DNA of 64,000 nucleotides from an uncultured Bacteroidia bacterium (GTDB lineage: Bacteria > Bacteroidota > Bacteroidia > Bacteroidales > UBA932), in the NCBI GenBank assembly GCA_902780935.1, contig CACZHP010000008.1:62001-126000 (forward strand). The letters are read 5' to 3'. The notes under the pieces were generated by a model that made no database searches, was not told where the DNA came from, and saw only the letters and a list, made by a program, of their open reading frames with translations. Below, piece by piece: positions 1 to 64,000 of this stretch. The translations under genes were made by a program, and so were the position numbers. Position 1 is the first letter of the stretch; each line of letters opens with the position of its first letter.

Positions 1-2
1 TC

Positions 3-1301
3 AGGACCCGGATGACCGCGATTGTGGATCAGGACGTGCCCTTCCGCCGCCATGAGACCAGGGTCGAGGACGCCATCAAGACGTTCACTGCCCTCGGCGC
101 GATGGACAAGGTAAAACTGCTTGAGACCTGCGGGGACGTTTACGTAACATATTACACCCTCGACGGTACGGCGGATTATTATTACGACGAGCTCGTCCCG
201 AGCGCCGGCTATCTGAAGACCTGGGGTGTCAGCCTTTATCATGAGGGGATCCTGCTGCGGGTCCCGGACAGGCACCATCCCGAGGATCTGGCTCCTTTCT
301 TCGAACAGCCCAAAACTTTCGAGGTCTTCAAGGAGTCCCATAAGTGGAACAATATCATGGGCTTGGGCAGCGTCGGGGACGTTAATGAGTCCATCCTCAG
401 CGGCAAGGCCTCCGACCTTATCCAGATCGCCGAGGCTCTCCAGGAGAAGAAGATAGTCCAGATCGCCGAGGAGATCGACCTCAGGCACCGGGATCCGGAC
501 AATCCGGTCCGGCTCGTGCTGATAACCGGCCCCACGAGCAGCGGAAAGTCCACTTTCTGCAAGCGTCTGAGCATCCAGCTGAAGGCTTGCGGCTTGCATC
601 CGCTGTCATTTTCCACGGACGACTATTTCGTGAACAGGCTGGACACTCCGAAGCTTCCGGACGGCTCTTTCGATTTTGACAATTTCGACACCGTTGACCA
701 CGACTACCTCCAGAAGGATCTGCTGAAACTCCTTGCTGGTGAAGAAGTTGAGGTGCCGGAGTTCAACTTCGTCACCGGTCTTAGGGAGTTCAATGGCAAG
801 AGGCTCAAGCTCGATGAGCAATCCGTGTTGCTCGTCGAGGGCATCCACGCCCTTAATCCCAAGCTCACGGATAAGGTTCCTGAAAAGGAGAAGTTCAGGA
901 TATTCATAAACACTATCACCTCGATCTCCCTGGACTCCCACAACTGCATCCCCACGAGCGACAACCGTCTGCTCCGGCGTATTGTCAGGGACTTCCTGAA
1001 AGGCGCCTTCACTGCCCGTGAGACCATCTCCAACTGGCCGAATGTCAGGCGTTCCGAGGTTCGGTGGATATATCCTTTCCAGGAGGAGGCCGACGTGCTC
1101 TTCAACTCCGCCTACCTGGCTGAGTTCGCCGTCCTTCGCTCCCACGCCGAGAGGATTCTCGCCACGGTCCCGAAGAATTGCAAGGAATATAGCGAGGCCA
1201 GCAGGCTCCTGAAATTCCTGCATTATTTTGTCCCGGTCTCCGACAGGGAAATCCCGCTGAACTCCCTGATGAGAGGTTTTATCGGCGGTGGAAACTTTTG
1301 A
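3..1301 (+). CDS. Nucleoside (uridine-type) kinase, 5' end outside window
   Basis: A P-loop kinase of the uridine kinase/phosphoribulokinase family, expected to phosphorylate a nucleoside with a nucleoside triphosphate in the cytoplasm. The Walker A motif GPTSSGKST lies about residue 173 of the visible part, followed by the family's DDYF motif and a LLVEGIHALNP segment. Bacteroidales homologues are about 550 residues, with an N-terminal TGS/threonyl-tRNA synthetase-like region. Here about 429 residues are visible and the frame is open to the left edge, so the true start lies outside. The ATG at 12 is internal. The substrate cannot be told from sequence. Confidence 0.85.
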   Translation, partial: RTRMTAIVDQDVPFRRHETRVEDAIKTFTALGAMDKVKLLETCGDVYVTYYTLDGTADYYYDELVPSAGYLKTWGVSLYHEGILLRVPDRHHPEDLAPFFEQPKTFEVFKESHKWNNIMGLGSVGDVNESILSGKASDLIQIAEALQEKKIVQIAEEIDLRHRDPDNPVRLVLITGPTSSGKSTFCKRLSIQLKACGLHPLSFSTDDYFVNRLDTPKLPDGSFDFDNFDTVDHDYLQKDLLKLLAGEEVEVPEFNFVTGLREFNGKRLKLDEQSVLLVEGIHALNPKLTDKVPEKEKFRIFINTITSISLDSHNCIPTSDNRLLRRIVRDFLKGAFTARETISNWPNVRRSEVRWIYPFQEEADVLFNSAYLAEFAVLRSHAERILATVPKNCKEYSEASRLLKFLHYFVPVSDREIPLNSLMRGFIGGGNF

Positions 1302-1325
1302 TATTCATTAAATTACAAGATACTT

Positions 1326-2297
1326 ATGATCACACCTTACAACCAGCGGACAGGCAACGAGTCCATAGTTTATTTCACCAGGGACCTTACCGCGAGAGGC
1401 CTGATCAAGGCCTATGAGAAGGTCTGCGGCAATATTACCGGCAAGGTGGGAGTCAAACTCCACACCGGGGAAAAGCACGGCCCTAATATCATCCCCAGAT
1501 CCTGGGTCAGGAAACTCATTGAGAAAGACCTCCCGGAGGCCTCCATCATTGAGACAAACACCTACTACGATGGCGACCGTTACACGACCGAGCTCCATCG
1601 GGAGACCCTGAAGGTCAACGGCTGGACCTTCTGTCCGGTGGACATCATGGATGAGGAAGGAGTCGTGAATATTCCTGTTAAGGGCGGCAAATGGTTCAAG
1701 GAGATGTCCGTGGGAAGCCACCTTCTCAATTATGACTCGATGGTGGCGCTGACCCATTTCAAGGGCCACACCCAGGGCGGTTTCGGCGGAAGCGACAAGA
1801 ACATTGGCATCGGCTGCGCCGACGGCCGGATAGGGAAGGCCTGGATCCACACGACTCCCGGCCAGCCGGACCAGTGGGATATCGCCAAGGAAGAGTTCAT
1901 GGAGAGGATGACCGAGTCCACCAAGGCGACGATCGACCATTTCGGGAAGAATGTGACCTATGTCAACGTGATGCGGAACATGTCCGTCTCCTGCGACTGC
2001 GAAGGGCTTGAGGCAGAGCCTGTTGTGACCCCGAATGTCGGCATCCTGTCCTCGACCGACATCCTCGCGGTCGACCAGGCTTGCGTTGACATCGTTTACG
2101 CCATGACCGAGAGGCAGCATCATGACCTCGTCGAGAGGATCGAGTCCCGCCACGGTCTCCGCCAGCTCTCGTACATGAAGGAGCTCGGAATGGGCAACGA
2201 CAAGTATATCCTCATCGACCTGGACAACGGCGGCCGCAGGATGACCGTAAAGGAGGCCGTCAAAGGACTGAAACCCTTTGTGCGTCACGGAAGATGA
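1326..2297 (+). CDS. DUF362 domain protein
   Basis: A 323-residue protein of the DUF362 family, whose function is not established. It shows the family's IGIGCADGRIGKAWIHT-type segment in the middle and a C-terminal half rich in short beta/alpha motifs. No ferredoxin-type CxxCxxC cluster is present, although some DUF362 proteins carry one. There is no signal peptide, so it is probably cytoplasmic. It follows the kinase by 24 nt. Its stop codon overlaps the next ATG (ATGA at 2294-2297), which suggests translational coupling with the GH127 gene. Confidence 0.8.
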   Translation: MITPYNQRTGNESIVYFTRDLTARGLIKAYEKVCGNITGKVGVKLHTGEKHGPNIIPRSWVRKLIEKDLPEASIIETNTYYDGDRYTTELHRETLKVNGWTFCPVDIMDEEGVVNIPVKGGKWFKEMSVGSHLLNYDSMVALTHFKGHTQGGFGGSDKNIGIGCADGRIGKAWIHTTPGQPDQWDIAKEEFMERMTESTKATIDHFGKNVTYVNVMRNMSVSCDCEGLEAEPVVTPNVGILSSTDILAVDQACVDIVYAMTERQHHDLVERIESRHGLRQLSYMKELGMGNDKYILIDLDNGGRRMTVKEAVKGLKPFVRHGR

Positions 2298-4567
2298 TCT
2301 CGCGTAAAACCCGGAGCCTGGGCGTCGCCATAACCCTGGCAGCGGCTGCCCTCTTCCTCCTGGCCTTTAAGTCCGGAGGATCTGATGCCGAGGCGCATAA
2401 GCCTGTTGCGGAGCCGCTTCCGCTCGGAAGTGTCCGTATCACAGGCGAGAATCGCCTGACCTCGAACCGGGATCTTGACATACGGGCAATCCTCTCATGG
2501 GATGTCCGGAAATTCCTCTATAACTACCTCGACACCTATGGACTCGACACCTCAGGTTGCCCTCAACCTGAAGGTTGGGACTCTGTCGACACCAAGCTGA
2601 AAGGTCACGGGTCCGGGCATTATATGTCAGCGCTGGCACTCGCTTATGCGGGATGTGATGATCCTGCCTTGAAGGACAGCCTTCTTTCCAGGATGCGGAT
2701 TATGGTGGATTGCCTGCGGGAGTGTCAGGAGAGGACCTTTGTCTATGACGAGGCTCTCGGACGTTACCGGGAGGCCAGGGACTACGCTCCGGAGGCCGAG
2801 CTCCGGGAGATGAAAGGCACCTGGGAAGCTTTCGACGAGTACAAGAAGTCTTTCTCTGAATATGGTTACGGCTACCTCAACGCTATTCCGGCGGCCCACT
2901 GCGCCCTTGTCGAGATGTACCGTCCCTACAACAATTCCGATTGGGTCTGGGCTCCGTACTATGTTGTCCACAAGCAGCTCGCCGGGCTGATCGACATAGC
3001 TACCCTTGTCGATGACAAGGCGGTTTCTCGGAAGGCTCTGAAAATAGCTGAAGACATGGGTCTTTGGGTCTGGAACCGATTGAAATACAGAACTTTCGTC
3101 GATAACTACGGGGATTCGGAGTCCCGCCGTTCCGTCCCGGGAAACCGCTATGAGATGTGGAACATGTACATTGCCGGTGAGGTCGGAGGAATGGAGGAGT
3201 CCCTTTCTAGGCTCTCGATGATGGTTCGGGACAAGGTTTCAGCCGAGCGGCTTCTCGAGGCCGCGGGCTTCTTTGACAGCCCTGCCTTCTTCGAGCCGCT
3301 GGCCCGGGGGGAGGATTCGATCCACGGCCGGCACGCCAACCAGCATATTCCCATGGTCATCGGGGCCCTGATGAACTATCGGGCCGGAGGTTCGAGAGTC
3401 TATTACGACATCGCGAGGAATTTCTGGGACTTCGTCCAGGAGGGCTACATCTACGCCACCGGCGGGGTGGGGGACTCGGAGATGTTCCGGGAACCGTTTA
3501 CCCAGATGGCCAGCATGATAGCGAGCAGGACTCCGGAGATGAACGAGACTTGCTGCGCCTACAATCTCGCCAAACTGACCAAGGACCTGAATTGCCTCGA
3601 CCCGGACAATGCCCGCTATATGGATTATTATGAGCGGGTTCTGTACAACCAGATCGTGGGTTCGATCCATCCTTCGGAGTATAAGGTGACATATCAGTAC
3701 GCCGTTGGATTGAACGCCTCAAAGCCGTGGGGAAACCGGACTCCTCAGGAATCCTGCTGCGGGGGTACCGGGGCTGAAAACCATGTCAAGTACCAGGAGG
3801 CGGCCTATTTCGTCTCCAGGAATACTCTCTGGGTCGGGCTGTATCTGCCTTCGGAGGCCGTCTGGGACCGCCGCGGCGTGACCTTGTCCCAGGAATGCGA
3901 GTGGCCTGCGGAGAGGTCAGTCATCCGTGTCAGGAAATCCCGCCGGCCGTCCGGCTGGTTCCGCCCGGCCCGGTTCTCCATGAAGCTGAGGGTCCCGTAC
4001 TGGGCCTCGGAGGGCTTCGACATCAAGCTTAATGGCAAGCCGTTGGCTCCCGCTTATACACCCGGCAGTTATATCGAGATCCCCCGCTGCCGCTGGACCC
4101 GCCGCGACTCCGTCGAGATCATCATGCCCTACGTCGAGCACATCGACTATGGCCCTGATCCCGTTGTCATCCAGAGCGCCCCACCTGTCACCCAGAGCGC
4201 CCCACCTGTCATCCTGAGCGCCCCACCTGTCATCCTGAGTGCGGCGAAGGATCTACGCGCGGCGAAGGATCCGTCCCCCGAGCGCCTCGGCGCCCTGATG
4301 CGCGGCCCGCTGGTGATGGCGGCGGTGGGAATCAAAAGCTGGGACGAGGCTGTTATTCATCTCGGCCCCGATGGCAAGTCTGCCTCCCAGCCCACCGTCC
4401 AGCCCACCGCCCAGCCCATCGCTCCCGGTAGCTCGCAGCCAGCTGTTCCCGCTGCCCCGACCGTTCCGTTCCAGTTTACCCTGGACGGCAAGACCTTCAT
4501 CCCCGACTACCAGGCCGACACCTCCGTCACCCATTATCTGCGTATTTTGGAAACAGTTGATTTTTAA
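2294..4567 (+). CDS. GH127 beta-L-arabinofuranosidase-like (DUF1680)
   Basis: A secreted 757-residue glycosidase with an N-terminal hydrophobic segment. It carries both conserved cysteine motifs of family GH127: NETCCAYN near residue 416 and ESCCGG near residue 485. In the characterised GH127 enzyme HypBA1, a Glu, a Cys and a Cys-Cys pair bind zinc and one Cys is the nucleophile; the equivalents are visible here. The fold is an (alpha/alpha)6 barrel with beta-sandwiches. Two low-complexity insertions interrupt the C-terminal sandwich region: a 21-nt tandem repeat between YGPD and GALMRGPLVM, and a Pro/Gln-rich stretch around 4381-4460. Native family sequence resumes after each. Likely substrate is a plant arabinofuranoside. 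Confidence 0.85.
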   Translation: MISRKTRSLGVAITLAAAALFLLAFKSGGSDAEAHKPVAEPLPLGSVRITGENRLTSNRDLDIRAILSWDVRKFLYNYLDTYGLDTSGCPQPEGWDSVDTKLKGHGSGHYMSALALAYAGCDDPALKDSLLSRMRIMVDCLRECQERTFVYDEALGRYREARDYAPEAELREMKGTWEAFDEYKKSFSEYGYGYLNAIPAAHCALVEMYRPYNNSDWVWAPYYVVHKQLAGLIDIATLVDDKAVSRKALKIAEDMGLWVWNRLKYRTFVDNYGDSESRRSVPGNRYEMWNMYIAGEVGGMEESLSRLSMMVRDKVSAERLLEAAGFFDSPAFFEPLARGEDSIHGRHANQHIPMVIGALMNYRAGGSRVYYDIARNFWDFVQEGYIYATGGVGDSEMFREPFTQMASMIASRTPEMNETCCAYNLAKLTKDLNCLDPDNARYMDYYERVLYNQIVGSIHPSEYKVTYQYAVGLNASKPWGNRTPQESCCGGTGAENHVKYQEAAYFVSRNTLWVGLYLPSEAVWDRRGVTLSQECEWPAERSVIRVRKSRRPSGWFRPARFSMKLRVPYWASEGFDIKLNGKPLAPAYTPGSYIEIPRCRWTRRDSVEIIMPYVEHIDYGPDPVVIQSAPPVTQSAPPVILSAPPVILSAAKDLRAAKDPSPERLGALMRGPLVMAAVGIKSWDEAVIHLGPDGKSASQPTVQPTAQPIAPGSSQPAVPAAPTVPFQFTLDGKTFIPDYQADTSVTHYLRILETVDF
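4166..4250 (+). repeat. In-frame 21-nt tandem repeat inside GH127
   Basis: Three full copies of a 21-nt unit (4166-4186, 4187-4207, 4208-4228) begin GTCATCCWGAGCGCCCCACC, with only one or two differences between copies. A fourth copy (from 4229) diverges into GTCATCCTGAG..GCGAAGGAT. Being 21 nt, the unit keeps frame and encodes a V-I/T-Q/L-S-A-P-P heptad. The last unit runs into the duplicated GCGGCGAAGGATC (4240-4274). The repeat sits in a loop, between conserved GH127 blocks. Confidence 0.85.
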
Positions 4568-4582
4568 TAATATATGCAAAAC

Positions 4583-4610
4583 GCGTAGCTTATTTGGCTA
4601 CGCATTTTTT
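4583..4610 (+). terminator. Rho-independent terminator after GH127
   Basis: A 7-bp stem GCGTAGC (4583-4589) / GCTACGC (4597-4603) with a 7-nt loop is followed by ATTTTTT. It lies 16 nt downstream of the GH127 stop and ends the first operon. Confidence 0.8.
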
Positions 4611-4656
4611 GTATATTGTTGAATGTCAAGTAGTTTATAATAACATCATTTATTTG

Positions 4657-4664
4657 TAAATTTG
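4657..4664 (+). promoter_or_regulatory. Bacteroidota -7 promoter element for ridA
   Basis: TAAATTTG matches the Bacteroidota -7 consensus TAnnTTTG and lies 19 nt before the ridA ATG in an AT-rich gap. A clear -33 TTTG at the usual 19-21 nt spacing is not visible. Confidence 0.55.
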
Positions 4665-4683
4665 TGCTGTAATATTTAATCAA

Positions 4684-5058
4684 ATGAAACAGATAAGCAC
4701 TGATAAGGCTCCGGCGGCGATAGGGCCGTACAGCCAGGCGATTGCCCATAACGGTTTGATTTTCGTGTCCGGTCAGCTTCCCATCGACCCTTCGACCGGC
4801 GCTTTTCCAGAGGGGGGAGTCGAAGCCCAGACCAGGCAGTCCCTCACCAACATCAAGTCGATCCTCGAGCAGGCCGGCTCAGGAATGGACAAGGTCGTCA
4901 AGACCACCGTCCTGCTTGCTGACATGGGCGATTTCGTCGCGATGAACGGCGTGTACGCCGAGTTCTTCAGCGAGCCTTATCCCGCCCGCTGCGCCTTCGC
5001 CGTCAAGACTCTTCCTAAAGGCGCCCTTGTCGAGATCGAGTGCGTCGCCGGATGCTGA
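4684..5058 (+). CDS. ridA: RidA family enamine/imine deaminase
   Basis: A 124-residue cytoplasmic protein of the YjgF/RidA family, full length for the family. RidA proteins hydrolyse reactive 2-aminoacrylate and other enamines released by PLP enzymes. The sequence opens with the typical [15 protein letters not shown], continues with [10 protein letters not shown], has the PARCAFAV block containing the conserved Arg, and ends with EIECVAGC. The Arg and Glu match the active-site positions of the family. Its stop overlaps the start of the first ABC exporter gene (ATG at 5052, TGA at 5056), so the three genes to 9100 form one operon. Confidence 0.93.
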
Positions 5059-6806
5059 GGACGATTCTCGGTAGGGTAGGGCGGTACAAGACCGCTTCCT
5101 TGCTGACCCCGGTCTGGACTACGGCCGAGGTGATTATGGGCGTGCTGATCCCGTACGTCACGGCTTACCTGATTGACAAGGGGATAAGCGCCGGGAATAT
5201 GTCCGAAGTCTATAAATACGGCTGCCTGATGCTTCTGATGGCGTTTTTCAGCACCCTTTTCGGAATATTGGCGGCCCGTTTCGCCGCATATTCCTCGACG
5301 GGACTGGCCGCTAACCTGAGGGAGGCAATGTACACCAACATCCAGCGCTTCTCCTTCTCGGACATCGACAAATATTCCACAGCGGGCCTCGTCACCAGGA
5401 TGACCACCGATGTGAGCAACATCCAGGGCGCCTTCCAGATGCTCCTGAGGATAAGCTTCAGGGCACCTTTGAACCTGTTTTTCAGCCTATTCATGTGCTT
5501 TTTCATCAACGGGAGGCTAAGCATCATCTTCCTGATCGCCATGGTGATCCTGAGTACCTGCCTGTTCTTCCTGATCAAGCGGGCCTCGAAGCTCTTTGTC
5601 AAGATATTCGAGAAATATGACGGCCTCAACGGGGTGATCCAGGAGAATATCTCCGGCATCCGGGTTGTGAAGGCTTTTGTGAGGGAGGATCATGAGCTCA
5701 GTAAGTTCGACAAGGCCGCCCTCTCGCTCTACAACCTCAATGTCAAGGCCGAGAGCCTGATGGCGCTGAACCATCCTCTGATGAACCTGGTGGTCTATGG
5801 CTGCATCATCTCGCTCTCCTGGTTCGGAGCCCACTACATCGTCGGCGGCACCCTCACCACCGGCCAGCTGACCTCACTTTTCGCTTACATCATGACCCTC
5901 ATGACGTCGCTGATGATGCTTTCGATGATCTTCGTTCAGTTGACTCAGAGCGCCGCAAGCGGAAAAAGGATTGCGGATGTAATCAACGAGGAACCGGACA
6001 TGTTCGATCCGGAGGATCCCATCATGGAAGTGAAAGACGGCAGCATTGATTTCAACGATGTGTTTTTTGCCTACACAAAAGGAGGCGACTACGCTCTGGA
6101 AGATATTGATTTCCATATAAATGCTGGCGAGACCATAGGCGTGATCGGAGGAACGGGCAGTGGGAAGTCCAGCCTCGTTTTCCTGATCTCCCGGCTGTAC
6201 GATGTCTCTTCGGGGAGCGTCAAGGTGGGAGGGGTTGATGTCCGTGAATATGGGATGGAAGCCCTCCGCAGCCAGGTGGCAGTGGTGCTTCAGAAGAGTA
6301 CCCTGTTCTCCGGGACCATCCTCGAAAACCTCCGCTGGGGGTGTGAGGACGCGACCCTGGAGGAGTGCGTGGAGGCATGCCGTCAGGCCTGCGCTGATGA
6401 GTTCATCGAGCAGATGCCTGATAAATACGAGACCTACATCGAACAGGGCGGCACGAATGTCTCCGGCGGCCAGCGCCAGAGGCTTTGCATTGCCAGGGCT
6501 CTCCTGAAACGCCCTAAAGTGCTGATCCTAGACGATTCAACCTCGGCGGTGGACACCGCCACTGATGCCAGCATCCGGGAGGCGATATCCGGGAAGATTG
6601 AGGGCCTGACGAAGATCATCATCTCCCAGCGGATTCTCAGCATTCAGGACGCCGACAGGATCGTCGTCATGGACGATGGCCGTGTCGTGGCCTTTGACAG
6701 CCACGAGAACCTCTTGAAAGACTGCGAGATATATAAAGACATATACGACATGCAGACTTCTGGCGGGGAGGCTGATTTCGACGAGAAAAAGGAGGTGGCC
6801 GCATGA
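5052..6806 (+). CDS. ABC exporter half, degenerate ATP-site subunit
   Basis: A 584-residue ABC half-transporter: six-helix membrane domain (about 1-300), then an ATPase domain. The NBD has Walker [10 protein letters not shown] near residue 367 and signature VSGGQRQR. The Walker B ends LILDD, with Asp where the catalytic Glu is expected, and the switch-loop His is Gln (IISQRILSI). Substitutions at these positions mark the degenerate half of heterodimeric exporters such as TM287/288 or BmrCD. The partner is the next gene, which has consensus residues. I chose ATG 5052 over an upstream GTG at 5040 because it starts MLRTILGRV and overlaps the ridA stop. The substrate is unknown: multidrug or lipid-like compounds are typical. 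Confidence 0.9.
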
Positions 6807-9100
6807 GCGCCGCAGCAAAGATGCCGCCTGGAGGCGGCCGGATGAGAGGGGGAGTGAGGGAACCCCACATGTCCAGGGAAGACCTCAAGAAAAGCCTCGG
6901 GAAGGATTCCACGGTGTGGAGGCTTTTCCGCCTGATATTCAAGAACTACAAGATCCGTTTTGGAGTCGTGCTGGCCTGCATCGTGATCTCCGCTTTGACC
7001 ACTCTGGCCTCGTCTCTTTTCACTCGGACCCTGATCGACGACTACATCGCCCCGATGCTCTCCCAGGCCGTGCCGGATTTCTCTCCCCTGGCCGGAGCCC
7101 TTCTGAAACTCGCCGCGGTGTTGCTGGTCGGTGTCGCGGCCTCATATTCGTACAATCTGATCATGTTTTTCGTGGGGCAGGGGACCATGCTGAAGCTTCG
7201 CCAGAACCTGTTTACCCACATGGAGGATCTTCCGCTGAGCTACTTCGACTCCCATTCCCACGGCGACATCATGTCGGTCTATACCAATGATGTGGACACC
7301 CTGCGTCAAGTGATCGGGAACACTGTCCCCAACCTCTTCCAGTCGCTGATCACCCTCGTCTCGACTTTCGTCTCCATGATCGTCCTGTCGATGCCCCTGA
7401 CGCTGGTCTCCATCCTTATGGCGGTCCTGACGGTCCGGGTGACGACCGGCCTCGGAAAGATCTCCAGGGCCCATTTCGTCGAGCGCCAGAAGGCCTTGGG
7501 GGCCGTCAACGGCTTCATCGAGGAGATGGTCTCGGGGCAAAGGGTGGTCAAGGTATATTGCCATGAGAAAAAGGCGGTGGAGGATTTCGCAGCCCTGAAC
7601 GAGCATCTACGCTCGAGCGCCTACAACGCCAACAAGATCGGCAGCATGGTGATGCCTATCAACGGGAATATCGGCAATCTTGGATATGTCCTCACCGCAG
7701 TCGTCGGGGCTCTTATCGCCATCGGCGGGGTGACGGCATGGTATATGTCCGGAATCGGGGGCGCGACCCTGACTCTGGGTACCCTGGTGGCATTCCTTTC
7801 GCTCCAGAAGAACTTCACGAGGCCGATCTCGAGCATTTCCAATGAGATAAACTCTATCGCGATGGCTTCAGCGGGCACTGACAGGGTATATAGCCTCCTG
7901 GACGAGCCGCAGGAAGTCGATGAAGGCAAGGTCACTCTTGTCAATACCACCGTCGCTCCCGACGGCTCCATCGTCGAATCTCCCGTCCGCACAGGCTCCT
8001 GGGCCTGGAAAGCGGTAGGCCTTTCAGGCCAACCATCTACCCCCCTGCACCCCCCAGGGGGACTGAGGGGCGTTCCCCTCAGACTCCCTGAGTCGCTTCG
8101 CTCCGAGTCGCCTGTGGCGGCCGAAGGCGATCTGGCGTCAGGTCTGGCAAGTCCAGGCCGTAGCCACCCTCGGCTCGTAAGAGGGAGGGGCCCGCTTGCG
8201 GAGCAAGTGGGAGGGGCCGAGCGGAGCGAGGAGTCTGGACTGCCAGAGCCTGACGCCGATGACTCCGGAGCGGCCTCCGGGCTAAGGGCGTACTCAGCCG
8301 CAGCGAAGCGAGGATGGACGCGCCCGTGTCCGGAGGGCCGTCCGGCAATAGCGGTATTGACACCATTACAGGGCTTGGTGAGCCTGGAGGATGTGGATTT
8401 CAGCTATGTGGAGGGGAAGCAGGTGCTGTTCGACATCAGCCTGACGGCGTATCCTGGGCAGAAAATCGCCTTCGTCGGCGGCACCGGAGCCGGCAAGACC
8501 ACGATCACCAACCTCATCAACCGCTTCTACGAGATCCAGGAAGGCACCATCACCTATGACGGCTTCGACATCAGGCAGATCGACAAGGATTCCCTGCGCC
8601 GGAGCCTCGGGATAGTCCTCCAGGAGACGAAACTGTTCTCGGCCTCGGTGCTGGACAACATCCGCTACGGCCGTCTGGACGCCACGGACGAGGAGTGCAA
8701 GGCGGCAGCCAGGCTCGTCTATGCCGACTCCTTCATCCGCCGTCTGCCTCAAGGATATGACACCGTCCTCGCCGCCGACGGAGGCAACCTCTCGCAAGGG
8801 GAGAGGCAGCTTCTGGCCATCGCCAGGGCCGCCGTGGCCGATCCGCCAGTGCTGATTCTCGACGAAGCCACCTCCTCCATCGACACCCGCACCGAGAAAC
8901 TCATCCAGAAAGGCATGGACTCCCTGATGAAGGGGCGCACCACCTTCGTGATCGCCCACAGGCTCTCCACAGTCCAGAACGCCAACTACATCATGGTAAT
9001 GGATCACGGCCGCATCATAGAACGCGGCCGTCACGACGAGCTTCTCGCCCAGAAGGGCAAGTATTACGAGTTATATACCGGAAACCAGATTACGGCTTAA
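6803..9100 (+). CDS. ABC exporter half with consensus ATP site and large linker insert
   Basis: This is the partner subunit of the preceding exporter half, starting in an ATGA overlap at 6803. The membrane domain covers about residues 50-385. The NBD starts near 520, with Walker A GGTGAGKTT, LSQGERQ signature, Walker B LILDEATSS and a normal IAHRLST switch loop, so it supplies the catalytic residues. At 765 residues it is well over 100 longer than usual. The excess is a translated palindromic insert (about residues 405-517) placed exactly between the conserved linker motif TGSWAWK and LVSLEDVDFSY. The N-terminus also has a glycine-rich stretch (PPGGGRMRGG) that may not be native. Confidence 0.9.
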   Translation: MSAAAKMPPGGGRMRGGVREPHMSREDLKKSLGKDSTVWRLFRLIFKNYKIRFGVVLACIVISALTTLASSLFTRTLIDDYIAPMLSQAVPDFSPLAGALLKLAAVLLVGVAASYSYNLIMFFVGQGTMLKLRQNLFTHMEDLPLSYFDSHSHGDIMSVYTNDVDTLRQVIGNTVPNLFQSLITLVSTFVSMIVLSMPLTLVSILMAVLTVRVTTGLGKISRAHFVERQKALGAVNGFIEEMVSGQRVVKVYCHEKKAVEDFAALNEHLRSSAYNANKIGSMVMPINGNIGNLGYVLTAVVGALIAIGGVTAWYMSGIGGATLTLGTLVAFLSLQKNFTRPISSISNEINSIAMASAGTDRVYSLLDEPQEVDEGKVTLVNTTVAPDGSIVESPVRTGSWAWKAVGLSGQPSTPLHPPGGLRGVPLRLPESLRSESPVAAEGDLASGLASPGRSHPRLVRGRGPLAEQVGGAERSEESGLPEPDADDSGAASGLRAYSAAAKRGWTRPCPEGRPAIAVLTPLQGLVSLEDVDFSYVEGKQVLFDISLTAYPGQKIAFVGGTGAGKTTITNLINRFYEIQEGTITYDGFDIRQIDKDSLRRSLGIVLQETKLFSASVLDNIRYGRLDATDEECKAAARLVYADSFIRRLPQGYDTVLAADGGNLSQGERQLLAIARAAVADPPVLILDEATSSIDTRTEKLIQKGMDSLMKGRTTFVIAHRLSTVQNANYIMVMDHGRIIERGRHDELLAQKGKYYELYTGNQITA
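8013..8355 (+). repeat. Composite in-frame palindromic insert in ABC exporter
   Basis: About 340 nt of GC-rich sequence shares modules with inserts in other genes. Module D (8038-8065) matches the reverse complement of gltA 13221-13248 at 27 of 28 positions. Module E (8092-8120) matches trmO 22171-22199 at 27 of 29. A variant of core A lies between inverted arms of 23 nt at 8134-8156 and 8235-8257, paired with two single-base bulges. A small stem CCGGAG/CTCCGG follows near 8265-8280. The whole insert is open in the host frame and encodes a Gly/Ser/Pro/Arg-rich linker containing GGAERSE, as in trmO. Confidence 0.85.
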
Positions 9101-9118
9101 CGCCTTTTCTTTGAGGAC

Positions 9119-9886
9119 TTATGGAAGCAGTTCGGGACGGAACTCGAAATGCATCGTGTCGTAGTGGTACCACCTGGAACCTGAGATGAATCCGTGGCTC
9201 TCGAAGATGCGGATGATCTCCTCCGGGATCCTGTTCTTGTGCCCGATCCTGTCGAGTTCTCCGGCATCCGGGTTGTCCCATCTCCAGTAATTGGAATATT
9301 CGGTGTTGATGTCTATCGCTATGGCAAAGCTGTGGGCGCTCATCTGCTTCGCTCCCCGGACTTCCCGCCAGTTGAAGGAGGAAGCTCCCCGGCAATAATC
9401 ATGGAACTCCTCCGGAAGCTCTTGAAGGTCAATGAATACGGCTCGGAGGCTGTCGGCGGCACCGCCTACCCGGTTGAAAGGAATCTTCTGCCCGTCAAAC
9501 CATTTGACTGTCACCAGGTTAGCTTTGACAGCCTTCTCCGAATCCCCATAGATTCTCTTGAGAAAAGCCTCGCAGCGGATCCTTCCGGCATCCTGAAGGT
9601 AGTCCGGGGAATCATTTTCCCTGGAGTAGGGGATTGAGAACATGTCCTGGATGTCAGCGCCGGCCAGTTTCTCCGTAAAGGTCTTTTCCTTGCCGTCGTC
9701 AAAGATGATCGGATCCCCTTTCTTGAACAGGATCCTGCCCTTGGCGTAGCCTTTGACGAGGCCTTGATACGAAGATATTAATGTCCGCACCTCTTCTGGA
9801 ACGTCGCTGTCCTCCGGACGGACAGGCCTGCCGCAGCCGCAGACCAGTATGGACAGCCACAGAAAAGCTATTGGTCGTATATTCAT
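9119..9886 (-). CDS. M15-type (VanY/DacY-like) peptidase lipoprotein
   Basis: A 255-residue predicted lipoprotein: a hydrophobic signal ends in LVCGC, giving a lipidated Cys. The C-terminal half has the peptidase M15 signatures SAHSFAIAIDIN (SxHxxGxAxD type, with the Gly replaced) and WYHYDTMHFEF, providing the two zinc His, the Asp and the catalytic acidic residue. M15 enzymes cut D-Ala-containing or other peptidoglycan peptides in the periplasm. It is convergent with the ABC operon (18-nt gap) and divergent from resB. No obvious operon partner. Confidence 0.8.
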   Translation of the reverse strand: MNIRPIAFLWLSILVCGCGRPVRPEDSDVPEEVRTLISSYQGLVKGYAKGRILFKKGDPIIFDDGKEKTFTEKLAGADIQDMFSIPYSRENDSPDYLQDAGRIRCEAFLKRIYGDSEKAVKANLVTVKWFDGQKIPFNRVGGAADSLRAVFIDLQELPEEFHDYCRGASSFNWREVRGAKQMSAHSFAIAIDINTEYSNYWRWDNPDAGELDRIGHKNRIPEEIIRIFESHGFISGSRWYHYDTMHFEFRPELLP

Positions 9887-9922
9887 AATATAAAGATACG
9901 CGAAAATCGCTAATTATAACTA

Positions 9923-9953
9923 TTTGTGAGGTACGGAATTTCAAGTATATTCG
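9923..9953 (+). promoter_or_regulatory. Promoter for resB-ccsA
   Basis: TTTG (9923-9926), 19 nt, then TATATTCG (9946-9953), which matches TAnnTTTG except C at the seventh base. The resB ATG follows 21 nt later. Spacing fits the Bacteroidota consensus. Confidence 0.55.
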
Positions 9954-9974
9954 CGAAATCATATATAAACGGAC

Positions 9975-10868
9975 ATGACAATATTCAAAAAACCTTGGAA
10001 GCTGGCGGACGGGTTCCTGTTCGGAGGCGCTCTCGCCCTGCTCGGCTTCATCATCCAGATCGTCGCCGGGCCGGTGGACTGGGAGCTGATCGCCTCGCCG
10101 GTCAACCTGATCCTTCTGGCGGTGTTCCTGGCCTTCGTGGTAGCCGCCTTTCTTTTGAAAAGACGCTCCGGCTTTTTCGCGTGGCTGGGTTCCCCGGCAG
10201 CGGCCGTTCCCTCCATCGCATGGACTCTTGTGTTGACCATCATCATGGGTCTGACCGCCCAGGTTCCCCAGCGGGGCTGGCTCGGAAACATGATAACCTT
10301 CTGGCCTTTCGTGCTTTGCTACGTGTGGCTGACGGTGGTAGTGGGTCTGGTGGCGCTCAACCATTTTTTCCGCCTTGGCCGCTCCTGGAAGGAGATTCCC
10401 ACTGCTCTGAATCATCTCGGACTTTTTGTGACCCTGGTCTGCGCCACCCTCGGGAGTGCCGACAAGCGTGAGTTGATGATGACCCTCCACGAGGGTGAGA
10501 CCGTCTCGAAAGCCGAAACTGAAAGCGGAATGTCTTATGAAACAGGCGTTTCCGTCCGGCTGGACGACTTCACCATGGAAGTCTATCCTTCCGGCATGCC
10601 CAAGCGCTTCGCCTCGGATGTAGTCGTGACCGGGAGGTCAGGGAAGCAGACAACCGCCGTTATCGAGGTCAACAAGCCCCTCAAGGTGGACGGCTGGAAG
10701 ATGTACCAGTACGGCTACGATGAGGAAGCCGGCACAGAAAGCGAGATGAGCGTCCTGCAGATGGTCAAGGATCCCTGGCTGCCCCTCGTCTATGCCGGAA
10801 TATTCATGATGCTCGCCGGAGCCTTCCTTATGTTGTTCACCGGATTCAAGAAGGAGGAGTCGATATGA
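9975..10868 (+). CDS. Cytochrome c biogenesis protein ResB/CcsB-like
   Basis: A 297-residue membrane protein with about four N-terminal helices, a periplasmic domain (roughly residues 165-265) and a final helix, the layout of ResB/CcsB. With CcsA it forms the system II cytochrome c synthase, which exports haem and attaches it to CxxCH motifs outside the membrane. The periplasmic part contains the ResB-type VNKPLKVDGWKMYQYGYD block. Overlap with ccsA (ATGA, 10865-10868) supports a paired complex. No cytochrome c gene lies nearby, so the client protein is encoded elsewhere. Confidence 0.8.
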   Translation: MTIFKKPWKLADGFLFGGALALLGFIIQIVAGPVDWELIASPVNLILLAVFLAFVVAAFLLKRRSGFFAWLGSPAAAVPSIAWTLVLTIIMGLTAQVPQRGWLGNMITFWPFVLCYVWLTVVVGLVALNHFFRLGRSWKEIPTALNHLGLFVTLVCATLGSADKRELMMTLHEGETVSKAETESGMSYETGVSVRLDDFTMEVYPSGMPKRFASDVVVTGRSGKQTTAVIEVNKPLKVDGWKMYQYGYDEEAGTESEMSVLQMVKDPWLPLVYAGIFMMLAGAFLMLFTGFKKEESI

Positions 10869-11644
10869 TTTGGGAAGCTTTCATCTGGTTTGCCGCGGCA
10901 GCGGTGATCCTCTGGGCGGTCGGAGCCGCCTTAGCCTGGGTCGGGAAACGCTCTTCGGCTCTCATCAATTACGGTCTCGGAATATTGGTGTTCTTCTCCT
11001 ACATCCTGGCGATGTGGATCTCGCTTGAGCGTCCGCCTCTCCGCACGATGGGGGAGACCCGCCTCTGGTACTCTTTCTTCATGGCCGTTGCCGGAATGAT
11101 TGTTTATTGCCGCTGGAAATATAAATGGATTCTTAGTTTCAGCACGGTAATGGCTCTCGTGTTCATCTGCGTCAATCTCCTGAAACCGGAGATCCACTCA
11201 AAGGCGTTGATGCCGGCCCTGCAGAGCCCCTGGTTCGCTCCGCATGTCATTGTGTACATGTTCTCGTACGGGATGCTGGGAGCTGCCACGATCATGGCGC
11301 TTTACTTTTTGATATTCAAGAAAGAGAATACGACCGCCGAGGAAATCTCGACAGCGGACAACCTGGTGGTCACGGGTCTCGCCTTCCTGACTTTCGGAAT
11401 GCTTTTCGGGGCTTTGTGGGCGCAGGAGGCCTGGGGAACCTATTGGGCTTGGGACCCGAAGGAGACATGGGCGGCTATCACTTGGATGGCCTACATGCTT
11501 TATGTCCACTTCAGGATAGCCCGTCCTAAAGACTGGTCAACGGCCATGTGGATCCTCATCCTAGCGTTCATCTGCCTGCAGATATGCTGGTGGGGCATCA
11601 ACTACCTCCCTTCAGCCCACGCCACCTCCGTCCACGTCTATTAA
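10865..11644 (+). CDS. ccsA: Cytochrome c biogenesis protein CcsA
   Basis: A 259-residue polytopic protein with about eight hydrophobic segments. It carries the tryptophan-rich haem-handling motif WGTYWAWDPKETWA near residue 190, diagnostic of the CcmC/CcsA haem-handling family, plus flanking His residues (HVIVYMFSYG, and HATSVHVY at the C-terminus). It acts with the upstream ResB-like protein in system II cytochrome c maturation. Confidence 0.9.
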   Translation: MIWEAFIWFAAAAVILWAVGAALAWVGKRSSALINYGLGILVFFSYILAMWISLERPPLRTMGETRLWYSFFMAVAGMIVYCRWKYKWILSFSTVMALVFICVNLLKPEIHSKALMPALQSPWFAPHVIVYMFSYGMLGAATIMALYFLIFKKENTTAEEISTADNLVVTGLAFLTFGMLFGALWAQEAWGTYWAWDPKETWAAITWMAYMLYVHFRIARPKDWSTAMWILILAFICLQICWWGINYLPSAHATSVHVY

Positions 11645-11664
11645 GGGACTGTCATTCTGATTAT

Positions 11665-11689
11665 AAGCGCCCTTTCTTTGTAGGCGCTT
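11665..11689 (+). terminator. Probable terminator after ccsA
   Basis: Stem AAGCGCC (11665-11671) / GGCGCTT (11683-11689) with an 11-nt loop; the following GATTGTCTTGT tract is only modestly T-rich. The rest of the 200-nt gap (11645-11844) holds only this and a promoter. Confidence 0.55.
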
Positions 11690-11795
11690 GATTGTCTTGT
11701 ATTGAAACATGTTTGTTTGTTGCGGTAACATTTTTGTTAACCGGATCTTGCCCGCACCCTGAATCACAATTGTAGGATAATTGACGGGAATTTGT

Positions 11796-11803
11796 TAGAT
11801 TTG
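11796..11803 (+). promoter_or_regulatory. -7 promoter element for the nfnA-gltA-prsW operon
   Basis: TAGATTTG matches TAnnTTTG, 41 nt before the ATG at 11845. A TTG at 11770-11772 could be the -33 element, but its spacing of 23 nt is slightly long. Confidence 0.5.
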
Positions 11804-11844
11804 TCTCCGCAATTAATAACCAATATCCAAAGAACAGTCCAGAC

Positions 11845-12690
11845 ATGTTCAAGATCTTGAAACGTCAGATGCTGACGCCGAACATCTGCAAGATGGTGGT
11901 GTCAGCTCCGAGGATCGCCAAATCAGCGCTCCCCGGGCAGTTCCTTATCGTCCTCGCAAATGAGGAGGGTGAGCGTATTCCTTTAACAATCAGCGACTAC
12001 GATCGTGAGAAAGGCACGGTGACTATCGTCACTCAGTTGATCGGCGCTTCTTCCGCGGCTATCATCGCCAAGGAGGAAGGGGAATTCTTCCGCGACGTGG
12101 TCGGTCCTCTCGGCAATCCTTCGGCCTTCGTCAAGATGGACGAGGAAGCTCTCAAGGGGCAGCGATATATATTCATAGCTGGCGGCCTCGGCACGGCTCC
12201 CGTCTATCCCCAGGCCAAGTGGTTGCACGACAGGGGAATAGCGGTCGATGTGATCATCGGGGCAAGGACTAAGGACCTGCTGATCTACACCGAGGAGCTG
12301 GGCAGCGCCTGCGACAACCTCTACCTTTGCACGGACGACGGCAGCGTCGGGTTCCACGGAGTGGGTACTGCCTGCCTTGAGGATCTGGTCAATAACCAGG
12401 GGAAGGAATATACCCAGGCCGTGGCGATCGGCCCTATGATCATGATGAAATTCGCAACCCTTACCTGCAAGAAGCTGAATATTCCTATCGACGTGAGCCT
12501 GAATATGTTGATGGTTGACGGCACGGGGATGTGCGGGGCGTGCAGGGTGACCGTTGCCGGCAAGACAAGGTTCGCCTGTGTGGACGGGCCGGAGTTCAAC
12601 GGCTACGACGTGGACTTCGACGAGGCGATGCGCCGTCTGGGACAATACAAGGCCGAGGAGGCAGAGGAAAAAGCTAAATACGTCAAGTGA
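11845..12690 (+). CDS. NfnA/SudB-like FAD/NAD-binding [2Fe-2S] subunit
   Basis: A 281-residue ferredoxin-NADP reductase/PyrK-like protein: N-terminal FAD-binding barrel, central nucleotide-binding fold (FIAGGLGTAPVYPQ near residue 110) and a C-terminal cysteine cluster GTGMCGACRV...FACVDGPEF for a [2Fe-2S] centre. In NfnAB and sulfide dehydrogenase this small subunit pairs with a GltA-like large subunit, which is the next gene (2 nt gap). In anaerobes such pairs move electrons between ferredoxin, NADH and NADPH. Ferredoxin made by the Vor enzyme in this window would be a plausible partner, but that is inference. Confidence 0.85.
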   Translation: MFKILKRQMLTPNICKMVVSAPRIAKSALPGQFLIVLANEEGERIPLTISDYDREKGTVTIVTQLIGASSAAIIAKEEGEFFRDVVGPLGNPSAFVKMDEEALKGQRYIFIAGGLGTAPVYPQAKWLHDRGIAVDVIIGARTKDLLIYTEELGSACDNLYLCTDDGSVGFHGVGTACLEDLVNNQGKEYTQAVAIGPMIMMKFATLTCKKLNIPIDVSLNMLMVDGTGMCGACRVTVAGKTRFACVDGPEFNGYDVDFDEAMRRLGQYKAEEAEEKAKYVK

Positions 12691-12691
12691 T

Positions 12692-14236
12692 ATGGCAGAG
12701 AGGATTCCAAGAGTACCGGTCAGGGAGCAGGATCCCAAGGTACGCGCTCATAATTTCGAGGAAGTTTGCTACGGATATAACCTCGAGGAGGCGATGACAG
12801 AGGCTTCAAGGTGCCTCCATTGCAAGAATCCGCGTTGTGTGACCGCATGCCCGGTCAGCATCAAGATTCCCGAGTTCATTGCGAAGGTCAAGGAAGGCGA
12901 TATCGCCGGAGCCGCCGCCATTATCGGCGAGGACTCCTCGCTGCCCGCAGTATGTGGCCGAGTCTGCCCGCAGGAGACTCAGTGCGAGGGCAGCTGCGTG
13001 CTGGGCGTCAAGGGTGAAAGTGTCGCCATCGGCAAGCTCGAGCGCTTCGTCGCCGACCATACTTTCGAGGGGGAAACACTATCCCCTTCAGGAGTCGGCT
13101 GCGCCTCTGAATCGGAGGTTCTGAGGAGCGAAGCGACGAATGCGGCATCAGCCGCAGCGTCGGAATCCCGAGCGATGCGAGGGATGGTAGACGCGGGGCC
13201 CCGAACCGAAGGTTTGGGGACAATCCCCCTGGGGGGTGCAGGGGGGTATAAAGGAACCGATAATGGCCACAAGGTGGCCATTATCGGTTCCGGCCCCGCA
13301 GGGCTCGCGTGCGCTTCCGACCTCGCGAAGTGGGGCTACGACGTCACGATCTTCGAGGCTCTCCACAAAGCCGGTGGCGTTCTCGAATACGGTATCCCCG
13401 AGTTCAGGCTTCCGAAAGAAGCTGTACTAAAGCGTGAGATAAACGAAGTTAAAGCATTAGGAGTCAAGATAGAAACTGATGTAATTATCGGTCGCACCGT
13501 CACTATCGACAGCCTGATGGACGACGAAGGCTTCGAGGCCGTGTTCGTCGGTACGGGAGCCGGACTGCCGAAGTTCATGGGCATCCCCGGAGAGAACCTA
13601 AACGGAGTTTTCTCCGCCAACGAATTCCTGACCAGGAACAACCTCATGAAAGCTTTCCGCGAGGATTATCTCACCCCGATCCACGCCGGCAAGAAATGCT
13701 GCGTCGTGGGCGGAGGAAACGTCGCTATGGATGCCGCAAGGACAGCCTTGAGACTTGGTGCCGACACATCCATCATCTATAGAAGGACCGAGGTTGAGCT
13801 TCCTGCCCGTAAGGAGGAAGTCCATCATGCCAAGGAAGAAGGAGTTGATTTCCAGATGCTTACCAACCCCGTTGAGATTATCGGCGATGAGAATGGCTGG
13901 GTTAAGGCCCTGAAATGCATCCGGATGGAACTCGGAGAACCGGACGAGAGCGGACGCCGCTCACCTGTCCCTATTCCAGGCTCGGAGTTCGAGATTCCTA
14001 CCGAAACGGTCATCATGGCTCTTGGAACCGCTCCTAACCCGCTCATAGTTAACACTACGAAGGGGCTTGAGGCGACTCGAAGAGGCGGTCTCGTGGCTGA
14101 TGACGAGGGTCGCACCACCCGTCCTGGAATCTTCGCTGGTGGAGATGCTGTGACCGGAGCGGCCACTGTCATACTCGCGATGGGTGCCGGCAGAAAAGCC
14201 GCGAGAGCCATTGATGAGTATCTAAAGACCAAGTAA
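12692..14236 (+). CDS. gltA: NfnB/GltA-like NADPH oxidoreductase with in-frame insert
   Basis: A 514-residue flavoprotein homologous to the NADPH glutamate synthase small chain and the NfnB large subunit. The N-terminus holds two [4Fe-4S] cysteine clusters (CLHCKNPRCVTACP; VCGRVCPQETQCEGSC). Two Rossmann motifs follow: IGSGPAGLACAS for FAD and VGGGNVAMDAART for NADP(H), with a C-terminal GDAVTGAATVILA block. The ATG at 12692 follows the nfnA stop by one base; an upstream extension in frame only overlaps nfnA. About 65 extra residues, encoded by a palindromic insert, sit between HTFEGE and the first Rossmann strand. The neighbour indicates an Nfn-type complex rather than true glutamate synthase; no GltB is present. 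Confidence 0.85.
   Translation: MAERIPRVPVREQDPKVRAHNFEEVCYGYNLEEAMTEASRCLHCKNPRCVTACPVSIKIPEFIAKVKEGDIAGAAAIIGEDSSLPAVCGRVCPQETQCEGSCVLGVKGESVAIGKLERFVADHTFEGETLSPSGVGCASESEVLRSEATNAASAAASESRAMRGMVDAGPRTEGLGTIPLGGAGGYKGTDNGHKVAIIGSGPAGLACASDLAKWGYDVTIFEALHKAGGVLEYGIPEFRLPKEAVLKREINEVKALGVKIETDVIIGRTVTIDSLMDDEGFEAVFVGTGAGLPKFMGIPGENLNGVFSANEFLTRNNLMKAFREDYLTPIHAGKKCCVVGGGNVAMDAARTALRLGADTSIIYRRTEVELPARKEEVHHAKEEGVDFQMLTNPVEIIGDENGWVKALKCIRMELGEPDESGRRSPVPIPGSEFEIPTETVIMALGTAPNPLIVNTTKGLEATRRGGLVADDEGRTTRPGIFAGGDAVTGAATVILAMGAGRKAARAIDEYLKTK
13078..13291 (+). repeat. In-frame palindromic insert in gltA with inverted copy of host motif
   Basis: About 175 nt of GC-rich insert is followed by a perfect palindrome. 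Left arm 13253-13270 (GGAACCGATAATGGCCAC), 3-nt loop AAG, right arm 13274-13291, 18 of 18 paired. The right arm is native coding sequence for V-A-I-I-G-S of the FAD-binding Rossmann motif, so the left arm is an inverted copy of host sequence. Module D (13221-13248) is shared in inverse orientation with the ABC exporter insert. A further stem pairs CGACGAATGCGGC with GCCGCAGCGTCG near 13134-13164. All is read through in frame as T-D-N-G-H-K before the Rossmann strand. Confidence 0.85.
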
Positions 14237-14237
14237 T

Positions 14238-15008
14238 ATGCTGATGCTGACTATAGCCGCTGTGGCGCCGGCTCTGATCCTCCTCTGGTACGTCTACCAT
14301 AAGGACACTGAGCCGGAGCCGCGGAACCTGATATTCAAGGGCTTCTGTTTCGGCGGCCTGGCGGCGTTGGTCTCCACGCTGATCTCGGGGCCGCTCCTCA
14401 ACATGGGATTCTATACGACCGAGCCCACCACCCTGGGCGAGGCCGTGCGGATTGCCTTCTTCGGGGCGGCAATTCCTGAGGAGACTGCCAAGCTGTTGAT
14501 GCTCTGGCTGTTGCTGCGCAATTGCGCCGAGTTCGACGAGCGCTACGACGGGATTGTCTATGCCACGACGGTGGGCCTTGGCTTCGCCGCCTTCGAGAAC
14601 GTCATCTACGTCATCAGCGCCGGTGCGAACTGGGTTGATGTGGCGTTCTCCAGGGCCCTGTTCGCCGTGCCAGGCCATTTCGCCTTCGCAGTGACGATGG
14701 GGTATTACTATTCCCAGTACCATTTCAGGGGCAAGGAATATGAAGGGGCCAAAATCAAGATGTGGCTCTACCCGGTGATCCTTCACGGGGTCTATGACAC
14801 GCTTTGCTTCTTTAGCGAGCTTAGCGAGGCGCTGTCGCTGCTCATCACGCTGGTCCTGATCGCCTTCTGCTTCTGGCTCTTCAAGAACACCAGGGCGAGG
14901 ATCCTGAAAGCGGCGGCCGAGAATGAATATGTCGGCTCAGGCCGCTCGGTCCGGGAGAACGGCTACGACATCGACCGCGACTGGACCGGTCGTCCAGACG
15001 ACCAGTAG
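14238..15008 (+). CDS. PrsW family intramembrane metalloprotease
   Basis: A 256-residue membrane protein with about seven hydrophobic helices and the PrsW (M82) motifs: EPEPRNLIFKGF after the first helix, PEETAKLLM in the second conserved block, FAAFENVIYV, and PGHFAFAVTMGYYY with the His. PrsW of Bacillus cleaves the anti-sigma factor RsiW, but most bacterial homologues have no known substrate. It starts one base after the gltA stop and is thus the last gene of that operon. The C-terminal tail is hydrophilic and cytoplasmic. No sigma/anti-sigma pair is next to it. Confidence 0.85.
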   Translation: MLMLTIAAVAPALILLWYVYHKDTEPEPRNLIFKGFCFGGLAALVSTLISGPLLNMGFYTTEPTTLGEAVRIAFFGAAIPEETAKLLMLWLLLRNCAEFDERYDGIVYATTVGLGFAAFENVIYVISAGANWVDVAFSRALFAVPGHFAFAVTMGYYYSQYHFRGKEYEGAKIKMWLYPVILHGVYDTLCFFSELSEALSLLITLVLIAFCFWLFKNTRARILKAAAENEYVGSGRSVRENGYDIDRDWTGRPDDQ

Positions 15009-15011
15009 AGA

Positions 15012-18000
15012 TCAGAGCAGGTGGCCGAGGAAGCGGGCTTTGTCTGCCTCTGACATGCCTCGGCGGGCGGCGTAATCATCTATTTCTGAAGACGATAGGT
15101 GACGAATCTCGGGGTAGGATGCCTCGGGATGAATGAATATTAGCCCGCAGATCGATGCCTCCGGAATCATCGCGCAACTGTCCAGAAGGGTGATGCCCAG
15201 ACCGTTCGGAGAATCCGTCCCGAGAGAACCACCGTCGTCAGGTCGGTAAGACCGGTCTGAGGAACCGGAAGCGTCGAGCAGCCGGAGAATATCCCTTTTC
15301 AGGGTGTGGTCCGGACAGCTGGAATAGCCGGCAGCCGGTTTGATGACTTTGAACCGGGAACTGCCGGTAGCGGAGCCACCCGCCAAACCTTCAGGAATGG
15401 AGGCCTTCACATATTCGTCAAGCCATCCAGACGCAGCTTCTGCCAGCGTCAGGACCACTGCCCGCCGCACCATGCCGCTATCGTCCGGTTCCTCTCCGGC
15501 GGCCCCGCCGTAATGAACGCTGATCGCGAACATACCCATGGGGGAGTCGAATCCATATTCGGAAGGTGCGACGAAGTCGGCGAGGGAGAGGCCGCCGGGA
15601 GTGCCGTCAGGGGAAGAGGGTTGCCTGAACATCGGCAGGCGGAAGTCCCGGGAGATGATGTCGTCACCCTCGGAATGGGCCAAGTCGAACCTGGCCGAGA
15701 TGGTTATCCGACAGCCCCCACCTGAGCGCAAGTCCTTCAAGACCGCCTCTCCCTCGGATCTTAATCGCATGAATTCCAGGTGGTTCCGGTCGGCTCTCGC
15801 CCCAAGGATCGTGGCGTACATCCTCCAGTCGAAGAACGGCTCGACATCCTCGACAGAAAGCCCCCTCGCCCGAATATCCCTAAAAGGATTCCCCTTGATA
15901 TAGCTGTCCGCAGACCAGGTCGCCGGCTGCCGACATTGCTGTTGGCGACCATTTTCCCGGATAGGGCGCGAAGCGCAGGGAGACGACGGCAATGTCGGAG
16001 CCGGCTTACCTTCTTGCGCGAAGCGTAGCGAGCCAGGACCGGTGCTTGCCGCCGCATCACCATTCTCCGGTCTTGCCCGCCTCTGCCCGGTTGTCTCGTA
16101 CGCCTCCCGAAGCGCCCTTTGCCGCTCATGCTCAGCAGCTTCCGTCGCCTCCCTGTCGCTCACCAGCTTGCTCGCCAGCACCGCTGAAGCCGAAGCGTCC
16201 GCCCCATAGAAGACATGCCTGTAAAGCGGAGCGAGCTTCACCGCCGTGTGGATCGCCGAAGCCGCCGCTCCGCCGACGAGAAGGGGAGTCTCCAGCCCCA
16301 GCGCCTCCATGTCCTTGCAGAGCAGCTCCATCTGGTAGAGCGACGGAGTGATCAGCCCGCTGACGCCGATGATGTCAGCCCCGGTCCGGGCGGCCTCCTC
16401 CAGAATCGTCTCCTTCGGGACCATGACTCCGAGATCCGTAACCTCGAACCCATTGCAGGTGAACACTATACCAGTGATATTTTTCCCTATGTCATGTACA
16501 TCGCCCTTGACGGTGGCCAGTAGCGCCTTGGGTCTGTCGGTGATCTCGGAGGAGCCTTCAGCCAGGTATGGATGGAGCAACTCGACGGCGGTTTTCATGG
16601 TCCTTGCGGACTTGACGACCTGCGGCAGGAACATCTTTCCGGCCCCGAACAGCTCGCCGACACGGGCCATGCCATCCATCAGGGGGCCGTCGATCACCTT
16701 GAAAGCCTCGCCGCCATATTGCCCAAGGCACTCCAACAGATCCGTCTCCAATCCTGAAGCGTCACCCTTCACCAGCGCCCTCTTTATCCGCTCCTCGACG
16801 CTTTCTGTACCTGGTTGCGTGTCGCCGGATAGCATGTTGCCTGGTTGCGTGTCGCCGGAGGGAGTATTGGTGAGTCCAACCCATGCCACCCTCGGCACTG
16901 TAAGAGGGGGGACCGGAGCGGAACGAAGTGAAGCGAGCGGTGGGGCCGAGCGGAGCGAGGCGGTTGGACCACCAATACTCCCTCCGGCAGATTGCATCTC
17001 TTGGGCATATTCGATCAGTCGCTCGGTGGCGGCGGGATCGGAATCCAGGATGACGTCCTCGACCCTCCGGAGCAACTCCGGCTCGATCTCGTCATAGATC
17101 TTGAGCATCCCAGGGTTCACGATCCCCATGTCCAGGCCGGCATTGATAGCGTGGTAAAGGAAAACCGTGTGCATAGCCTCCCGGACAACGTTGTTGCCCC
17201 TGAATGCGAAGGAAAGGTTCGATATGCCTCCTGAGGTCCGGCAGCCCGGCAGATTATGCTTGATCCATCTGACCGCCTCAATGAAATCGGCGGCGTAGCG
17301 GGAGTGCTCGGGAATGCCGGTTCCGACCGGCAGGACGTTAACATCGAATATTATGTCTGTTGGGGAATATCCCGCCTTTTCCGTCAAGAGTGAATATGCC
17401 CTCTGGCAGATCGCGATCTTCCTGTCGTAGGTCGTGGCTTGGCCTTCCTCGTCGAATGCTATGACGATTAAAGCGGCTCCTAAAGCCTTTATCTCACGTG
17501 CTTTAGACAGGAATATTTCTTCTCCTTCTTTAAGTGAAATCGAGTTGACGACGCACTTGCCCTGGGCGTTCTTCAGGCCGGTTAGAATGGTGTCCCAATG
17601 GGAAGAGTCGATCATGATCGCCGCCTTCGCTACCTCGGGTTCTCCGGCTATGTGCCGCAGGAAGGTCTCCATCTCTTTGGCGGAGTCGAGCATGGCGTCA
17701 TCCATATTGATGTCGATGATCGAGGCGCCGTTCTCTATCTGCCCGGCGGCGATCCGCAGCGCCTCCTCGTAGTCTCCGGCGGCGATCAGGCGCGCGAACT
17801 TCCTTGATCCCGCCACATTTGTCCTCTCCCCGACATTCGTGAAGTTCCTGCTCCGGTCAATCTCCACACTCTCCAATCCGCTAACGTACAATGGCTTCCA
17901 CGAATTCTCTGTCGAGCCGTGGAGGCTAGTGGTGGTCCAACCGCCTCGCTCCGCTCTTCGGCTCCGCTCAGGGACCGCTCGGCTGATGCCGACTTCTGAA

Positions 18001-18077
18001 AGACTTTTGGCGGCAGGAGGAGACACTGAACGGCGAGGACCGTGGACGCCCTCGTCACGCAAGAGGGAGGGGCCCAT
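15012..18077 (-). CDS. metH: Methionine synthase MetH, pterin/cobalamin/activation part
   Basis: The larger piece of cobalamin-dependent methionine synthase. It has the pterin-binding domain (NVGERTNVAGSRKF...ASIIDINMDDAMLD), the cobalamin-binding domain with the GDVHDIGKN ligand-His motif and GVSGLITPSL, and a C-terminal activation domain (LADFVAP...IKPAAGYSSCPDHT...YAARRGMS). The homocysteine domain is on the adjacent ORF in another frame. The frame is open to 18374, but the native domain resumes only near 17895. I give the ATG at 18077, inside the palindromic insert and 23 nt upstream of the end of the first ORF, as the likeliest restart; this is tentative. Three inserts (C with partial A, A, B) lengthen it. 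The activation-domain Arg of the RPAxGY motif is Lys here. Confidence 0.8.
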   Translation of the reverse strand: MGPSLLRDEGVHGPRRSVSPPAAKSLSEVGISRAVPERSRRAERGGWTTTSLHGSTENSWKPLYVSGLESVEIDRSRNFTNVGERTNVAGSRKFARLIAAGDYEEALRIAAGQIENGASIIDINMDDAMLDSAKEMETFLRHIAGEPEVAKAAIMIDSSHWDTILTGLKNAQGKCVVNSISLKEGEEIFLSKAREIKALGAALIVIAFDEEGQATTYDRKIAICQRAYSLLTEKAGYSPTDIIFDVNVLPVGTGIPEHSRYAADFIEAVRWIKHNLPGCRTSGGISNLSFAFRGNNVVREAMHTVFLYHAINAGLDMGIVNPGMLKIYDEIEPELLRRVEDVILDSDPAATERLIEYAQEMQSAGGSIGGPTASLRSAPPLASLRSAPVPPLTVPRVAWVGLTNTPSGDTQPGNMLSGDTQPGTESVEERIKRALVKGDASGLETDLLECLGQYGGEAFKVIDGPLMDGMARVGELFGAGKMFLPQVVKSARTMKTAVELLHPYLAEGSSEITDRPKALLATVKGDVHDIGKNITGIVFTCNGFEVTDLGVMVPKETILEEAARTGADIIGVSGLITPSLYQMELLCKDMEALGLETPLLVGGAAASAIHTAVKLAPLYRHVFYGADASASAVLASKLVSDREATEAAEHERQRALREAYETTGQRRARPENGDAAASTGPGSLRFAQEGKPAPTLPSSPCASRPIRENGRQQQCRQPATWSADSYIKGNPFRDIRARGLSVEDVEPFFDWRMYATILGARADRNHLEFMRLRSEGEAVLKDLRSGGGCRITISARFDLAHSEGDDIISRDFRLPMFRQPSSPDGTPGGLSLADFVAPSEYGFDSPMGMFAISVHYGGAAGEEPDDSGMVRRAVVLTLAEAASGWLDEYVKASIPEGLAGGSATGSSRFKVIKPAAGYSSCPDHTLKRDILRLLDASGSSDRSYRPDDGGSLGTDSPNGLGITLLDSCAMIPEASICGLIFIHPEASYPEIRHLSSSEIDDYAARRGMSEADKARFLGHLL
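15922..16005 (-). repeat. Palindromic insert, core B, in metH
   Basis: Arms GCCGGCTGCCGACATTGC (15922-15939) and GGCAATGTCGGAGCCGGC (15988-16005) pair at 17 of 18 positions with a one-base bulge. Between them 15950-15982 is identical, 33 of 33 nt, to 51705-51737 in the MBL hydrolase gene. Both host genes are on the minus strand and both read the core in the same frame as PCASRPIREN. The arms are unrelated between the two loci. It lies between the cobalamin and activation domains. Confidence 0.85.
16810..16859 (-). repeat. 20-nt direct repeat next to core A insert in metH
   Basis: CCTGGTTGCGTGTCGCCGGA occurs at 16810-16829 and 16840-16859, a perfect repeat with 30-nt period. It encodes SGDTQPG twice on the metH strand. 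The second copy overlaps the start of the left arm of the adjacent palindromic insert. Confidence 0.9.
16854..16988 (+). repeat. Palindromic insert, core A, in metH (antisense to host)
   Basis: Left arm 16854-16881 and right arm 16962-16988 pair over 27 nt with one extra base. The core 16877-16966 is 90 nt and matches recQ 43647-43736 at 88 of 90 positions, and trmO 22224-22313 nearly as well. The arms beyond the core differ completely from those at recQ and trmO. Relative to its gene the core is inverted compared with the other two, yet it still has no stop in the host frame (reads ASLRSAPPLASLRSAPVPP). It lies between the pterin- and cobalamin-binding regions. Confidence 0.9.
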
Positions 18078-18163
18078 ATCGCAGGAGAGGGAGGGAAAAC
18101 TTGTTTTCACGCACTCTCCAAGAGATGGGAGGGGCCGCCGCCAGTGTCTCCTCCTGACATGCC
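17930..18163 (-). repeat. Composite palindromic insert (core C plus partial A) splitting metH
   Basis: Core C at 18054-18136 is identical in all 83 nt to the core at recQ 43502-43584, in the same orientation relative to the host gene. Perfect 15-nt arms flank it: CAGGAGGAGACACTG at 18014-18028 and its complement at 18142-18156. On the pterin-domain side, 17930-17956 is the reverse complement of the right end of the core A copy (16948-16974, 27 of 27). The Hcy-domain frame enters the core in a frame that ends at its TGA; the downstream metH frame reads it as [12 protein letters not shown], as recQ does. Confidence 0.88.
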
Positions 18164-19074
18164 GGGACGGTTCTTGGTGGAAGGTCCTTGACGGCGGCGG
18201 CGATGGCGGCGATGTGGGCGGGGGTTGTGCCGCAGCAGCCACCGACGATATTGACAGACCCCTGCAGGGCCATCTCCCTGACGGCCTCTGCCATGACCTC
18301 CGGCGACTCGTCATAAGCCCCCATCGCGTCCGGAAGGCCAGCGTTGGGGTAGCAACTGACAGCGCCGTCCACAAAGCGCGCCACTTCAGCGATCAGAGGA
18401 ATCATCTCCCCGGATCCCAGCGAGCAATTAAGCCCGAAAGAGAGGGGCGAGCAGTGCTGGATAGAGCGGTAAAATGCCTCCGGAGTCTGTCCGGTTAAAG
18501 ATCTTCCCGACTTGTCACCGAGCGACAAGGAGACCATGATCTCGGAGATATTGTCAATATGCGAAGCGGCGTAAATCGCCGCCTTGGCGTTAAGGGCGTC
18601 GAAACATGTCTCGAGCAGCAGCATATCCACGCCCCCCGCGATGAGAGCCCTTATCTGCTCCTCGTACGCCGAGGCCATCTCGTCGAAAGAATATGGCCGG
18701 AAAACCGGGTCGCCGATGTTCTGTGGCAGCGTCAGGGACTTTCCTGTCGGTCCGACGCTGCCTGCCACCCAGACCTTCCGTCCGGCCTTGTCCGCGGCCT
18801 CCCGGGCCAGCCTGGCGGCAGCCTCAGCCATGTCCGCCGCTCTGTCGGCTAAACCAAGTTCTGCTTGTGATATCTTATTGGCTCCGAAAGAGTTGGTCGT
18901 TATTATTTCAGCTCCGGCTTTAATATATTCAGAATGGATCTCCGCAATGGCTTCAGGGTTCGTGAGATTGAAAAGCTCACTGTTGCCTTGGAGCCCTCGC
19001 CCCTGCAGGACGGTACCCATGGCGCCATCCAGGATCAGGATTCTCTCCCTTAATGCCGTCCGAATGTCCTCCAT
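18055..19074 (-). CDS. metH: Methionine synthase MetH, homocysteine-binding part
   Basis: The N-terminal homocysteine S-methyltransferase domain of MetH, 339 residues. It starts [21 protein letters not shown] and ends its native part with [16 protein letters not shown], which supplies two of the three zinc cysteines that bind homocysteine; the third lies in FGLNCSLGS. After about residue 310 the frame runs into the core C insert and stops ([13 protein letters not shown]...). The rest of MetH follows in another frame. Either the enzyme is made as two polypeptides split at the natural domain linker, or an indel has broken the gene, or the assembly has an error in this hairpin-rich spot. It begins 3 nt after metF. 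Confidence 0.85.
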
Positions 19075-19077
19075 CGC

Positions 19078-19992
19078 CTAGAAACAATTCCTCAGCACTT
19101 CGGCCACATTTGCGGCTTTGCCCATAGTGTAGAAGTGTACGGCCGGAACACCGTGGGCCAGAAGGTCCCTGCACTGGGCCTCACACCACTGCTGCCCGAT
19201 CTCGTAAATGGCTCTCTTGTCGTCCTTATGCGCCTCGATCTCCTTGGTCAGGACCGGCGGGATGTCGATCGAGAAAGCCTCTGGGATGGTTTTCACCTGT
19301 TTGTAGGTGGATAACGGCTTTAGCCCGGGGATGATCGGGACGCTGATCCCGGCCTCCCGGCAACGGGAGACATATTCATAGTACACCTCGTTGTCGAAAA
19401 ACATCTGGGTGACCATGTAGTTGGCCCCGGCCTCCACCTTGCGCTTCATGTTGACGATGTCGTCCTCCAGATTCGCGGCCTCGAAATGCTTCTCCGGGTA
19501 ACAGCCCACACCGATGTTAAAGAATCCCTCGCAGCCGTTCTCCCTCTCGAACCGCCGGATGGCCTCCACGAGCTCATTTGCATGGGAATATCCCCCTGGA
19601 GTGGGTGAAAAGCGTTTTTCCCCGGTGAGGCAGTCTCCCCTCAGGGCCAGCACATTGGAGATCTCCATGAACTTGAAGTCCTGGAGCTGGAACTCGATCT
19701 CCTCGGCGGTGGAGCCTCCGCATATGATATGCGGCACTACATCCACCTTGAACTCCGATTGGATCGCGCCGCAGACGGCGCTCTCGCTCACGCGCTTGCG
19801 CACAAGACGCTTTACGAAACTTCCGTCCGGACGCTCCTCGAAGGCCACCTCGTCCCGGTGGCAGGTCACATTGATGTACCTGGGATTAAACTCCATGAAC
19901 TGCCGGATCTCATCCAGCAGTTCAGATTTGCTCATTCCCTTCAGCGGAGGGACTATCTCCAGGGATACGTATGGTTTTGAATTCTTTGTCAA
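19078..19992 (-). CDS. metF: 5,10-methylenetetrahydrofolate reductase
   Basis: A 304-residue cytoplasmic flavoprotein that reduces methylene-THF to methyl-THF, the methyl donor for the MetH encoded just downstream. Recognised by SLEIVPPLKG at the N-terminus, VTCHRDEV, ALRGDCLTGEKR, the IGVGCYPEKHFEA block and the TQMFFDN motif. The length fits the family. The only start near the conserved N-terminus is TTG at 19992; the next ATG would remove the EIVPP strand. A TATCTTTG promoter element lies about 20 nt upstream. Confidence 0.93.
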   Translation of the reverse strand: MTKNSKPYVSLEIVPPLKGMSKSELLDEIRQFMEFNPRYINVTCHRDEVAFEERPDGSFVKRLVRKRVSESAVCGAIQSEFKVDVVPHIICGGSTAEEIEFQLQDFKFMEISNVLALRGDCLTGEKRFSPTPGGYSHANELVEAIRRFERENGCEGFFNIGVGCYPEKHFEAANLEDDIVNMKRKVEAGANYMVTQMFFDNEVYYEYVSRCREAGISVPIIPGLKPLSTYKQVKTIPEAFSIDIPPVLTKEIEAHKDDKRAIYEIGQQWCEAQCRDLLAHGVPAVHFYTMGKAANVAEVLRNCF

Positions 19993-20009
19993 GTTCTTTG
20001 TATTTTATC

Positions 20010-20017
20010 CAAAGATA
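20010..20017 (-). promoter_or_regulatory. -7 promoter element for metF-metH
   Basis: On the minus strand TATCTTTG matches TAnnTTTG, 17 nt upstream of the metF TTG start. It lies in the short gap after metY; no -33 element is evident because that region is inside metY. Confidence 0.5.
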
Positions 20018-20024
20018 ATGTTTT

Positions 20025-21311
20025 TCAGATTGATTTGAAAGCCTGGTCGAGGTCGGCGATAATGTCGTCGATATGCTCGACTCCTATTGAAAGACGAATT
20101 GTCGTCGGTGTAATATGTTGTTGCTCAAGTTCTTCCGGTGTCATTTGGGAGTGCGTCGTGGAAGCCGGATGGATCACCAGGCTCTTGACATCGGCCACAT
20201 TAGCGAGAAGAGAGAAGATCTTCAGGTTGTCGATGAATTTCCATGCCTCTTCCTTGCCGCCTTTTATCTCGAAGGTGAATATCGATCCTCCGCCCTCCGG
20301 AAAGTACTTCTTGTACAGGGCGTTGTCCGGGTGGCTCGGCAGCGAGGGGTGGTTGACCCTGGCCACCTTCGGGTGGGACTCCAGATAACTCACGACCTTG
20401 AGGGCGTTTTGGACATGGCGCTCGATCCGCAAGGGGAGGGACTCTACGCCCTGAAGCAGGATCCACGCCGAGATAGGGCTGATGCAGGCTCCTGTGTCCC
20501 TCAGGATGACAGCCCGTATCCTCGTGACGAAGGCGGCCGGTCCGGCCACATCGGCGAATACCGCCCCATGGTAACTTGGATCGGGCTTGGCGATGGAGGG
20601 ATACCTGTCCGCGTTCTTTTTCCAGTCGAATTTTCCTCCGTCCACTATGACACCTCCGAGAGTGGTCCCATGGCCGCCGATAAATTTGGTGGCGGAATGG
20701 ACGACTATGTCGGCTCCATGCTCCAGAGGCCTGAATATCAGAGGTGCGAAAGTGTTGTCCACAATCACGGCTATCCCGTGGGCGTGGGCCACTTTTGAAA
20801 TGGCCTCAAGGTCGGTCACATCCGAGTTGGGGTTCCCGAAAGTCTCGGCGTAGATGGCTTTGGTGTTGGGCTGAATGGCTTTCTCAAGAGCCTCCAGGTC
20901 GTTGACTTTCAGGATGGTGTTGCTGATCCCCTGAGTGGAGAGGGTGTGGGTGATGAGGTTGAATGAGCCTCCGTAGAGGTTGTCGGCCGCGATGATGTGG
21001 TCGCCCGCGCTGGCTATATTCTGGAGGGCGTAAGTCACGGCCGCGGCGCCGGAGGCTACCGCGAGGGCGGCGACACCTCCTTCCAGGGCCGCTATCCTTG
21101 TCTCGAAAACGTCCTGGGTGGAGTTGGTGAGCCTCCCGTAGATGTTGCCGGGATCCCTGAGGCCGAACCTGTCGGCGGCGTGGGCGCTGTTATGGAACAC
21201 GTATGAGGTGGTCTGGTAGATGGGAACCGCTCTGGAGTCGCTGACTGGATCCGGGGTTTCCTGACCGGCATGGATAGCTAAGGTCTCGAGGTGTAATTTA
21301 GTCTCACTCAT
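20025..21311 (-). CDS. metY: O-acetylhomoserine aminocarboxypropyltransferase (sulfhydrylase)
   Basis: A 428-residue PLP enzyme of the Cys/Met metabolism family. It makes homocysteine from O-acetylhomoserine and sulfide, feeding the MetH reaction encoded downstream. The N-terminal LAIHAGQ, the GIYGRLTNSTQ-type block and the PLP-lysine motif HSATKFIGGHG are clear, and the C-terminus SIGVEHIDDIIADLDQAF is typical. I chose ATG 21311 (MSETKLHLETLAIHAGQ); an upstream start would add 20 residues that overlap the promoter. Divergent from the Lrp-type regulator, and transcribed towards metF-metH. Confidence 0.93.
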   Translation of the reverse strand: MSETKLHLETLAIHAGQETPDPVSDSRAVPIYQTTSYVFHNSAHAADRFGLRDPGNIYGRLTNSTQDVFETRIAALEGGVAALAVASGAAAVTYALQNIASAGDHIIAADNLYGGSFNLITHTLSTQGISNTILKVNDLEALEKAIQPNTKAIYAETFGNPNSDVTDLEAISKVAHAHGIAVIVDNTFAPLIFRPLEHGADIVVHSATKFIGGHGTTLGGVIVDGGKFDWKKNADRYPSIAKPDPSYHGAVFADVAGPAAFVTRIRAVILRDTGACISPISAWILLQGVESLPLRIERHVQNALKVVSYLESHPKVARVNHPSLPSHPDNALYKKYFPEGGGSIFTFEIKGGKEEAWKFIDNLKIFSLLANVADVKSLVIHPASTTHSQMTPEELEQQHITPTTIRLSIGVEHIDDIIADLDQAFKSI

Positions 21312-21340
21312 GATGTTGTCTGTTTGAAACAGTACTTTCG

Positions 21341-21371
21341 CAAAGGTATTGGGTTTGGAAAATGATTCCAA
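21341..21371 (-). promoter_or_regulatory. Promoter for metY
   Basis: On the minus strand TTG (21369-21371), 20 nt, then TACCTTTG (21341-21348). Both match the Bacteroidota consensus with correct spacing, 29 nt upstream of the metY ATG. Confidence 0.7.
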
Positions 21372-21375
21372 GAAG

Positions 21376-21407
21376 TTGCGAAACTTTGGGAAATTTTACT
21401 ATTTTTG
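21376..21407 (+). promoter_or_regulatory. Promoter for the Lrp-type regulator
   Basis: TTG (21376-21378), 21 nt, then TATTTTTG (21400-21407). It is back to back with the metY promoter. An inverted repeat GGAATA...TATTCC (21420-21441) just downstream could be an autoregulatory operator of the Lrp protein; that is a guess. Confidence 0.6.
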
Positions 21408-21473
21408 TATTAATAAATAGGAATATTTTCGGAATTATTCCGGGCAAACAGGAGATTACAGAATTTTTTAACT

Positions 21474-21947
21474 ATGAACGGATTGGATGAGAAAGACGTC
21501 GCCATTCTCAAGGCTCTTCAGGAGAACGCCGACGTGACTAACAAAGAACTGGCCGCCAAGGTGCATCTCTCTCCCACGCCTGTTTTCGAGAGGGTCAAAC
21601 GCCTTCGCGAGCAGGGCTATATCAAAAAGGTCGCGGCTGTGCTGGACACCGACAAACTGGACTGCTCGTTTGTGGCGTTCTGCTTCATCAAGCTCAAGCA
21701 GCATACTTTCGAGAACGCGAAGGCGTTGATGGACGCAGTGCAGGATCTGGGCGAGGTCGGGGAGTGTTACAACATCTCCGGCGATTATGATTTCCTGATG
21801 AAAGTTTATGTCTCAAGCATGAAGGAGTACCAGAGGTTCGTTCTCCGGATCCTGGGCGACCTGGATTGCATCGGGGGGCTTAACAGTTTCTTTGTCATGG
21901 GGGAGGTCAAGAGTGGAGCTGGGGTTCCGGTGAGGGTTGTTAAATAG
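21474..21947 (+). CDS. Lrp/AsnC family transcriptional regulator
   Basis: A 157-residue regulator with an N-terminal winged helix-turn-helix (DEKDVAILKALQENADVTNKELA...SPTPVFERVKRL) and a C-terminal RAM/effector domain (GEVGECYNISGDYDFLMKVYV). Lrp proteins form octamers and often respond to amino acids such as leucine or methionine. It is divergent from metY, and its promoter region is shared with it, so control of methionine synthesis is plausible. The branched-chain amino acid operon starting at 22937 is another possible target. Length is normal. Confidence 0.92.
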   Translation: MNGLDEKDVAILKALQENADVTNKELAAKVHLSPTPVFERVKRLREQGYIKKVAAVLDTDKLDCSFVAFCFIKLKQHTFENAKALMDAVQDLGEVGECYNISGDYDFLMKVYVSSMKEYQRFVLRILGDLDCIGGLNSFFVMGEVKSGAGVPVRVVK

Positions 21948-21955
21948 CTTTGAAT

Positions 21956-22825
21956 ATGGAAATTAAACCTATAGCATATTTTCGGTCACCGTTTCCGGGG
22001 AAGTTCGGGATCCCGCGGCAGGCGGGCCTGGCTCCGGCCCTTCGCGGCCGTATCGTCTTCGAACCCGCATACCGCTCCGCCGACGCTCTCCGCGGCCTCG
22101 ATGGCTTCGACTACCTTTGGCTGATCTGGGAGTTTTCTGGGAACCGGCCGACTTCTGCCAGCTCGACTGTGTCGCTTCGCTCCGAGTTGCCTTTGGCGGG
22201 GGCTTCTGCCAGTCTGGCAGGCTCAACCCATGCCACCCTCGGCACTGTAAGAGGGGGGACCGGAGCTTCGCTTAGCGAAGCGAGCGGTGGGGCCGAGCGG
22301 AGCGAGGCGGTTGAGCCGCCAGAGCTGGCTAAAGCCGTAGCGTTCCAGGCGACGGTAAGGCCGCCGAGATTGGGAGGGAACCGGCGGGTGGGGGTGTTCG
22401 CGAGCCGGTCGCCGTTCAGGCCCAATCCCCTCGGACTGTCCTCTGTCCGCCTGGAATCAATTGACTATGAGGCGAAAGGACCAGACGGGAAGCCGATAGG
22501 ACCGGTGATCAATGTCCTTGGGGCTGACCTTATGGACGGCACCCCGATCTATGACATCAAACCCTATGTCGAATACGCCGACTCCCATCCGGGAGCCCGG
22601 TCTGGCTTCGTGGACGCTGAAGGATGGGAGCCGCTGGAAGTCGAGATCCCGGAGGGCCTGGTGCCTGACGGCATGTACCGCGAGTCTCTCGCCCAGGTCC
22701 TTTCCCTGGATCCGAGGCCGAGGTACCACGATGATCCCAGGAAAGTGTACGGGATGGCCTTCGGGGGCAGGGATGTGCGTTTCTCGGTGGATGGAAAGAC
22801 CCTCAAGGTAATATCAATAACATGA
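21956..22825 (+). CDS. trmO: tRNA m6t6A37 methyltransferase TrmO (TsaA) with in-frame insert
   Basis: A 289-residue TrmO/TsaA-family protein, which uses SAM to N6-methylate t6A37 in tRNA-Thr. Native blocks are IKPIAYFRSPF at the N-terminus, GFDYLWLIWEFSGN, then TVRPPRLGGNRRVGVFASRS and FRPNPLGLSSVRLE. Between SGN and TVRPP, where E. coli TrmO has about ten residues, about 65 are encoded by a palindromic insert (core A plus module E). The insert sits next to the conserved RPPRLGG motif that contributes to the active site, so activity may be affected. ATG 21956 is preferred to the TTG two codons upstream. mtaB, also in this window, modifies t6A37 as well. Confidence 0.88.
   Translation: MEIKPIAYFRSPFPGKFGIPRQAGLAPALRGRIVFEPAYRSADALRGLDGFDYLWLIWEFSGNRPTSASSTVSLRSELPLAGASASLAGSTHATLGTVRGGTGASLSEASGGAERSEAVEPPELAKAVAFQATVRPPRLGGNRRVGVFASRSPFRPNPLGLSSVRLESIDYEAKGPDGKPIGPVINVLGADLMDGTPIYDIKPYVEYADSHPGARSGFVDAEGWEPLEVEIPEGLVPDGMYRESLAQVLSLDPRPRYHDDPRKVYGMAFGGRDVRFSVDGKTLKVISIT
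22149..22340 (+). repeat. In-frame palindromic insert (core A and module E) in trmO
   Basis: The palindrome spans 22208-22329 with arms of 21 nt (22208-22228 and 22309-22329) paired apart from two single-base bulges. Its 90-nt core (22224-22313) is shared with recQ and metH. This copy has a locally altered segment near 22266-22280. Module E at 22171-22199 matches the ABC exporter insert. The core is read as STHATLGTVRGGTGA...GGAERSEAVEPPEL, the same frame as in recQ. Confidence 0.9.
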
Positions 22826-22886
22826 TTAAAAAGTATCAATTCACATTGTTAAACCGACGGATATATTACAATTGTTGAGAATAATG

Positions 22887-22917
22887 TTGATTTTGTTGAA
22901 AAAATGTAATATATTTA
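22887..22917 (+). promoter_or_regulatory. Promoter for the buk-vor operon
   Basis: TTG (22887-22889), 20 nt, then TATATTTA (22910-22917), one mismatch to TAnnTTTG. The buk ATG follows 19 nt later. Confidence 0.55.
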
Positions 22918-22936
22918 AACCCGATAAAGAACAATA

Positions 22937-24070
22937 ATGAAAGGAAATATATTGATAATCAACACCGGTTCCACGACCACCAAACTGGGTTATTATTCGG
23001 ACGGGACCAGGGTTTTCGACGAGAAACTGGAACACACGGCGGAGGAAGTCGCAAAATACGCCTCCGTGATGGATCAGAGCGACATGCGTCGCCAGGCCAT
23101 CAAGGACTTCATGAAGTCAAGGGGGATTCCCCTCGAGGATGTCGATATCGTGATGGCCAGAGGAGGATTGATCACCCCCGTCATCACCGGAGTGTACTAT
23201 GTCAACCAGGACATGAGGGATGTCCTCATGTCTTGCAGGGACGGTCGCCACGCCTGCAACCTCAGCGCCATCCTTGCCGACGACATCGCAGGAGAGATCA
23301 ACGCTATCCGCGACTCCAAGGGCCTGGTGCCCCGTTTCGGCAGGACCGTCGCCTATATCGCCGACCCTCCGATGGCCGACGAGATGCTTCCCGAATGCAA
23401 GATGGGCGGCATCCCCGAGTTCACCCGCAAGACCCTTTTCCACGCCCTCAATTCAAGGGCCATCGTCCGCCGTTACCTCCGGGAGCATGGCAAGACGGTC
23501 AATGACGTGACCCTTATCGTAGCCCACATGGGTGGGGGAGCGACAATATCCCTTCACCGCAACGGACGCGTGATAGATGTCAACCACGGCCTTGGTGGAG
23601 ACGGCCCAATCACTCCCGAGAGAGCCGGCTGCTGCCCTCCTTTCGAGCTGATTGACATGTGCTTCAGCGGCAAGTACACCAAGGAGGAGATCAAGACCAA
23701 GCTGGTCGGAAGGGGAGGAGCTGTGGCGTATTTCGGAACCAACAGCATGGTGGACGTGGAGAATATGGCCGCCGCCGGCAACGAGCTCGCGATCATCTTC
23801 CTCAAGGCTTATGTGCTGAATATTTGCAAGTACATCGCCTCGATGTCCGCGACCGCGGACGGCAAGGTGGACGCCATCCTCCTTACCGGAGGCATTGCCC
23901 ACAGCAAGAAGATAATGGATGACATCAAGGCCAAGATCGGCTTCATCGCTCCCGTGGAGGTGTTCCCGGGAGAGGACGAGATCAACAGCCTGGCCGAGAA
24001 CGGCTACATGATCCTCTCCGGCGAGACAAAGATCCACACCTACAACAAGGATAGGATCATCGAAGACTGA
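22937..24070 (+). CDS. buk: Butyrate kinase (branched-chain acyl kinase)
   Basis: A 377-residue acetokinase-family enzyme that forms ATP and a short-chain acid from an acyl phosphate. The N-terminal phosphate motif NTGSTTTKLGYY, the VMARGG segment, VAHMGGGATISLH and NHGLGGDGPITPERAG are those of Buk; the C-terminus has ILLTGGIAHS. It heads an operon with branched-chain aminotransferase and a four-subunit 2-oxoacid:ferredoxin oxidoreductase, so isobutyryl-, isovaleryl- or 2-methylbutyryl-phosphate are the likely substrates. The matching phosphate acyltransferase (Ptb) is not in the window. Promoter at 22887-22917. Confidence 0.92.
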   Translation: MKGNILIINTGSTTTKLGYYSDGTRVFDEKLEHTAEEVAKYASVMDQSDMRRQAIKDFMKSRGIPLEDVDIVMARGGLITPVITGVYYVNQDMRDVLMSCRDGRHACNLSAILADDIAGEINAIRDSKGLVPRFGRTVAYIADPPMADEMLPECKMGGIPEFTRKTLFHALNSRAIVRRYLREHGKTVNDVTLIVAHMGGGATISLHRNGRVIDVNHGLGGDGPITPERAGCCPPFELIDMCFSGKYTKEEIKTKLVGRGGAVAYFGTNSMVDVENMAAAGNELAIIFLKAYVLNICKYIASMSATADGKVDAILLTGGIAHSKKIMDDIKAKIGFIAPVEVFPGEDEINSLAENGYMILSGETKIHTYNKDRIIED

Positions 24071-24096
24071 CACACTAACTAATAACCATAAGAGAT

Positions 24097-25143
24097 ATGC
24101 CTAATATAGATTGGAACAACTTATCATTCAGCTACACCCGCACCAGGACTATCGTGTATAGCCGCTGCGTGGACGGCAAGTGGGAGACTCCGGTCGTGAC
24201 CGAGGACTTCAACCTGGTCCTCAACCCTTTCGCTGGCGTGTTCCATTACGCTCCTTCCTGCTTCGAGGGCCTGAAGGTCTTCCGGGGCGTTGACGGCAGG
24301 ATCAGGATGTTCCGTCCGGACATGAACGCCAAGAGAATGGAGAGCGGGGCGAGATACCTCGACATGCCCTATCCGTCTGAGGAGATGTTCATAGACATGT
24401 GCGTCCGCTGCGTCAAGGGCAACATGGAGTTCATACCTCCCTATGAGGCCTCAGGAGCGTCTCTGTATCTCCGCCCGGTCCTTTTCGGCTGGAACCCCCA
24501 GCTGGGGATTCGCTCCGCGAAGGATGTCATGTTTGTTGTGATGTGCTCCCCGGTCGGGACATATTCAGGAGACAAGAGCCTGACTCCCGCCACCGCGGTG
24601 ATCTCCCGCAACTATGACAGGTCCGCCCATTTCGGATCCGGCGGCTACAAGCTCGGAGCCAACTACGCCCAGTCACTCCACGCCTACAACGTTGCCCATA
24701 ACGAAGGCTACCGGGAGCTCCTGTTCCTGGACTCCTCCACAAAGGCCACCATCGAGGAGTTCGGCTCGTCCAATTTCTTCGCCATCAAGGGCGACACTTA
24801 CATCACTCCCGACTCCCACAGCGTCCTTCCCTCGATCACTAACGACAGTCTCCGCATTGTCGCCGCCGACATGGGCATGAAGGTTGAGAAACGTCCTGTC
24901 TATGTCGAGGAACTAGCTGGTTTCGATGAGGTTAACTCCTGCGGAACCGCTGTCGTCATCACTCCTGTGTATTCTATCGACGACAAGCCCGCCCTGGAGA
25001 GTCCCGAGGTGACGCACCGCTATACCTTCGGCTCGCCGGACAAGTGCGGGGAGAAGAGCGAGAAACTGTACCGCAAGATCATCGGCATCCAGAAAGGCCT
25101 TGAGCCCGATCCGAGGGGCTGGTGTATCTTCATCGAGGAATAA
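24097..25143 (+). CDS. ilvE: Branched-chain amino acid aminotransferase
   Basis: A 348-residue fold-type IV PLP aminotransferase. It has the FHYAPSCFEGLKVFRG block, ASLYLRPVLFGW, the PLP-lysine segment GGYKLGANYAQS, and EEFGSSNFFAI, matching class IV enzymes of the BCAT2 type. It interconverts Val, Leu and Ile with their 2-oxo acids. The downstream Vor enzyme would oxidise those acids, so here it probably acts in degradation, though it can also serve synthesis. It starts 26 nt after buk. Confidence 0.92.
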   Translation: MPNIDWNNLSFSYTRTRTIVYSRCVDGKWETPVVTEDFNLVLNPFAGVFHYAPSCFEGLKVFRGVDGRIRMFRPDMNAKRMESGARYLDMPYPSEEMFIDMCVRCVKGNMEFIPPYEASGASLYLRPVLFGWNPQLGIRSAKDVMFVVMCSPVGTYSGDKSLTPATAVISRNYDRSAHFGSGGYKLGANYAQSLHAYNVAHNEGYRELLFLDSSTKATIEEFGSSNFFAIKGDTYITPDSHSVLPSITNDSLRIVAADMGMKVEKRPVYVEELAGFDEVNSCGTAVVITPVYSIDDKPALESPEVTHRYTFGSPDKCGEKSEKLYRKIIGIQKGLEPDPRGWCIFIEE

Positions 25144-25152
25144 GACCTGACG

Positions 25153-25428
25153 ATGATTGACCTCGACGCCATAGAGGCTGTTCTCCGGGACGGTGACGCT
25201 GACGAGGCCATACGGCTTCTTCAGTATCACATCAATGTCTCCAAGGCGCCTTCCGACAGGGCTTACTACTTGCTGGGCAACGCGTTCCGCAAGAAAGGTG
25301 ACTGGCAGGGAGCGATCAACAACTACCTCGAGGCGATGGCCATCAATCCGGAAAGTCCGGCGAAGAACGCGTACGCTATCGCCAACGACATCCTGGACTT
25401 CTATAACAAGGACATGTACAATCAATAA
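25153..25428 (+). CDS. Small TPR protein of the vor operon
   Basis: A 91-residue protein made of about two TPR helices pairs (AEIAIRLL-like first half; GDWQGAINNYLEAMAINPES is a classic TPR). TPRs bind proteins. It sits 9 nt after ilvE and 16 nt before the ferredoxin subunit. From memory, Bacteroides genomes also carry a small TPR gene next to vor genes, so an assembly or scaffold role for the oxidoreductase is plausible but unproven. Confidence 0.8.
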   Translation: MIDLDAIEAVLRDGDADEAIRLLQYHINVSKAPSDRAYYLLGNAFRKKGDWQGAINNYLEAMAINPESPAKNAYAIANDILDFYNKDMYNQ

Positions 25429-25444
25429 TAACACTTAAGGTATT

Positions 25445-25675
25445 ATGGCTAAAATGAAAGGGGCGACCGTCGTCGACACCGAGAGATGCAAGGGATGCAA
25501 CCTCTGCGTCGTCGCCTGTCCGCTCGACGTACTCGCCCTCACCAGCAAGGAAGTGAACCGCAAGGGCTACAACTACGCCCACGAGGTTCTCTCAGACACC
25601 TGCACCGGCTGCGCCTCCTGCGCCACCGTATGCCCGGACGGGTGTATAACCGTTTACCGTCTTAAAACCGAGTAA
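25445..25675 (+). CDS. vorD: VorD-type 2x[4Fe-4S] ferredoxin subunit
   Basis: A 76-residue ferredoxin with two complete cluster motifs, CKGCNLCVVACP and CTGCASCATVCP. As the delta subunit of a 2-oxoacid:ferredoxin oxidoreductase it carries electrons from the thiamine centre to free ferredoxin. The next gene starts 4 nt after it, in the usual order D-B-A-C. Confidence 0.88.
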   Translation: MAKMKGATVVDTERCKGCNLCVVACPLDVLALTSKEVNRKGYNYAHEVLSDTCTGCASCATVCPDGCITVYRLKTE

Positions 25676-25679
25676 AGCC

Positions 25680-26759
25680 ATGGCAGATCAGGAAATCACT
25701 TTGATGAAAGGCAATGAGGCCATTGCCCACGCCGCGATCCGCTGCGGTTGCGACGGTTATTTCGGCTATCCTATCACTCCCCAGTCGGAGGTGCTTGAGA
25801 CCCTCGCCGAGCAGAAGCCCTGGGAGACCACCGGCATGGTGGTGCTCCAGGCCGAGAGCGAGGTATCCTCTATCAACATGGTTTACGGAGGCGCCTGCAC
25901 CGGAAAGAAGGTCATGACATCTTCTTCAAGCCCGGGCGTGAGCCTGATGCAGGAAGGCATCTCCTACATGGCCGGAGCCGAGCTTCCCGCCCTGATTGTC
26001 AACGTCATGCGCGGAGGCCCCGGCCTGGGTACCATCCAGCCCAGCCAGTCGGATTATTTCCAGGCCTGCAAGGGTGGCGGCCACGGCGACTATCACCTGA
26101 TAGTCCTCGCTCCCGCATCCGTCCAGGAAATGGCTGATTTCGTGGATCTTGCGTTCACTCTGGCGTTCCGTTACCGCAATCCGGCGATGATTCTCGCAGA
26201 CGGAGCCATCGGCCAGATGATGGAGAAGGTCGTCCTTCCTCCTTTCAAGCCTCGCCGCACCGAGGAGGAGATTATCAGGGAGTGCCCTTGGGCCACCACC
26301 GGACGCATAGGCGGCAGGAAGCCCAATATCATCACCTCCCTTGAGCTCCGCTCCGAGGAGATGGAGGTCATCAACCTGCGGATCCAGGCCAAGTACCGCG
26401 AGATCGAGGCCAAGGAAGTCCGTTACGAGGAGTTCATGCTCGACGACGCCGAATATGCCATCGTGGCTTTCGGCTCAGCCGCGCGTATTGCTAAGAAGAG
26501 CATCGAGATCGCCCGTTCCCAGGGGATCAAGGTAGGCCTGCTTCGTCCGATCACCCTCTGGCCGTTCCCTACTGAGGAGGTCAAGAGGCTCGCCGGCAAG
26601 GTGAAGGGCATCCTGTCCCTTGAGATCAACGCCGGACAGATGGTCGAGGATATCCGCCTCGCTGTCGAGGGCAAGGTCCCTGTCCGCCATTTCGGCCGCC
26701 TCGGAGGCATAATCCCTGATCCCGATGAAGTCGTTGAGGTTCTTAAAAGCTCATTCTAA
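25680..26759 (+). CDS. vorB: 2-oxoacid:ferredoxin oxidoreductase subunit VorB
   Basis: A 359-residue subunit with the pyrimidine-binding thiamine domain (GNEAIAHAAIRCGCDGYFGYPITPQSEV; the ITPQSE motif is characteristic) followed by domain II with VGLLRPITLWPFP. The length and motifs fit the 3-methyl-2-oxobutanoate type (VorB). The enzyme makes branched-chain acyl-CoA, CO2 and reduced ferredoxin. A 2-oxoglutarate (Kor) role cannot be excluded by sequence alone; ilvE and buk in the operon favour branched-chain acids. Confidence 0.88.
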   Translation: MADQEITLMKGNEAIAHAAIRCGCDGYFGYPITPQSEVLETLAEQKPWETTGMVVLQAESEVSSINMVYGGACTGKKVMTSSSSPGVSLMQEGISYMAGAELPALIVNVMRGGPGLGTIQPSQSDYFQACKGGGHGDYHLIVLAPASVQEMADFVDLAFTLAFRYRNPAMILADGAIGQMMEKVVLPPFKPRRTEEEIIRECPWATTGRIGGRKPNIITSLELRSEEMEVINLRIQAKYREIEAKEVRYEEFMLDDAEYAIVAFGSAARIAKKSIEIARSQGIKVGLLRPITLWPFPTEEVKRLAGKVKGILSLEINAGQMVEDIRLAVEGKVPVRHFGRLGGIIPDPDEVVEVLKSSF

Positions 26760-26771
26760 AAAACGGAAGCC

Positions 26772-27545
26772 ATGACAAGAGAAGAAATCATAGAGAAAGG
26801 CCAGGTGGTCTATAAGAAGCCGGTCCTTTTGAACGATACCCCCATGCACTACTGCCCTGGCTGCAGCCACGGAGTGGTCCACAAGCTGGTTTCCGAGGTG
26901 ATCGAGGAGATGGGCATGACCGACAAGACGATAGCCATATCCCCGGTCGGCTGCGCCGTGTTCGCCTACAAGTACATCGATGTGGACTGGCAGGAGGCCG
27001 CCCACGGCAGGGCCCCGGCACTCGCCAGCGCCACCAAGCGCCTCTGGCCGGACAGGCTGGTGTTCACCTACCAGGGTGACGGAGACCTCGCCTGCATAGG
27101 CACAGCGGAGACTATCCACGCTCTCAACAGGGCCGAGAATATCACCATAATATTCATCAACAACGCCATCTACGGCATGACCGGAGGCCAGATGGCCCCG
27201 ACCACCCTCCTGGGGATGAAGACTGCCACCTGCCCTTACGGAAGGGAGGTCAAGCTCCACGGCTACCCGCTGAAGATCACGGAGATAGCCGCCACCCTCG
27301 ACGGCACCTGTTACGTCACCCGCCAGGCTGTCCACACCGTGGCCGCCATCAACAGGGCGAAGAAGGCGATCAGGAAGGCGTTCGAGTACTCCATGCAGGG
27401 CAAGGGCTCCAATCTGGTGGAGATCGTCTCAACTTGCAACTCCGGCTGGAAGATGAGCCCGGAGAAGGCCAACAAGTGGATGGAAGAGAATATGTTCGAG
27501 TTCTACCATCTTGGGGATCTCAAAGACACCGGTGCCGTTAAATAA
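26772..27545 (+). CDS. vorA: 2-oxoacid:ferredoxin oxidoreductase subunit VorA (TPP-binding)
   Basis: A 257-residue beta subunit that binds the diphosphate of thiamine. It shows MHYCPGCSHGVVHKL at the N-terminus, YQGDGDLACIGTAE (the GDG...N-type Mg/TPP motif, continuing to FINNAIYGMTGGQM) and CPYGR. It completes the thiamine centre with VorB, 12 nt upstream. Confidence 0.9.
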   Translation: MTREEIIEKGQVVYKKPVLLNDTPMHYCPGCSHGVVHKLVSEVIEEMGMTDKTIAISPVGCAVFAYKYIDVDWQEAAHGRAPALASATKRLWPDRLVFTYQGDGDLACIGTAETIHALNRAENITIIFINNAIYGMTGGQMAPTTLLGMKTATCPYGREVKLHGYPLKITEIAATLDGTCYVTRQAVHTVAAINRAKKAIRKAFEYSMQGKGSNLVEIVSTCNSGWKMSPEKANKWMEENMFEFYHLGDLKDTGAVK

Positions 27546-27557
27546 ACATTGAAGACC

Positions 27558-28100
27558 ATGACAGAAGAGATAATTATCGCCGGATTCGGAGGACAGGGAG
27601 TCCTCTCGATGGGAAAGATCCTGGCTTATGCCGGTCTTATGGAAGGCAAGGAAGTCACCTGGATGCCGGCCTACGGGCCTGAGCAGAGGGGTGGCACGGC
27701 CAATGTCACCGTGATCGTCAGCGATGCCCCCGTGTCCTCGCCGATCCTCTCAAGCTACGACACCGCCATCGTGCTGAACCAGCCCTCGCTGGAGAAGTTC
27801 GAGCCTAAGGTTAAGCCGGGAGGAGTGATCATCTATGACGGCTACGGCATCAACGAGCCTCCGACCAGGAAGGATATCGACATCTACCGGATAGACGCCA
27901 TGGACGCCGCCGCCGAGATGAACCTCATCAAGACCTTCAACATGATTGTCCTGGGAGGCCTCCTGAAGATTCATCCTGTGGTCGGAATCGAGAGCGTCCT
28001 CGCCGCCTTGCGCAAGACCCTCCCCGAGCGGCACCACCACCTCATTCCCAAGAATGAGGAGGCCATCCGCAAGGGAATGGAGATCATCAGAAAACTCTAG
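27558..28100 (+). CDS. vorC: 2-oxoacid:ferredoxin oxidoreductase gamma subunit VorC
   Basis: A 180-residue gamma domain (POR_C-type catalytic domain) starting MTEEIIIAGFGGQGVLSMGK, with MPAYGPEQRGGTANV in the middle; both are hallmarks. I chose ATG 27558; a TTG at 27549 adds only three residues. It is the last gene of the operon. Its 3' end overlaps the convergent TonB receptor gene by 14 nt, with no room for a terminator between them. Confidence 0.9.
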   Translation: MTEEIIIAGFGGQGVLSMGKILAYAGLMEGKEVTWMPAYGPEQRGGTANVTVIVSDAPVSSPILSSYDTAIVLNQPSLEKFEPKVKPGGVIIYDGYGINEPPTRKDIDIYRIDAMDAAAEMNLIKTFNMIVLGGLLKIHPVVGIESVLAALRKTLPERHHHLIPKNEEAIRKGMEIIRKL

Positions 28101-30063
28101 TGTAGCCCATTGAGGGTAACACCGGAAGGAAACTTATTGTTTTAGGACCCGGGCCGTCCTCCCCGTCACCAGTGACCAGGAAGACAAGGTTCGGGTTCTT
28201 CCTGTTGTAGGCGTTGTACACTCCCAGGCTCCAAATCCTTTCCCCCCGGTGTTTGGACTTATGGTTCGTTAACCCGAGGTCGAGCCTGTGGGAAGGCGGC
28301 AGACGACAGTTCCCTCTGCGGGGCATGCTCCCGTCCTTTTCCGGGATTGTAAACGCTCCTCCGGTGGAATATGTCCAAGTCGCTCCTGCTTCCCAGCCCT
28401 TTCCGAGAGTCCGGTTGATGACGGCGGATGCGCTGTGGCGGCAGTCGTGGCGGCTTGGGAACCATTCCCCGCCGCTGATCCGGCTCCCGGGGAAGCGCCG
28501 TTCGCTTTCCGACAGGGTGTAGCCAAGCCACCCGGTCGTCTTGCCGGCGCTTTTCCGGGCATACAGCTCGATCCCTCGGGAACGGGAGATCCCCGCGGCG
28601 ACCTCGTCCTCCCAGGTGGAGAAGTTCTCGATGAAGCTTATCCCGTCCTTGTATTCAAGGACTCCAGAGGTTCTTTTCCAGTAGGCCTCGATTGAGACTT
28701 CAAGTCCATTGGCCCCGTTGAGGCTCATCCCGGCTGAGAGCTGGTCCGAGACTTCCGGCCCTATCTTCCTCGTGACCGGCACGATCATGTCCACCGGGAG
28801 GATGGCGATAGGGGATGAGAGTTGGTGGATGTGCTGGGAAACTCTTGAATATCCGATCTTTACGGTTGGCTTTGAGTCCTTTCCCACGCTGATTGACAGT
28901 CTGGGTTCGGGGCTGGGACGGGTTTTCCCCAGGGCGCTGAAGACGGTCAGCCTTATCCCGGTGTTGAGGGTGAGCCATGCGGCTGGCCGGATGTTGTCTT
29001 CAGCGTACAGCGCCGCCTCGAGCCCGCGGAGATTCCCGGCCATCCCGTCGTCAGCCTCCGGCCGGAAGCGGTGCAGGATGGCCTCCGTCCCGAACCGGAG
29101 GCCATGGATCCCGCTCCCGGTGAGCCGGAAATCCGCTTTCGCGAGGAAGTCCCCGATCCCTGTCCGGAGGCTTTCTCGCCTGGATCCGGGAGCCTTGTAT
29201 CCCATCCCGGTAGAGTACGAGCTGTACGCCGCTACCGTCTCCCATGCAAGATTCCCGCCCCAGTCCCTTTTCCAGGAGACTGACGCCATGGTGGTGCCCC
29301 AAGCGAAGTCGCTCTTCTCGTCCCCTTCCTTGTAGTAGAACTTGTCTTTGCTGCTGAAAGAACTGAAGCTGAGCGAGTTCCTTTCGTCAAAACGCCCAGT
29401 CACCCTGGCGTGGAAGTCGTGGAAATACAGATTGGCCGGGATGTTGAAAGCCCTCAGGATACCGTCCATCAGGAGGGTGTGCATCCCCCTTCCGCTGACT
29501 GAATATGATATATTCCCGCCCGGCGACACGCCGTCAAAATGGATTTTGTCGCTCAAAGTGCCCACGCCGAGGCAAAGCCTTTTTCTCCCGTCGGCCTCCG
29601 GTTGTACGGTGCGGAACTCCAGCACGCTTGAGGACCTTCCTCCGAATCTCGCCGGGAAGTCACCCTTATGGATGGTCACCTCCTCTACTGCCTCGGTCTG
29701 GAAAGGGGAGAGAAGGCCAAGCAGGTGGCCCTGGCTGTGGACCGGCACCCCGTCCAGGAGAACGAGGTTCTCGTCCGGACCTCCTCCCCGGACATATATA
29801 CCCGAAAGGCCCTCATTTCCAGCTTGCACTCCGGGGAGCAGCTGGATGGCTTTCATCACATCAGCTTCCCCGAGGAGGGCTAGGCAGCCCTTTATCGTCC
29901 CTGCCGGGACCACGATGGTTCCGGTCCCGGCCCTGATAGCTTCTTTGCTGGCCGACACCACAGCTTCCTTGAGGACGAGGCTTGTGTCAGCCGCGGTCTG
30001 CGCTTTTGAGGTATTGAAGAAGAAAATGGCGGGAATCGCGAGCAGGGCCTTGAGGTTTTTCAT
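28087..30063 (-). CDS. TonB-dependent outer-membrane receptor
   Basis: A 658-residue beta-barrel receptor with a signal peptide ending TSKAQ, a plug domain (MKAIQLLPGVQAGNEGLSGIY..RGGGPDEN..LLDGVPVHSQGHLLG) and a barrel ending in Phe. It lacks the carboxypeptidase-like N-terminal domain of SusC proteins, and no SusD gene is adjacent, so it is not a SusCD pair. The ligand is unknown. The plug segment LLDGVPVHSQGHLLGLLSPF resembles the receptor family described as having a 'TonB-dependent receptor plug' with FecA-like regulators, but no regulator is next to it. Confidence 0.85.
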   Translation of the reverse strand: MKNLKALLAIPAIFFFNTSKAQTAADTSLVLKEAVVSASKEAIRAGTGTIVVPAGTIKGCLALLGEADVMKAIQLLPGVQAGNEGLSGIYVRGGGPDENLVLLDGVPVHSQGHLLGLLSPFQTEAVEEVTIHKGDFPARFGGRSSSVLEFRTVQPEADGRKRLCLGVGTLSDKIHFDGVSPGGNISYSVSGRGMHTLLMDGILRAFNIPANLYFHDFHARVTGRFDERNSLSFSSFSSKDKFYYKEGDEKSDFAWGTTMASVSWKRDWGGNLAWETVAAYSSYSTGMGYKAPGSRRESLRTGIGDFLAKADFRLTGSGIHGLRFGTEAILHRFRPEADDGMAGNLRGLEAALYAEDNIRPAAWLTLNTGIRLTVFSALGKTRPSPEPRLSISVGKDSKPTVKIGYSRVSQHIHQLSSPIAILPVDMIVPVTRKIGPEVSDQLSAGMSLNGANGLEVSIEAYWKRTSGVLEYKDGISFIENFSTWEDEVAAGISRSRGIELYARKSAGKTTGWLGYTLSESERRFPGSRISGGEWFPSRHDCRHSASAVINRTLGKGWEAGATWTYSTGGAFTIPEKDGSMPRRGNCRLPPSHRLDLGLTNHKSKHRGERIWSLGVYNAYNRKNPNLVFLVTGDGEDGPGPKTISFLPVLPSMGYTRVF

Positions 30064-30134
30064 GATTCTTGCAGGTTTGGGGCGAATATGAAGCTTTTTT
30101 CCCTTTCTTCCTTCAAGTTGGAAGGGGTTTTTAT

Positions 30135-30142
30135 TAAATTTG
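30135..30142 (+). promoter_or_regulatory. -7 promoter element very close to the M23 start
   Basis: TAAATTTG ends 4 nt before the ATG at 30147. If active it would give a leaderless or nearly leaderless mRNA. A TTG at 30118-30120 is too close (14 nt) to be a good -33 element. Confidence 0.4.
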
Positions 30143-30146
30143 CAAG

Positions 30147-31397
30147 ATGGCTAAAAATTATCTTTCAATAGTTTTTGTTTTTTTGGCGGCCGGCGCGTTG
30201 CTGCTTTCTCCTGGCTGCCGGAAAAAGCCTGCCGAGACTCCGGCGGAGGTTCCTGCCGCGGTTCTTTCCCCCGAGGGTTTCCGTACCGGAGACTACGACA
30301 TGATGGAGGACAAGATCCGTCCGGGGGAGGCCTTTACCTCCTTGATGGTAAGGCTTGGGATGGAAGCTGATGACGCCCTGTCCCTGGCGGCCATTTGCGA
30401 TACCATTTTCGACGTCAGGAAGATGCGGGCAGGCAACACTGTCAGCGCCTATTACAGCATAGACACCGCCTCCATGGACTCGACATCCGTGGTCGCCCTT
30501 AAATATGTGGTCTATAAACGGGACAAGACCCGCGGAACCGTCTTCAAGACCTCCGACTCGCTCGCTGTCTGGAATTTCTCCCGCCCTGTCGAGACCTTCC
30601 GCAGGTACTCGGATGTGACCATCACGTCCTCCTTGTGGAACGACATGACCGCTGCCGGAGCCCCGACCAGCCTGATTGTGGCTTTGTCGGAGATTTACGC
30701 CTGGTCTGTGGACTTTTTCGCTCTTCAGGAAGGGGACAGGTTCAAGATCCTTTATGATGAGAGCGAGTGTGACGGGGAGATTGTCTCCGTCGATCCCATC
30801 TATTATGCGGAATTCATCCGGGGGGACCATGTCGTCCCCGCCATCATGTTCGACCAGGGAGACGGAGGAGGAAGGTATTGGAACTCAGATGGTTCCAGCC
30901 TTCGGAAAGCCTTTCTGAAAGCGCCTTTGAAGTTCACTCGGATCAGTTCCGGGTTCTCATATCACCGGAAACATCCCGTATCCGGCAAGGTGAGAGCCCA
31001 CACGGCGGTGGATTACGCCGCTCCGACCGGAACCCCGGTCATGTCCATCGGTGACGGGACAGTCCTCAGCGCCGGGTGGACCAACGGCGGCGGCAACACC
31101 GTGAAGATCCGTCACAACGCCACATACACGACGTCCTACATGCATCTTTCCCGTTATGCCAAGGGGGTCAAGGCCGGGACCCATGTGAGCCAGGGCGATG
31201 TGATCGGCTATGTAGGGGCGACGGGTGTCGCGACCGGCCCCCATCTCGACTTCAGGGTCTGGAAGGACGGCACACCTGTGAATCCTCTCACTCTGGATTC
31301 TCCTTCGGGTGAGCCCATCAGGCCGGAGAACCTCCCCGCACTGGATTCAGTCCATGTGGTTTATAAGAATATAATTGATTCATTGATAGCAAGATAA
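30147..31397 (+). CDS. M23 (LytM) peptidase-like lipoprotein
   Basis: A 416-residue envelope protein: lipoprotein signal ending LLLSPGC, a middle region of LysM/CsgG-free novel sequence similar to the N-domain of M23 proteins such as MepM, and a C-terminal LytM domain (about residues 270-390). The zinc motif HTAVDYAAPTGTP gives His and Asp. The third ligand motif, normally HxH, is HLD (ATGPHLDFRV), so the last ligand is replaced by Asp. It may therefore be an inactive, regulatory LytM protein or have altered metal binding. It starts a run of three genes with the MscS channel (4 nt away) and purN. Confidence 0.82.
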   Translation: MAKNYLSIVFVFLAAGALLLSPGCRKKPAETPAEVPAAVLSPEGFRTGDYDMMEDKIRPGEAFTSLMVRLGMEADDALSLAAICDTIFDVRKMRAGNTVSAYYSIDTASMDSTSVVALKYVVYKRDKTRGTVFKTSDSLAVWNFSRPVETFRRYSDVTITSSLWNDMTAAGAPTSLIVALSEIYAWSVDFFALQEGDRFKILYDESECDGEIVSVDPIYYAEFIRGDHVVPAIMFDQGDGGGRYWNSDGSSLRKAFLKAPLKFTRISSGFSYHRKHPVSGKVRAHTAVDYAAPTGTPVMSIGDGTVLSAGWTNGGGNTVKIRHNATYTTSYMHLSRYAKGVKAGTHVSQGDVIGYVGATGVATGPHLDFRVWKDGTPVNPLTLDSPSGEPIRPENLPALDSVHVVYKNIIDSLIAR

Positions 31398-31401
31398 TAA
31401 T

Positions 31402-34035
31402 ATGCGAACAAGAAAAGGCTTCCTATACATCCTGCTCCCGGTCCTGCTGTTGCTTATCCCCTCCGGCCGCTCCGGGGCGGTATTCAACGAGAGGGACATA
31501 ACCAGGACCATCAAAGTGCTCCGTTATGAGCTCAGCAAAGCTTACACGGACATGGAGAGAAGCCAGGCTGGCTTCGAGGCCCAGCAGGACAGGCAGCATG
31601 AGGAACTGATCAAACTCGTGAAGGACTGCGACGAGCTCTCGCTGATGCTCTATTCCCAGAAGCAGGACTTCACCTTTGACCTTACCTACGCTCTCCGCCG
31701 GGTCACTGACCAGTACCACAATTTCACCCAGAGCAAGATCCCTTTCGACAACATCGTCTCCTATTTCGATATCGAGATCGATCGCTATGACAGGCTGTTG
31801 AAGGCTCTGAAGATCATACCTCCGGAACTGATGTCCGTGCCGGACAGCCTCGGCCCCTCCCTCCTGGGGATGCTGGCCATGACCTTGCACATCGGAGCCT
31901 TGACCGATTTCCCGGTAGCCGACCTGCAGGCTGTCTCCCGTCCGGAGAGCGAGGATGAGCCCCTGTTTGATTTCCAGCTGGACAGCACTGCCCGGATCGA
32001 CAGGGACAGCTGCATCTTCTACGCCACCAGGCTCCTGGACATGTTCACCGAAGCCCGTGGGATGCTGGTGAAGGACAAGGAATACTACGAGACCACCGAC
32101 AACCGCCTCAGGGAGGCGTACGACTATGCCCAGAACAGGTACAAGATAATCCAGAAAAAGATATTCGTCGAGGGGCAGAGGGACTTCTGGTACGTGCTGA
32201 CCCATTTCAAGCAGTTCTCTGCCAAGGCGTTGATGGATTATAAAGACAAGTATTCCAGGGACTTCCATGGCCAGACCATCCACAGTGAGTGGAGGGGACC
32301 CATAGTGATAGGATTCTCCTTCATCATCCTTGTGTACCTTGCCCTGGCCGCCCTCGTCAGCTGGTTGGCGACCAAGGGACTCAAGCGCCGGGTCGGCCTT
32401 TTCAAGACCGAGGGCTTCGCCAGCAGGGAGCTTGTGTTCAGCCTGCTGGTCGCTATTGTTCTGTTCGTCGTTCTTCTGCTTCTGGCTGCGGCGACTCCCA
32501 AGATCGGGACGAACTTCTTCAAGATGGCCTCATCCCTTTTGATTGAATATTGCCTCCTCCTTGTCGCCCTGTTGGGCTCAATGTTGGTGAGGAGTCTTGG
32601 ATCGCGGCTCAACCGCGGCCTGTTCATCTACATCCCGGTCCTGGCCCTGGGGCTTCTGATCATCGCTTTCAGGATCATATTCATTCCCAACAGCCTGATC
32701 AACCTCGTTTTCCCTCCGATCCTGCTGCTGTTCGGCCTCTGGCAGTGGCGGATGTTCGGAAAGCATGCCGCCCACGTCGCCAAGGCTGACAGAGCGCTTG
32801 CTGCCGCGTCGTTGGTGGTCACGGCCGTGACACTTGTCCTATCCCTGGCCGGATATGCCCTCATGGGGCTTCAGGTGTACATCTGGTGGATCTTCCAACT
32901 CGCTGTCCTCCAGGTGATTCTCGCTGCCAAGCAGCTTTTGGGAGTCTATCGTTCGCAGACTATCCGCAAGCGGGTAAGGGCCTACAAGATGAAGCATCCC
33001 TCCGAGATCGGCGGCAAGGAGGCCTCCTTCCTTGTCACCTGGCTGTACGACCTTTGCGACATGGTGCTGATCCCAGTAATGATAGTATTCTCTTTCCCTG
33101 TCTGCCTGTACATGGCCTCCAGGGTGTTCGATCTCACCGAGATATGCCGGACGGCGTTCTTCTACCCCTTCCTGACGACCAACGCCATAACCCTGTCCCT
33201 TTATAAGGTCCTGCTGGCGGTCGCTCTGTTCTTCGTGTTCAGGTACATAGAGTACGCCGCCAGGTCCCTCTACAGGGTGTTCAAGTTCAGGGACTATGTC
33301 TCCAGATCCGGCACCGGCCTGATCCGGTCCAACGAAGTCAACCTCACCATGGCGAACAATGTGATATGGCTTCTCTCTTGGGGCGCTTATGTCGTCGTCA
33401 TGATCGGGGTGCTGAAGATCCCGACGAAGTCGATAAGCGTGGTCGCCGCAGGTCTTGCTGCCGGCATGGGATTCGCCATGAAGGACATCCTGAACAACTT
33501 CTTCTATGGGGTTCAGCTCATGTCAGGCCGCCTGAGGGTGGGGGACACCATAGAGTGCGACGGCATAAGGGGTAATGTCGAGAATATCAGCTACCAGACC
33601 ACGACAATTATGGCCATAGACGGCAGCCTGATTGCGTTCCCTAACAGCACCCTATTCTCCAAGACCTTCAAGAACCTCACCAGGAGCGATGCTTATGAAT
33701 ATGTCTCCCTTCCCGTCGGCGTGGCCTACGGGACCGATGTGGATAAGGCCCGGCGGGTCATCTTGCGCGCGCTCAAGCCTTTGTGCAGGCCGGACAAGTT
33801 CGGACGCGACACGGTCAAGCCATCTTACGGGATACAGGTCACTCTCGGAAGTTTTGGGGACAGCAGCGTAGATCTCAATATCAAGCAGTTTGTCCTTGTC
33901 GACCAAAGGTACGCCTATGTGGCGAGAGCCAATGAGCTGATCTACAAGGCTCTGGCGGACAACGGGATCGTTATTCCTTTCCCCCAAAGGGACGTGCATA
34001 TTGTGAAAGATTTGGAAACTCCTGATAAACAATAG
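31402..34035 (+). CDS. Large MscS-type mechanosensitive channel
   Basis: An 877-residue protein with a signal peptide, a long periplasmic helical region (about 30-290) and many membrane helices (from about 300). The C-terminal MscS core has a glycine/alanine pore helix (VVAAGLAAGMGFAMKDIL) followed by RVGDTIECDGIRGNVENISYQ and a cytoplasmic domain. This is the MscK/MscM-like size class, which releases solutes on hypo-osmotic shock. The preceding gene, 4 nt upstream, encodes a cell-wall LytM protein, a sensible envelope-stress pairing. Confidence 0.9.
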   Translation: MRTRKGFLYILLPVLLLLIPSGRSGAVFNERDITRTIKVLRYELSKAYTDMERSQAGFEAQQDRQHEELIKLVKDCDELSLMLYSQKQDFTFDLTYALRRVTDQYHNFTQSKIPFDNIVSYFDIEIDRYDRLLKALKIIPPELMSVPDSLGPSLLGMLAMTLHIGALTDFPVADLQAVSRPESEDEPLFDFQLDSTARIDRDSCIFYATRLLDMFTEARGMLVKDKEYYETTDNRLREAYDYAQNRYKIIQKKIFVEGQRDFWYVLTHFKQFSAKALMDYKDKYSRDFHGQTIHSEWRGPIVIGFSFIILVYLALAALVSWLATKGLKRRVGLFKTEGFASRELVFSLLVAIVLFVVLLLLAAATPKIGTNFFKMASSLLIEYCLLLVALLGSMLVRSLGSRLNRGLFIYIPVLALGLLIIAFRIIFIPNSLINLVFPPILLLFGLWQWRMFGKHAAHVAKADRALAAASLVVTAVTLVLSLAGYALMGLQVYIWWIFQLAVLQVILAAKQLLGVYRSQTIRKRVRAYKMKHPSEIGGKEASFLVTWLYDLCDMVLIPVMIVFSFPVCLYMASRVFDLTEICRTAFFYPFLTTNAITLSLYKVLLAVALFFVFRYIEYAARSLYRVFKFRDYVSRSGTGLIRSNEVNLTMANNVIWLLSWGAYVVVMIGVLKIPTKSISVVAAGLAAGMGFAMKDILNNFFYGVQLMSGRLRVGDTIECDGIRGNVENISYQTTTIMAIDGSLIAFPNSTLFSKTFKNLTRSDAYEYVSLPVGVAYGTDVDKARRVILRALKPLCRPDKFGRDTVKPSYGIQVTLGSFGDSSVDLNIKQFVLVDQRYAYVARANELIYKALADNGIVIPFPQRDVHIVKDLETPDKQ

Positions 34036-34041
34036 GTTGAT

Positions 34042-34611
34042 ATGGTGAATATGGCTATCTTCGTCTCCGGTGGAGGCACCAATTGCGAGAATATCATTAA
34101 GTATTTCGAGGGCTCCGAGATCGCCCGGCCAGCCCTTGTCGTCAGCAACAAGGCTTCCGTCGGGGCGGTCGCGAAGGCTGAGCGCCTCGGAGTTCCTGTC
34201 GAGGTGGTTCCGAAGGCCGGACTGAACGATCCGGATGTCATTTTGCCCCTTCTGGACAGATATTCAATCGACTTTATCGTGCTGGCCGGCTTCCTGCTCG
34301 TGATCCCGGGCTTCCTTATAGACAAGTATGACCACCGGATGATCAACCTCCATCCGGCGCTCCTTCCTAAGTTCGGCGGGATCGGAATGTACGGCCACCA
34401 TGTTCATGAGGCTGTCAAGGCGTCTGGGGAGACTGAGACCGGAATGACGGTCCACTGGGTCACCAGGGAGGTTGACGGGGGAAGCATAATAGCCCAGTTC
34501 AGCACACCTATTTCTCCTGAGGACACTCCCGACGACATCGCCGCCAAGGAGCATGTCCTGGAGATGGAGCATTTTCCGGCAGTTATTGAGAACCTGCTTG
34601 CGGATCTGTGA
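34042..34611 (+). CDS. purN: Phosphoribosylglycinamide formyltransferase
   Basis: A 189-residue PurN, which transfers formyl from 10-formyl-THF to GAR in purine synthesis. It has the N-terminal FVSGGGTNCENI, the folate/catalytic block INLHPALLPKFGG with the Asn-x-His, and TVHWVTREVDGGSII with the catalytic Asp. It begins 6 nt after the channel gene, probably in the same transcript for no functional reason. Normal length. Confidence 0.93.
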   Translation: MVNMAIFVSGGGTNCENIIKYFEGSEIARPALVVSNKASVGAVAKAERLGVPVEVVPKAGLNDPDVILPLLDRYSIDFIVLAGFLLVIPGFLIDKYDHRMINLHPALLPKFGGIGMYGHHVHEAVKASGETETGMTVHWVTREVDGGSIIAQFSTPISPEDTPDDIAAKEHVLEMEHFPAVIENLLADL

Positions 34612-34648
34612 GTGATATTGGAAAGAATTCACTAAATTCGCGTCAGGT

Positions 34649-35527
34649 ATGGATGTGGTGATCACATATGTGGATGGGAACGATCCTTTTTGGAAGGAGG
34701 ATTACATGAATGCTGTCGGAGGAGACGTCCTTTCCAAAAGATTCCGCGACTGGGGCACCTTGAAGTACCTTTTGAGGGGGATAGGAAAGTTCCTCCCATA
34801 CGTCCGGAAAGTGCATCTGGTAGTCTCCAGGGACAGCCAGGTCCCGTCTTGGGTCAACCGTTCGGAGGTCAATGTGGTTCTCCACCGTGACATAATCCCC
34901 GAGGCTTATCTCCCCACGTTCAACTCGAGCATGATCGAGATGTTCCTTCACAGGATCGAAGGCCTTGATGAGAAGTTCCTCTATTTCAATGACGACATGT
35001 TCCCGATGCGTCCTCTTCCTGAAGACGCTTTCTTCAAGGGCGGCAAGCCGTCCATAGGGTTCCATAAGGTTTTTTTCGGAGGGAGCGCCTACAAGAAGCT
35101 TGTATTCATGTCTGACGCTCTCGCCAGGGAGGCTCTCGGGATGCGTCCTGGCCTTTATGCGGTCAGGCCTCAGCATGTCTGTTCCCCTATGCTCAAGAGC
35201 CTCTGCGAGGAACTTTTCAGGAAGGTTGAGGATCAGATAATGGCCTCCCTTTCACCCTTGCGGGACAAGCGGAACTACAACCAGTATCTGTTCATGGATT
35301 ATATGTATTACGGCGGGAATGTCGTGGCTGAGCCGCTGTCCAACAAGCATTTCTCGCTTGCCGCCTCATCCGTGGACAGGATCGCCCGGTTCATCGCCAA
35401 TCCTACCGCCAGCCTGGTCTGTATCAATGATGTCAGCATGAGCGAGGGTCGTTTCAATGCCATCAAACCTAAAATGCTCGGCGCTTTTGAGTCAGCGCTG
35501 CCGGAAGTGTCTGAATATGAATCCTAA
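34649..35527 (+). CDS. Stealth-type capsule polysaccharide phosphotransferase
   Basis: A 292-residue member of the Stealth family, sugar-phosphate transferases related to the GlcNAc-1-phosphotransferase that makes phosphodiester-linked polysaccharides. The conserved regions appear in order: CR1 DVVITYVDGNDPFW, CR2 RFRDWGTLKYLLRGI...DIIPEAYLPTFNSSMIE...LYFNDDMF, then CR3/CR4-like HVCSPMLKSL and QYLFMDY. It overlaps the following glycosyltransferase by 11 nt, so the two likely build a surface glycan together. Confidence 0.9.
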   Translation: MDVVITYVDGNDPFWKEDYMNAVGGDVLSKRFRDWGTLKYLLRGIGKFLPYVRKVHLVVSRDSQVPSWVNRSEVNVVLHRDIIPEAYLPTFNSSMIEMFLHRIEGLDEKFLYFNDDMFPMRPLPEDAFFKGGKPSIGFHKVFFGGSAYKKLVFMSDALAREALGMRPGLYAVRPQHVCSPMLKSLCEELFRKVEDQIMASLSPLRDKRNYNQYLFMDYMYYGGNVVAEPLSNKHFSLAASSVDRIARFIANPTASLVCINDVSMSEGRFNAIKPKMLGAFESALPEVSEYES

Positions 35528-36461
35528 GGTGTCAGTGATAGTCCCCATCTATGGGGTTGAGGTTTTCATCCGGAGGTGCGTCGAGTCTCTTTGCTCGCAG
35601 GACTATGATAATTACGAGCTGGTCTTCGTGGATGACGGCTCGCCGGACAGTTCGGTGGACATCCTTGCGGAAGTCCTTGATGCTCATCCTGAAGTAAGGG
35701 CTAAGTCGCTGATAATAAGACAGAAGAATGCAGGCCTACCCAAGGCCAGGATGGCCGGTCTGGGCGTCGCTACAGGCGACTATGTGATTCATGTGGATTC
35801 TGACGACTGGGTGGAACCGGATTACCTTAGCCAGCTGGTCGGGAAGGCTGTCGAAGAGGGTGCGGATGTGGTCTATTGCGATTATTTCAAGGAATATGAT
35901 TGCAAGCCCGCCAAGATCGAGGTGGAGAATGATTTCACTCCTGCCGACGGCCCTTCCGCGGTCAAGGCCGTGAATAACGGGGTCATCCGGGCGTATATGT
36001 GGAACAAGCTGGTCCGAAGAGAGTTATATGACCTTGATAATATGATCGTCCCAATCAGGGGGTATCATGAGGATATAGTTTTCCAGACCCAGATATTGTG
36101 TCACGCGGCCAAATGTGTCCATCTGAGAAAGCCCCTTTACCATTACCGTAGGAGGAGGTCAGGCTCTCTGACAAGGGCGTCACTGGTCAATTCAAGGCAT
36201 TATTCGGCTGAGAACATGCTCTATCTTTACGAGCGCCTTCCCAAAGACAGGGAACCGGTCACGTCGAGCGGCATCTACATCCTTCTCCGCGCCGGGTGGT
36301 ATTGCTGCGTCACCCTATGGCTCAAGAAACTCGCCGAACACCCGGATGTGGTTGACATCCTCGCCGGGATGGACTATGTCCACGGTTGCAGGGTACCGAT
36401 CGCCAAACAGGCCTACACGAAACTCTGCTGCAAACTGATAAAACTCTTTTCGAAGCGCTGA
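35517..36461 (+). CDS. Family 2 glycosyltransferase
   Basis: A 314-residue GT-A enzyme. It starts MNPKVSVIVPIYGVEVFIRRC, has FVDDGSPDSS, the DxD-like HVDSDDWVEPDYL that binds the nucleotide-sugar metal, and YHEDIVFQTQ with the catalytic acid region. No membrane helices, so a cytoplasmic or membrane-associated transferase acting on a glycan precursor. The ATG at 35517 lies within the last codons of the Stealth gene; an upstream start would overlap it by 70 nt and lacks similarity. It is convergent with yqeY. Confidence 0.9.
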   Translation: MNPKVSVIVPIYGVEVFIRRCVESLCSQDYDNYELVFVDDGSPDSSVDILAEVLDAHPEVRAKSLIIRQKNAGLPKARMAGLGVATGDYVIHVDSDDWVEPDYLSQLVGKAVEEGADVVYCDYFKEYDCKPAKIEVENDFTPADGPSAVKAVNNGVIRAYMWNKLVRRELYDLDNMIVPIRGYHEDIVFQTQILCHAAKCVHLRKPLYHYRRRRSGSLTRASLVNSRHYSAENMLYLYERLPKDREPVTSSGIYILLRAGWYCCVTLWLKKLAEHPDVVDILAGMDYVHGCRVPIAKQAYTKLCCKLIKLFSKR

Positions 36462-36463
36462 AG

Positions 36464-36913
36464 CTAGCTTAGAAGCCGCTTGACGACTGTGGAGATGGTA
36501 CGTCCGTCGGACTGGCCGGCGAGGGCCTTGTTGGCCGCTCCCATGACCTTGCCCATGTCCTTGATCGAGGTCGCCCCGACCTCGGCGATGATCGCCTTCA
36601 CCTTCTCCTCGACCTCTGCCTCTGAAAGCTGTTTGGGAAGATACTTTTCCATTACGGCCGCCTCAGCAAGCTCATTGTCAGCGAGTTCCTGACGGCCGGC
36701 GGCGGTGAACTGCTCGGCGGACTCCTTGCGCTGCTTGATAAGCTTCTGGATCATCTTCAGGATGTCGGCGTCGGTGACCTCCTTGCTTCCGCATTCGGAT
36801 GTCTTGTAAATCAGGATCTCTCCTTTTATCGCTCTTGTGGCTGCGGTCGCCACGGCATCATGGGCCTTCATAGCGGTCTTGATGTCTTCTTGGATCTGTT
36901 GTTCCAGTGCCAT
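36464..36913 (-). CDS. GatB/YqeY domain protein
   Basis: A 149-residue YqeY protein, related to the tail domain of the amidotransferase subunit GatB. The N-terminus IQEDIKTAMKAHD and the C-terminal block GATSIKDMGKVMGAANKALAG..DGRTISTVVKRLLS are typical. The family may bind tRNA or take part in amidation, but its role is not settled. I start it at ATG 36913 (MALEQQIQEDI); an upstream ATG would add 13 residues. It is divergent from the next gene, sharing a 57-nt promoter gap. Confidence 0.88.
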   Translation of the reverse strand: MALEQQIQEDIKTAMKAHDAVATAATRAIKGEILIYKTSECGSKEVTDADILKMIQKLIKQRKESAEQFTAAGRQELADNELAEAAVMEKYLPKQLSEAEVEEKVKAIIAEVGATSIKDMGKVMGAANKALAGQSDGRTISTVVKRLLS

Positions 36914-36947
36914 GATTTTTCTATATTTGTCGTATACCACAAAGTTA
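36899..36947. promoter_or_regulatory. Divergent promoters between yqeY and the large hydrolase
   Basis: Plus strand: TTG (36899-36901), 20 nt, then TATATTTG (36922-36929), 41 nt before the hydrolase ATG. Minus strand: TAACTTTG (complement of 36940-36947) for yqeY, which would give a roughly 20-nt leader. The plus-strand -33 lies within the yqeY start. Confidence 0.65.
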
Positions 36948-36970
36948 AACACTTTCTCTTAATATTTCTT

Positions 36971-39900
36971 ATGAAAACGTCGCATATTCTTCTGGCAGGA
37001 GCCGTAGCGGCGGCCATGTCCATCCTTCCCCTAACGGCGGGTGCCCAAGCGGTTCCTTCAGCCGAACTATACGGCACAGGCGCCTGGAATGCCGATTCCT
37101 TGGGCAACCACAGGGTTGTGCTGAGTGTTGACAAACCTTCGGACGCTGTCCTGGCTGACATCCAGTGGCGCAGGCGTGACCTTGATCCTCAGGACAAGGA
37201 TATCATCGTGATCGACGCTGCCACTGGGGAGAGGATAAGCAATGTCTTCCGCCTGGAGACGAACCGGGAGAGGGGGAGGATTGTTTTCCAGCCCAAGACT
37301 GTTCCGGGCCGGTACTATGTGTATTACCTGAGGAACGTGATGAGCGGCAGCCGGGCTTACCCGACGGTCAAGTATCCTCCTTTCAAGGAGACGGCTTCTG
37401 AGGAGTGGGTCAGGAAAAACAAGCTGTCAGCTCGGAAACTTCCTCGCCTCCCGCAAGCGGAAGTAGTTCAATTTCAGGCTATAGGCCAGATGCACAGCTT
37501 TTATCCGATGGAGGTGATAGCGACTTCCGCCGAGAAAGCGAGGCTGCTCGGAAGCCATCCGGGGGAGAGCTATGTGATATTCACGGAAGATAGGAAGTTC
37601 CCCATCAGGATGACCACGGATATTCCTTACAAATGGATAGCTGACGACCGCCACGACACTTTCACCGGCCAGGCCGACAAGGGAGAGTATTACGTCTTCC
37701 AGATCGGCCTCTGGGCAGCCAGGTCTGAGATCAATGGTGTGAAAGTCAGCTATTCGGACCTTATCAATCCATCGACCGGGGAGAGGATTCCCTCATCTGC
37801 TTTCACATGTTTCAATACGGAAGGCACGAATGTGAAAGGAGAGGCTTTCGAGAAGAACCTGTGTGTCGCCAAGGATAAGGTCCAGGCCCTTTGGATCGGG
37901 GCCCAGCTGCCGGAGAAGATGTCTGCTGGGACTTACCGTGGGACTGTCACGGTGTCCGCCGCCAACGCTGAGTCCAAGAAGGTTGATGTGGCTCTGGAAG
38001 TGTCTGACAATGTGATAGAAAACCACGGCGACAACGAGCCCTGGAGACACTCCCGTCTTCGCTGGCTCAACTCCAGGATCGGCTTCGACGACGAGGTTGT
38101 AGCCCCGTACCTGCCCCTTGAGATGAAGGACCGGACAATCTCATGCCTCGGCCGGAAGGTCAGTCTTTCTCCCCTCGGGCTGCCGGAGGAGATCACCAGC
38201 TATTTCAAGGAGACCATGACGGGGATAGGGACTGAAGGCCGCCCTGTGCTTGCCGCGCCGATGGAACTGGCGGCGGATGGCGGGGAATGGGAGAACCTGA
38301 GCTTCGAGATCACAAAGCGTCACCGTGGTGCGATCGGGTGGAAGGCTCTCAACCAGAATGACTTGTTCCTTATGGAACTGGAAGGGGAGATGGAAGCTGA
38401 CGGGAATATCGAGTATAAGGCCATCCTTGTCGCGAGGAAGGATGCCACGGTGCGGGATATAGCTTTGAAAACCAACCTCGCTCCCGGAATAGGGAAGTAC
38501 ATGATGGGTCTTGGCGAAAAGGGCGGTTTCTGCCCCGGGAATCTCCACTGGAAATGGGATGTCCAGAAGAACCAGGACGGCCCCTGGATCGGCGATGTCA
38601 ACGCCGGACTGCAGATCCGCTTCTATGACAACAAATATGACCGCCCGCTGAACACGAATTTCTATCAGCAGAAGCCTCTCGTAATGCCAGCGTCATGGTG
38701 CAACGACGGGAAGGGAGGGATCGACATCTCATCCTCGGCCGATGGGACTTTTATTAATTCATATTCAGGTGAAAGACAGGTGAGTAAGGGGGATAACCTC
38801 TACTACTATTTTAAGGTTGCGATCACTCCTTTCCGCCCCATCGACACCGATCGGCAGTGGAGGGAGAGGTACCACCACAGCTATGACTTCATCGAGAATG
38901 TCTCGAAGGCCGGGGCGACGGTGGTTAATATCCATCACGCTACGGGGATCAATCCCTTCATCAACTATCCTTTCCTCCGTCCCGCCGAGATGAAAGCATA
39001 TATAGACGGGGCCCACGCCAAGGGGATGAAGGTCAAGATCTACGACACAGTCCGCGAGCTGACGAACAGCTGTGTGGAGATATTCGCCCTCCGGAGCCTC
39101 GGGGACGAGATATTCTCGAAAGGGCCCGGTGGGGGATATTCTTGGCTCCAGGAGCATTACGACCAAGATTATATCGGCGCTTGGTTCGTAGATTTCCTCA
39201 AGGATGCGGCGATTGTCAACACGGGGGTTTCCAGATGGCATAATTACTATCTGGAAGGTCTTGACTGGCTTGTGCGGAACGTTGGGATTGACGGGGTTTA
39301 TATCGATGACCTGGCCTTTGACCGCATGACTATGAAGCGTATAAGGAAGATCCTGGACAGGGCTAATCCCGGGGCGCTCATCGACCTCCATTCCGCCAAC
39401 CAGTACAACCCCAGGGACGGGTTCGCGAACAGCGCCAACCTCTATCTGGAGCATTTCCCTTATCTGGACAGGCTCTGGTTCGGGGAATATTTCAACTATG
39501 ATTTCCCTCCGGAGTTCTGGCTCATTGAGGTCTCCGGGATTCCTTACGGCCTTATGGGCGAGATGCTTGAGGGCGGCGGAAATCCTTGGAGAGGAATGCT
39601 TTACGGGATGACGGGCAGAAGTCCTCGAGTCAATAATACTCCTATGTGGAAGTTCTGGGACTCATTCGGGATGGCGGGTTCGGAGATGATCGGTTACTGG
39701 GTGAAGGACAATCCTGTAAAGACAGGTTCCGACAAGACCCTGGCCACTATCTACCGCCGCTTCGGTGAGAGGACGCTTATCTCGCTGGCCACCTGGGAAG
39801 ACGCTGACGCTCAAGTGGTTCTGTCAGTTGACTGGCAAGCCCTCGGCCTCGACCCCTCGAAAGTCACCCTTCATGCCCCGGAAATTAAAGACTTCCAGGA

Positions 39901-39973
39901 GGAAACCTCCTGGAAGCCCGGTGATATAATCACAGTCCCTAAAGGAAAGGGCCTGCTGATTGTCGTGGAATAA
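36971..39973 (+). CDS. Large secreted putative glycoside hydrolase (GH123_N/DUF6067-like)
   Basis: A 1000-residue secreted protein with signal peptide MKTSHILLAGAVAAAMS...TAGAQA. The N-terminal ~400 residues look like beta-sandwich modules. The C-terminal half resembles a TIM barrel with acidic motifs: VGIDGVYIDDLAFDR (likely catalytic or substrate-binding Asp pair), ALIDLHSANQYNP and FGEYFNYDFPPEFWLIEVSG. I associate this with Bacteroidota proteins annotated as GH123 N-terminal or DUF6067, but I cannot confirm the family. I chose ATG 36971 because an upstream in-frame start overlaps yqeY and has no signal sequence. Its stop directly abuts the stop of pckA. Confidence 0.7.
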   Translation: MKTSHILLAGAVAAAMSILPLTAGAQAVPSAELYGTGAWNADSLGNHRVVLSVDKPSDAVLADIQWRRRDLDPQDKDIIVIDAATGERISNVFRLETNRERGRIVFQPKTVPGRYYVYYLRNVMSGSRAYPTVKYPPFKETASEEWVRKNKLSARKLPRLPQAEVVQFQAIGQMHSFYPMEVIATSAEKARLLGSHPGESYVIFTEDRKFPIRMTTDIPYKWIADDRHDTFTGQADKGEYYVFQIGLWAARSEINGVKVSYSDLINPSTGERIPSSAFTCFNTEGTNVKGEAFEKNLCVAKDKVQALWIGAQLPEKMSAGTYRGTVTVSAANAESKKVDVALEVSDNVIENHGDNEPWRHSRLRWLNSRIGFDDEVVAPYLPLEMKDRTISCLGRKVSLSPLGLPEEITSYFKETMTGIGTEGRPVLAAPMELAADGGEWENLSFEITKRHRGAIGWKALNQNDLFLMELEGEMEADGNIEYKAILVARKDATVRDIALKTNLAPGIGKYMMGLGEKGGFCPGNLHWKWDVQKNQDGPWIGDVNAGLQIRFYDNKYDRPLNTNFYQQKPLVMPASWCNDGKGGIDISSSADGTFINSYSGERQVSKGDNLYYYFKVAITPFRPIDTDRQWRERYHHSYDFIENVSKAGATVVNIHHATGINPFINYPFLRPAEMKAYIDGAHAKGMKVKIYDTVRELTNSCVEIFALRSLGDEIFSKGPGGGYSWLQEHYDQDYIGAWFVDFLKDAAIVNTGVSRWHNYYLEGLDWLVRNVGIDGVYIDDLAFDRMTMKRIRKILDRANPGALIDLHSANQYNPRDGFANSANLYLEHFPYLDRLWFGEYFNYDFPPEFWLIEVSGIPYGLMGEMLEGGGNPWRGMLYGMTGRSPRVNNTPMWKFWDSFGMAGSEMIGYWVKDNPVKTGSDKTLATIYRRFGERTLISLATWEDADAQVVLSVDWQALGLDPSKVTLHAPEIKDFQEETSWKPGDIITVPKGKGLLIVVE

Positions 39974-41578
<1,605 letters not shown>

Positions 41579-41678
41579 AATAAAAAACGAATTTATTTAG
41601 TTGAACTTATTCCTTTAAAACGCCCGCGAATTTACTGAAAAAAAGCGCATACTTCAAACCTGATGGCGATTAATTTCG

Positions 41679-41686
41679 TACATTTG
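41679..41686 (+). promoter_or_regulatory. Possible recQ promoter -7 element
   Basis: TACATTTG matches TAnnTTTG, 86 nt before the recQ ATG. No good -33 element is visible. The rest of the AT-rich gap 41579-41772 shows no other clear feature, and I could not place the pckA promoter. Confidence 0.4.
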
Positions 41687-41772
41687 TGAACGCGGAATTA
41701 TTTCCTGCAAATTATTTGCCATGGATGTTCGCAAGTTGTTGTTATAAAACGATTTAAAATTTTTAATTAATA

Positions 41773-43701
41773 ATGTCGCCGGCTGATGTGCTGAAGGATT
41801 ATTGGGGGTACGATAGTTTCCGCCCAATGCAGGAGGAGATTATCTCGGCCGCCCTGGAGGGGAAGGATGTGCTGGCGATCCTGCCCACGGGCGGTGGGAA
41901 GTCCGTCTGTTTCCAGGTGCCGGGAATCATGGCGGAGGGCCTGACCATTGTGGTGACCCCGCTGATCGCCCTGATGAAGGACCAGGTCCAGAACCTGGAG
42001 AAGAGGGGAGTGAGGGCTCTGGCAATCCATGCCGGGATGTCCCGTCATGAGGTGGATCTGGCTCTTAACAACGCCGCTTACGGGGATTACAAGTTCCTGT
42101 ACCTTTCCCCTGAACGTCTGGGGACCCGCCTTTTCCAGTCTTATCTTGACATACTGAATGTCAGCTACATAGTAGTCGATGAGGCGCATTGCATCTCACA
42201 GTGGGGATATGATTTCAGGCCGGACTATCTAAAGATAGGTGACCTGCGAGAGAGAATTGACGCTCCGGTGATAGCCTTGACCGCGACTGCTACCCCCACC
42301 GTGGCTGACGACATCATGGACAAACTGGGTTTCCGGGAGAAGCTCCTCCTGAAGAGCGGTTTCGAGAGACCGAACCTGAGTTATATCGTGCGGCATGTGG
42401 AGGACAAGAACTCGCAGATCCTGAATATCTGCCGGGGTGTCCCTGGCAGTGGGATAGTCTATGCCCGCAACAGGGCAAAGTGCGAGGAGCTTGCAGCCAT
42501 GCTCAAGGCCGAGGGGATCAGTGCGGAGTTCTATCACGCCGGTCTCGGATCCCACGCCCGGAGCGAGCGTCAGGAGGCCTGGAAGGCCGGCAGGACACAG
42601 GTTATGGTCTGTACAAACGCTTTCGGAATGGGCATCGACAAGCCGGATGTGCGGTTCGTGGCTCATTATGACCTTCCGGATAGTCCGGAGGCGTATTTCC
42701 AGGAGGCCGGAAGGGCAGGCAGGGACGGGAAGCGCTCTTATGCCTTGCTTCTTTGGAACGGGATCGACACCCGCCGCCTTTCCCAGATCGGAAATGTCTC
42801 TTTCCCTTCCCTTGAATACATAGGGAACATATACCAGAAGCTTCACGCTTTCTTTGAGATTCCTTACGATGCCGGGATCGGCCGCCAGTTGAAGTTCTCA
42901 CTGGAGGACTTTTGCAAGGCGTTCGGGTTCCAGCGCGCTCCGGTGTTCCATTCCCTGAAATATCTCGAGCGTTCCGGGCACCTGACGTATTCGGAAGAGG
43001 TGGACATCCCGACGAAGGTCAGGATCTCCGCTGACCGGAAGTCGTTGTATGACATTGACTTGCCCAGTCAGGAGATGGCTTCTCTGCTGGACTTGCTGAT
43101 GCGGACATATCCGGGAATATTCTCTTTCCTCCAGACTCTTGACGAGGATTATCTGGCCGGCCGTCTCGGAACCACCGTGCCAGGGCTGCGACAGCTATTA
43201 TATTCGCTCTCCCTTGAACATGTCATCTCTTATGTGCCGGCTGCTCATTCGGATGTGGTGTTTCTGCACCATGACAGGTTGAGGCCGGGGAATGTGGATC
43301 TCATGCCGGAGCGCTACAAGATGCTCAGGGATAATTTCCGTTCCCGGTCGGAGGCGATGCTTGAATATGCGTCCGAGACATCCGAGTGCCGCTCCCGCTA
43401 CCTCCTGCGCTACTTCGGCCAGACCGACACCACCGACTGCGGCACTTGCGACATTTGTCGTGGCAGACAGGCTCTGGCAGTCCAGACTCCTCGCTTCGCT
43501 CGGCCCCTCCCATCTCTTGGAGAGTGCGTGAAAACAAGTTTTCCCTCCCTCTCCTGCGATATGGGCCCCTCCCTCTTGCGTGACAGACCTGTCTGCCACG
43601 TCAGCCAGTATTTCCGATTCGTCCGGTGCGGCCAGTCTGGCAGGCTCAACCCATGCCACCCTCGGCATTGTAAGAGGGGGGACCGGAGCGGAACGAAGTG
43701 A
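41773..43701 (+). CDS. recQ: RecQ DNA helicase, C-terminus disrupted by inserts
   Basis: A RecQ-type 3'-5' DNA helicase. Motif I LPTGGGKSVCFQ, DEAH box VDEAHCISQWGYDFRPDY, motif V/VI with FGMGIDKPDVRFV and QEAGRAGRDGKRS, then the zinc-binding cysteines CRSRYLLRYFG...CGTCDIC near residues 535-560. At about residue 563 the frame enters a palindromic insert with core C ([12 protein letters not shown]) and ends 80 codons later in the following core A copy, in the wrong frame. The expected C-terminal tail is in the +1 frame (43580-43993). The helicase core is intact, so the truncated protein may still work. Confidence 0.9.
   Translation: MSPADVLKDYWGYDSFRPMQEEIISAALEGKDVLAILPTGGGKSVCFQVPGIMAEGLTIVVTPLIALMKDQVQNLEKRGVRALAIHAGMSRHEVDLALNNAAYGDYKFLYLSPERLGTRLFQSYLDILNVSYIVVDEAHCISQWGYDFRPDYLKIGDLRERIDAPVIALTATATPTVADDIMDKLGFREKLLLKSGFERPNLSYIVRHVEDKNSQILNICRGVPGSGIVYARNRAKCEELAAMLKAEGISAEFYHAGLGSHARSERQEAWKAGRTQVMVCTNAFGMGIDKPDVRFVAHYDLPDSPEAYFQEAGRAGRDGKRSYALLLWNGIDTRRLSQIGNVSFPSLEYIGNIYQKLHAFFEIPYDAGIGRQLKFSLEDFCKAFGFQRAPVFHSLKYLERSGHLTYSEEVDIPTKVRISADRKSLYDIDLPSQEMASLLDLLMRTYPGIFSFLQTLDEDYLAGRLGTTVPGLRQLLYSLSLEHVISYVPAAHSDVVFLHHDRLRPGNVDLMPERYKMLRDNFRSRSEAMLEYASETSECRSRYLLRYFGQTDTTDCGTCDICRGRQALAVQTPRFARPLPSLGECVKTSFPSLSCDMGPSLLRDRPVCHVSQYFRFVRCGQSGRLNPCHPRHCKRGDRSGTK
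43462..43597 (+). repeat. Palindromic insert, core C, in recQ
   Basis: Outer arms GGCAGACAGG.. (43462-43476) and ..CCTGTCTGCC (43584-43597) pair over 14 nt with one bulge. The core 43502-43584 is identical, 83 of 83 nt, to the core in metH (complement of 18054-18136). The segment 43469-43490 also matches the right arm of the ABC exporter insert (complement of 8233-8253). Read in the recQ frame as [17 protein letters not shown]. Confidence 0.92.
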
Positions 43702-43993
43702 AGCGAGCGGTGGGGCCGAGCGTAGCGAGGCGGTTGAGCCGCCAGAGCTGGCAGCACCGGTAGCACCGGTCATAGCTTCTGTCGCCGAAGTTCCAAATCC
43801 TATAGAGCCGCCAGAGCTGGCAGCATCGGTTGAGGAGGCGATTGTGCGGTTCATCGAGGGAAAAGGGGGAGCGTATAGGGTTGCGGATGTGGTGGCGGAG
43901 TTCGGGAATCCGGCGAAGGGTTATCCTCAGGACTATCTAGAGGTGCTGCGGCACCTGATTGACGACGGGGTGGTTCCACCACCTGGCGGCTAA
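43580..43993 (+). CDS. Displaced RecQ C-terminal tail (out of frame)
   Basis: A 137-codon frame beginning with GTG in the core C insert. It first reads the core A insert in the conserved frame (STHATLGIVRGGTGA...GGAERSEAVEPPEL), then a native-looking helical stretch VEEAIVRFIEGKGGAYRVADVVAEFG...YLEVLRHLIDDGVV. That part resembles the C-terminal winged-helix-like tail of Bacteroidota RecQ proteins. It lies +1 relative to recQ. It could be the lost tail after an indel, a product of frameshifting, or a sequencing artefact. Independent translation is unlikely but possible. Confidence 0.55.
   Translation: MTDLSATSASISDSSGAASLAGSTHATLGIVRGGTGAERSEASGGAERSEAVEPPELAAPVAPVIASVAEVPNPIEPPELAASVEEAIVRFIEGKGGAYRVADVVAEFGNPAKGYPQDYLEVLRHLIDDGVVPPPGG
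43631..43752 (+). repeat. Palindromic insert, core A, at the recQ 3' end
   Basis: Arms 43631-43651 and 43732-43752 are identical to those of the trmO insert, and both elements are 122 nt long. The 90-nt core is 43647-43736. It follows the core C insert by 33 nt, so two different elements sit in tandem. The right arm plus flank (43736-43761) is repeated at 43805-43830 with one mismatch in 26, so a partial third copy or a duplication lies in the tail. Confidence 0.9.
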
Positions 43994-44060
43994 AGGGCTG
44001 ATTATGAATTAATAAGATATAAATTAAGTGCCGGAAGGCCGTACTTAGAAATAAGCTAAT

Positions 44061-47000
44061 ATGATGAAATACAATCTGTTGACTGCCAGCTTAATCCTGC
44101 TGCTGTTCTCCTGCGGCTCTCCCCAGAAGAACGATTCTTTGAACAACAGTGACACCGAATTGGCCCGAGCCATCCTCGCCGACAAGACACTTGACAAAGT
44201 CGAGAAGATGGGTAAAGAACTGCTGTCCAAAGGCTACAACGCCGGCAGCGGCTATTCCGAAGTCTGGATCCGGGACATGAACACCTTCATCGAGACATCC
44301 CTCGAGGTGGTCGAGCCCTCCGACGTCAAGAAAGCCCTTAGCTATTTCCTGCTGCTCCAACAGCCTAATGACGAGATAATTGACGGGTATGTCCTGAAAG
44401 GAAGGGTCGATTGGTACGACCCGAATCAATATTATTCCGACAACGATCCGGACCATGTCGGCTTCAAAAACACGGTTGAGACTGACCAGGAGACATCCCT
44501 GGTCCAGGCGGTTCGGAAATATGTCGAGAAGACCGGTGATATCGATTTCCTCTCCGAGGACATGGCCGGGAAGACCGTGTACCAGAGACTGAAGGCGGCG
44601 ATGGAATATCTCCTGAGGGAGAAATACGACAGCAAGTACGGTCTCTTGACCGGGGCGCTGACATCAGACTGGGGCGATGTGGAGAATGATCCTGAGAACT
44701 GCGTGGACATAGGCCCCGGCTCCATTGTGACGATAGACATCTATGACAACGCCATGATGGTCATCGCCCTGCGGGATCTTCAGGCACTTACCGGCGATCC
44801 GGCGGAGAAAGCATATTGGAAGGGACTTGGGGAGAGTTTCTCAAGGAATATTCGGAAATATCTCTGGGACAAGAAGAACCAGCGCTTCATCCCGCATATT
44901 TACCCCGATGGGAAGCCTGAGGCCGTCAATTTCGACGAGGATATGATTTACTATCATGGAGGCACCGCGATTGCTATCGAAGCCGGCCTGCTGACAAAGG
45001 AGGAGATCGCGAAGGTCAACTCTGACATGCTGGATAACGTCAAGGCCTCCGGAATGCCTTCAATAGGGCTCACGGTCTATCCGCCCTATCCCTATGGCTT
45101 CTTCCCCGGTTTTTATCCCGGCGGAATGGCTAATCCTTACAGCTACCAGAACGGCGGGGACTGGACCTGGTTCGGCGGCAGGATGATCCAGCAACTTGTC
45201 GGAAACGGGTTTGTCCAGGAAGCCTATCAGGAAATACGTCCGATGATAGACAGGGTAATCGTCAACGGCGACTTCTACGAATGGTATGGCCCCGGCGGTG
45301 TTCCCAGCGGATCGGCGGCGTTCAAAGGCTCTGCCGGAGTACTCTGCAAAGCCATCAGGCTATTAAGGGCTTGGGCGATGGAGCATTCTGAAGGCGAAGT
45401 GGAGAATCTTTCGCAATATGTCAACCCCTTGATAGGCAGCGCCCATTGCCGCTGGTTCCATGTGGCTCCAGGTGCCCTGCCTTTCGGCCTCGCGAAACCA
45501 GGCCCCTCAACGAACGGCAGCTACGGCAACAAATCCGGTTGGGAAGCCACCGGTTACGACTATCGCCACACCTCGATCGAGGGTTTCCCGTGCCTGCATG
45601 AGTTCCAAGTCGGAGGCATAGTGCTGATGCCTACGACAGGGGTGCTGAAGACCGTACCGGGGACCTTGGACGGGGCTGTGGACGGTTACCGCTCTGCGTT
45701 CAGCCACGAGAATGAAACCGCTGCCCCGGGGTACTACTCCGTTTGGCTGGACGACTATGGGATTAAGGCGGAAGTGACTGCTACCAAGAGGGTGGCTTAC
45801 CAGCGTTTCAATTTCCCCGGAGGGGAGGAAGGGCATCTGCTTTTTGACATAGGCAACCGCCAGGGCGAGAGTGGCCCTGCCAAGGACGCTGAGGTCGTTA
45901 TCCGTGAGGACGGGACCGTTGAGGGCTGGGTGCGTACCCTGCCCGTCTATAGTGACAAGTACCAGGACGGGGCGACAGTGACCATGTTCTTCTCGGCCGA
46001 CCTTGACAAAAAGCCTTCAGAGTCAGGTACTTTCGTTGGCAAAAAAGTCTTCTCTGGCGCGAAGTCCGCAAAGGGTGTCGGAGCAGGGGCATATCTCAGT
46101 TTCCCGGCAGGAACCGGAACCGTCACCACCCGGGTCGGCCTGTCATATACCTCTATTGAGAATGCCCGCCTGAACCGTGAGAGCGAGACGGAGGGAGGAA
46201 AATTAGGCTTCGACGAGGCCAGGACACGCTCCGCCCGGACATGGGAGTCTTACCTCGGAAGGATCCGGGTGAAGACAGCCTCGGTCGAAGACAAGGTTAA
46301 GTTCTACACCGGGCTCTACCACGCTGTCCTCGGGAGGGGATTGGCCAGCGATGTCAACGGGGATTACCCGACCCACGACGGTGGGATAGGGCATCTGCCG
46401 AAAGGTCCCGACGGGGGTCCAGCGTTCTCATTTGTCAACTCCGACGGAATTTGGGGAGGCCAGTGGAACCTGACACAGGTTTGGGCGCTTGCGTATCCGG
46501 AATATCTTTCGGACTTCGTCAACACGCATATTCAAGTCTATAAGGATTCCGGATGGCTCGGCGATGGGATAGCCTGCAGCCGGTACGTCTCCGGAGTCGG
46601 TACCAACCAGCTCGGCAACACCATCGCAGCCGCTTACATGCGGGGCATCAGGACTTTCGACGTGGAGGCAGGATATGCGGCGGCCCGGAAGAACGAGCTC
46701 GACGGCGAGAACCGCCCGATGGGCGCCGGGAAGATGGACACCGACCAGTTCGTCAGACTCGGATATGTCCCTCACAAGGACTCCGGACCATGGCCGGACG
46801 AGGGGTGGATGTTCTCCGCTTCCCACACCCTGGAATATTGCTTCGGAGCCTATGCGGTCGCCCAGATGGCCAGGGAACTCGGCAAGACTGAGGACTATGA
46901 CCGCCTGATGGAACTGTCTAAGGGATGGGAGAATATCTACGACGACAAGGAAAATCTCATCCACCCCAAGTGGGAGAACGGGGAGTTCATCGGTGACTTC

Positions 47001-47672
47001 AACCCGATGCAGGTCTGGAGGGGATTCCAGGAGGGCAATGCTTACCAATATACCTTCTATGTGCCGCACGATCCGAAGAGCCTGATAGCGAAGATGGGTG
47101 CCGAGGAGTTTTCCGCCCGTCTGGACAGCATCTTCGCCCGTTCTGAGGCGAATATATTCAGCGGAGGAAAGACCATCGACGCCTTTGCTGGTCTCCAGAC
47201 TTACTACAACCAGGGTAACCAGCCCTGCCTCCACATCCCTTGGCTTTTCAACCAGGCTGGTCGTCCTTCCCTTACCCAGAAGTGGGTGAGAGCCATCCTT
47301 GACGACTTCTATGGCACTGACGGCATCCACGGCTACGGTTACGGTCAGGATGAGGACCAGGGCCAGCTCGGCGCCTGGTATGTGATCTCATCCCTGGGTC
47401 TTTTCGATGTCGCCGGCCTGTGCGACAAGGACGCCGCTTTCGCCCTGGGAAGCCCCAAGTTCGACGAGGTGACTATCACCCTTGACGAGCGCTATTACCC
47501 CGGAAGAACATTCACGATTGTGACAAGTGACAATTCCAGGATTAATAAATATGCACAAAGCTATGTCCTTAACGGACAGGAACTTCACACACCGTTTATC
47601 CCATTTGACAAAGTCGTCTCCGGAGGAAGGCTAGAGGTCGGGATGGGGATGAGTCCCAAAGACAGTTATTGA
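44061..47672 (+). CDS. Two-domain glycosidase lipoprotein: six-hairpin enzyme plus GH92
   Basis: A 1203-residue lipoprotein (signal ending LLLFSCG). Residues about 30-450 form an (alpha/alpha)6-type domain: VWIRDMNTFIETSL, TVETDQETSLVQAVRKYVE, GDWTWFGGRMIQQLVG, EWYGPGGVPSGS. Its family is uncertain, but it resembles amylo-glucosidase-like six-hairpin glycosidases. Residues about 460-1200 are a complete GH92 alpha-mannosidase: YVNPLIGS, PGALPFGLAKPGP, GIWGGQWNLTQVWALAYPEY, NPMQVWRGFQEGNAYQYTFY, YGQDEDQGQLGAWYV. GH92 enzymes are calcium-dependent exo-mannosidases acting on N-glycans. GH92 normally stands alone at about 750 residues, so the fusion is unusual. It suggests sequential trimming of one host or yeast glycan. 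Confidence 0.88.
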   Translation: MMKYNLLTASLILLLFSCGSPQKNDSLNNSDTELARAILADKTLDKVEKMGKELLSKGYNAGSGYSEVWIRDMNTFIETSLEVVEPSDVKKALSYFLLLQQPNDEIIDGYVLKGRVDWYDPNQYYSDNDPDHVGFKNTVETDQETSLVQAVRKYVEKTGDIDFLSEDMAGKTVYQRLKAAMEYLLREKYDSKYGLLTGALTSDWGDVENDPENCVDIGPGSIVTIDIYDNAMMVIALRDLQALTGDPAEKAYWKGLGESFSRNIRKYLWDKKNQRFIPHIYPDGKPEAVNFDEDMIYYHGGTAIAIEAGLLTKEEIAKVNSDMLDNVKASGMPSIGLTVYPPYPYGFFPGFYPGGMANPYSYQNGGDWTWFGGRMIQQLVGNGFVQEAYQEIRPMIDRVIVNGDFYEWYGPGGVPSGSAAFKGSAGVLCKAIRLLRAWAMEHSEGEVENLSQYVNPLIGSAHCRWFHVAPGALPFGLAKPGPSTNGSYGNKSGWEATGYDYRHTSIEGFPCLHEFQVGGIVLMPTTGVLKTVPGTLDGAVDGYRSAFSHENETAAPGYYSVWLDDYGIKAEVTATKRVAYQRFNFPGGEEGHLLFDIGNRQGESGPAKDAEVVIREDGTVEGWVRTLPVYSDKYQDGATVTMFFSADLDKKPSESGTFVGKKVFSGAKSAKGVGAGAYLSFPAGTGTVTTRVGLSYTSIENARLNRESETEGGKLGFDEARTRSARTWESYLGRIRVKTASVEDKVKFYTGLYHAVLGRGLASDVNGDYPTHDGGIGHLPKGPDGGPAFSFVNSDGIWGGQWNLTQVWALAYPEYLSDFVNTHIQVYKDSGWLGDGIACSRYVSGVGTNQLGNTIAAAYMRGIRTFDVEAGYAAARKNELDGENRPMGAGKMDTDQFVRLGYVPHKDSGPWPDEGWMFSASHTLEYCFGAYAVAQMARELGKTEDYDRLMELSKGWENIYDDKENLIHPKWENGEFIGDFNPMQVWRGFQEGNAYQYTFYVPHDPKSLIAKMGAEEFSARLDSIFARSEANIFSGGKTIDAFAGLQTYYNQGNQPCLHIPWLFNQAGRPSLTQKWVRAILDDFYGTDGIHGYGYGQDEDQGQLGAWYVISSLGLFDVAGLCDKDAAFALGSPKFDEVTITLDERYYPGRTFTIVTSDNSRINKYAQSYVLNGQELHTPFIPFDKVVSGGRLEVGMGMSPKDSY

Positions 47673-47678
47673 TGATTT

Positions 47679-47693
47679 TGCAACCTGGTTGCA
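47679..47693. promoter_or_regulatory. Perfect 15-nt palindrome upstream of the metal TonB operon
   Basis: TGCAACC-T-GGTTGCA is a perfect 7-1-7 palindrome between the glycosidase stop and the TonB receptor start. A TACATTCG (47706-47713), one mismatch from the -7 consensus, lies just downstream, so a repressor bound here would block transcription. A metal-responsive regulator is a reasonable guess, given the genes. Confidence 0.45.
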
Positions 47694-47733
47694 TGCGATA
47701 ATTGTTACATTCGCAAGTTTTAAAATATTACTT

Positions 47734-49734
47734 GTGAACAAGCCGTTGTTACTTATATTGGGACTTTGCCTATCCGTTCCGGTTCTTGCCCAATCAGTCG
47801 AGGACCAGAAGGACAGGACTGATACTCTGAATGCCACCGTGTTCACATCCAGACGCAATGCGGGGGCGCTTTCCAAAGGTAAGGATCTTCGAACGGAGGT
47901 TATAAGCTCCGCCGGACTTATGAAACTCGCCTGCTGCAACCTCGCCGAGAGTTTCGAAAACTCGGCCAGCGTCACGGTCGGATATTCCGATGCTGTCACC
48001 GGGGCCCGCCAGATCCGCCTTTTGGGCCTTTCCGGAGTGTATCTCCAGATGCTGGAGGAGAACCGTCCTGTGATGCGTGGACTGAGCGCCCCTTTCGGGC
48101 TTTCCTTTGTCCCCGGACCCTGGATGGAGAGCATCCAGATTGCGAAAGGATCACCTTCGGTCATCAACGGTACCGAGTCCATGACCGGCCAGATCAACAC
48201 CGAGTTCCGCAAGCCAACGGACGAGATTCCGCTGTTCATCAATGTCGTCGGCATGTCCGACACCAAGACAGATTTCAATCTCGCCTCCTCGCTCCAGTTC
48301 GGAGACAAGCTGTCCACGGTTACCCTTGCCCATGCGGAAGGCAACTTCAAGTCCCATGACATGAATATGGACGGTTTCCTGGACGACCCGATGAGAAAGC
48401 AGGTCAACCTGGGCAGCCGATGGCTGTGGTACACTCCGGAACTGGTGATTCATTGGGGTGCGAGCGCCCTGTACGACTCGAGGATAGGAGGACAGGAAGT
48501 CGGCTGGAAGTCAGACATCTCAAACAAGAGAGTCAACGCCTACATCAAAATCGGACATCCTTTCCGGGAGGACAACTCATCGAGCCTGGCGTTCATCGGC
48601 GACTACACTTTCAACGACATGGACGCGGGTTTCGGCCCGGCCATGTACGGTGGACGGCAGCACTCGGGATTCCTGAACCTGATGTTCCGGGACGCTTTCG
48701 CTGAGCGCCATGACTTGACCCTCGGTCTGAGCTCCACCTTGGACGGTTATTCTGAAACCCTCCGGAGGAGCCTCCCCAACAAGGTGGAAAACTCTTTCCA
48801 CGATCTCAAAACCAATCTGATTGACCTGAGGGCTTATGGCGAATACACCTTCCATGTGGAAGAGAAGTTCTCTGCGATCCTCGGCCTTAACGGGGACTGG
48901 TTCAAGGACTATGGTTTCCGTTTCTCCCCGAGGCTGACACTGAAGTACCAGCCCCTCGAGGCGGTCATCCTCAGGGCAAACGGTGGCAGGGGGCTTAGGA
49001 ACGCGCTTCCGCTGATTGACAATTTCGGAGTGTTCTCAACCGGCAAGGCATTCCGTGGGGACTATATCTCCCATCCCCTGGAGGACTCCTGGACTTTCGG
49101 AGGCAACGCCACCTTCTACATCAATGAGAGCGACTACCTGAGCCTGGATTATTTCTCCACCCGTTTCACCGACCAGCTTGTCGTCGATAGGGAGCGGCGG
49201 CCAGGTGAGATAGCTTTCTATCCGCTGGACGGGAAGTCGTTCAGTGACAGCTACCAGGCAGACATCCACTTCGAGCCATCATCCCACTTCACGGTGGACC
49301 TGACCGCGAGGTACACCGATGCAAGGACCACCTACAGCTCATCCGGACTTCGCGAGGTCCCGCTCACCAGCCGTTTCAAGGGAGTGGTCAACCTCCAGTA
49401 CAAGACCAATCTCGGCAAGTGGGTTTTCGACCTTACAGGTTCGGTCAACGGATCTGCCAGGGTCTATGACTTCATGCTCGACCTGTATCCTGAGGGAAGG
49501 ACTCCGGTCTATCCTCTCCTGTATGCCCAGGTGACTCGCCGGTTTAAAGGCTTTGATGTGTATCTCGGCGGGGAGAACCTTACGGGCTCCCGCCAGAAAG
49601 ACGTAATTCTTGGCACGAGAATGGCAGACGGGATGGTGGACACGAGTTCCTCCGACTTCGACGCCAGCGCCGTCTGGGGTCCCCTTATGGGTGCGACGGT
49701 CTATGCCGGAATTCGTGTAACAATTTGGAAATAA
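47734..49734 (+). CDS. TonB-dependent receptor paired with an HMA protein
   Basis: A 666-residue outer-membrane receptor starting at GTG 47734 (VNKPLLLILGLCLSVPVLAQ signal peptide); no ATG is available and the upstream TTG would add 15 residues that spoil the signal. The plug has LMKLACCNLAESFENSASVTVGY, with a Cys-Cys pair, and GARQIRLLGLSGVYLQMLEENRPV. Barrel strands fill the rest. It lacks a SusC-type N-domain. The next gene, 17 nt downstream, encodes a secreted heavy-metal-binding protein, so uptake of a metal or metal chelate (copper is typical for HMA domains) is the best guess. Confidence 0.83.
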   Translation: MNKPLLLILGLCLSVPVLAQSVEDQKDRTDTLNATVFTSRRNAGALSKGKDLRTEVISSAGLMKLACCNLAESFENSASVTVGYSDAVTGARQIRLLGLSGVYLQMLEENRPVMRGLSAPFGLSFVPGPWMESIQIAKGSPSVINGTESMTGQINTEFRKPTDEIPLFINVVGMSDTKTDFNLASSLQFGDKLSTVTLAHAEGNFKSHDMNMDGFLDDPMRKQVNLGSRWLWYTPELVIHWGASALYDSRIGGQEVGWKSDISNKRVNAYIKIGHPFREDNSSSLAFIGDYTFNDMDAGFGPAMYGGRQHSGFLNLMFRDAFAERHDLTLGLSSTLDGYSETLRRSLPNKVENSFHDLKTNLIDLRAYGEYTFHVEEKFSAILGLNGDWFKDYGFRFSPRLTLKYQPLEAVILRANGGRGLRNALPLIDNFGVFSTGKAFRGDYISHPLEDSWTFGGNATFYINESDYLSLDYFSTRFTDQLVVDRERRPGEIAFYPLDGKSFSDSYQADIHFEPSSHFTVDLTARYTDARTTYSSSGLREVPLTSRFKGVVNLQYKTNLGKWVFDLTGSVNGSARVYDFMLDLYPEGRTPVYPLLYAQVTRRFKGFDVYLGGENLTGSRQKDVILGTRMADGMVDTSSSDFDASAVWGPLMGATVYAGIRVTIWK

Positions 49735-49751
49735 TTGATAATTAAAGTGAT

Positions 49752-50087
49752 ATGAAAAGAGTTCTGTTTTCTGTTCTTTCAGCTCTTCTTCTTGCGGCTC
49801 CCGTCGCCCTCTCCGCTTCAGAGCCCGCCGCGTCATATTCATTTGACAAGAAGAAGACCAATTCCGTCACAGTGACCTACAACGTTAACATGCACTGCGA
49901 CAAGTGTGTCAACAAGATCAAGGAGAACATCTCCTTCATGAAAGGGGTTGAGGACCTGAAAGTCTCCCTTGACGAGAAGACGGTGGTGATAAAATACAAT
50001 CCCGCCAAGACGGACGAGCCCACTCTCGTGAAGGCCATTGAGAAGTGCGGATATACTGCGGAAAAAGTGGAGAAAGTGGATAAATGA
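49752..50087 (+). CDS. Secreted heavy-metal-associated (HMA) domain protein
   Basis: A 111-residue protein with a signal peptide (MKRVLFSVLSALLLAAPVALSASEP) and one HMA domain with the metal site NMHCDKCVNKI (CxxC) and the fold's typical end GYTAEKV. HMA domains bind Cu(I) or similar soft metals. As a periplasmic chaperone it could accept metal from the upstream TonB receptor. Its stop overlaps the next start (ATGA, 50084-50087). Confidence 0.88.
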   Translation: MKRVLFSVLSALLLAAPVALSASEPAASYSFDKKKTNSVTVTYNVNMHCDKCVNKIKENISFMKGVEDLKVSLDEKTVVIKYNPAKTDEPTLVKAIEKCGYTAEKVEKVDK

Positions 50088-51238
50088 GATACCGTCGCCT
50101 TTTAGCCGTCCTCTTAGTCTGGGCGGCTTTTTTCACCTCATGCTCTAAGGACAATAAGTTGATGCCTGTCAGTCTGAGCTGTCAGGCTCCGCCTTTCTTG
50201 ACTCCGGGCGACAAGGTCGCTTTGCTGTCCCCATCATACTATGTCCCGCAGTCCAAGGTCGACAGTGCGGCAGCGGTCATCCGTTCCTGGGGATATGAGC
50301 CGGTCATTGGCCCGAATGTCGGTAAGGAATATCTCGGCAAGTACGCCGGGACTCCCGAGGAGCGCGAGTCTGACATTCTCTGGGCCCTGCATGATCCTGA
50401 GATAAAGGCTATTATCTGCAATAGGGGAGGTTACGGAACCATCCGGTTTGTGGACAGGCTTGATCTGAACGAGCTTAGAAAGCATCCAAAATGGCTGGTC
50501 GGGTTCAGCGACATCACCACCCTTCATGAGATGGAGACCATGGCCGGCGTGATGAGCGTCCACGGCACAATGGGTACCTTCCTGGCCAAATCAGGGGGTC
50601 TGGACCGCACCAGCCTCCTTGTGAAAGATATCCTCTCCGGAACCATACCGCACTATGAGGTTCCTTCCCATCCCAATGACATTCCCGGCAAGGCGACCGG
50701 TGTGCTTGTGGGGGGCAATCTGTGTACCTTTTCACCGATTTTGGGAACTGTTGCGGACGCGACCAGGGGGAAAGACATCATCCTTTTCATCGAGGAGGTT
50801 GAGGAGAATATGAGCCATATTGACAGGCTCATCAACACCTTGGCTCTCAACGGGGTGTTCGACCGCTGCAAAGGTGTGATTCTGGGAGAGTTCACCGATT
50901 GCGAGGCCAATCTGGATTTTTCCAGCGTCGAGGAGATGGTATGCTCTTATTTGAAGGACTACAATATCCCTGTATGCTGCGGGTTCCCTGCCGGGCATGA
51001 TGACGTGAATCTCCCGTTGGTGATGGGCTCCCCGGTGACATTGGATGTCACCGGGGAAGGTTCATCGCTCTCGTTCAAAGTGGGAGGAGCCGACAAATGG
51101 GTCCAGGTGGCCGACGCTCTCGCGGCGTCTGACACGACTAAGACAGTCGCTGGTGACATGGAGTTCCCTGAAAAGAAGCAGTCGGAAATCGTCCGGGCCT
51201 TCAATTTCGCCCGCTATTACAAAGGCATCAGGAAATAG
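50084..51238 (+). CDS. S66 LD-carboxypeptidase-like lipoprotein
   Basis: A 384-residue predicted lipoprotein (signal ending AAFFTSC) with a peptidase S66 (LdcA/MccF) domain: PGDKVALLSPSYYV, ICNRGGYGTIRFVDRLD, WLVGFSDIT with the likely nucleophile Ser, VGGNLCTF, FIEEVEE with the catalytic Glu region, and a C-terminal His in GFPAGHDDVNLPL. S66 enzymes cut the L-D bond of peptidoglycan tetrapeptides or inactivate microcin C-like compounds. LdcA is usually cytoplasmic, so the lipoprotein signal makes this an envelope enzyme, as often in Bacteroidota. Confidence 0.88.
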   Translation: MRYRRLLAVLLVWAAFFTSCSKDNKLMPVSLSCQAPPFLTPGDKVALLSPSYYVPQSKVDSAAAVIRSWGYEPVIGPNVGKEYLGKYAGTPEERESDILWALHDPEIKAIICNRGGYGTIRFVDRLDLNELRKHPKWLVGFSDITTLHEMETMAGVMSVHGTMGTFLAKSGGLDRTSLLVKDILSGTIPHYEVPSHPNDIPGKATGVLVGGNLCTFSPILGTVADATRGKDIILFIEEVEENMSHIDRLINTLALNGVFDRCKGVILGEFTDCEANLDFSSVEEMVCSYLKDYNIPVCCGFPAGHDDVNLPLVMGSPVTLDVTGEGSSLSFKVGGADKWVQVADALAASDTTKTVAGDMEFPEKKQSEIVRAFNFARYYKGIRK

Positions 51239-51240
51239 AC

Positions 51241-52344
51241 CTATTCTATGACAAGCCCGTCGTAGGCCGGGCGGACAATCGAGTGGATGTGCTGTTCCGA
51301 GCACATGCGCTCGAGTTCCTTGTCGAATACTTCGTGGACAGGGAAGGAATGTGAGAGGTGGGTGAGCCAGGTATGTTCGGCGCGGATGCGGTCGGCGAGG
51401 TCGAGGGTTTCCTGGAGACTGAAGTGGGAATGATGTCTGTTGTAGCCTACCGTGTTGAGGGTCAGGTGTTTCAGCCCTTCCAGTTTGGCGAATTCACTTT
51501 CCGGGAGCGTGCTCATGTCGGTAATATACGCTATGTCCCCGAACCGGAATCCCAGCACCGGCAATTTATCATGCAGTCCCCGTATCGGAATAATCGTCAC
51601 CTCTGTCGCTGACGGCTCAGCTGTTTCGAATCTGTCGTCAGGCTCTGACAGACCTGACGACAGCTCGCCATCGTTTGCTGCAGGCGGCAATGCGCCTGGG
51701 CGGACATTTTCCCGGATAGGGCGCGAAGCGCAGGGAGCCCAGGCGCCTTTTGCCGACTGCAGTGACACATCGGCAGCTACCGCTTTCGGGGCTTCGTCGA
51801 TCATATCGTCAAGCGAGCGGGCTGTGGGGATGAGGCTGCCGTCGGGGAGGCGGTAGTGGTAACCGATGTCGTGGACCCAGACGAGTTCCTTGTCGGCGGT
51901 GTCTTTCCGGAGTATGAACGGACGCTCGTCGATGACGTGCAGCATCCATTCGGGAGCTCCGGGATATTTCGGGAACTTGAAGACATAGGGATATTCCCGG
52001 ATAAGGTCCTCGAGGACATTCCTCTCGCAGTAAATCTCTGCGGCGCGGCGGTCCACATAATTCAGCGAGCGCACATCATCGAGCCCTCCCGTGTGGTCCT
52101 TGTGGTTGTGGGTCAGCAGGATAGCATCGAGATGGCTAATCCCGAGCCGGAGCATCTGCATCCGGAAGTCGGGACCCGCGTCCACGAGAATACTCAGTCC
52201 TTCATATTCAACGAATGCCGATGCCCTGAACCTCTTGTCACGCTCGTCTTTCGAGCGGCACACCTCGCACTTGCATCCGATAATCGGTACTCCCTGGGAA
52301 GTTCCGGTCCCGAGAAATGTCAGCCTTGCCCTGCCACCTGTCAT
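51241..52344 (-). CDS. PhnP-like metallo-beta-lactamase hydrolase with inserts
   Basis: A 367-residue MBL-fold hydrolase: FLGTGTSQGVPIIGCKCEVC, the zinc motif THNHKDHTGGLDD, THLSHSF and a C-terminal AYDGLVIE. The GCxCxVC site at the N-terminus fits the PhnP group (phosphodiesterases on cyclic phosphates). The family is usually about 250 residues. About 70-100 extra residues (PCASRPIREN...) between GSLIPTARS and TEVTIIPI come from two adjacent palindromic inserts. Its ATG overlaps the mtaB stop (52341-52344), so the two are co-expressed. Confidence 0.86.
   Translation of the reverse strand: MTGGRARLTFLGTGTSQGVPIIGCKCEVCRSKDERDKRFRASAFVEYEGLSILVDAGPDFRMQMLRLGISHLDAILLTHNHKDHTGGLDDVRSLNYVDRRAAEIYCERNVLEDLIREYPYVFKFPKYPGAPEWMLHVIDERPFILRKDTADKELVWVHDIGYHYRLPDGSLIPTARSLDDMIDEAPKAVAADVSLQSAKGAWAPCASRPIRENVRPGALPPAANDGELSSGLSEPDDRFETAEPSATEVTIIPIRGLHDKLPVLGFRFGDIAYITDMSTLPESEFAKLEGLKHLTLNTVGYNRHHSHFSLQETLDLADRIRAEHTWLTHLSHSFPVHEVFDKELERMCSEQHIHSIVRPAYDGLVIE
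51632..51663 (-). repeat. Core-less hairpin in the MBL gene
   Basis: Arms CTGTCGTCAGG (51632-51642) and CCTGACGACAG (51653-51663) pair perfectly over 11 nt with a 10-nt loop. The inner CAGGCTCTG...CAGACCTG is the same as the inner arm sequences of the recQ core C element (43468-43476 and 43584-43591), but no core lies between. It looks like an element that lost, or never received, its core. Confidence 0.75.
51678..51762 (-). repeat. Palindromic insert, core B, in the MBL gene
   Basis: Arms CTGCAGGCGGCAATGCGCCTGGG (split: 51678-51700) and 51738-51762 pair with a few bulges. The core 51705-51737 is identical in 33 nt to metH 15950-15982 and in the same frame and orientation (PCASRPIREN). It lies 15 nt from a second, core-less hairpin. 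Confidence 0.85.
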
Positions 52345-53804
52345 AGGATAATATCTTCTATCGTGTTGACTTTCAATGGATCGTACGGCCTCTCGATCCT
52401 GATGTAATTGCCTGAATATCCGCCCATCATCCCGTCTTTGACGTCAGACTCCCAAAGAACTTGCGAAAGGCGTCCCTTGTTCTTCTTGATAAAGTCCTCG
52501 TGCAGCTCCTCGCAGAGGCTCTCGAGCCTGGCCACCCTCTGAGTCTTGACAGAGTCCCTGACTTGGTCCTTCCAACCTGCCGCCACGGTACCTGGCCTTC
52601 TGGAGTAGGGGAACACATGGATGAACGCTGGTTTAATGCGGTCCTTGAGGAATGAATATGTCTTCTCAAACAGCTCGTCAGTCTCTCCGGGAAGTCCGGC
52701 GATCACGTCTATCCCGAAGAAGACGTACGGCTTGAGGTTGCCCTGGGGCTCTCCTGGCCTGGGATCCATCACGGAGCGGATGTAGTCAATCCTGTCGGCG
52801 AAGAAATCCGTCGAGTAGCGCCTCCTGACCCTTTGGAGGATCTCGTCGGCCCCGGACTGTAGGGGAATGTGGAAATGGGGCTGGAACTTCGTCCCGGAGG
52901 CGATCCAGTCCACAATCTCTTCTGTGATAAGGTTTGGCTCAATCGACGAAATCCTGTATCGCTCAATTCCTTCCACGTCGTTGAGGCGCTTCAGCAGCTC
53001 GAGGAAACTCTCGCCGGTTGTCCTCCCGAAGTCACCGGTGTTGACTCCTGTGATGACTATCTCCTTGACTCCGGTTGAGGCGATTGCCTTCGCCTGGGCG
53101 ATGGCGTCGGCGATGGGAATGTTGCGGGACAGGCCGCGGGCGTAGGGGACGGTGCAGTAGGCGCAGAAGTTGTCGCAGCCGTCCTGCACCTTCAGGAACG
53201 ACCGCGTCCGCTCCTCGGAGGAGTACGCCTCCAGGATCGGCGCTTGTAGTCGAGGGAGGTCATTGTCCCCGGAAGTTTCTGTTGGTTGATCCGAGGGGTA
53301 TAGTCCCCCCGCCGGGCCTGGCCGCCCGTGGCCAGGTGAGCGGGAGGGGCCCAGATCGCCGGAGGGGAAGGGAAAACTTGTTTTCACTGACTCTCCAAGA
53401 GATGGGAGGGATTTACCCGCCGGGGAGACTATACCCTCCGGAACTCCCTCTGACATGGGAAAAACATCCAGCAGGGACAGCGTGTCGGGGACGATGCGGG
53501 TCTTGTCGGTGGCGCCGAATACAAGCGCCACACCCTCAATAGCTTCCAACTCCTCCCGACGCAGCTGCGCATAGCAGCCCGTCACCACGATCCTCGCCTC
53601 AGGCGACACCCGATGGACCTTGCGGATCACATTGCGGCACTTCTTCTCGGCCCGCTCTGTCACCGAGCAAGTGTTGACCAGATACACGTCCGCCTTATCC
53701 TCCCACTGGACGACCTCAAGACCAGCCGCCACGAAACCCCGCTCGTAAGTGGAAGTCTCAGCGTAATTGAGCTTGCAACCAAGTGTGAGGAAGGCTATTT
53801 TCAT
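52341..53804 (-). CDS. mtaB: tRNA t6A37 methylthiotransferase MtaB with in-frame insert
   Basis: A 487-residue radical-SAM methylthiotransferase that converts t6A37 to ms2t6A37 in tRNA. It has the N-terminal UPF0004 domain cysteines (TLGCKLNYAET; VNTCSVTERAEKKC; VTGCYAQL), the radical-SAM motif DGCDNFCAYCTVPYARG, and a C-terminal TRAM domain (GYSGNYIRIERPY). The family is about 430-440 residues. The excess is a palindromic insert between the UPF0004 domain and the radical-SAM motif (LPSLGESVKTSFPF...). It starts a run with the MBL gene (overlap) and lies next to folB. trmO at 21956 acts on the same base of tRNA. Confidence 0.93.
   Translation of the reverse strand: MKIAFLTLGCKLNYAETSTYERGFVAAGLEVVQWEDKADVYLVNTCSVTERAEKKCRNVIRKVHRVSPEARIVVTGCYAQLRREELEAIEGVALVFGATDKTRIVPDTLSLLDVFPMSEGVPEGIVSPAGKSLPSLGESVKTSFPFPSGDLGPSRSPGHGRPGPAGGLYPSDQPTETSGDNDLPRLQAPILEAYSSEERTRSFLKVQDGCDNFCAYCTVPYARGLSRNIPIADAIAQAKAIASTGVKEIVITGVNTGDFGRTTGESFLELLKRLNDVEGIERYRISSIEPNLITEEIVDWIASGTKFQPHFHIPLQSGADEILQRVRRRYSTDFFADRIDYIRSVMDPRPGEPQGNLKPYVFFGIDVIAGLPGETDELFEKTYSFLKDRIKPAFIHVFPYSRRPGTVAAGWKDQVRDSVKTQRVARLESLCEELHEDFIKKNKGRLSQVLWESDVKDGMMGGYSGNYIRIERPYDPLKVNTIEDIIL
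53291..53441 (-). repeat. Palindromic insert, diverged core C, in mtaB
   Basis: Arms of 26 nt (53291-53316 and 53416-53441) pair with about five mismatches around a shared GGGTATAGTC. The core (about 53332-53410) is a diverged copy of core C in recQ and metH. It has the same orientation and reading frame relative to its gene (LPSLGESVKTSFPF). Its arms are unrelated to those of the other two copies. Confidence 0.85.
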
Positions 53805-53806
53805 CG

Positions 53807-54214
53807 TCAGAATGTCTCGTTGATGCCGTTGTTTTCAAGAATATCGGCGCCGGAAGTCGCCGTGACCCTTGACCAGGCGCACACACCTCCGACCGGCGGA
53901 TTCTTTTTCGAGACTCTCACCTGGACGAACCAGAAACCCAGTCCGGCCCCTTCTATGGCGTCCACGATCCTCGCGGCGACATTCTCAAGCAGGTTCGAGG
54001 GTGTGGCCATCTCGGCCGCTACTATCTCATAGATTTTGCTGTAGTCCGCAGTCTTGGAGAGGTCATCTGTCTTCGCGGCTTTTTTGGCGTCCACCTTGCC
54101 TCTGAAATCGACCACGAAGGTGTTGCCTTCCTTCCGCTCGCTCTCAAGGCAGCCATGGAAGGCGTGGAACTCCATTCCGGTAAGCTCTATCGTCAGGTCT
54201 TTGTCTATCAACAT
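53807..54214 (-). CDS. folB: Dihydroneopterin aldolase
   Basis: A 135-residue FolB, cleaving dihydroneopterin to hydroxymethyl-dihydropterin in folate synthesis. It has GMEFHAFHGCLESERKEGNTF with the catalytic/substrate Glu, a DYSKIYEIVAAEM block, and SKKNPPVGG with the conserved Lys. Start at ATG 54214; the frame has no nearby upstream ATG. It is 2 nt upstream of mtaB and 15 nt downstream of the RsmI-like gene. Confidence 0.9.
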   Translation of the reverse strand: MLIDKDLTIELTGMEFHAFHGCLESERKEGNTFVVDFRGKVDAKKAAKTDDLSKTADYSKIYEIVAAEMATPSNLLENVAARIVDAIEGAGLGFWFVQVRVSKKNPPVGGVCAWSRVTATSGADILENNGINETF

Positions 54215-54229
54215 ATCGCTAAGAATCAA

Positions 54230-54952
54230 CTATTTCGCCAGTATCAAGAAAACGCAAGGCCTCTTGCCTATCACGGTCCGGGAGGAATGCCATTCCTTGA
54301 CGGTCCGGGTCAGGATCGTCTCGTCGGGCTGGGTGATGTTGGCCGCCGCGCAGAGCCGTGTTGAAGGCTGAAGGACTGCCAGGAGATCCTCCATCATAGA
54401 GTCGTTGCGGTACGGAGTCTCGATAAATATTTCGGTCTGGTGGAGTCGGGCGGAGTCTTTTTCGACCTCCCTAATGGCCTTCCGCCTCTCCTCTGGTTTC
54501 GCTGGGAGATATCCCCTGAAAGCGAAACTTTGCCCGTTGAGTCCGGAAGCCATGAGAGCCATCATTAAAGATGAGGGACCGACCAATGGAACCACCTTGA
54601 TACCATGGCGATGACAGGCGTCCACGAGAAGAGCTCCTGGATCCGCCACAGCGGGCAGTCCGGCCTCGGAGATGAGTCCCACGTCGGCGGGGGAACCGTC
54701 CGGAGCGGAGAACATCTCCAGCAACAACTCGACCTCCTCAGGCCTGGTGTGTTCGTTCAACTCCCTGAACTCAAGCTCGCCGATATGTCCCTTCAGTCCG
54801 GCCGCCGAAAGGTACCGGCGGGCAGTGCGGGTCTCTTCGACCACATATTTCCGGATACTCTTAAGACGCTCCAGGACGGGGCCGGGGATGACCTCGGCCG
54901 GATCGGAGTCGCCCAACGGGGAAGGAATCAGGTACAGAACGCCTCTTGCCAT
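54230..54952 (-). CDS. RsmI-like tetrapyrrole-methylase family protein
   Basis: A 240-residue SAM-dependent methyltransferase of the RsmI (16S rRNA C1402 2'-O-methyl) family. Motifs: YLIPSPLGD at the N-terminus, VEETRTARRYL, GLISEAGLPAVADPGALLV, VPLVGPSSLMMALMASG, and FIETPYRNDSMMEDLL. It belongs to the short Bacteroidota paralogue group lacking RsmI's C-terminal extension, so the true substrate is uncertain. A TATATTCG promoter-like element (complement of 54962-54969) lies 9 nt upstream. Confidence 0.87.
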   Translation of the reverse strand: MARGVLYLIPSPLGDSDPAEVIPGPVLERLKSIRKYVVEETRTARRYLSAAGLKGHIGELEFRELNEHTRPEEVELLLEMFSAPDGSPADVGLISEAGLPAVADPGALLVDACHRHGIKVVPLVGPSSLMMALMASGLNGQSFAFRGYLPAKPEERRKAIREVEKDSARLHQTEIFIETPYRNDSMMEDLLAVLQPSTRLCAAANITQPDETILTRTVKEWHSSRTVIGKRPCVFLILAK

Positions 54953-54970
54953 AGCTGTCCGCGAATATAC

Positions 54971-56209
54971 TCAATTTCTGTCACTCTTCCGAACGATCCT
55001 GACTATCGCCTTGTCCAAGCTCTCGGAGGGCTCGATGATGTTGTAGTCCTTCCAGAATTCCGGATCATAGTTCTGGGCAGCCTTGTCGGACAGGACCTCC
55101 CTTCCGCCGAAGGCTTCCTTGCGGGGAATCGGCTCCACGGCCTCGGAATGGCGGTCAGTTGTGACGAGCTCGCTCACGGCGGTGTAGTCGCTCCTGAAGA
55201 GTTTTTTCTTCCAGTCGCACTTGAAACGCATCACGGAACGGACGTAACTCACCCTGGACACGCCTTCGGAGAGGGTATAGTCGTACTGGATCGAGACCTG
55301 GGTCGGAGTGAACCTCAGACCCGCTGGTTTGCTGATAAGGATCGACTGGGTGACCTTATCCTTGTCGCGCATGTCGTAGTCCAGCTCGAATCTGGTGAAA
55401 GCGAAGGTCTCGCGGTCGATGTAGATGACACCTTCGTAAAGAGGGTAGGGGGTTGAATTCCTGGGAATCAGCTTGATGGCGAACTGGAGCCGGTCGCCGA
55501 TCGTGGCGGGAAGCCCCATCTGCAGTTCATAGTTCGAGAGTTCGTCGGCGGTCAGGAGGTCGTTATTCTTGACTATGTCCAGGACCACCGCCTGGGTCGG
55601 GCCACCTACGACTTTCACGGCCAGGGTGTCCCTCTTGCCGGGGCTCTCGAGGATCCTGCTCTTGTCCACGGCGATCCTGTCGCCCGCTATGCCGCCCCTG
55701 TAGTAAGAGGTCTTGTACATCCTGGAAACGGCTTCCGAGACGTACACGTAGCGGTGTTTTTTCTGGACAGTCTCCCGGTAAAAGCAGTCGAACAGCTCCG
55801 GAGTTTTTGGGTAATTGTCTTTTATCTTCGAGATCGCCCTCTCTAGGACACTGTACGGATCCGCGATCACGAGGGCTCCCTCCAGGGTGAGATCCCCTTT
55901 GGGCATCCTGACTTTCAGCGGGGTGCCGTCTTTCGGGAATATGAGCCTCACGGTCTTGTAGCCCAGGAGGGTGAAATCGACAGTCTCCGGCTCGGTGGCG
56001 GACTTCAAGGTGAAAGCGCCGTCCGAGTTGGTCACGGTGGCGTATCTCATGCCGGTGAAGGTGACACCGACGTACTGGAGGGGACGCCCGGTCTCGGCGT
56101 CGACAACGGTTCCGCTGACGCTGTACGGGAGCTGCGCCTGGTCAGTCTGGGCATATGATAAGAAACTGACCAGCAGTAGGATGGGGAAGAATAAAGCTTT
56201 CAGTCTCAT
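54971..56209 (-). CDS. Secreted carboxypeptidase-regulatory-like domain protein
   Basis: A 412-residue exported protein: signal peptide ending SYAQ, then a CarboxypepD_reg-like beta domain (SGTVVDAETGRPLQYVGVTF...VDFTLLGYKTVRL) that is common at the N-terminus of Bacteroidota outer-membrane proteins. A conserved region follows, with FDCFYRETVQKKHRYVYVSEAV. The rest is beta-rich. It is like the first part of DUF5686 proteins without the barrel. Function unknown; an envelope or outer-membrane role is likely. Divergent from the alkaline phosphatase gene. Confidence 0.75.
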   Translation of the reverse strand: MRLKALFFPILLLVSFLSYAQTDQAQLPYSVSGTVVDAETGRPLQYVGVTFTGMRYATVTNSDGAFTLKSATEPETVDFTLLGYKTVRLIFPKDGTPLKVRMPKGDLTLEGALVIADPYSVLERAISKIKDNYPKTPELFDCFYRETVQKKHRYVYVSEAVSRMYKTSYYRGGIAGDRIAVDKSRILESPGKRDTLAVKVVGGPTQAVVLDIVKNNDLLTADELSNYELQMGLPATIGDRLQFAIKLIPRNSTPYPLYEGVIYIDRETFAFTRFELDYDMRDKDKVTQSILISKPAGLRFTPTQVSIQYDYTLSEGVSRVSYVRSVMRFKCDWKKKLFRSDYTAVSELVTTDRHSEAVEPIPRKEAFGGREVLSDKAAQNYDPEFWKDYNIIEPSESLDKAIVRIVRKSDRN

Positions 56210-56266
56210 AATGATTCATTATTGCGATATGCGTATTGCAATATACGAAAAATCCGGGCTTTTTGT

Positions 56267-56274
56267 TATTTTCG
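56267..56274 (+). promoter_or_regulatory. Promoter-like TATTTTCG upstream of alkaline phosphatase
   Basis: TATTTTCG matches the -7 consensus apart from C at position seven and ends 16 nt before the ATG. No -33 at normal spacing is clear. The same variant occurs before several other genes here. Confidence 0.4.
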
Positions 56275-56290
56275 CGAAAATATTCAAAAC

Positions 56291-57388
56291 ATGAAGAGAT
56301 TTTTCCTTATCCTCCTTGCGATACTCGTGCCGTTCGCCAATGGTATCTCCGCTGAGAAAGCCCCAAAGAAAGAGAAAGTCAAGAACGTCATCCTCATTAT
56401 TGGAGATGGCATGGGCCTAGCTGCGGCCAGCTCTTGGATGATTGACAATCACTACGCTCCTACATGCTTCGACAGGGCCCAGTTTGTCGGAATCAGCAAG
56501 ACATATTCAGCCAACAGCAGGGTCACCGACTCCGCCGCCTCCGGCACCGCAATGGCTTGCGGAGTCAAGACCGACAACAGCATGCTCGGCCAGCTCCCTG
56601 ACGGCACACCCGCTCCCAGCCTCGCCGTACTCGCGAAAGAGAAAGGTCTCTCCGCCGGAATCGTGGTGACCTCGCATGTCTGCGATGCCACCCCGTCAGC
56701 TTTCTACGCCCATGTGCCGAAGAGGGGCATGAGCACCGAAATCATTCAGGGAATGCTGAAGGAAAGGCTTGACGTGGTCGCAGGTGGCGGTAGAAAGTAT
56801 TTCACTGATCCTGAGAAGGTTCCTGAGAATATGATCGAAAAGGCCCAGCGCGAGGGCTTCACATATTGCTCCACTCCCGAGGAGTTCTACCAGACGAAGG
56901 CGACCCCTATTCTCGGTCTTTTCTCCGACGGGAGCTACCCGATGGCCATAGAGCGTGATACTGACTTCTTAAGGGACGCCGCGATGCACACCATCGACAT
57001 CCTTGACGACAACAAGAAGGGTTTCTTCGCCATGATCGAGGGCTCGCATATTGACCACGCCGAGCACGCCAACAACGCCGAGCAGCTGACCTTCGAGATG
57101 GAGGAGTTCGACAAGCTCCTGAACGCCGTGTTCGATTATGCCGACACCCATAAGGGAACCCTGGTGGTGATAACCGCCGACCATGAGACCGGTGGAGTCA
57201 CCCTCCTTCCCGGAAGCAAGGATTTCACCAAGGGTGACACCGGGATCGATGTCAAGTTCGCGACTACCGGCCATTCCGGCATTCCCGTGCCGATCTACGC
57301 CTACGGTGCCTCGGCATGGCGTTTCGGCCAGGTGATGGAAAACATCGAGATATTCTCGAGGATCAAGGCCCTCCTTCTGGAGAAGTAG
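56291..57388 (+). CDS. Periplasmic alkaline phosphatase
   Basis: A 365-residue secreted enzyme with signal peptide MKRFFLILLAILVPFANGISA. It has metal site IIGDGMGLAAASS, the nucleophile block VTDSAASGTAMACG, IEGSHIDHAEHANN and TADHETGG, all ligands of the two-zinc/one-magnesium centre of the PhoA family. It releases phosphate from monoesters in the periplasm. ATG 56291 was chosen for the signal peptide; an earlier in-frame ATG at 56222 lacks one. Convergent with the amidase. Confidence 0.94.
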   Translation: MKRFFLILLAILVPFANGISAEKAPKKEKVKNVILIIGDGMGLAAASSWMIDNHYAPTCFDRAQFVGISKTYSANSRVTDSAASGTAMACGVKTDNSMLGQLPDGTPAPSLAVLAKEKGLSAGIVVTSHVCDATPSAFYAHVPKRGMSTEIIQGMLKERLDVVAGGGRKYFTDPEKVPENMIEKAQREGFTYCSTPEEFYQTKATPILGLFSDGSYPMAIERDTDFLRDAAMHTIDILDDNKKGFFAMIEGSHIDHAEHANNAEQLTFEMEEFDKLLNAVFDYADTHKGTLVVITADHETGGVTLLPGSKDFTKGDTGIDVKFATTGHSGIPVPIYAYGASAWRFGQVMENIEIFSRIKALLLEK

Positions 57389-57389
57389 C

Positions 57390-60300
57390 CTAATTCCCTG
57401 AAAAAGCTGAAAGTATGGAAGCCAGGAGGATATTGATGTCCCCCTGGTTTTTCATTGTCTCGATCGGGAAGCCCAGGCTGGCGACCTTGTATTTAGCGGC
57501 ATTGAAGAAGACTCCAGCGGGGATGTCTGTGTCGCCATATTTGAGGAAAGTCACAGCGGATTCGGATGCCGGGGCGATCCCGTCCGGGGTCTCGACGTTG
57601 TAGATGAACTTGTTCCTTTCCCTGTAGAACTCCATGGTGACAAGCTTGCCCTTGAGGGGGAGTACGCTGTTGCGTACCGGACGGATGGTCCCGGCTCTTG
57701 AAGCGTAATTGCCTGCCCACCTGAATCCGAGTACAGTCATTGCAAAGGATTGGGCCTCAGCCGCTTCCGTAGGGTTGACCTGGATCGGGAACACCTTGTC
57801 CCACACGTCGGTCGCTATGTTCGCCCCAGAAACGATGAGGTTCCCGCCTGATTCGCAGAAGCTCTTGAGGCTCATTCTCATGGCCTTAGGGAAAACTTGG
57901 TGGCGGGTCCTTGTCTTTCCGTCTCCGACCGGAGTTGTGACCTGTTTGCCGCAGATCAGGTCAAGAGCGAAGTCCTTCCCCTGAGTCAGAACCCCTCCGG
58001 CGAAGGCAGCTGAACTTGAGGAATGGAAGGCGTAGCCGGCCTGGAGGAACGCCTTCCCGTGGATGGCGGTGAAGTCGAAGGTGTTTCCCGGCACGACCTC
58101 GCCGGCATGGTCGCTGAACGAGCCTCCGAAACCGGGATTGTCATCGTCCACCCATGGGAGTTCCCTGCGTATCTGGTACTGGTCCCCAATATAATTGATT
58201 TCCCGCATGTAAGGCACACCGGCGTCGAGGTTATTCAGGAACCCGGCGTAGTCCGGGGTGTCGAACCAGGCGGGAGGTGAGACTCGGGTGAAATTGTTCA
58301 CGATCAGGACGCTTTGTCCAGCGGCAGCGGCGGGATTCCCGCTCTCCGGAACCCCGGCGCTCAGGACTTCGGAAGGGAAGGACAGGCCCCCGTCATTGAA
58401 GGCTATTATCCTGAAACTGTACAACTTCCCTGGCTGTATGGAGAGGTTGTAGAGGCATCTGCCGTTCTCCGAGGTGAAGTCCATGGGTCTGCCAGCGTCA
58501 AAGGCTCCGTCCCCGATTCTTGTCTGGAGGATAAAACCTGTCGGGACGGCCGTAGGTTCAAGAGAGTCGGCGGTGGCTGTCCAACTGAGCTGGATCACAG
58601 CCTCTTTGCCTGGCTCCACCTCCCCCTCGAACGAGGTGGCGAACGAACTAACCGGGAGAGGCTGGACGACGTAGTCGTGGCCATACCGGGCGCTGAGGTA
58701 TTTGAGTATGCCCTTGTAGGCAGCTCGGCTCACGGCGAACCGGAACGAGGGGTCATGCCCGTGCTTCATATCCTCGAAATTCTGGTGCGAGAGCATCTCC
58801 AGGATCATCCCTGGCACCGTTGTAGTCCTTGACTCGCTGTATGACCTGTCCCAAAGGCCCCTGCGTGTCCATCGGGGGTTGTAAACGGTTCGGATGTCAT
58901 CCACTATCTGGGTCTGCACGAAGTCCGAGAGCATGCGCCCCTGCCAGCGGCTCTCATTATTAGGATACTTGTCATTCCCGTCCGCCTTAAGGGTGTAGAT
59001 GGCGAGGGTCCCCACGATCGAGTCGCCGGGGAAGGTGCCGGCGTCGGAGTGGAAGGCGAACGACATGTCCACGGGGATCCTGAGGCCTTCCTTCTGGGGA
59101 TTGGTCCTTGACCCGCCGGACATCCAGTCCACCCAGGCGCCTCTCTCCGCGAAATCCGCGGTGTAGTCGCCCTCATGGAGGTTCAAGAGGGTGGTGTCCG
59201 CTCCGGCCCACTGCATCCAGTAATATGCCCCCTCGGCAAAAGAGGGGAGACCGGACAGGGTATATTCGCCCGGAGAAACGTCCTTGGGACCCCTGGCGAC
59301 CTTTCCCATTCCTCCACCGAACCTCACCGCGTCAGCGGTCACGACGGTGTTGGCCCCGACCTCATGACCGGCAGGGACGCTGTTGTCCAGGGCCACATAG
59401 CCCTGGGAGCCTTTGTCAAACTCGAAGGTGCCGAGGTAAATCCAGGTGCCTCCGCCCATTTTCTGGTTGAGGAGGAATTCGCTCGACCCGCCGAGGTGGT
59501 TAACGGTGTAATGGGCTGACTTTGAGCTGTTCGGCAGGGATTTGTAGGAGACATAAACCGAATATTCACCCCTTTCGGGAATGTCGGGGACCCATCTCGC
59601 CACGGAGCGTTCACCCTCATCCCCGGTCTGGCAGACGGCCTGCCTGGCGGTACCTGCCCTGAAAGGGTTGTCCCTGCCGGTGTAGATGGCCTTGAAGTCG
59701 GCGAATCCGGTGCCGGCGTCATGCCAGGAGCCTTCCTCGGAATAGAAACCGACGGTCCGGACACCCTCCCCGCGGCCTTCCTTGAAAGCCGGGTCATTGT
59801 CGGCGATGATCTCGTTGGTCTGGGGATCCCTTTCCCTCGGGGTCATCAGATAGGCTCCGGCGTTCTCAAGCATCGGCATCAGGAAGGGGAGGACATAACT
59901 TTGGGTGTACATGTCCTCGACAGTCTGGAAGAGGGGAGCCCTCTGCCATCTCCACCTGTCGGTGTTCTCGTCGTAATACCTCCCGTGGCTTTGCCAGAGG
60001 GCGATGACCCTGCCGGAGAGGCCCTTGTCAAACTCCCTTGCACCGACTTTTGTGATGAAACGGTCCTGGGTCCTCTTGTCCTTGGTCCGAAACATCGAGG
60101 ACCGGGGTCTGCCACTGTTGTCGATCTTGGGCATCACGTACGAGTCGATCTTGTTGTTCCCGACATAGATATCCCCGACGGAAGACGTCGCCCAGGCCTC
60201 CGGAAAAAGGTCTTTCAGGGTTTTCTTGAACCACCTCACGTCCGAGTCCCTCCATGGATAGTCACCGAAAGTGGTGGTCATATGGAAGTCCAGCGAATTG

Positions 60301-60470
60301 TCCCGTTTGACTATCTTTTTGGCCTTGACCTCGCTGGCGACGGTGGTCCTCTCCCTCAGGAGGGTCCGCATGGAGTCGAGCGCGGGCTTGAATTCGGCTA
60401 CAGTCTGTGCGCCGAGCCAGGCTTGGCAGGAGAGGATCAAAGAAAGGGTGAGTATGGTCTTCCGGAACAT
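57390..60470 (-). CDS. Secreted N-acetylmuramoyl-L-alanine amidase-like protein with golvesin-type insert
   Basis: A 1026-residue exported protein (signal ending AWLGAQ). An amidase_3-like fold appears split. The first part has ALWQSHGRYYD (first His) before residue 200. A golvesin C-terminal-like beta-sandwich occupies about 240-385 (RWVPDIPERGEYSVYVSY...NTVVTADAVRFGGG). The second part has MSFAFHSDAG (second His) and MILEMLSHQNFEDMKHG with the Glu, around residues 470-590. A fibronectin type III-like module follows near 620-720, then a C-terminal domain. Bacteroidota homologues are often labelled xanthan lyase. Likely peptidoglycan amide hydrolase, though only the His/Glu triad supports it. 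Confidence 0.75.
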   Translation of the reverse strand: MFRKTILTLSLILSCQAWLGAQTVAEFKPALDSMRTLLRERTTVASEVKAKKIVKRDNSLDFHMTTTFGDYPWRDSDVRWFKKTLKDLFPEAWATSSVGDIYVGNNKIDSYVMPKIDNSGRPRSSMFRTKDKRTQDRFITKVGAREFDKGLSGRVIALWQSHGRYYDENTDRWRWQRAPLFQTVEDMYTQSYVLPFLMPMLENAGAYLMTPRERDPQTNEIIADNDPAFKEGRGEGVRTVGFYSEEGSWHDAGTGFADFKAIYTGRDNPFRAGTARQAVCQTGDEGERSVARWVPDIPERGEYSVYVSYKSLPNSSKSAHYTVNHLGGSSEFLLNQKMGGGTWIYLGTFEFDKGSQGYVALDNSVPAGHEVGANTVVTADAVRFGGGMGKVARGPKDVSPGEYTLSGLPSFAEGAYYWMQWAGADTTLLNLHEGDYTADFAERGAWVDWMSGGSRTNPQKEGLRIPVDMSFAFHSDAGTFPGDSIVGTLAIYTLKADGNDKYPNNESRWQGRMLSDFVQTQIVDDIRTVYNPRWTRRGLWDRSYSESRTTTVPGMILEMLSHQNFEDMKHGHDPSFRFAVSRAAYKGILKYLSARYGHDYVVQPLPVSSFATSFEGEVEPGKEAVIQLSWTATADSLEPTAVPTGFILQTRIGDGAFDAGRPMDFTSENGRCLYNLSIQPGKLYSFRIIAFNDGGLSFPSEVLSAGVPESGNPAAAAGQSVLIVNNFTRVSPPAWFDTPDYAGFLNNLDAGVPYMREINYIGDQYQIRRELPWVDDDNPGFGGSFSDHAGEVVPGNTFDFTAIHGKAFLQAGYAFHSSSSAAFAGGVLTQGKDFALDLICGKQVTTPVGDGKTRTRHQVFPKAMRMSLKSFCESGGNLIVSGANIATDVWDKVFPIQVNPTEAAEAQSFAMTVLGFRWAGNYASRAGTIRPVRNSVLPLKGKLVTMEFYRERNKFIYNVETPDGIAPASESAVTFLKYGDTDIPAGVFFNAAKYKVASLGFPIETMKNQGDINILLASILSAFSGN

Positions 60471-60473
60471 TCT

Positions 60474-60875
60474 TCAGGACAGTCTCTTATTCGTGAATAT
60501 GATTATGAGGACGCAGACCAGGGCCACACCAAGTCCGGCGGCGTCGGCGGCGAAGTCCCATGCGTCACCGCTGCGGTAGGTAGTGAGGGACTGCCCGAGC
60601 TCTGTCGCGACGGCCATCAGCGCGCCGGCGGCCAACGCTCCGAAGGCGAGCAGGAGGGCCTGCGCACGTCTCCGGGGCAAGGAGGCGAAAGACATGTAGA
60701 AGAGGAACACGAAGGGCAGGAACATCACGAAATGGACGACTTTATCGGTCGGGATGCCGAACAAGTCCTTCTGTACCTTTGGCAGGCTGTCAAAGTGGCC
60801 GAAGCAACACCAGACGACCATCCCCAGATAGGCCAGGAACAGGATCAGGAATATTCGGTCACTTTTGGCTCTCAT
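60474..60875 (-). CDS. VanZ-like membrane protein
   Basis: A 133-residue protein with four predicted membrane helices and VanZ-family features: DKVVHFVMFLPF (conserved His after the first loop), a VATELGQSLT block with Glu, and RSGDAWDFAADAAGLGVAL. VanZ raises teicoplanin resistance in enterococci, but most relatives have no known function. It lies 3 nt upstream of the amidase gene, in an apparent minus-strand operon. Confidence 0.85.
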   Translation of the reverse strand: MRAKSDRIFLILFLAYLGMVVWCCFGHFDSLPKVQKDLFGIPTDKVVHFVMFLPFVFLFYMSFASLPRRRAQALLLAFGALAAGALMAVATELGQSLTTYRSGDAWDFAADAAGLGVALVCVLIIIFTNKRLS

Positions 60876-60881
60876 CGGGAA

Positions 60882-61538
60882 CTACTTGAGAATCAGCTCT
60901 CCGAAGTACTCCGGCCGGTGGAAGTCCGGCTTCGGGGTGCCGACGGGGTTCCAGCTCAGGAAATGGGGATGGGCGGTCAGATCGCCGCATTTGTAGAAAT
61001 TGCCCCTGACGCTGACCGGGAGATTGTCCGGATCGATCCCGATGATCTCGAAGGGGATCAGCATCACTACCGTCCAACCGAAGATCTTCCCGTTGATTTC
61101 CAGCGGCTTCCGCTCAAGGGAACTGTACCTTATGACTCTTCCGACGACGCTGGGGTCCAGAGGGGTCCTGTCCTGTCTGCCTGGTCCGTTTGCGGCGAGC
61201 AGGGAACCTACGCACGTGAGCTCGAAGTTGTAATACGTGCCGTCGAAGGGGTTGGTGATGAAAAACTCACAGCAGCTGTCTTCCCAGCTCCTCCCGTTGT
61301 CCTCCATGGCCACCGCCCGGAGATCCAGCCCCCGGACGTGGTACATGACGGCCAGATGGGTCTTGCTCCTCGCGACCGACCCGTTGCAGTCGGGAGCGTA
61401 AGGCGCGTCCTTTGGCCAGTTGTTCTCGCAGACGGCGAACTTCGCCGCTTTCTCCTCCATCGTGAGATCCAGCTCTTGGAGGCTCATGTCCTGGAGTCCC
61501 TCTATCACCGGGACCTTTATTCTTTTTATGTTTTTCAT
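60882..61538 (-). CDS. CBM9-like (DUF1083-type) carbohydrate-binding protein
   Basis: A 218-residue protein without signal peptide, resembling family 9 carbohydrate-binding modules found as stand-alone proteins in Bacteroidota. It contains AVMYHVRGLDLRA, SWEDSCCEFFI, YYNFELTCVGSLLA and a C-terminal FLSWNPVGTPKPDFHRPEYFGELIL. The stand-alone group has no proven role. It sits 6 nt from vanZ and 19 nt from the ABC exporter gene. Confidence 0.78.
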   Translation of the reverse strand: MKNIKRIKVPVIEGLQDMSLQELDLTMEEKAAKFAVCENNWPKDAPYAPDCNGSVARSKTHLAVMYHVRGLDLRAVAMEDNGRSWEDSCCEFFITNPFDGTYYNFELTCVGSLLAANGPGRQDRTPLDPSVVGRVIRYSSLERKPLEINGKIFGWTVVMLIPFEIIGIDPDNLPVSVRGNFYKCGDLTAHPHFLSWNPVGTPKPDFHRPEYFGELILK

Positions 61539-61557
61539 CTCTTTATGGATATTGATA

Positions 61558-63408
61558 TTACAAAGCTTGCATGTCGTTCAATTTGCGGTAGTGGCCTCCC
61601 AGAGCCAGGAGGTCCTCGTGGGTGCCTCTCTCCACTATCCTGCCCTCATCCATCACGATGATCTCGTCGGCGCTCCGGATCGTTGAGAGCCTGTGGGCTA
61701 TCGCTACGGTGGTCCTCGTGCTCATGAGCCTGTCCAGGGCCTCCTGTACTATCTTCTCGGACTCGGTGTCGAGCGAGGCCGTAGCCTCGTCCAGGATGAG
61801 GATGGGCGGGTTCTTCAGGATTGCACGGGCTATGCTTATCCTCTGTCGCTGCCCGCCGGAGAGCTTGACACCCCGGTCCCCGATCACGAACTGGTACCCT
61901 CCGTCCTTCTCCATGATGAAATCGTGGGCGTTGGCAATCTTTGCCGCCTCGATGACCTGTTCCATAGTCGCACCCTCCACTCCGAAGGCTATGTTGTTGA
62001 ATATGGTGTCATTGAATAGGATGGACTCCTGGTTGACATTGCCGATCAGCCCCCTGAGGGCGGATATTCCCACCTCCTTGATGGGGGTGCCGTCTATTTT
62101 TATCGACCCTTCCACCGGATCGTAAAACCTGGGAATCAGGTCCACCAGGGTGGTCTTCCCGGCTCCGGAGGCCCCGACGATGGCTACCGTCTTGCCTTTG
62201 GGAATGTCCAGGCAGATGTCGCTCAGGATCATCTTCGACCCGTCAGGGTAGCGGAACCCGACATGCTCGAAGGAGATCCTGTCGTTGAACCCGCGCAGGG
62301 GAACGGGGGAGGGAATCTCGGTGATGTTGTTGCCGGCGTCCAGGATCTTGTTGATCCTCTCCATCGACGCCATACCTTTTGGAATGGCGTAACTTGCTTT
62401 GGAGAAATCCTTTATCGGGTTGATGATGCTGTACAGGATCACCATGTAGTAGATGAAGATCGGGGCGTCGATGATGGAGTTGCCCTTGAGGATCAGCGTG
62501 CCGCCGAAGAAGAGGGCTATTGTGATCAGGACCGTTCCGAGGAACTCGCTCACCGGGTGGGCGAGGGCCTGCCGCATGGAGACCCTGCTGGTCTTCCCCC
62601 GCATGGCCTCGGTCACCGCGTCAAACCTTGCGGACATCTTCTTCTCGGCGATGAAGGCCTTCACGACCCGGAGGCCTCCGAGGGTTTCTTCAACCTGGGC
62701 CATAACGTCGCTCCAGAGGTTCTGCACGTCGAGAGACTGCCGCTTGAGGTTCTTCCCGATGACCCCCATGGCCCAGATCATCAGCGGGGCGAAGATGATG
62801 GTGAAGGCAGTCATCTGCCAGCTGATGGCCACCAGGGCTATGAAATAGATCAGGATCAGGATCGGGTTCTTAATCAGCATCTCCAGCGAGCCGGCCACCG
62901 AGTTCTCCACCTCTTGCACGTCACCGCTCATCCTCGCGATGATGTCACCCTTCTTTTCCTCTGAGAAAAAGCCCAGCGGAAGGGCGAGGATCTTGTTGTA
63001 TATCTCCATCCTGAGGCGCTTGACAACCCCGGTGCGGATAGGAATCATGACTGCGGAGGAGCCGAAATAGCAGGCGGTCTTCAAGGCGGTCATCACGACC
63101 AGGAACAGGCAGAGGAAGAACAGGACCTTGATCTCGCCGTACTGGGCGATGTTGACCTCGAGAAAGTGGTAGAGGTTCTGCATCACGCTGTTGCCGATGT
63201 CCTTCAAAGGCTTGTGCCAGACCTCGTTCCATGGGGTGAAGACATAGGTCTTGTCCGTCATCCGGAACAGGATGCGGAGCATCGGCACGATCATGGCGAA
63301 CGAGAAGATGTTAAACACCGCCGATAGGATGTTCAGTACCACCGATCCCCAGAGATATTTCCTGAAAGGCGCGATGTAACGCCTCATCATATTCATGAAA
63401 CCTTTCAT
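61558..63408 (-). CDS. MsbA-like ABC exporter (homodimeric type)
   Basis: A 616-residue half-transporter: six-helix domain (1-about 345) and NBD with Walker A GASGAGKTT, signature LSGGQRQRISIARA, Walker B ILILDEATASLD and switch IAHRLSTI. All catalytic residues are canonical, unlike the exporter half at 5052-6806, so it should work as a homodimer. Lipid A or phospholipid flipping is the usual guess for this type in Bacteroidota. It follows the M28 peptidase gene by 2 nt. Confidence 0.9.
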   Translation of the reverse strand: MKGFMNMMRRYIAPFRKYLWGSVVLNILSAVFNIFSFAMIVPMLRILFRMTDKTYVFTPWNEVWHKPLKDIGNSVMQNLYHFLEVNIAQYGEIKVLFFLCLFLVVMTALKTACYFGSSAVMIPIRTGVVKRLRMEIYNKILALPLGFFSEEKKGDIIARMSGDVQEVENSVAGSLEMLIKNPILILIYFIALVAISWQMTAFTIIFAPLMIWAMGVIGKNLKRQSLDVQNLWSDVMAQVEETLGGLRVVKAFIAEKKMSARFDAVTEAMRGKTSRVSMRQALAHPVSEFLGTVLITIALFFGGTLILKGNSIIDAPIFIYYMVILYSIINPIKDFSKASYAIPKGMASMERINKILDAGNNITEIPSPVPLRGFNDRISFEHVGFRYPDGSKMILSDICLDIPKGKTVAIVGASGAGKTTLVDLIPRFYDPVEGSIKIDGTPIKEVGISALRGLIGNVNQESILFNDTIFNNIAFGVEGATMEQVIEAAKIANAHDFIMEKDGGYQFVIGDRGVKLSGGQRQRISIARAILKNPPILILDEATASLDTESEKIVQEALDRLMSTRTTVAIAHRLSTIRSADEIIVMDEGRIVERGTHEDLLALGGHYRKLNDMQAL

Positions 63409-63410
63409 TG

Positions 63411-64000
63411 TCAGAGTATTTTTTCCAGCCAGTGGAAGATGAGGAATATCCTTTTCTTGAATATAGAATAGTTGAGACTCAGCGCGTTATCCTCAACCTT
63501 ATTGGTCTTCATGGTGATCCCGGAGGTGAAGACCACGCAGTCGGCTCCGGCCCTGGAGAAGACCCCCTGGTCGCCGATCTTCGAGAGGAACATCTCGGTG
63601 AATCCCTCGCTGCCGTAGTAGTCGAAGCCAAGGTCCATGTGGAGACCGTCGGTGTCGTTGGCCCGGATGAGCTCATACTTGTGACGGCCGTCGCTGAGCA
63701 TTATGAGGTAGTCCTTCCGGCCCCTGTGAAGAGGGGAGAGGGAGCTCCCGAGGATGTCCAGCACCACCGCGCAATGGATTTTGGAGGGGGTGATCGTCTC
63801 CCCGCTGACAGGATCCTTCAGCCTGCCCTCCTGGACATCGCTCCAGAAAGCCTCGGCCCCCTGGGAGTTCCTTTCACGGGCGTCGAAGGCCACGAATATC
63901 AGGTTCTTCCCGTATGAGCGCCCCAATTCTTTCATCCTTGCGAACATGTCGGCGAAGCTGACCATCGCCACCACACCGGAGGCGTTGCTGTCAGCTCCTG
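63411..64000 (-). CDS. M28-type aminopeptidase, N-terminal part outside window
   Basis: The C-terminal part of a peptidase M28 domain. Near the window edge the minus strand reads GADSNASGVVAMVS, the M28 motif GADDNASG with a Ser in place of the second Asp. Later motifs are LIFVAFDARERNSQGAEAF (the E-E motif is altered to ARERNSQGAE) and KIHCAVVLDILGS. The frame runs to 64000 without a stop, so the gene is truncated on the right. It heads a minus-strand run with the ABC exporter. The substituted metal-ligand Asp, if real, may reduce activity. Confidence 0.75.
   Translation of the reverse strand, partial: GADSNASGVVAMVSFADMFARMKELGRSYGKNLIFVAFDARERNSQGAEAFWSDVQEGRLKDPVSGETITPSKIHCAVVLDILGSSLSPLHRGRKDYLIMLSDGRHKYELIRANDTDGLHMDLGFDYYGSEGFTEMFLSKIGDQGVFSRAGADCVVFTSGITMKTNKVEDNALSLNYSIFKKRIFLIFHWLEKIL

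Follow-up and report, generated by a model that had tools for sequence, protein, structure and literature searches.

The window analysed here is a 64,000-nucleotide stretch of contig CACZHP010000008.1 from an uncultured member of the Bacteroidales (UBA932). Several of its protein-coding genes, whose identities were checked with Pfam (nine stretches) and NCBIfam (six), contain palindromic inserts with a common plan: a shared core of approximately 70–140 nt flanked by inverted arms that differ between sites. Long inverted arms are found at metH (two sites), trmO, recQ, the ABC exporter gene and mtaB among the 25 longest of 78 pairs, which were the ones listed. DNA folding of seven stretches gave z-scores of −2.4 to −6.5 for six full elements and −0.5 for the seventh, a part of recQ.

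The ABC exporter gene holds a core D palindrome (8044..8120, plus strand; arms 8055–8070 and 8075–8090), lacking in the relatives G042 and G090, and a core E element (8134..8257, plus strand; arms 8134–8156 and 8235–8257; z −5.6) that is common to G042 and missing from G090. In gltA, an arms-only palindrome (13253..13291, plus strand) forms an 18-bp perfect stem with a 3-nt loop, and the profile match to the gene splits in two at residue 233, where the palindrome sits. Three elements lie in metH. Those with core B (15921..16005, minus strand; site-specific arms; z −2.6) and core C (18014..18156, minus strand; arms 18014–18028 and 18142–18156) are missing from G042 and G090, the latter element being frame-shifting in this assembly. 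The third, with core A (16854..16988, plus strand), has perfect 19-bp arms at 16854–16872 and 16970–16988 and a z-score of −6.5; it is reversed relative to the gene and in frame, and is present in G042, its core being missing from G090. A forward core A element occupies trmO (22201..22336, plus strand; arms 22201–22228 and 22309–22336; z −5.7), and recQ carries a core C element (43456..43603, plus strand; core 43502–43584; arms 43456–43471 and 43588–43603) together with a core A element (43617..43764, plus strand; core 43647–43736) that has the opposite orientation in G042.

The MBL-fold hydrolase gene contains a core B element (51678..51762, minus strand; site-specific arms; z −3.1) that none of five aligned relatives shares; at this site one of them, G090, has core A. 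An arms-only palindrome read from the sequence of the same gene (51632..51663, minus strand) looks like the scar that loss of a core C/E element would leave. In mtaB, a core C-like element (53290..53442, minus strand; core 53326–53410; arms 53290–53316 and 53416–53442; z −2.4) has arms that co-vary and a core that flips among relatives. The GH127 site (4165..4290, plus strand), which the initial annotation had counted in the family, is a different type of repeat: a tandem 21-nt TGTCATCCTGAGCGC unit with AAGGATCT motifs, of which G042 and G090 have other versions, and it is at most a candidate member of the core-sharing family. As that annotation proposed, inserts are missing from orthologues of some relatives, insert-free sites being found in at least one relative for metH, trmO, recQ, MBL and mtaB. 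It had also held that inserts kept in place across relatives would count against its reading, and within the genus such sharing occurs at many sites, often with a changed orientation or core type.

The proposed sharing of cores A, B and C among window genes is real. Core A at 16877–16966 (metH), 22224–22313 and 43647–43736 (recQ) forms a single family, in which the metH and recQ copies are 98% identical. Core C is identical across 84 nt between metH (18054–18137) and recQ (43501–43584) and diverged in mtaB (85% identity), while core B in metH (15944–15982) and MBL (51699–51737) is 95% identical across 39 nt. The expected multiplicity also holds genome-wide, with many copies genic and in frame: the window's own 3.05 Mb genome contains 26 strong copies of core A (E ≤ 1e-13) and four weaker ones, and the recQ composite as query gives 43 matches. 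Core A is present in 38 of 101 genomes of the window's genus and in one of 295 sampled across the order, that one being the window's own. In this single Bacteroidales genus from gut and rumen, the hairpin repeats occur both between genes and inside protein linkers. Phages, plasmids and viral contigs gave no element match, and the trmO element was unmatched in plasmid and phage records. A structured RNA or ribozyme was considered and rejected: an Rfam covariance-model search of the window returned nothing at the gathering threshold, and the genome's own loci gave just two weak microRNA-family matches, far below gathering scores, in 8 of 30 loci.

A small hairpin opens the core and is paired in 175 of 185 matches, its first pair being mostly T-A and at times A-T or G-C. 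This recalls REPs and REPINs, small hairpin repeats with GTAG/CGTC motifs, some of them intragenic (PMC3733652, in part). It is possible, though we consider it doubtful, that the elements are of REP/REPIN type and are moved by RAYT (Y1 HUH) transposases recognising folded single-stranded DNA, with flips and arms as insertion by-products. RAYT-like genes are found in 78 of the 101 genus genomes, and Y1_Tnp occurs in 36 of 38 core-A-positive against 42 of 63 core-A-negative genomes (20 of 20 against 19 of 28 in the 48 well-assembled genomes), both counts being uncorrected for phylogeny; the RAYT-like transposase is only a correlate of core A. Genes of the Bacteroidetes RAYT subclass 2.6 are reported to be flanked by atypical hairpins with copies elsewhere (PMC6006769, in part). 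Flanking of RAYT genes by the present repeat was not borne out: within ~1.5 kb on each side, a clear match to cores A–E lies near only one of 14 RAYT loci examined from the 22 matches listed. The GT[AG]G tetranucleotide (GTAG or GTGG) of a REP-type foot precedes the hairpin in 16 of 202 matches, and the usual forms are instead ACTG (87) and CATG (52). In addition, REP arms are not known to differ from site to site.

The initial annotation described the inserts as lying only inside genes, which is true of the copies found in the window but not genome-wide, where several of the genome's own copies are intergenic hairpins. Among 119 core-A copies, 43 are genic and in frame, 24 lack a coding signal on either side and 41 have one on one side only; the remainder are called frameshift (7), stop (2) or edge (2). 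Of 600 gaps of 140 nt placed at random in this DNA, 350 were genic in one frame. Chance placement would therefore yield at least as high a share as 43 of 119, and enrichment in genes is not supported. The point is in-frame tolerance inside genes rather than a preference for them.

The 43 genic in-frame copies use one frame per orientation, at offset 0 in all 24 forward copies and offset 1 in all 19 reverse copies. Unused frames are often open too: of the 77 cores scored at 87 nt, 75 are open at reverse offset 2 and 50 at forward offset 2. Cores that lie in frame inside genes measure 87 nt (39 copies), 78 nt (2), 84 nt and 138 nt, every one divisible by three, although these lengths are rough, being extended to the ends of the model, and 87 nt was also scored by 34 of the 65 copies that lack a coding signal on at least one side. 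In 28 of 40 genic copies, the left arm exceeds the right by 1 nt; this asymmetry maps the forward frame onto the reverse one, so that a flip would leave the gene open. The open frames suggest that the inserts are translated. An AlphaFold model of TrmO is of low confidence overall (mean pLDDT 59), with values below 50 at residues 65–157, a range covering the insert and conserved residues 135–157, and gives weak support to disorder of the insert.

The description of the inserts as in frame stands in general, and trmO, mtaB, MBL, ABC and GH127 are free of internal stops, but it fails for metH core C and recQ. Compared with G042, metH is longer by a net 238 nt (1 modulo 3) at its core C insertion, and the two parts of the gene lie in different frames (N-terminal module 19074–18055, rest 18374–15012). 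The recQ stretch, at 397 nt, is 1 nt longer than its 396-nt counterpart in G042, and the recQ ORF stops at 43701. The usual core frame is kept with the upstream part for core C of recQ, and with the downstream part for core A of recQ and core C of metH. These split frames prompted the idea of translational bypass or intron-like removal, which was rejected as a general rule: the frames are fixed, and the cores read in frame inside genes have lengths divisible by three.

The arms of each copy belong together. The mean arm score is 10.6, compared with 0.7 when partners are shuffled among copies, and of the 119 scores 75 exceed the 99th percentile of the shuffled set, 32 fall at 2–9 and 12 at 0–1; under milder scoring, 107 of 119 reach 6, including all 43 genic in-frame copies. 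That the arms are themselves palindromic was rejected as a general feature (self-stem of at least 5 at 14 of 52 sites, versus 13% in shuffles). Between orthologous copies in the same orientation, 801 arm columns are unchanged, 53 changed on one side, 112 changed on both sides with the pair kept and 9 changed on both sides with the pair broken. The count covers 49 of 57 such pairs, those with both copies scoring at least 8, the other eight being dropped. Independent change on the two sides would give about seven pair-keeping double changes by our own arithmetic, against the 112 seen, although the counted columns align as arms in both copies, which biases the count in favour of kept pairs. Rather than reflecting concerted evolution, some orthologous pairs may stem from separate insertions, each with arms of its own.

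Paired arm changes and strong folds would also be expected if the arms were kept by selection for a transcript hairpin, whether for stability, for attenuation or to let translation bypass the insert, an explanation we regard as quite unlikely. The frame-shifting metH and recQ copies are in its favour. However, arm mismatches in genic in-frame copies comprise 37 A/C and 32 G/T on the mRNA strand; this lack of a G·U excess makes RNA-level selection unlikely there. Genes also hold cores in both orientations (24 forward, 19 reverse), and bypass would not need in-frame lengths divisible by three. Copies outside the genic classes show more G/T (41) than A/C (23) mismatches on the core strand, which leaves room for RNA-level selection at those sites.

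The core differs in orientation between genomes at 17 of the 33 multi-copy sites, and among 100 cross-genome orthologous pairs 44 are inverted. Core type, as well as orientation, has often changed at orthologous sites in relatives, and some sites have arm remnants without a core. The TrmO proteins P0023, P0015 and P0003 have identical C-terminal domains and contain no core, a reversed core and a forward core, respectively; seven TrmO proteins at ≥98.1% identity have seven different linkers, two of these being one residue apart. Likewise, the mtaB products P0134 and P0156 are almost the same except in the core, which they carry in opposite orientations. A dedicated site-specific recombinase that flips cores and thereby generates phase variation of protein linkers would account for such near-identical proteins with opposite cores, but we judge it improbable: the outer arms vary from site to site (the constant inner ends of the core being possible recombination sites), and the identified hosts are housekeeping enzymes and transporters, not surface proteins. 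Least probable of all is an assembly artefact in which short-read assemblers flip or duplicate cores at inverted repeats. The genomes are draft assemblies, those named being mostly MAGs, and the element size is near a typical read length; nevertheless, presence and absence vary across many assemblies with differing arms and flanks, paired arm changes are not easily produced by assembly, and orientation is heritable within protein clusters, the largest mtaB cluster (22 proteins) having one orientation in the 12 of 14 linkers listed. The site-specific arms, the inversions and the two fixed reading frames were all missed by the initial annotation.

At the trmO site, the element is missing in G033, reversed in G456 and G569, and represented by a bare palindrome in G042. 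The filled G569 and empty G042 sites differ by a segment between copies of TGCCAG, which is 111 nt long as judged from the G456 and G042 stretches (216 and 105 nt). TGCCAG flanks the element on both sides in G569 and occurs once in G042, a pattern that fits target duplication or, equally, repeat deletion. The bare palindrome suggested insertion into a pre-existing palindrome, an idea that was dropped: deeper relatives have none, so the G042 palindrome is just as likely a scar. Arms might alternatively arise by inverted target duplication at insertion; in mtaB, G072 retains a single arm, but because that arm is of shared descent its state is a likely deletion.

We consider it probable that replication template switching changed both the arms and the core orientation, with selection keeping in-frame versions. 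Its two expected signatures, arm homogenisation and spacer inversion, are both seen in the paired changes (112, against 53 single ones) and the inverted pairs described above. A strand would fold into a hairpin and the polymerase would copy one arm from the other, homogenising the arms; copying of the loop from the opposite strand would invert the core, and slippage between repeats in the element ends could drop the core and leave a scar. Frame-shifting or stop-bearing copies in needed genes would then be purged, leading to intragenic core lengths divisible by three and to the use of two frames, which are predicted to give small, hydrophilic, probably unstructured peptides. Template switching is reported to homogenise arms and invert spacers in yeast coding DNA (PMC8604942, in part) and to maintain RNA stems (PMC8794818, in part). 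The arrival of cores at new sites lies outside what template switching explains, and the leading candidate for this step is a single-strand transposase of REP type that acts on DNA in its folded form. An integron attC likeness considered from the core ends was dropped because, on reading the sequences, other sites do not fit the R-box pattern.

The best-known palindromic repeats of the in-frame kind are those of Rickettsia. The Rickettsia palindromic elements (RPEs) are ~100–150 bp palindromes of several families, found between genes and fused in frame within conserved genes (PMC2229807 and PMC10969869, both in part). The present repeats share this behaviour, as the initial annotation suggested, lying in frame inside unrelated genes (43 of 119) and between genes (24 of 119). 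The sequence comparison with RPEs was by way of Rfam, which gave no match at the gathering threshold in the window. The repeats are set apart from RPEs as described by their phylum, by arms that are site-specific and co-varying, and by a core that is read both ways and flips in place; RPEs encode a single conserved peptide (PMC10969869, in part), whereas here there are two, one per orientation. The repeats work like RPEs and are at most candidate members of that group. Quasipalindrome correction likewise combines arm homogenisation with spacer inversion in coding DNA, but the abstract of PMC8604942 concerns short repeats in single genes, as opposed to a dispersed family with shared cores. Like MITEs, the repeats are short, dispersed and inverted-ended and encode no protein of their own; unlike MITEs, they lack a constant terminal inverted repeat at their outer ends, and a target duplication is suggested at one site only (TGCCAG in trmO). 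No MITE-type parent transposon was seen, Y1_Tnp being the sole transposase searched. Nematomorph mitochondrial genes also hold inverted repeats in coding sequence, for which the excerpted text of PMC6649704 mentions no shared dispersed core. Our search of the open-licence PMC literature found no account of an element that is translatable either way and changes orientation in place.

These repeats add a second phylum with in-frame palindromic repeats, translatable either way and changing orientation in place. They provide dozens of natural sites at which replication template switching in the coding DNA of bacteria can be read out. They also offer enzymes a way to acquire disordered linkers, turn them round and shed them again among close relatives. 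Inserts in such proteins should accordingly be taken as neither domains nor introns. We tentatively suggest, as a less certain proposal, that the repeats form an invertible, spreadable linker cassette that is open both ways, keeps its arms complementary and turns over quickly, generating linker diversity in housekeeping enzymes. If so, strains with otherwise near-identical proteins would differ by their linkers.

The repeats that the initial annotation named in the window (G000:C8:62001-126000 of the own genome, 3.05 Mb in 82 contigs) were found where it placed them: three copies of core A, two of core B, and core C, whose metH and recQ copies are identical over 84 nt and whose mtaB copy has diverged. 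Inverted arms flank these repeats, and their host genes were identified with Pfam and NCBIfam. Folded as DNA, six full elements are hairpins (z -2.4 to -6.5); a seventh stretch, covering part of recQ, gives a z of -0.5. At gltA, only arms are present, forming a palindrome with 18 perfect pairs, and the GH127 site (window 4165-4290) is a 21-nt tandem repeat of a different, TGTCATCCTGAGCG type. Coding linkers also take other repeat types: GH127 has this tandem, and TrmO of other lineages has LRQAQRPEKAAQRPE-like repeats (for example, the homologues P0099-P0101 and P0104-P0107). In three MtaB homologues (P0159, P0160, and P0157), the linker carries another insert type, ERPFGSAQGPVGERSRTT, tandemly duplicated in two of them.

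Among syntenic relatives, the insert is missing in at least one species at the metH, trmO, recQ, MBL hydrolase, and mtaB sites. One site (L102 compared with L075:8333 and L083:1132) is occupied by core A in the own genome and by core E in the relative G042; the genes bearing it are related and probably paralogous. The same core can also be turned round in place, as in recQ, at the intergenic site L084/L099, and at L082/L101. All but one of the 101 orthologous pairs span different genomes; 44 of these 100 are inverted, with both orientations seen at 17 of 33 multi-copy sites, and some of the pairs may reflect paralogy or separate insertion events. At trmO, the DNA of G569 (reversed core) and G042 (empty) matches next to the insert, and the difference is a segment bounded by copies of TGCCAG.

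This turnover extends to near-identical proteins. Three TrmO proteins share an identical C-terminal domain and differ in their linker: P0023 is core-less, P0015 carries the core reversed, and P0003 carries it forward. Across 96 parsable TrmO sequences, the window's included, seven proteins at least 98.1% identical to P0005, again with that of the window among them, bear seven linkers, two of which are one residue apart. Among the 120 TrmO homologues listed, 10 have forward-type motifs (P0068 through the motif of a related core), seven reverse, and 103 neither. MtaB clusters defined by at least 97.5% identity over the C-terminal part include both orientations and core-less linkers (for example, P0204), and the largest shows one uniform state among the 12 listed of its 14 linkers.

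The initial annotation had also held that these insertions occur only inside genes, which is untenable genome-wide because L018-L020, L024, L026, L027, and L030, among 30 own-genome loci, are hairpins located at gene edges or beyond them, labeled 'inter' or 'one side' by the coding model. In the own genome, a composite recQ query matches 43 times, and core A by itself has 26 copies at E <= 1e-13 plus four weaker ones. Placement was assessed with a frame-aware coding model that called 132 of 138 test windows correctly, on 119 non-identical core-A copies (20 assemblies as far as labeled, 59 orthologous sites) in 1.55 Mb of partly overlapping DNA; since this DNA was selected around core matches, the counts are not genome-wide rates. 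In total, 43 copies are genic in frame, seven show a frameshift, two a stop, and two lie at an edge, with coding signal on one side only for 41 and on neither side for 24. The 43 are a lower bound because the one-side class contains the window trmO, which is plainly genic. The nine frameshift or stop calls are probably mostly gaps between adjacent genes, and the frame of window recQ is truly broken. Of 600 random 140-nt gaps placed in this DNA, 350 are genic in one frame, so no gene preference is demonstrated for core A.

Two window copies, each adjoining the identical core C, break the frame of their hosts (metH and recQ), and sequencing error may be the source. In metH (window 15012-19074), the homocysteine-binding module (19074-18055) and the remainder (18374-15012) are in different frames, with the change falling across the core C insert; this may be a natural split, a pseudogene, or a sequence error. 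The recQ reading frame (window 41773-43993) stops at 43701, inside core A; downstream, the gene is open in a different frame and differs from G042 by 1 nt.

Genic in-frame copies use one frame for each orientation. Every forward copy (24, at 13 independent sites) reads a THATLGTVRGGTGAERSEASGGAERSEAVE-like peptide, and every reverse copy (19, at 11 independent sites) reads a TASLRSAPPLASLRSAPVPPLTVPRVAWV-like one; other frames of the core are often open too. Within genes, the cores that stay in frame measure 87, 84, 78, or 138 nt. Lengths of 73, 77, 81-83, and 100 nt occur exclusively outside this class, where 87 nt is also the commonest length (34/65). Of the 40 genic copies scored, 28 have a left arm that exceeds the right by 1 nt, and a flip about the arms therefore maps forward offset 0 to reverse offset 1, the frame actually observed.

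Nearly all copies have their own inverted arms outside the shared core, with a mean score of 10.6 compared with 0.7 for shuffled partners. Scores exceed the 99th percentile of shuffled arms in 75 of 119 copies; another 32 score 2-9, and 12 score 0-1, the last being short-core variants in which the model end probably overshoots. Under milder scoring, 107 of the 119 reach at least 6. Between species, both arms change together: after an arm-score filter that kept 49 of 57 same-orientation pairs, 112 changes are paired, 53 one-sided, and nine broken, with 801 columns unchanged. At mtaB, the left arms are GGGTATAGTC, AGGTATTGTC, GGGTATTGCC, and GGGTGTACTGCC in the own genome, G042, G090, and G017, and their partners follow fully or nearly; related cores occupy the same linker in more distant species of the genus. 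Mismatches in genic arms, read on the mRNA strand, comprise 37 A/C and 32 G/T, which argues against RNA-stem selection in genes. Copies outside the genic classes have 41 G/T and 23 A/C mismatches on the core strand.

Core A is present in 38 of 101 genus genomes and in one of 295 genomes sampled from the order (the own genome). GTDB contigs contain it in at least 106 stretches; the titles of the 80 listed loci read Bacteroidales or Bacteroidia, and many of these loci are of ruminant origin. The viral contigs, plasmids, and phages searched gave no matches. In-frame insertion and palindromy are shared with Rickettsia palindromic elements (PMC2229807, PMC10969869), and REPs inside genes have been described (PMC3733652). 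Among the open-licence papers that the searches listed, no title or abstract deals with these elements or with flipping palindromes readable both ways.

The spread of the cores is outside what template switching explains. Presence of a RAYT-like transposase tracks core A (36 of 38 positive versus 42 of 63 negative genomes), but only one of the 14 RAYT-like genes examined has a clear core match close by. In the own genome, at L110 (G000:C17, ~20949-22324), a core E element sits in an rsmA-like gene with a RAYT-like gene roughly 1 kb away; the RAYT-like gene of G017 (L111) lacks a core in its vicinity. The core starts with a small hairpin that is paired in 175 of 185 matches and shows three types of pair at the first position, a pattern that fits, without proving, recognition of folded DNA.

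For the elements once in place, template switching between inverted repeats is reported to homogenize arms and invert spacers (PMC8604942) and to maintain stems (PMC8794818). It would account for arms, flips, and scars through a single process that needs no special enzyme.
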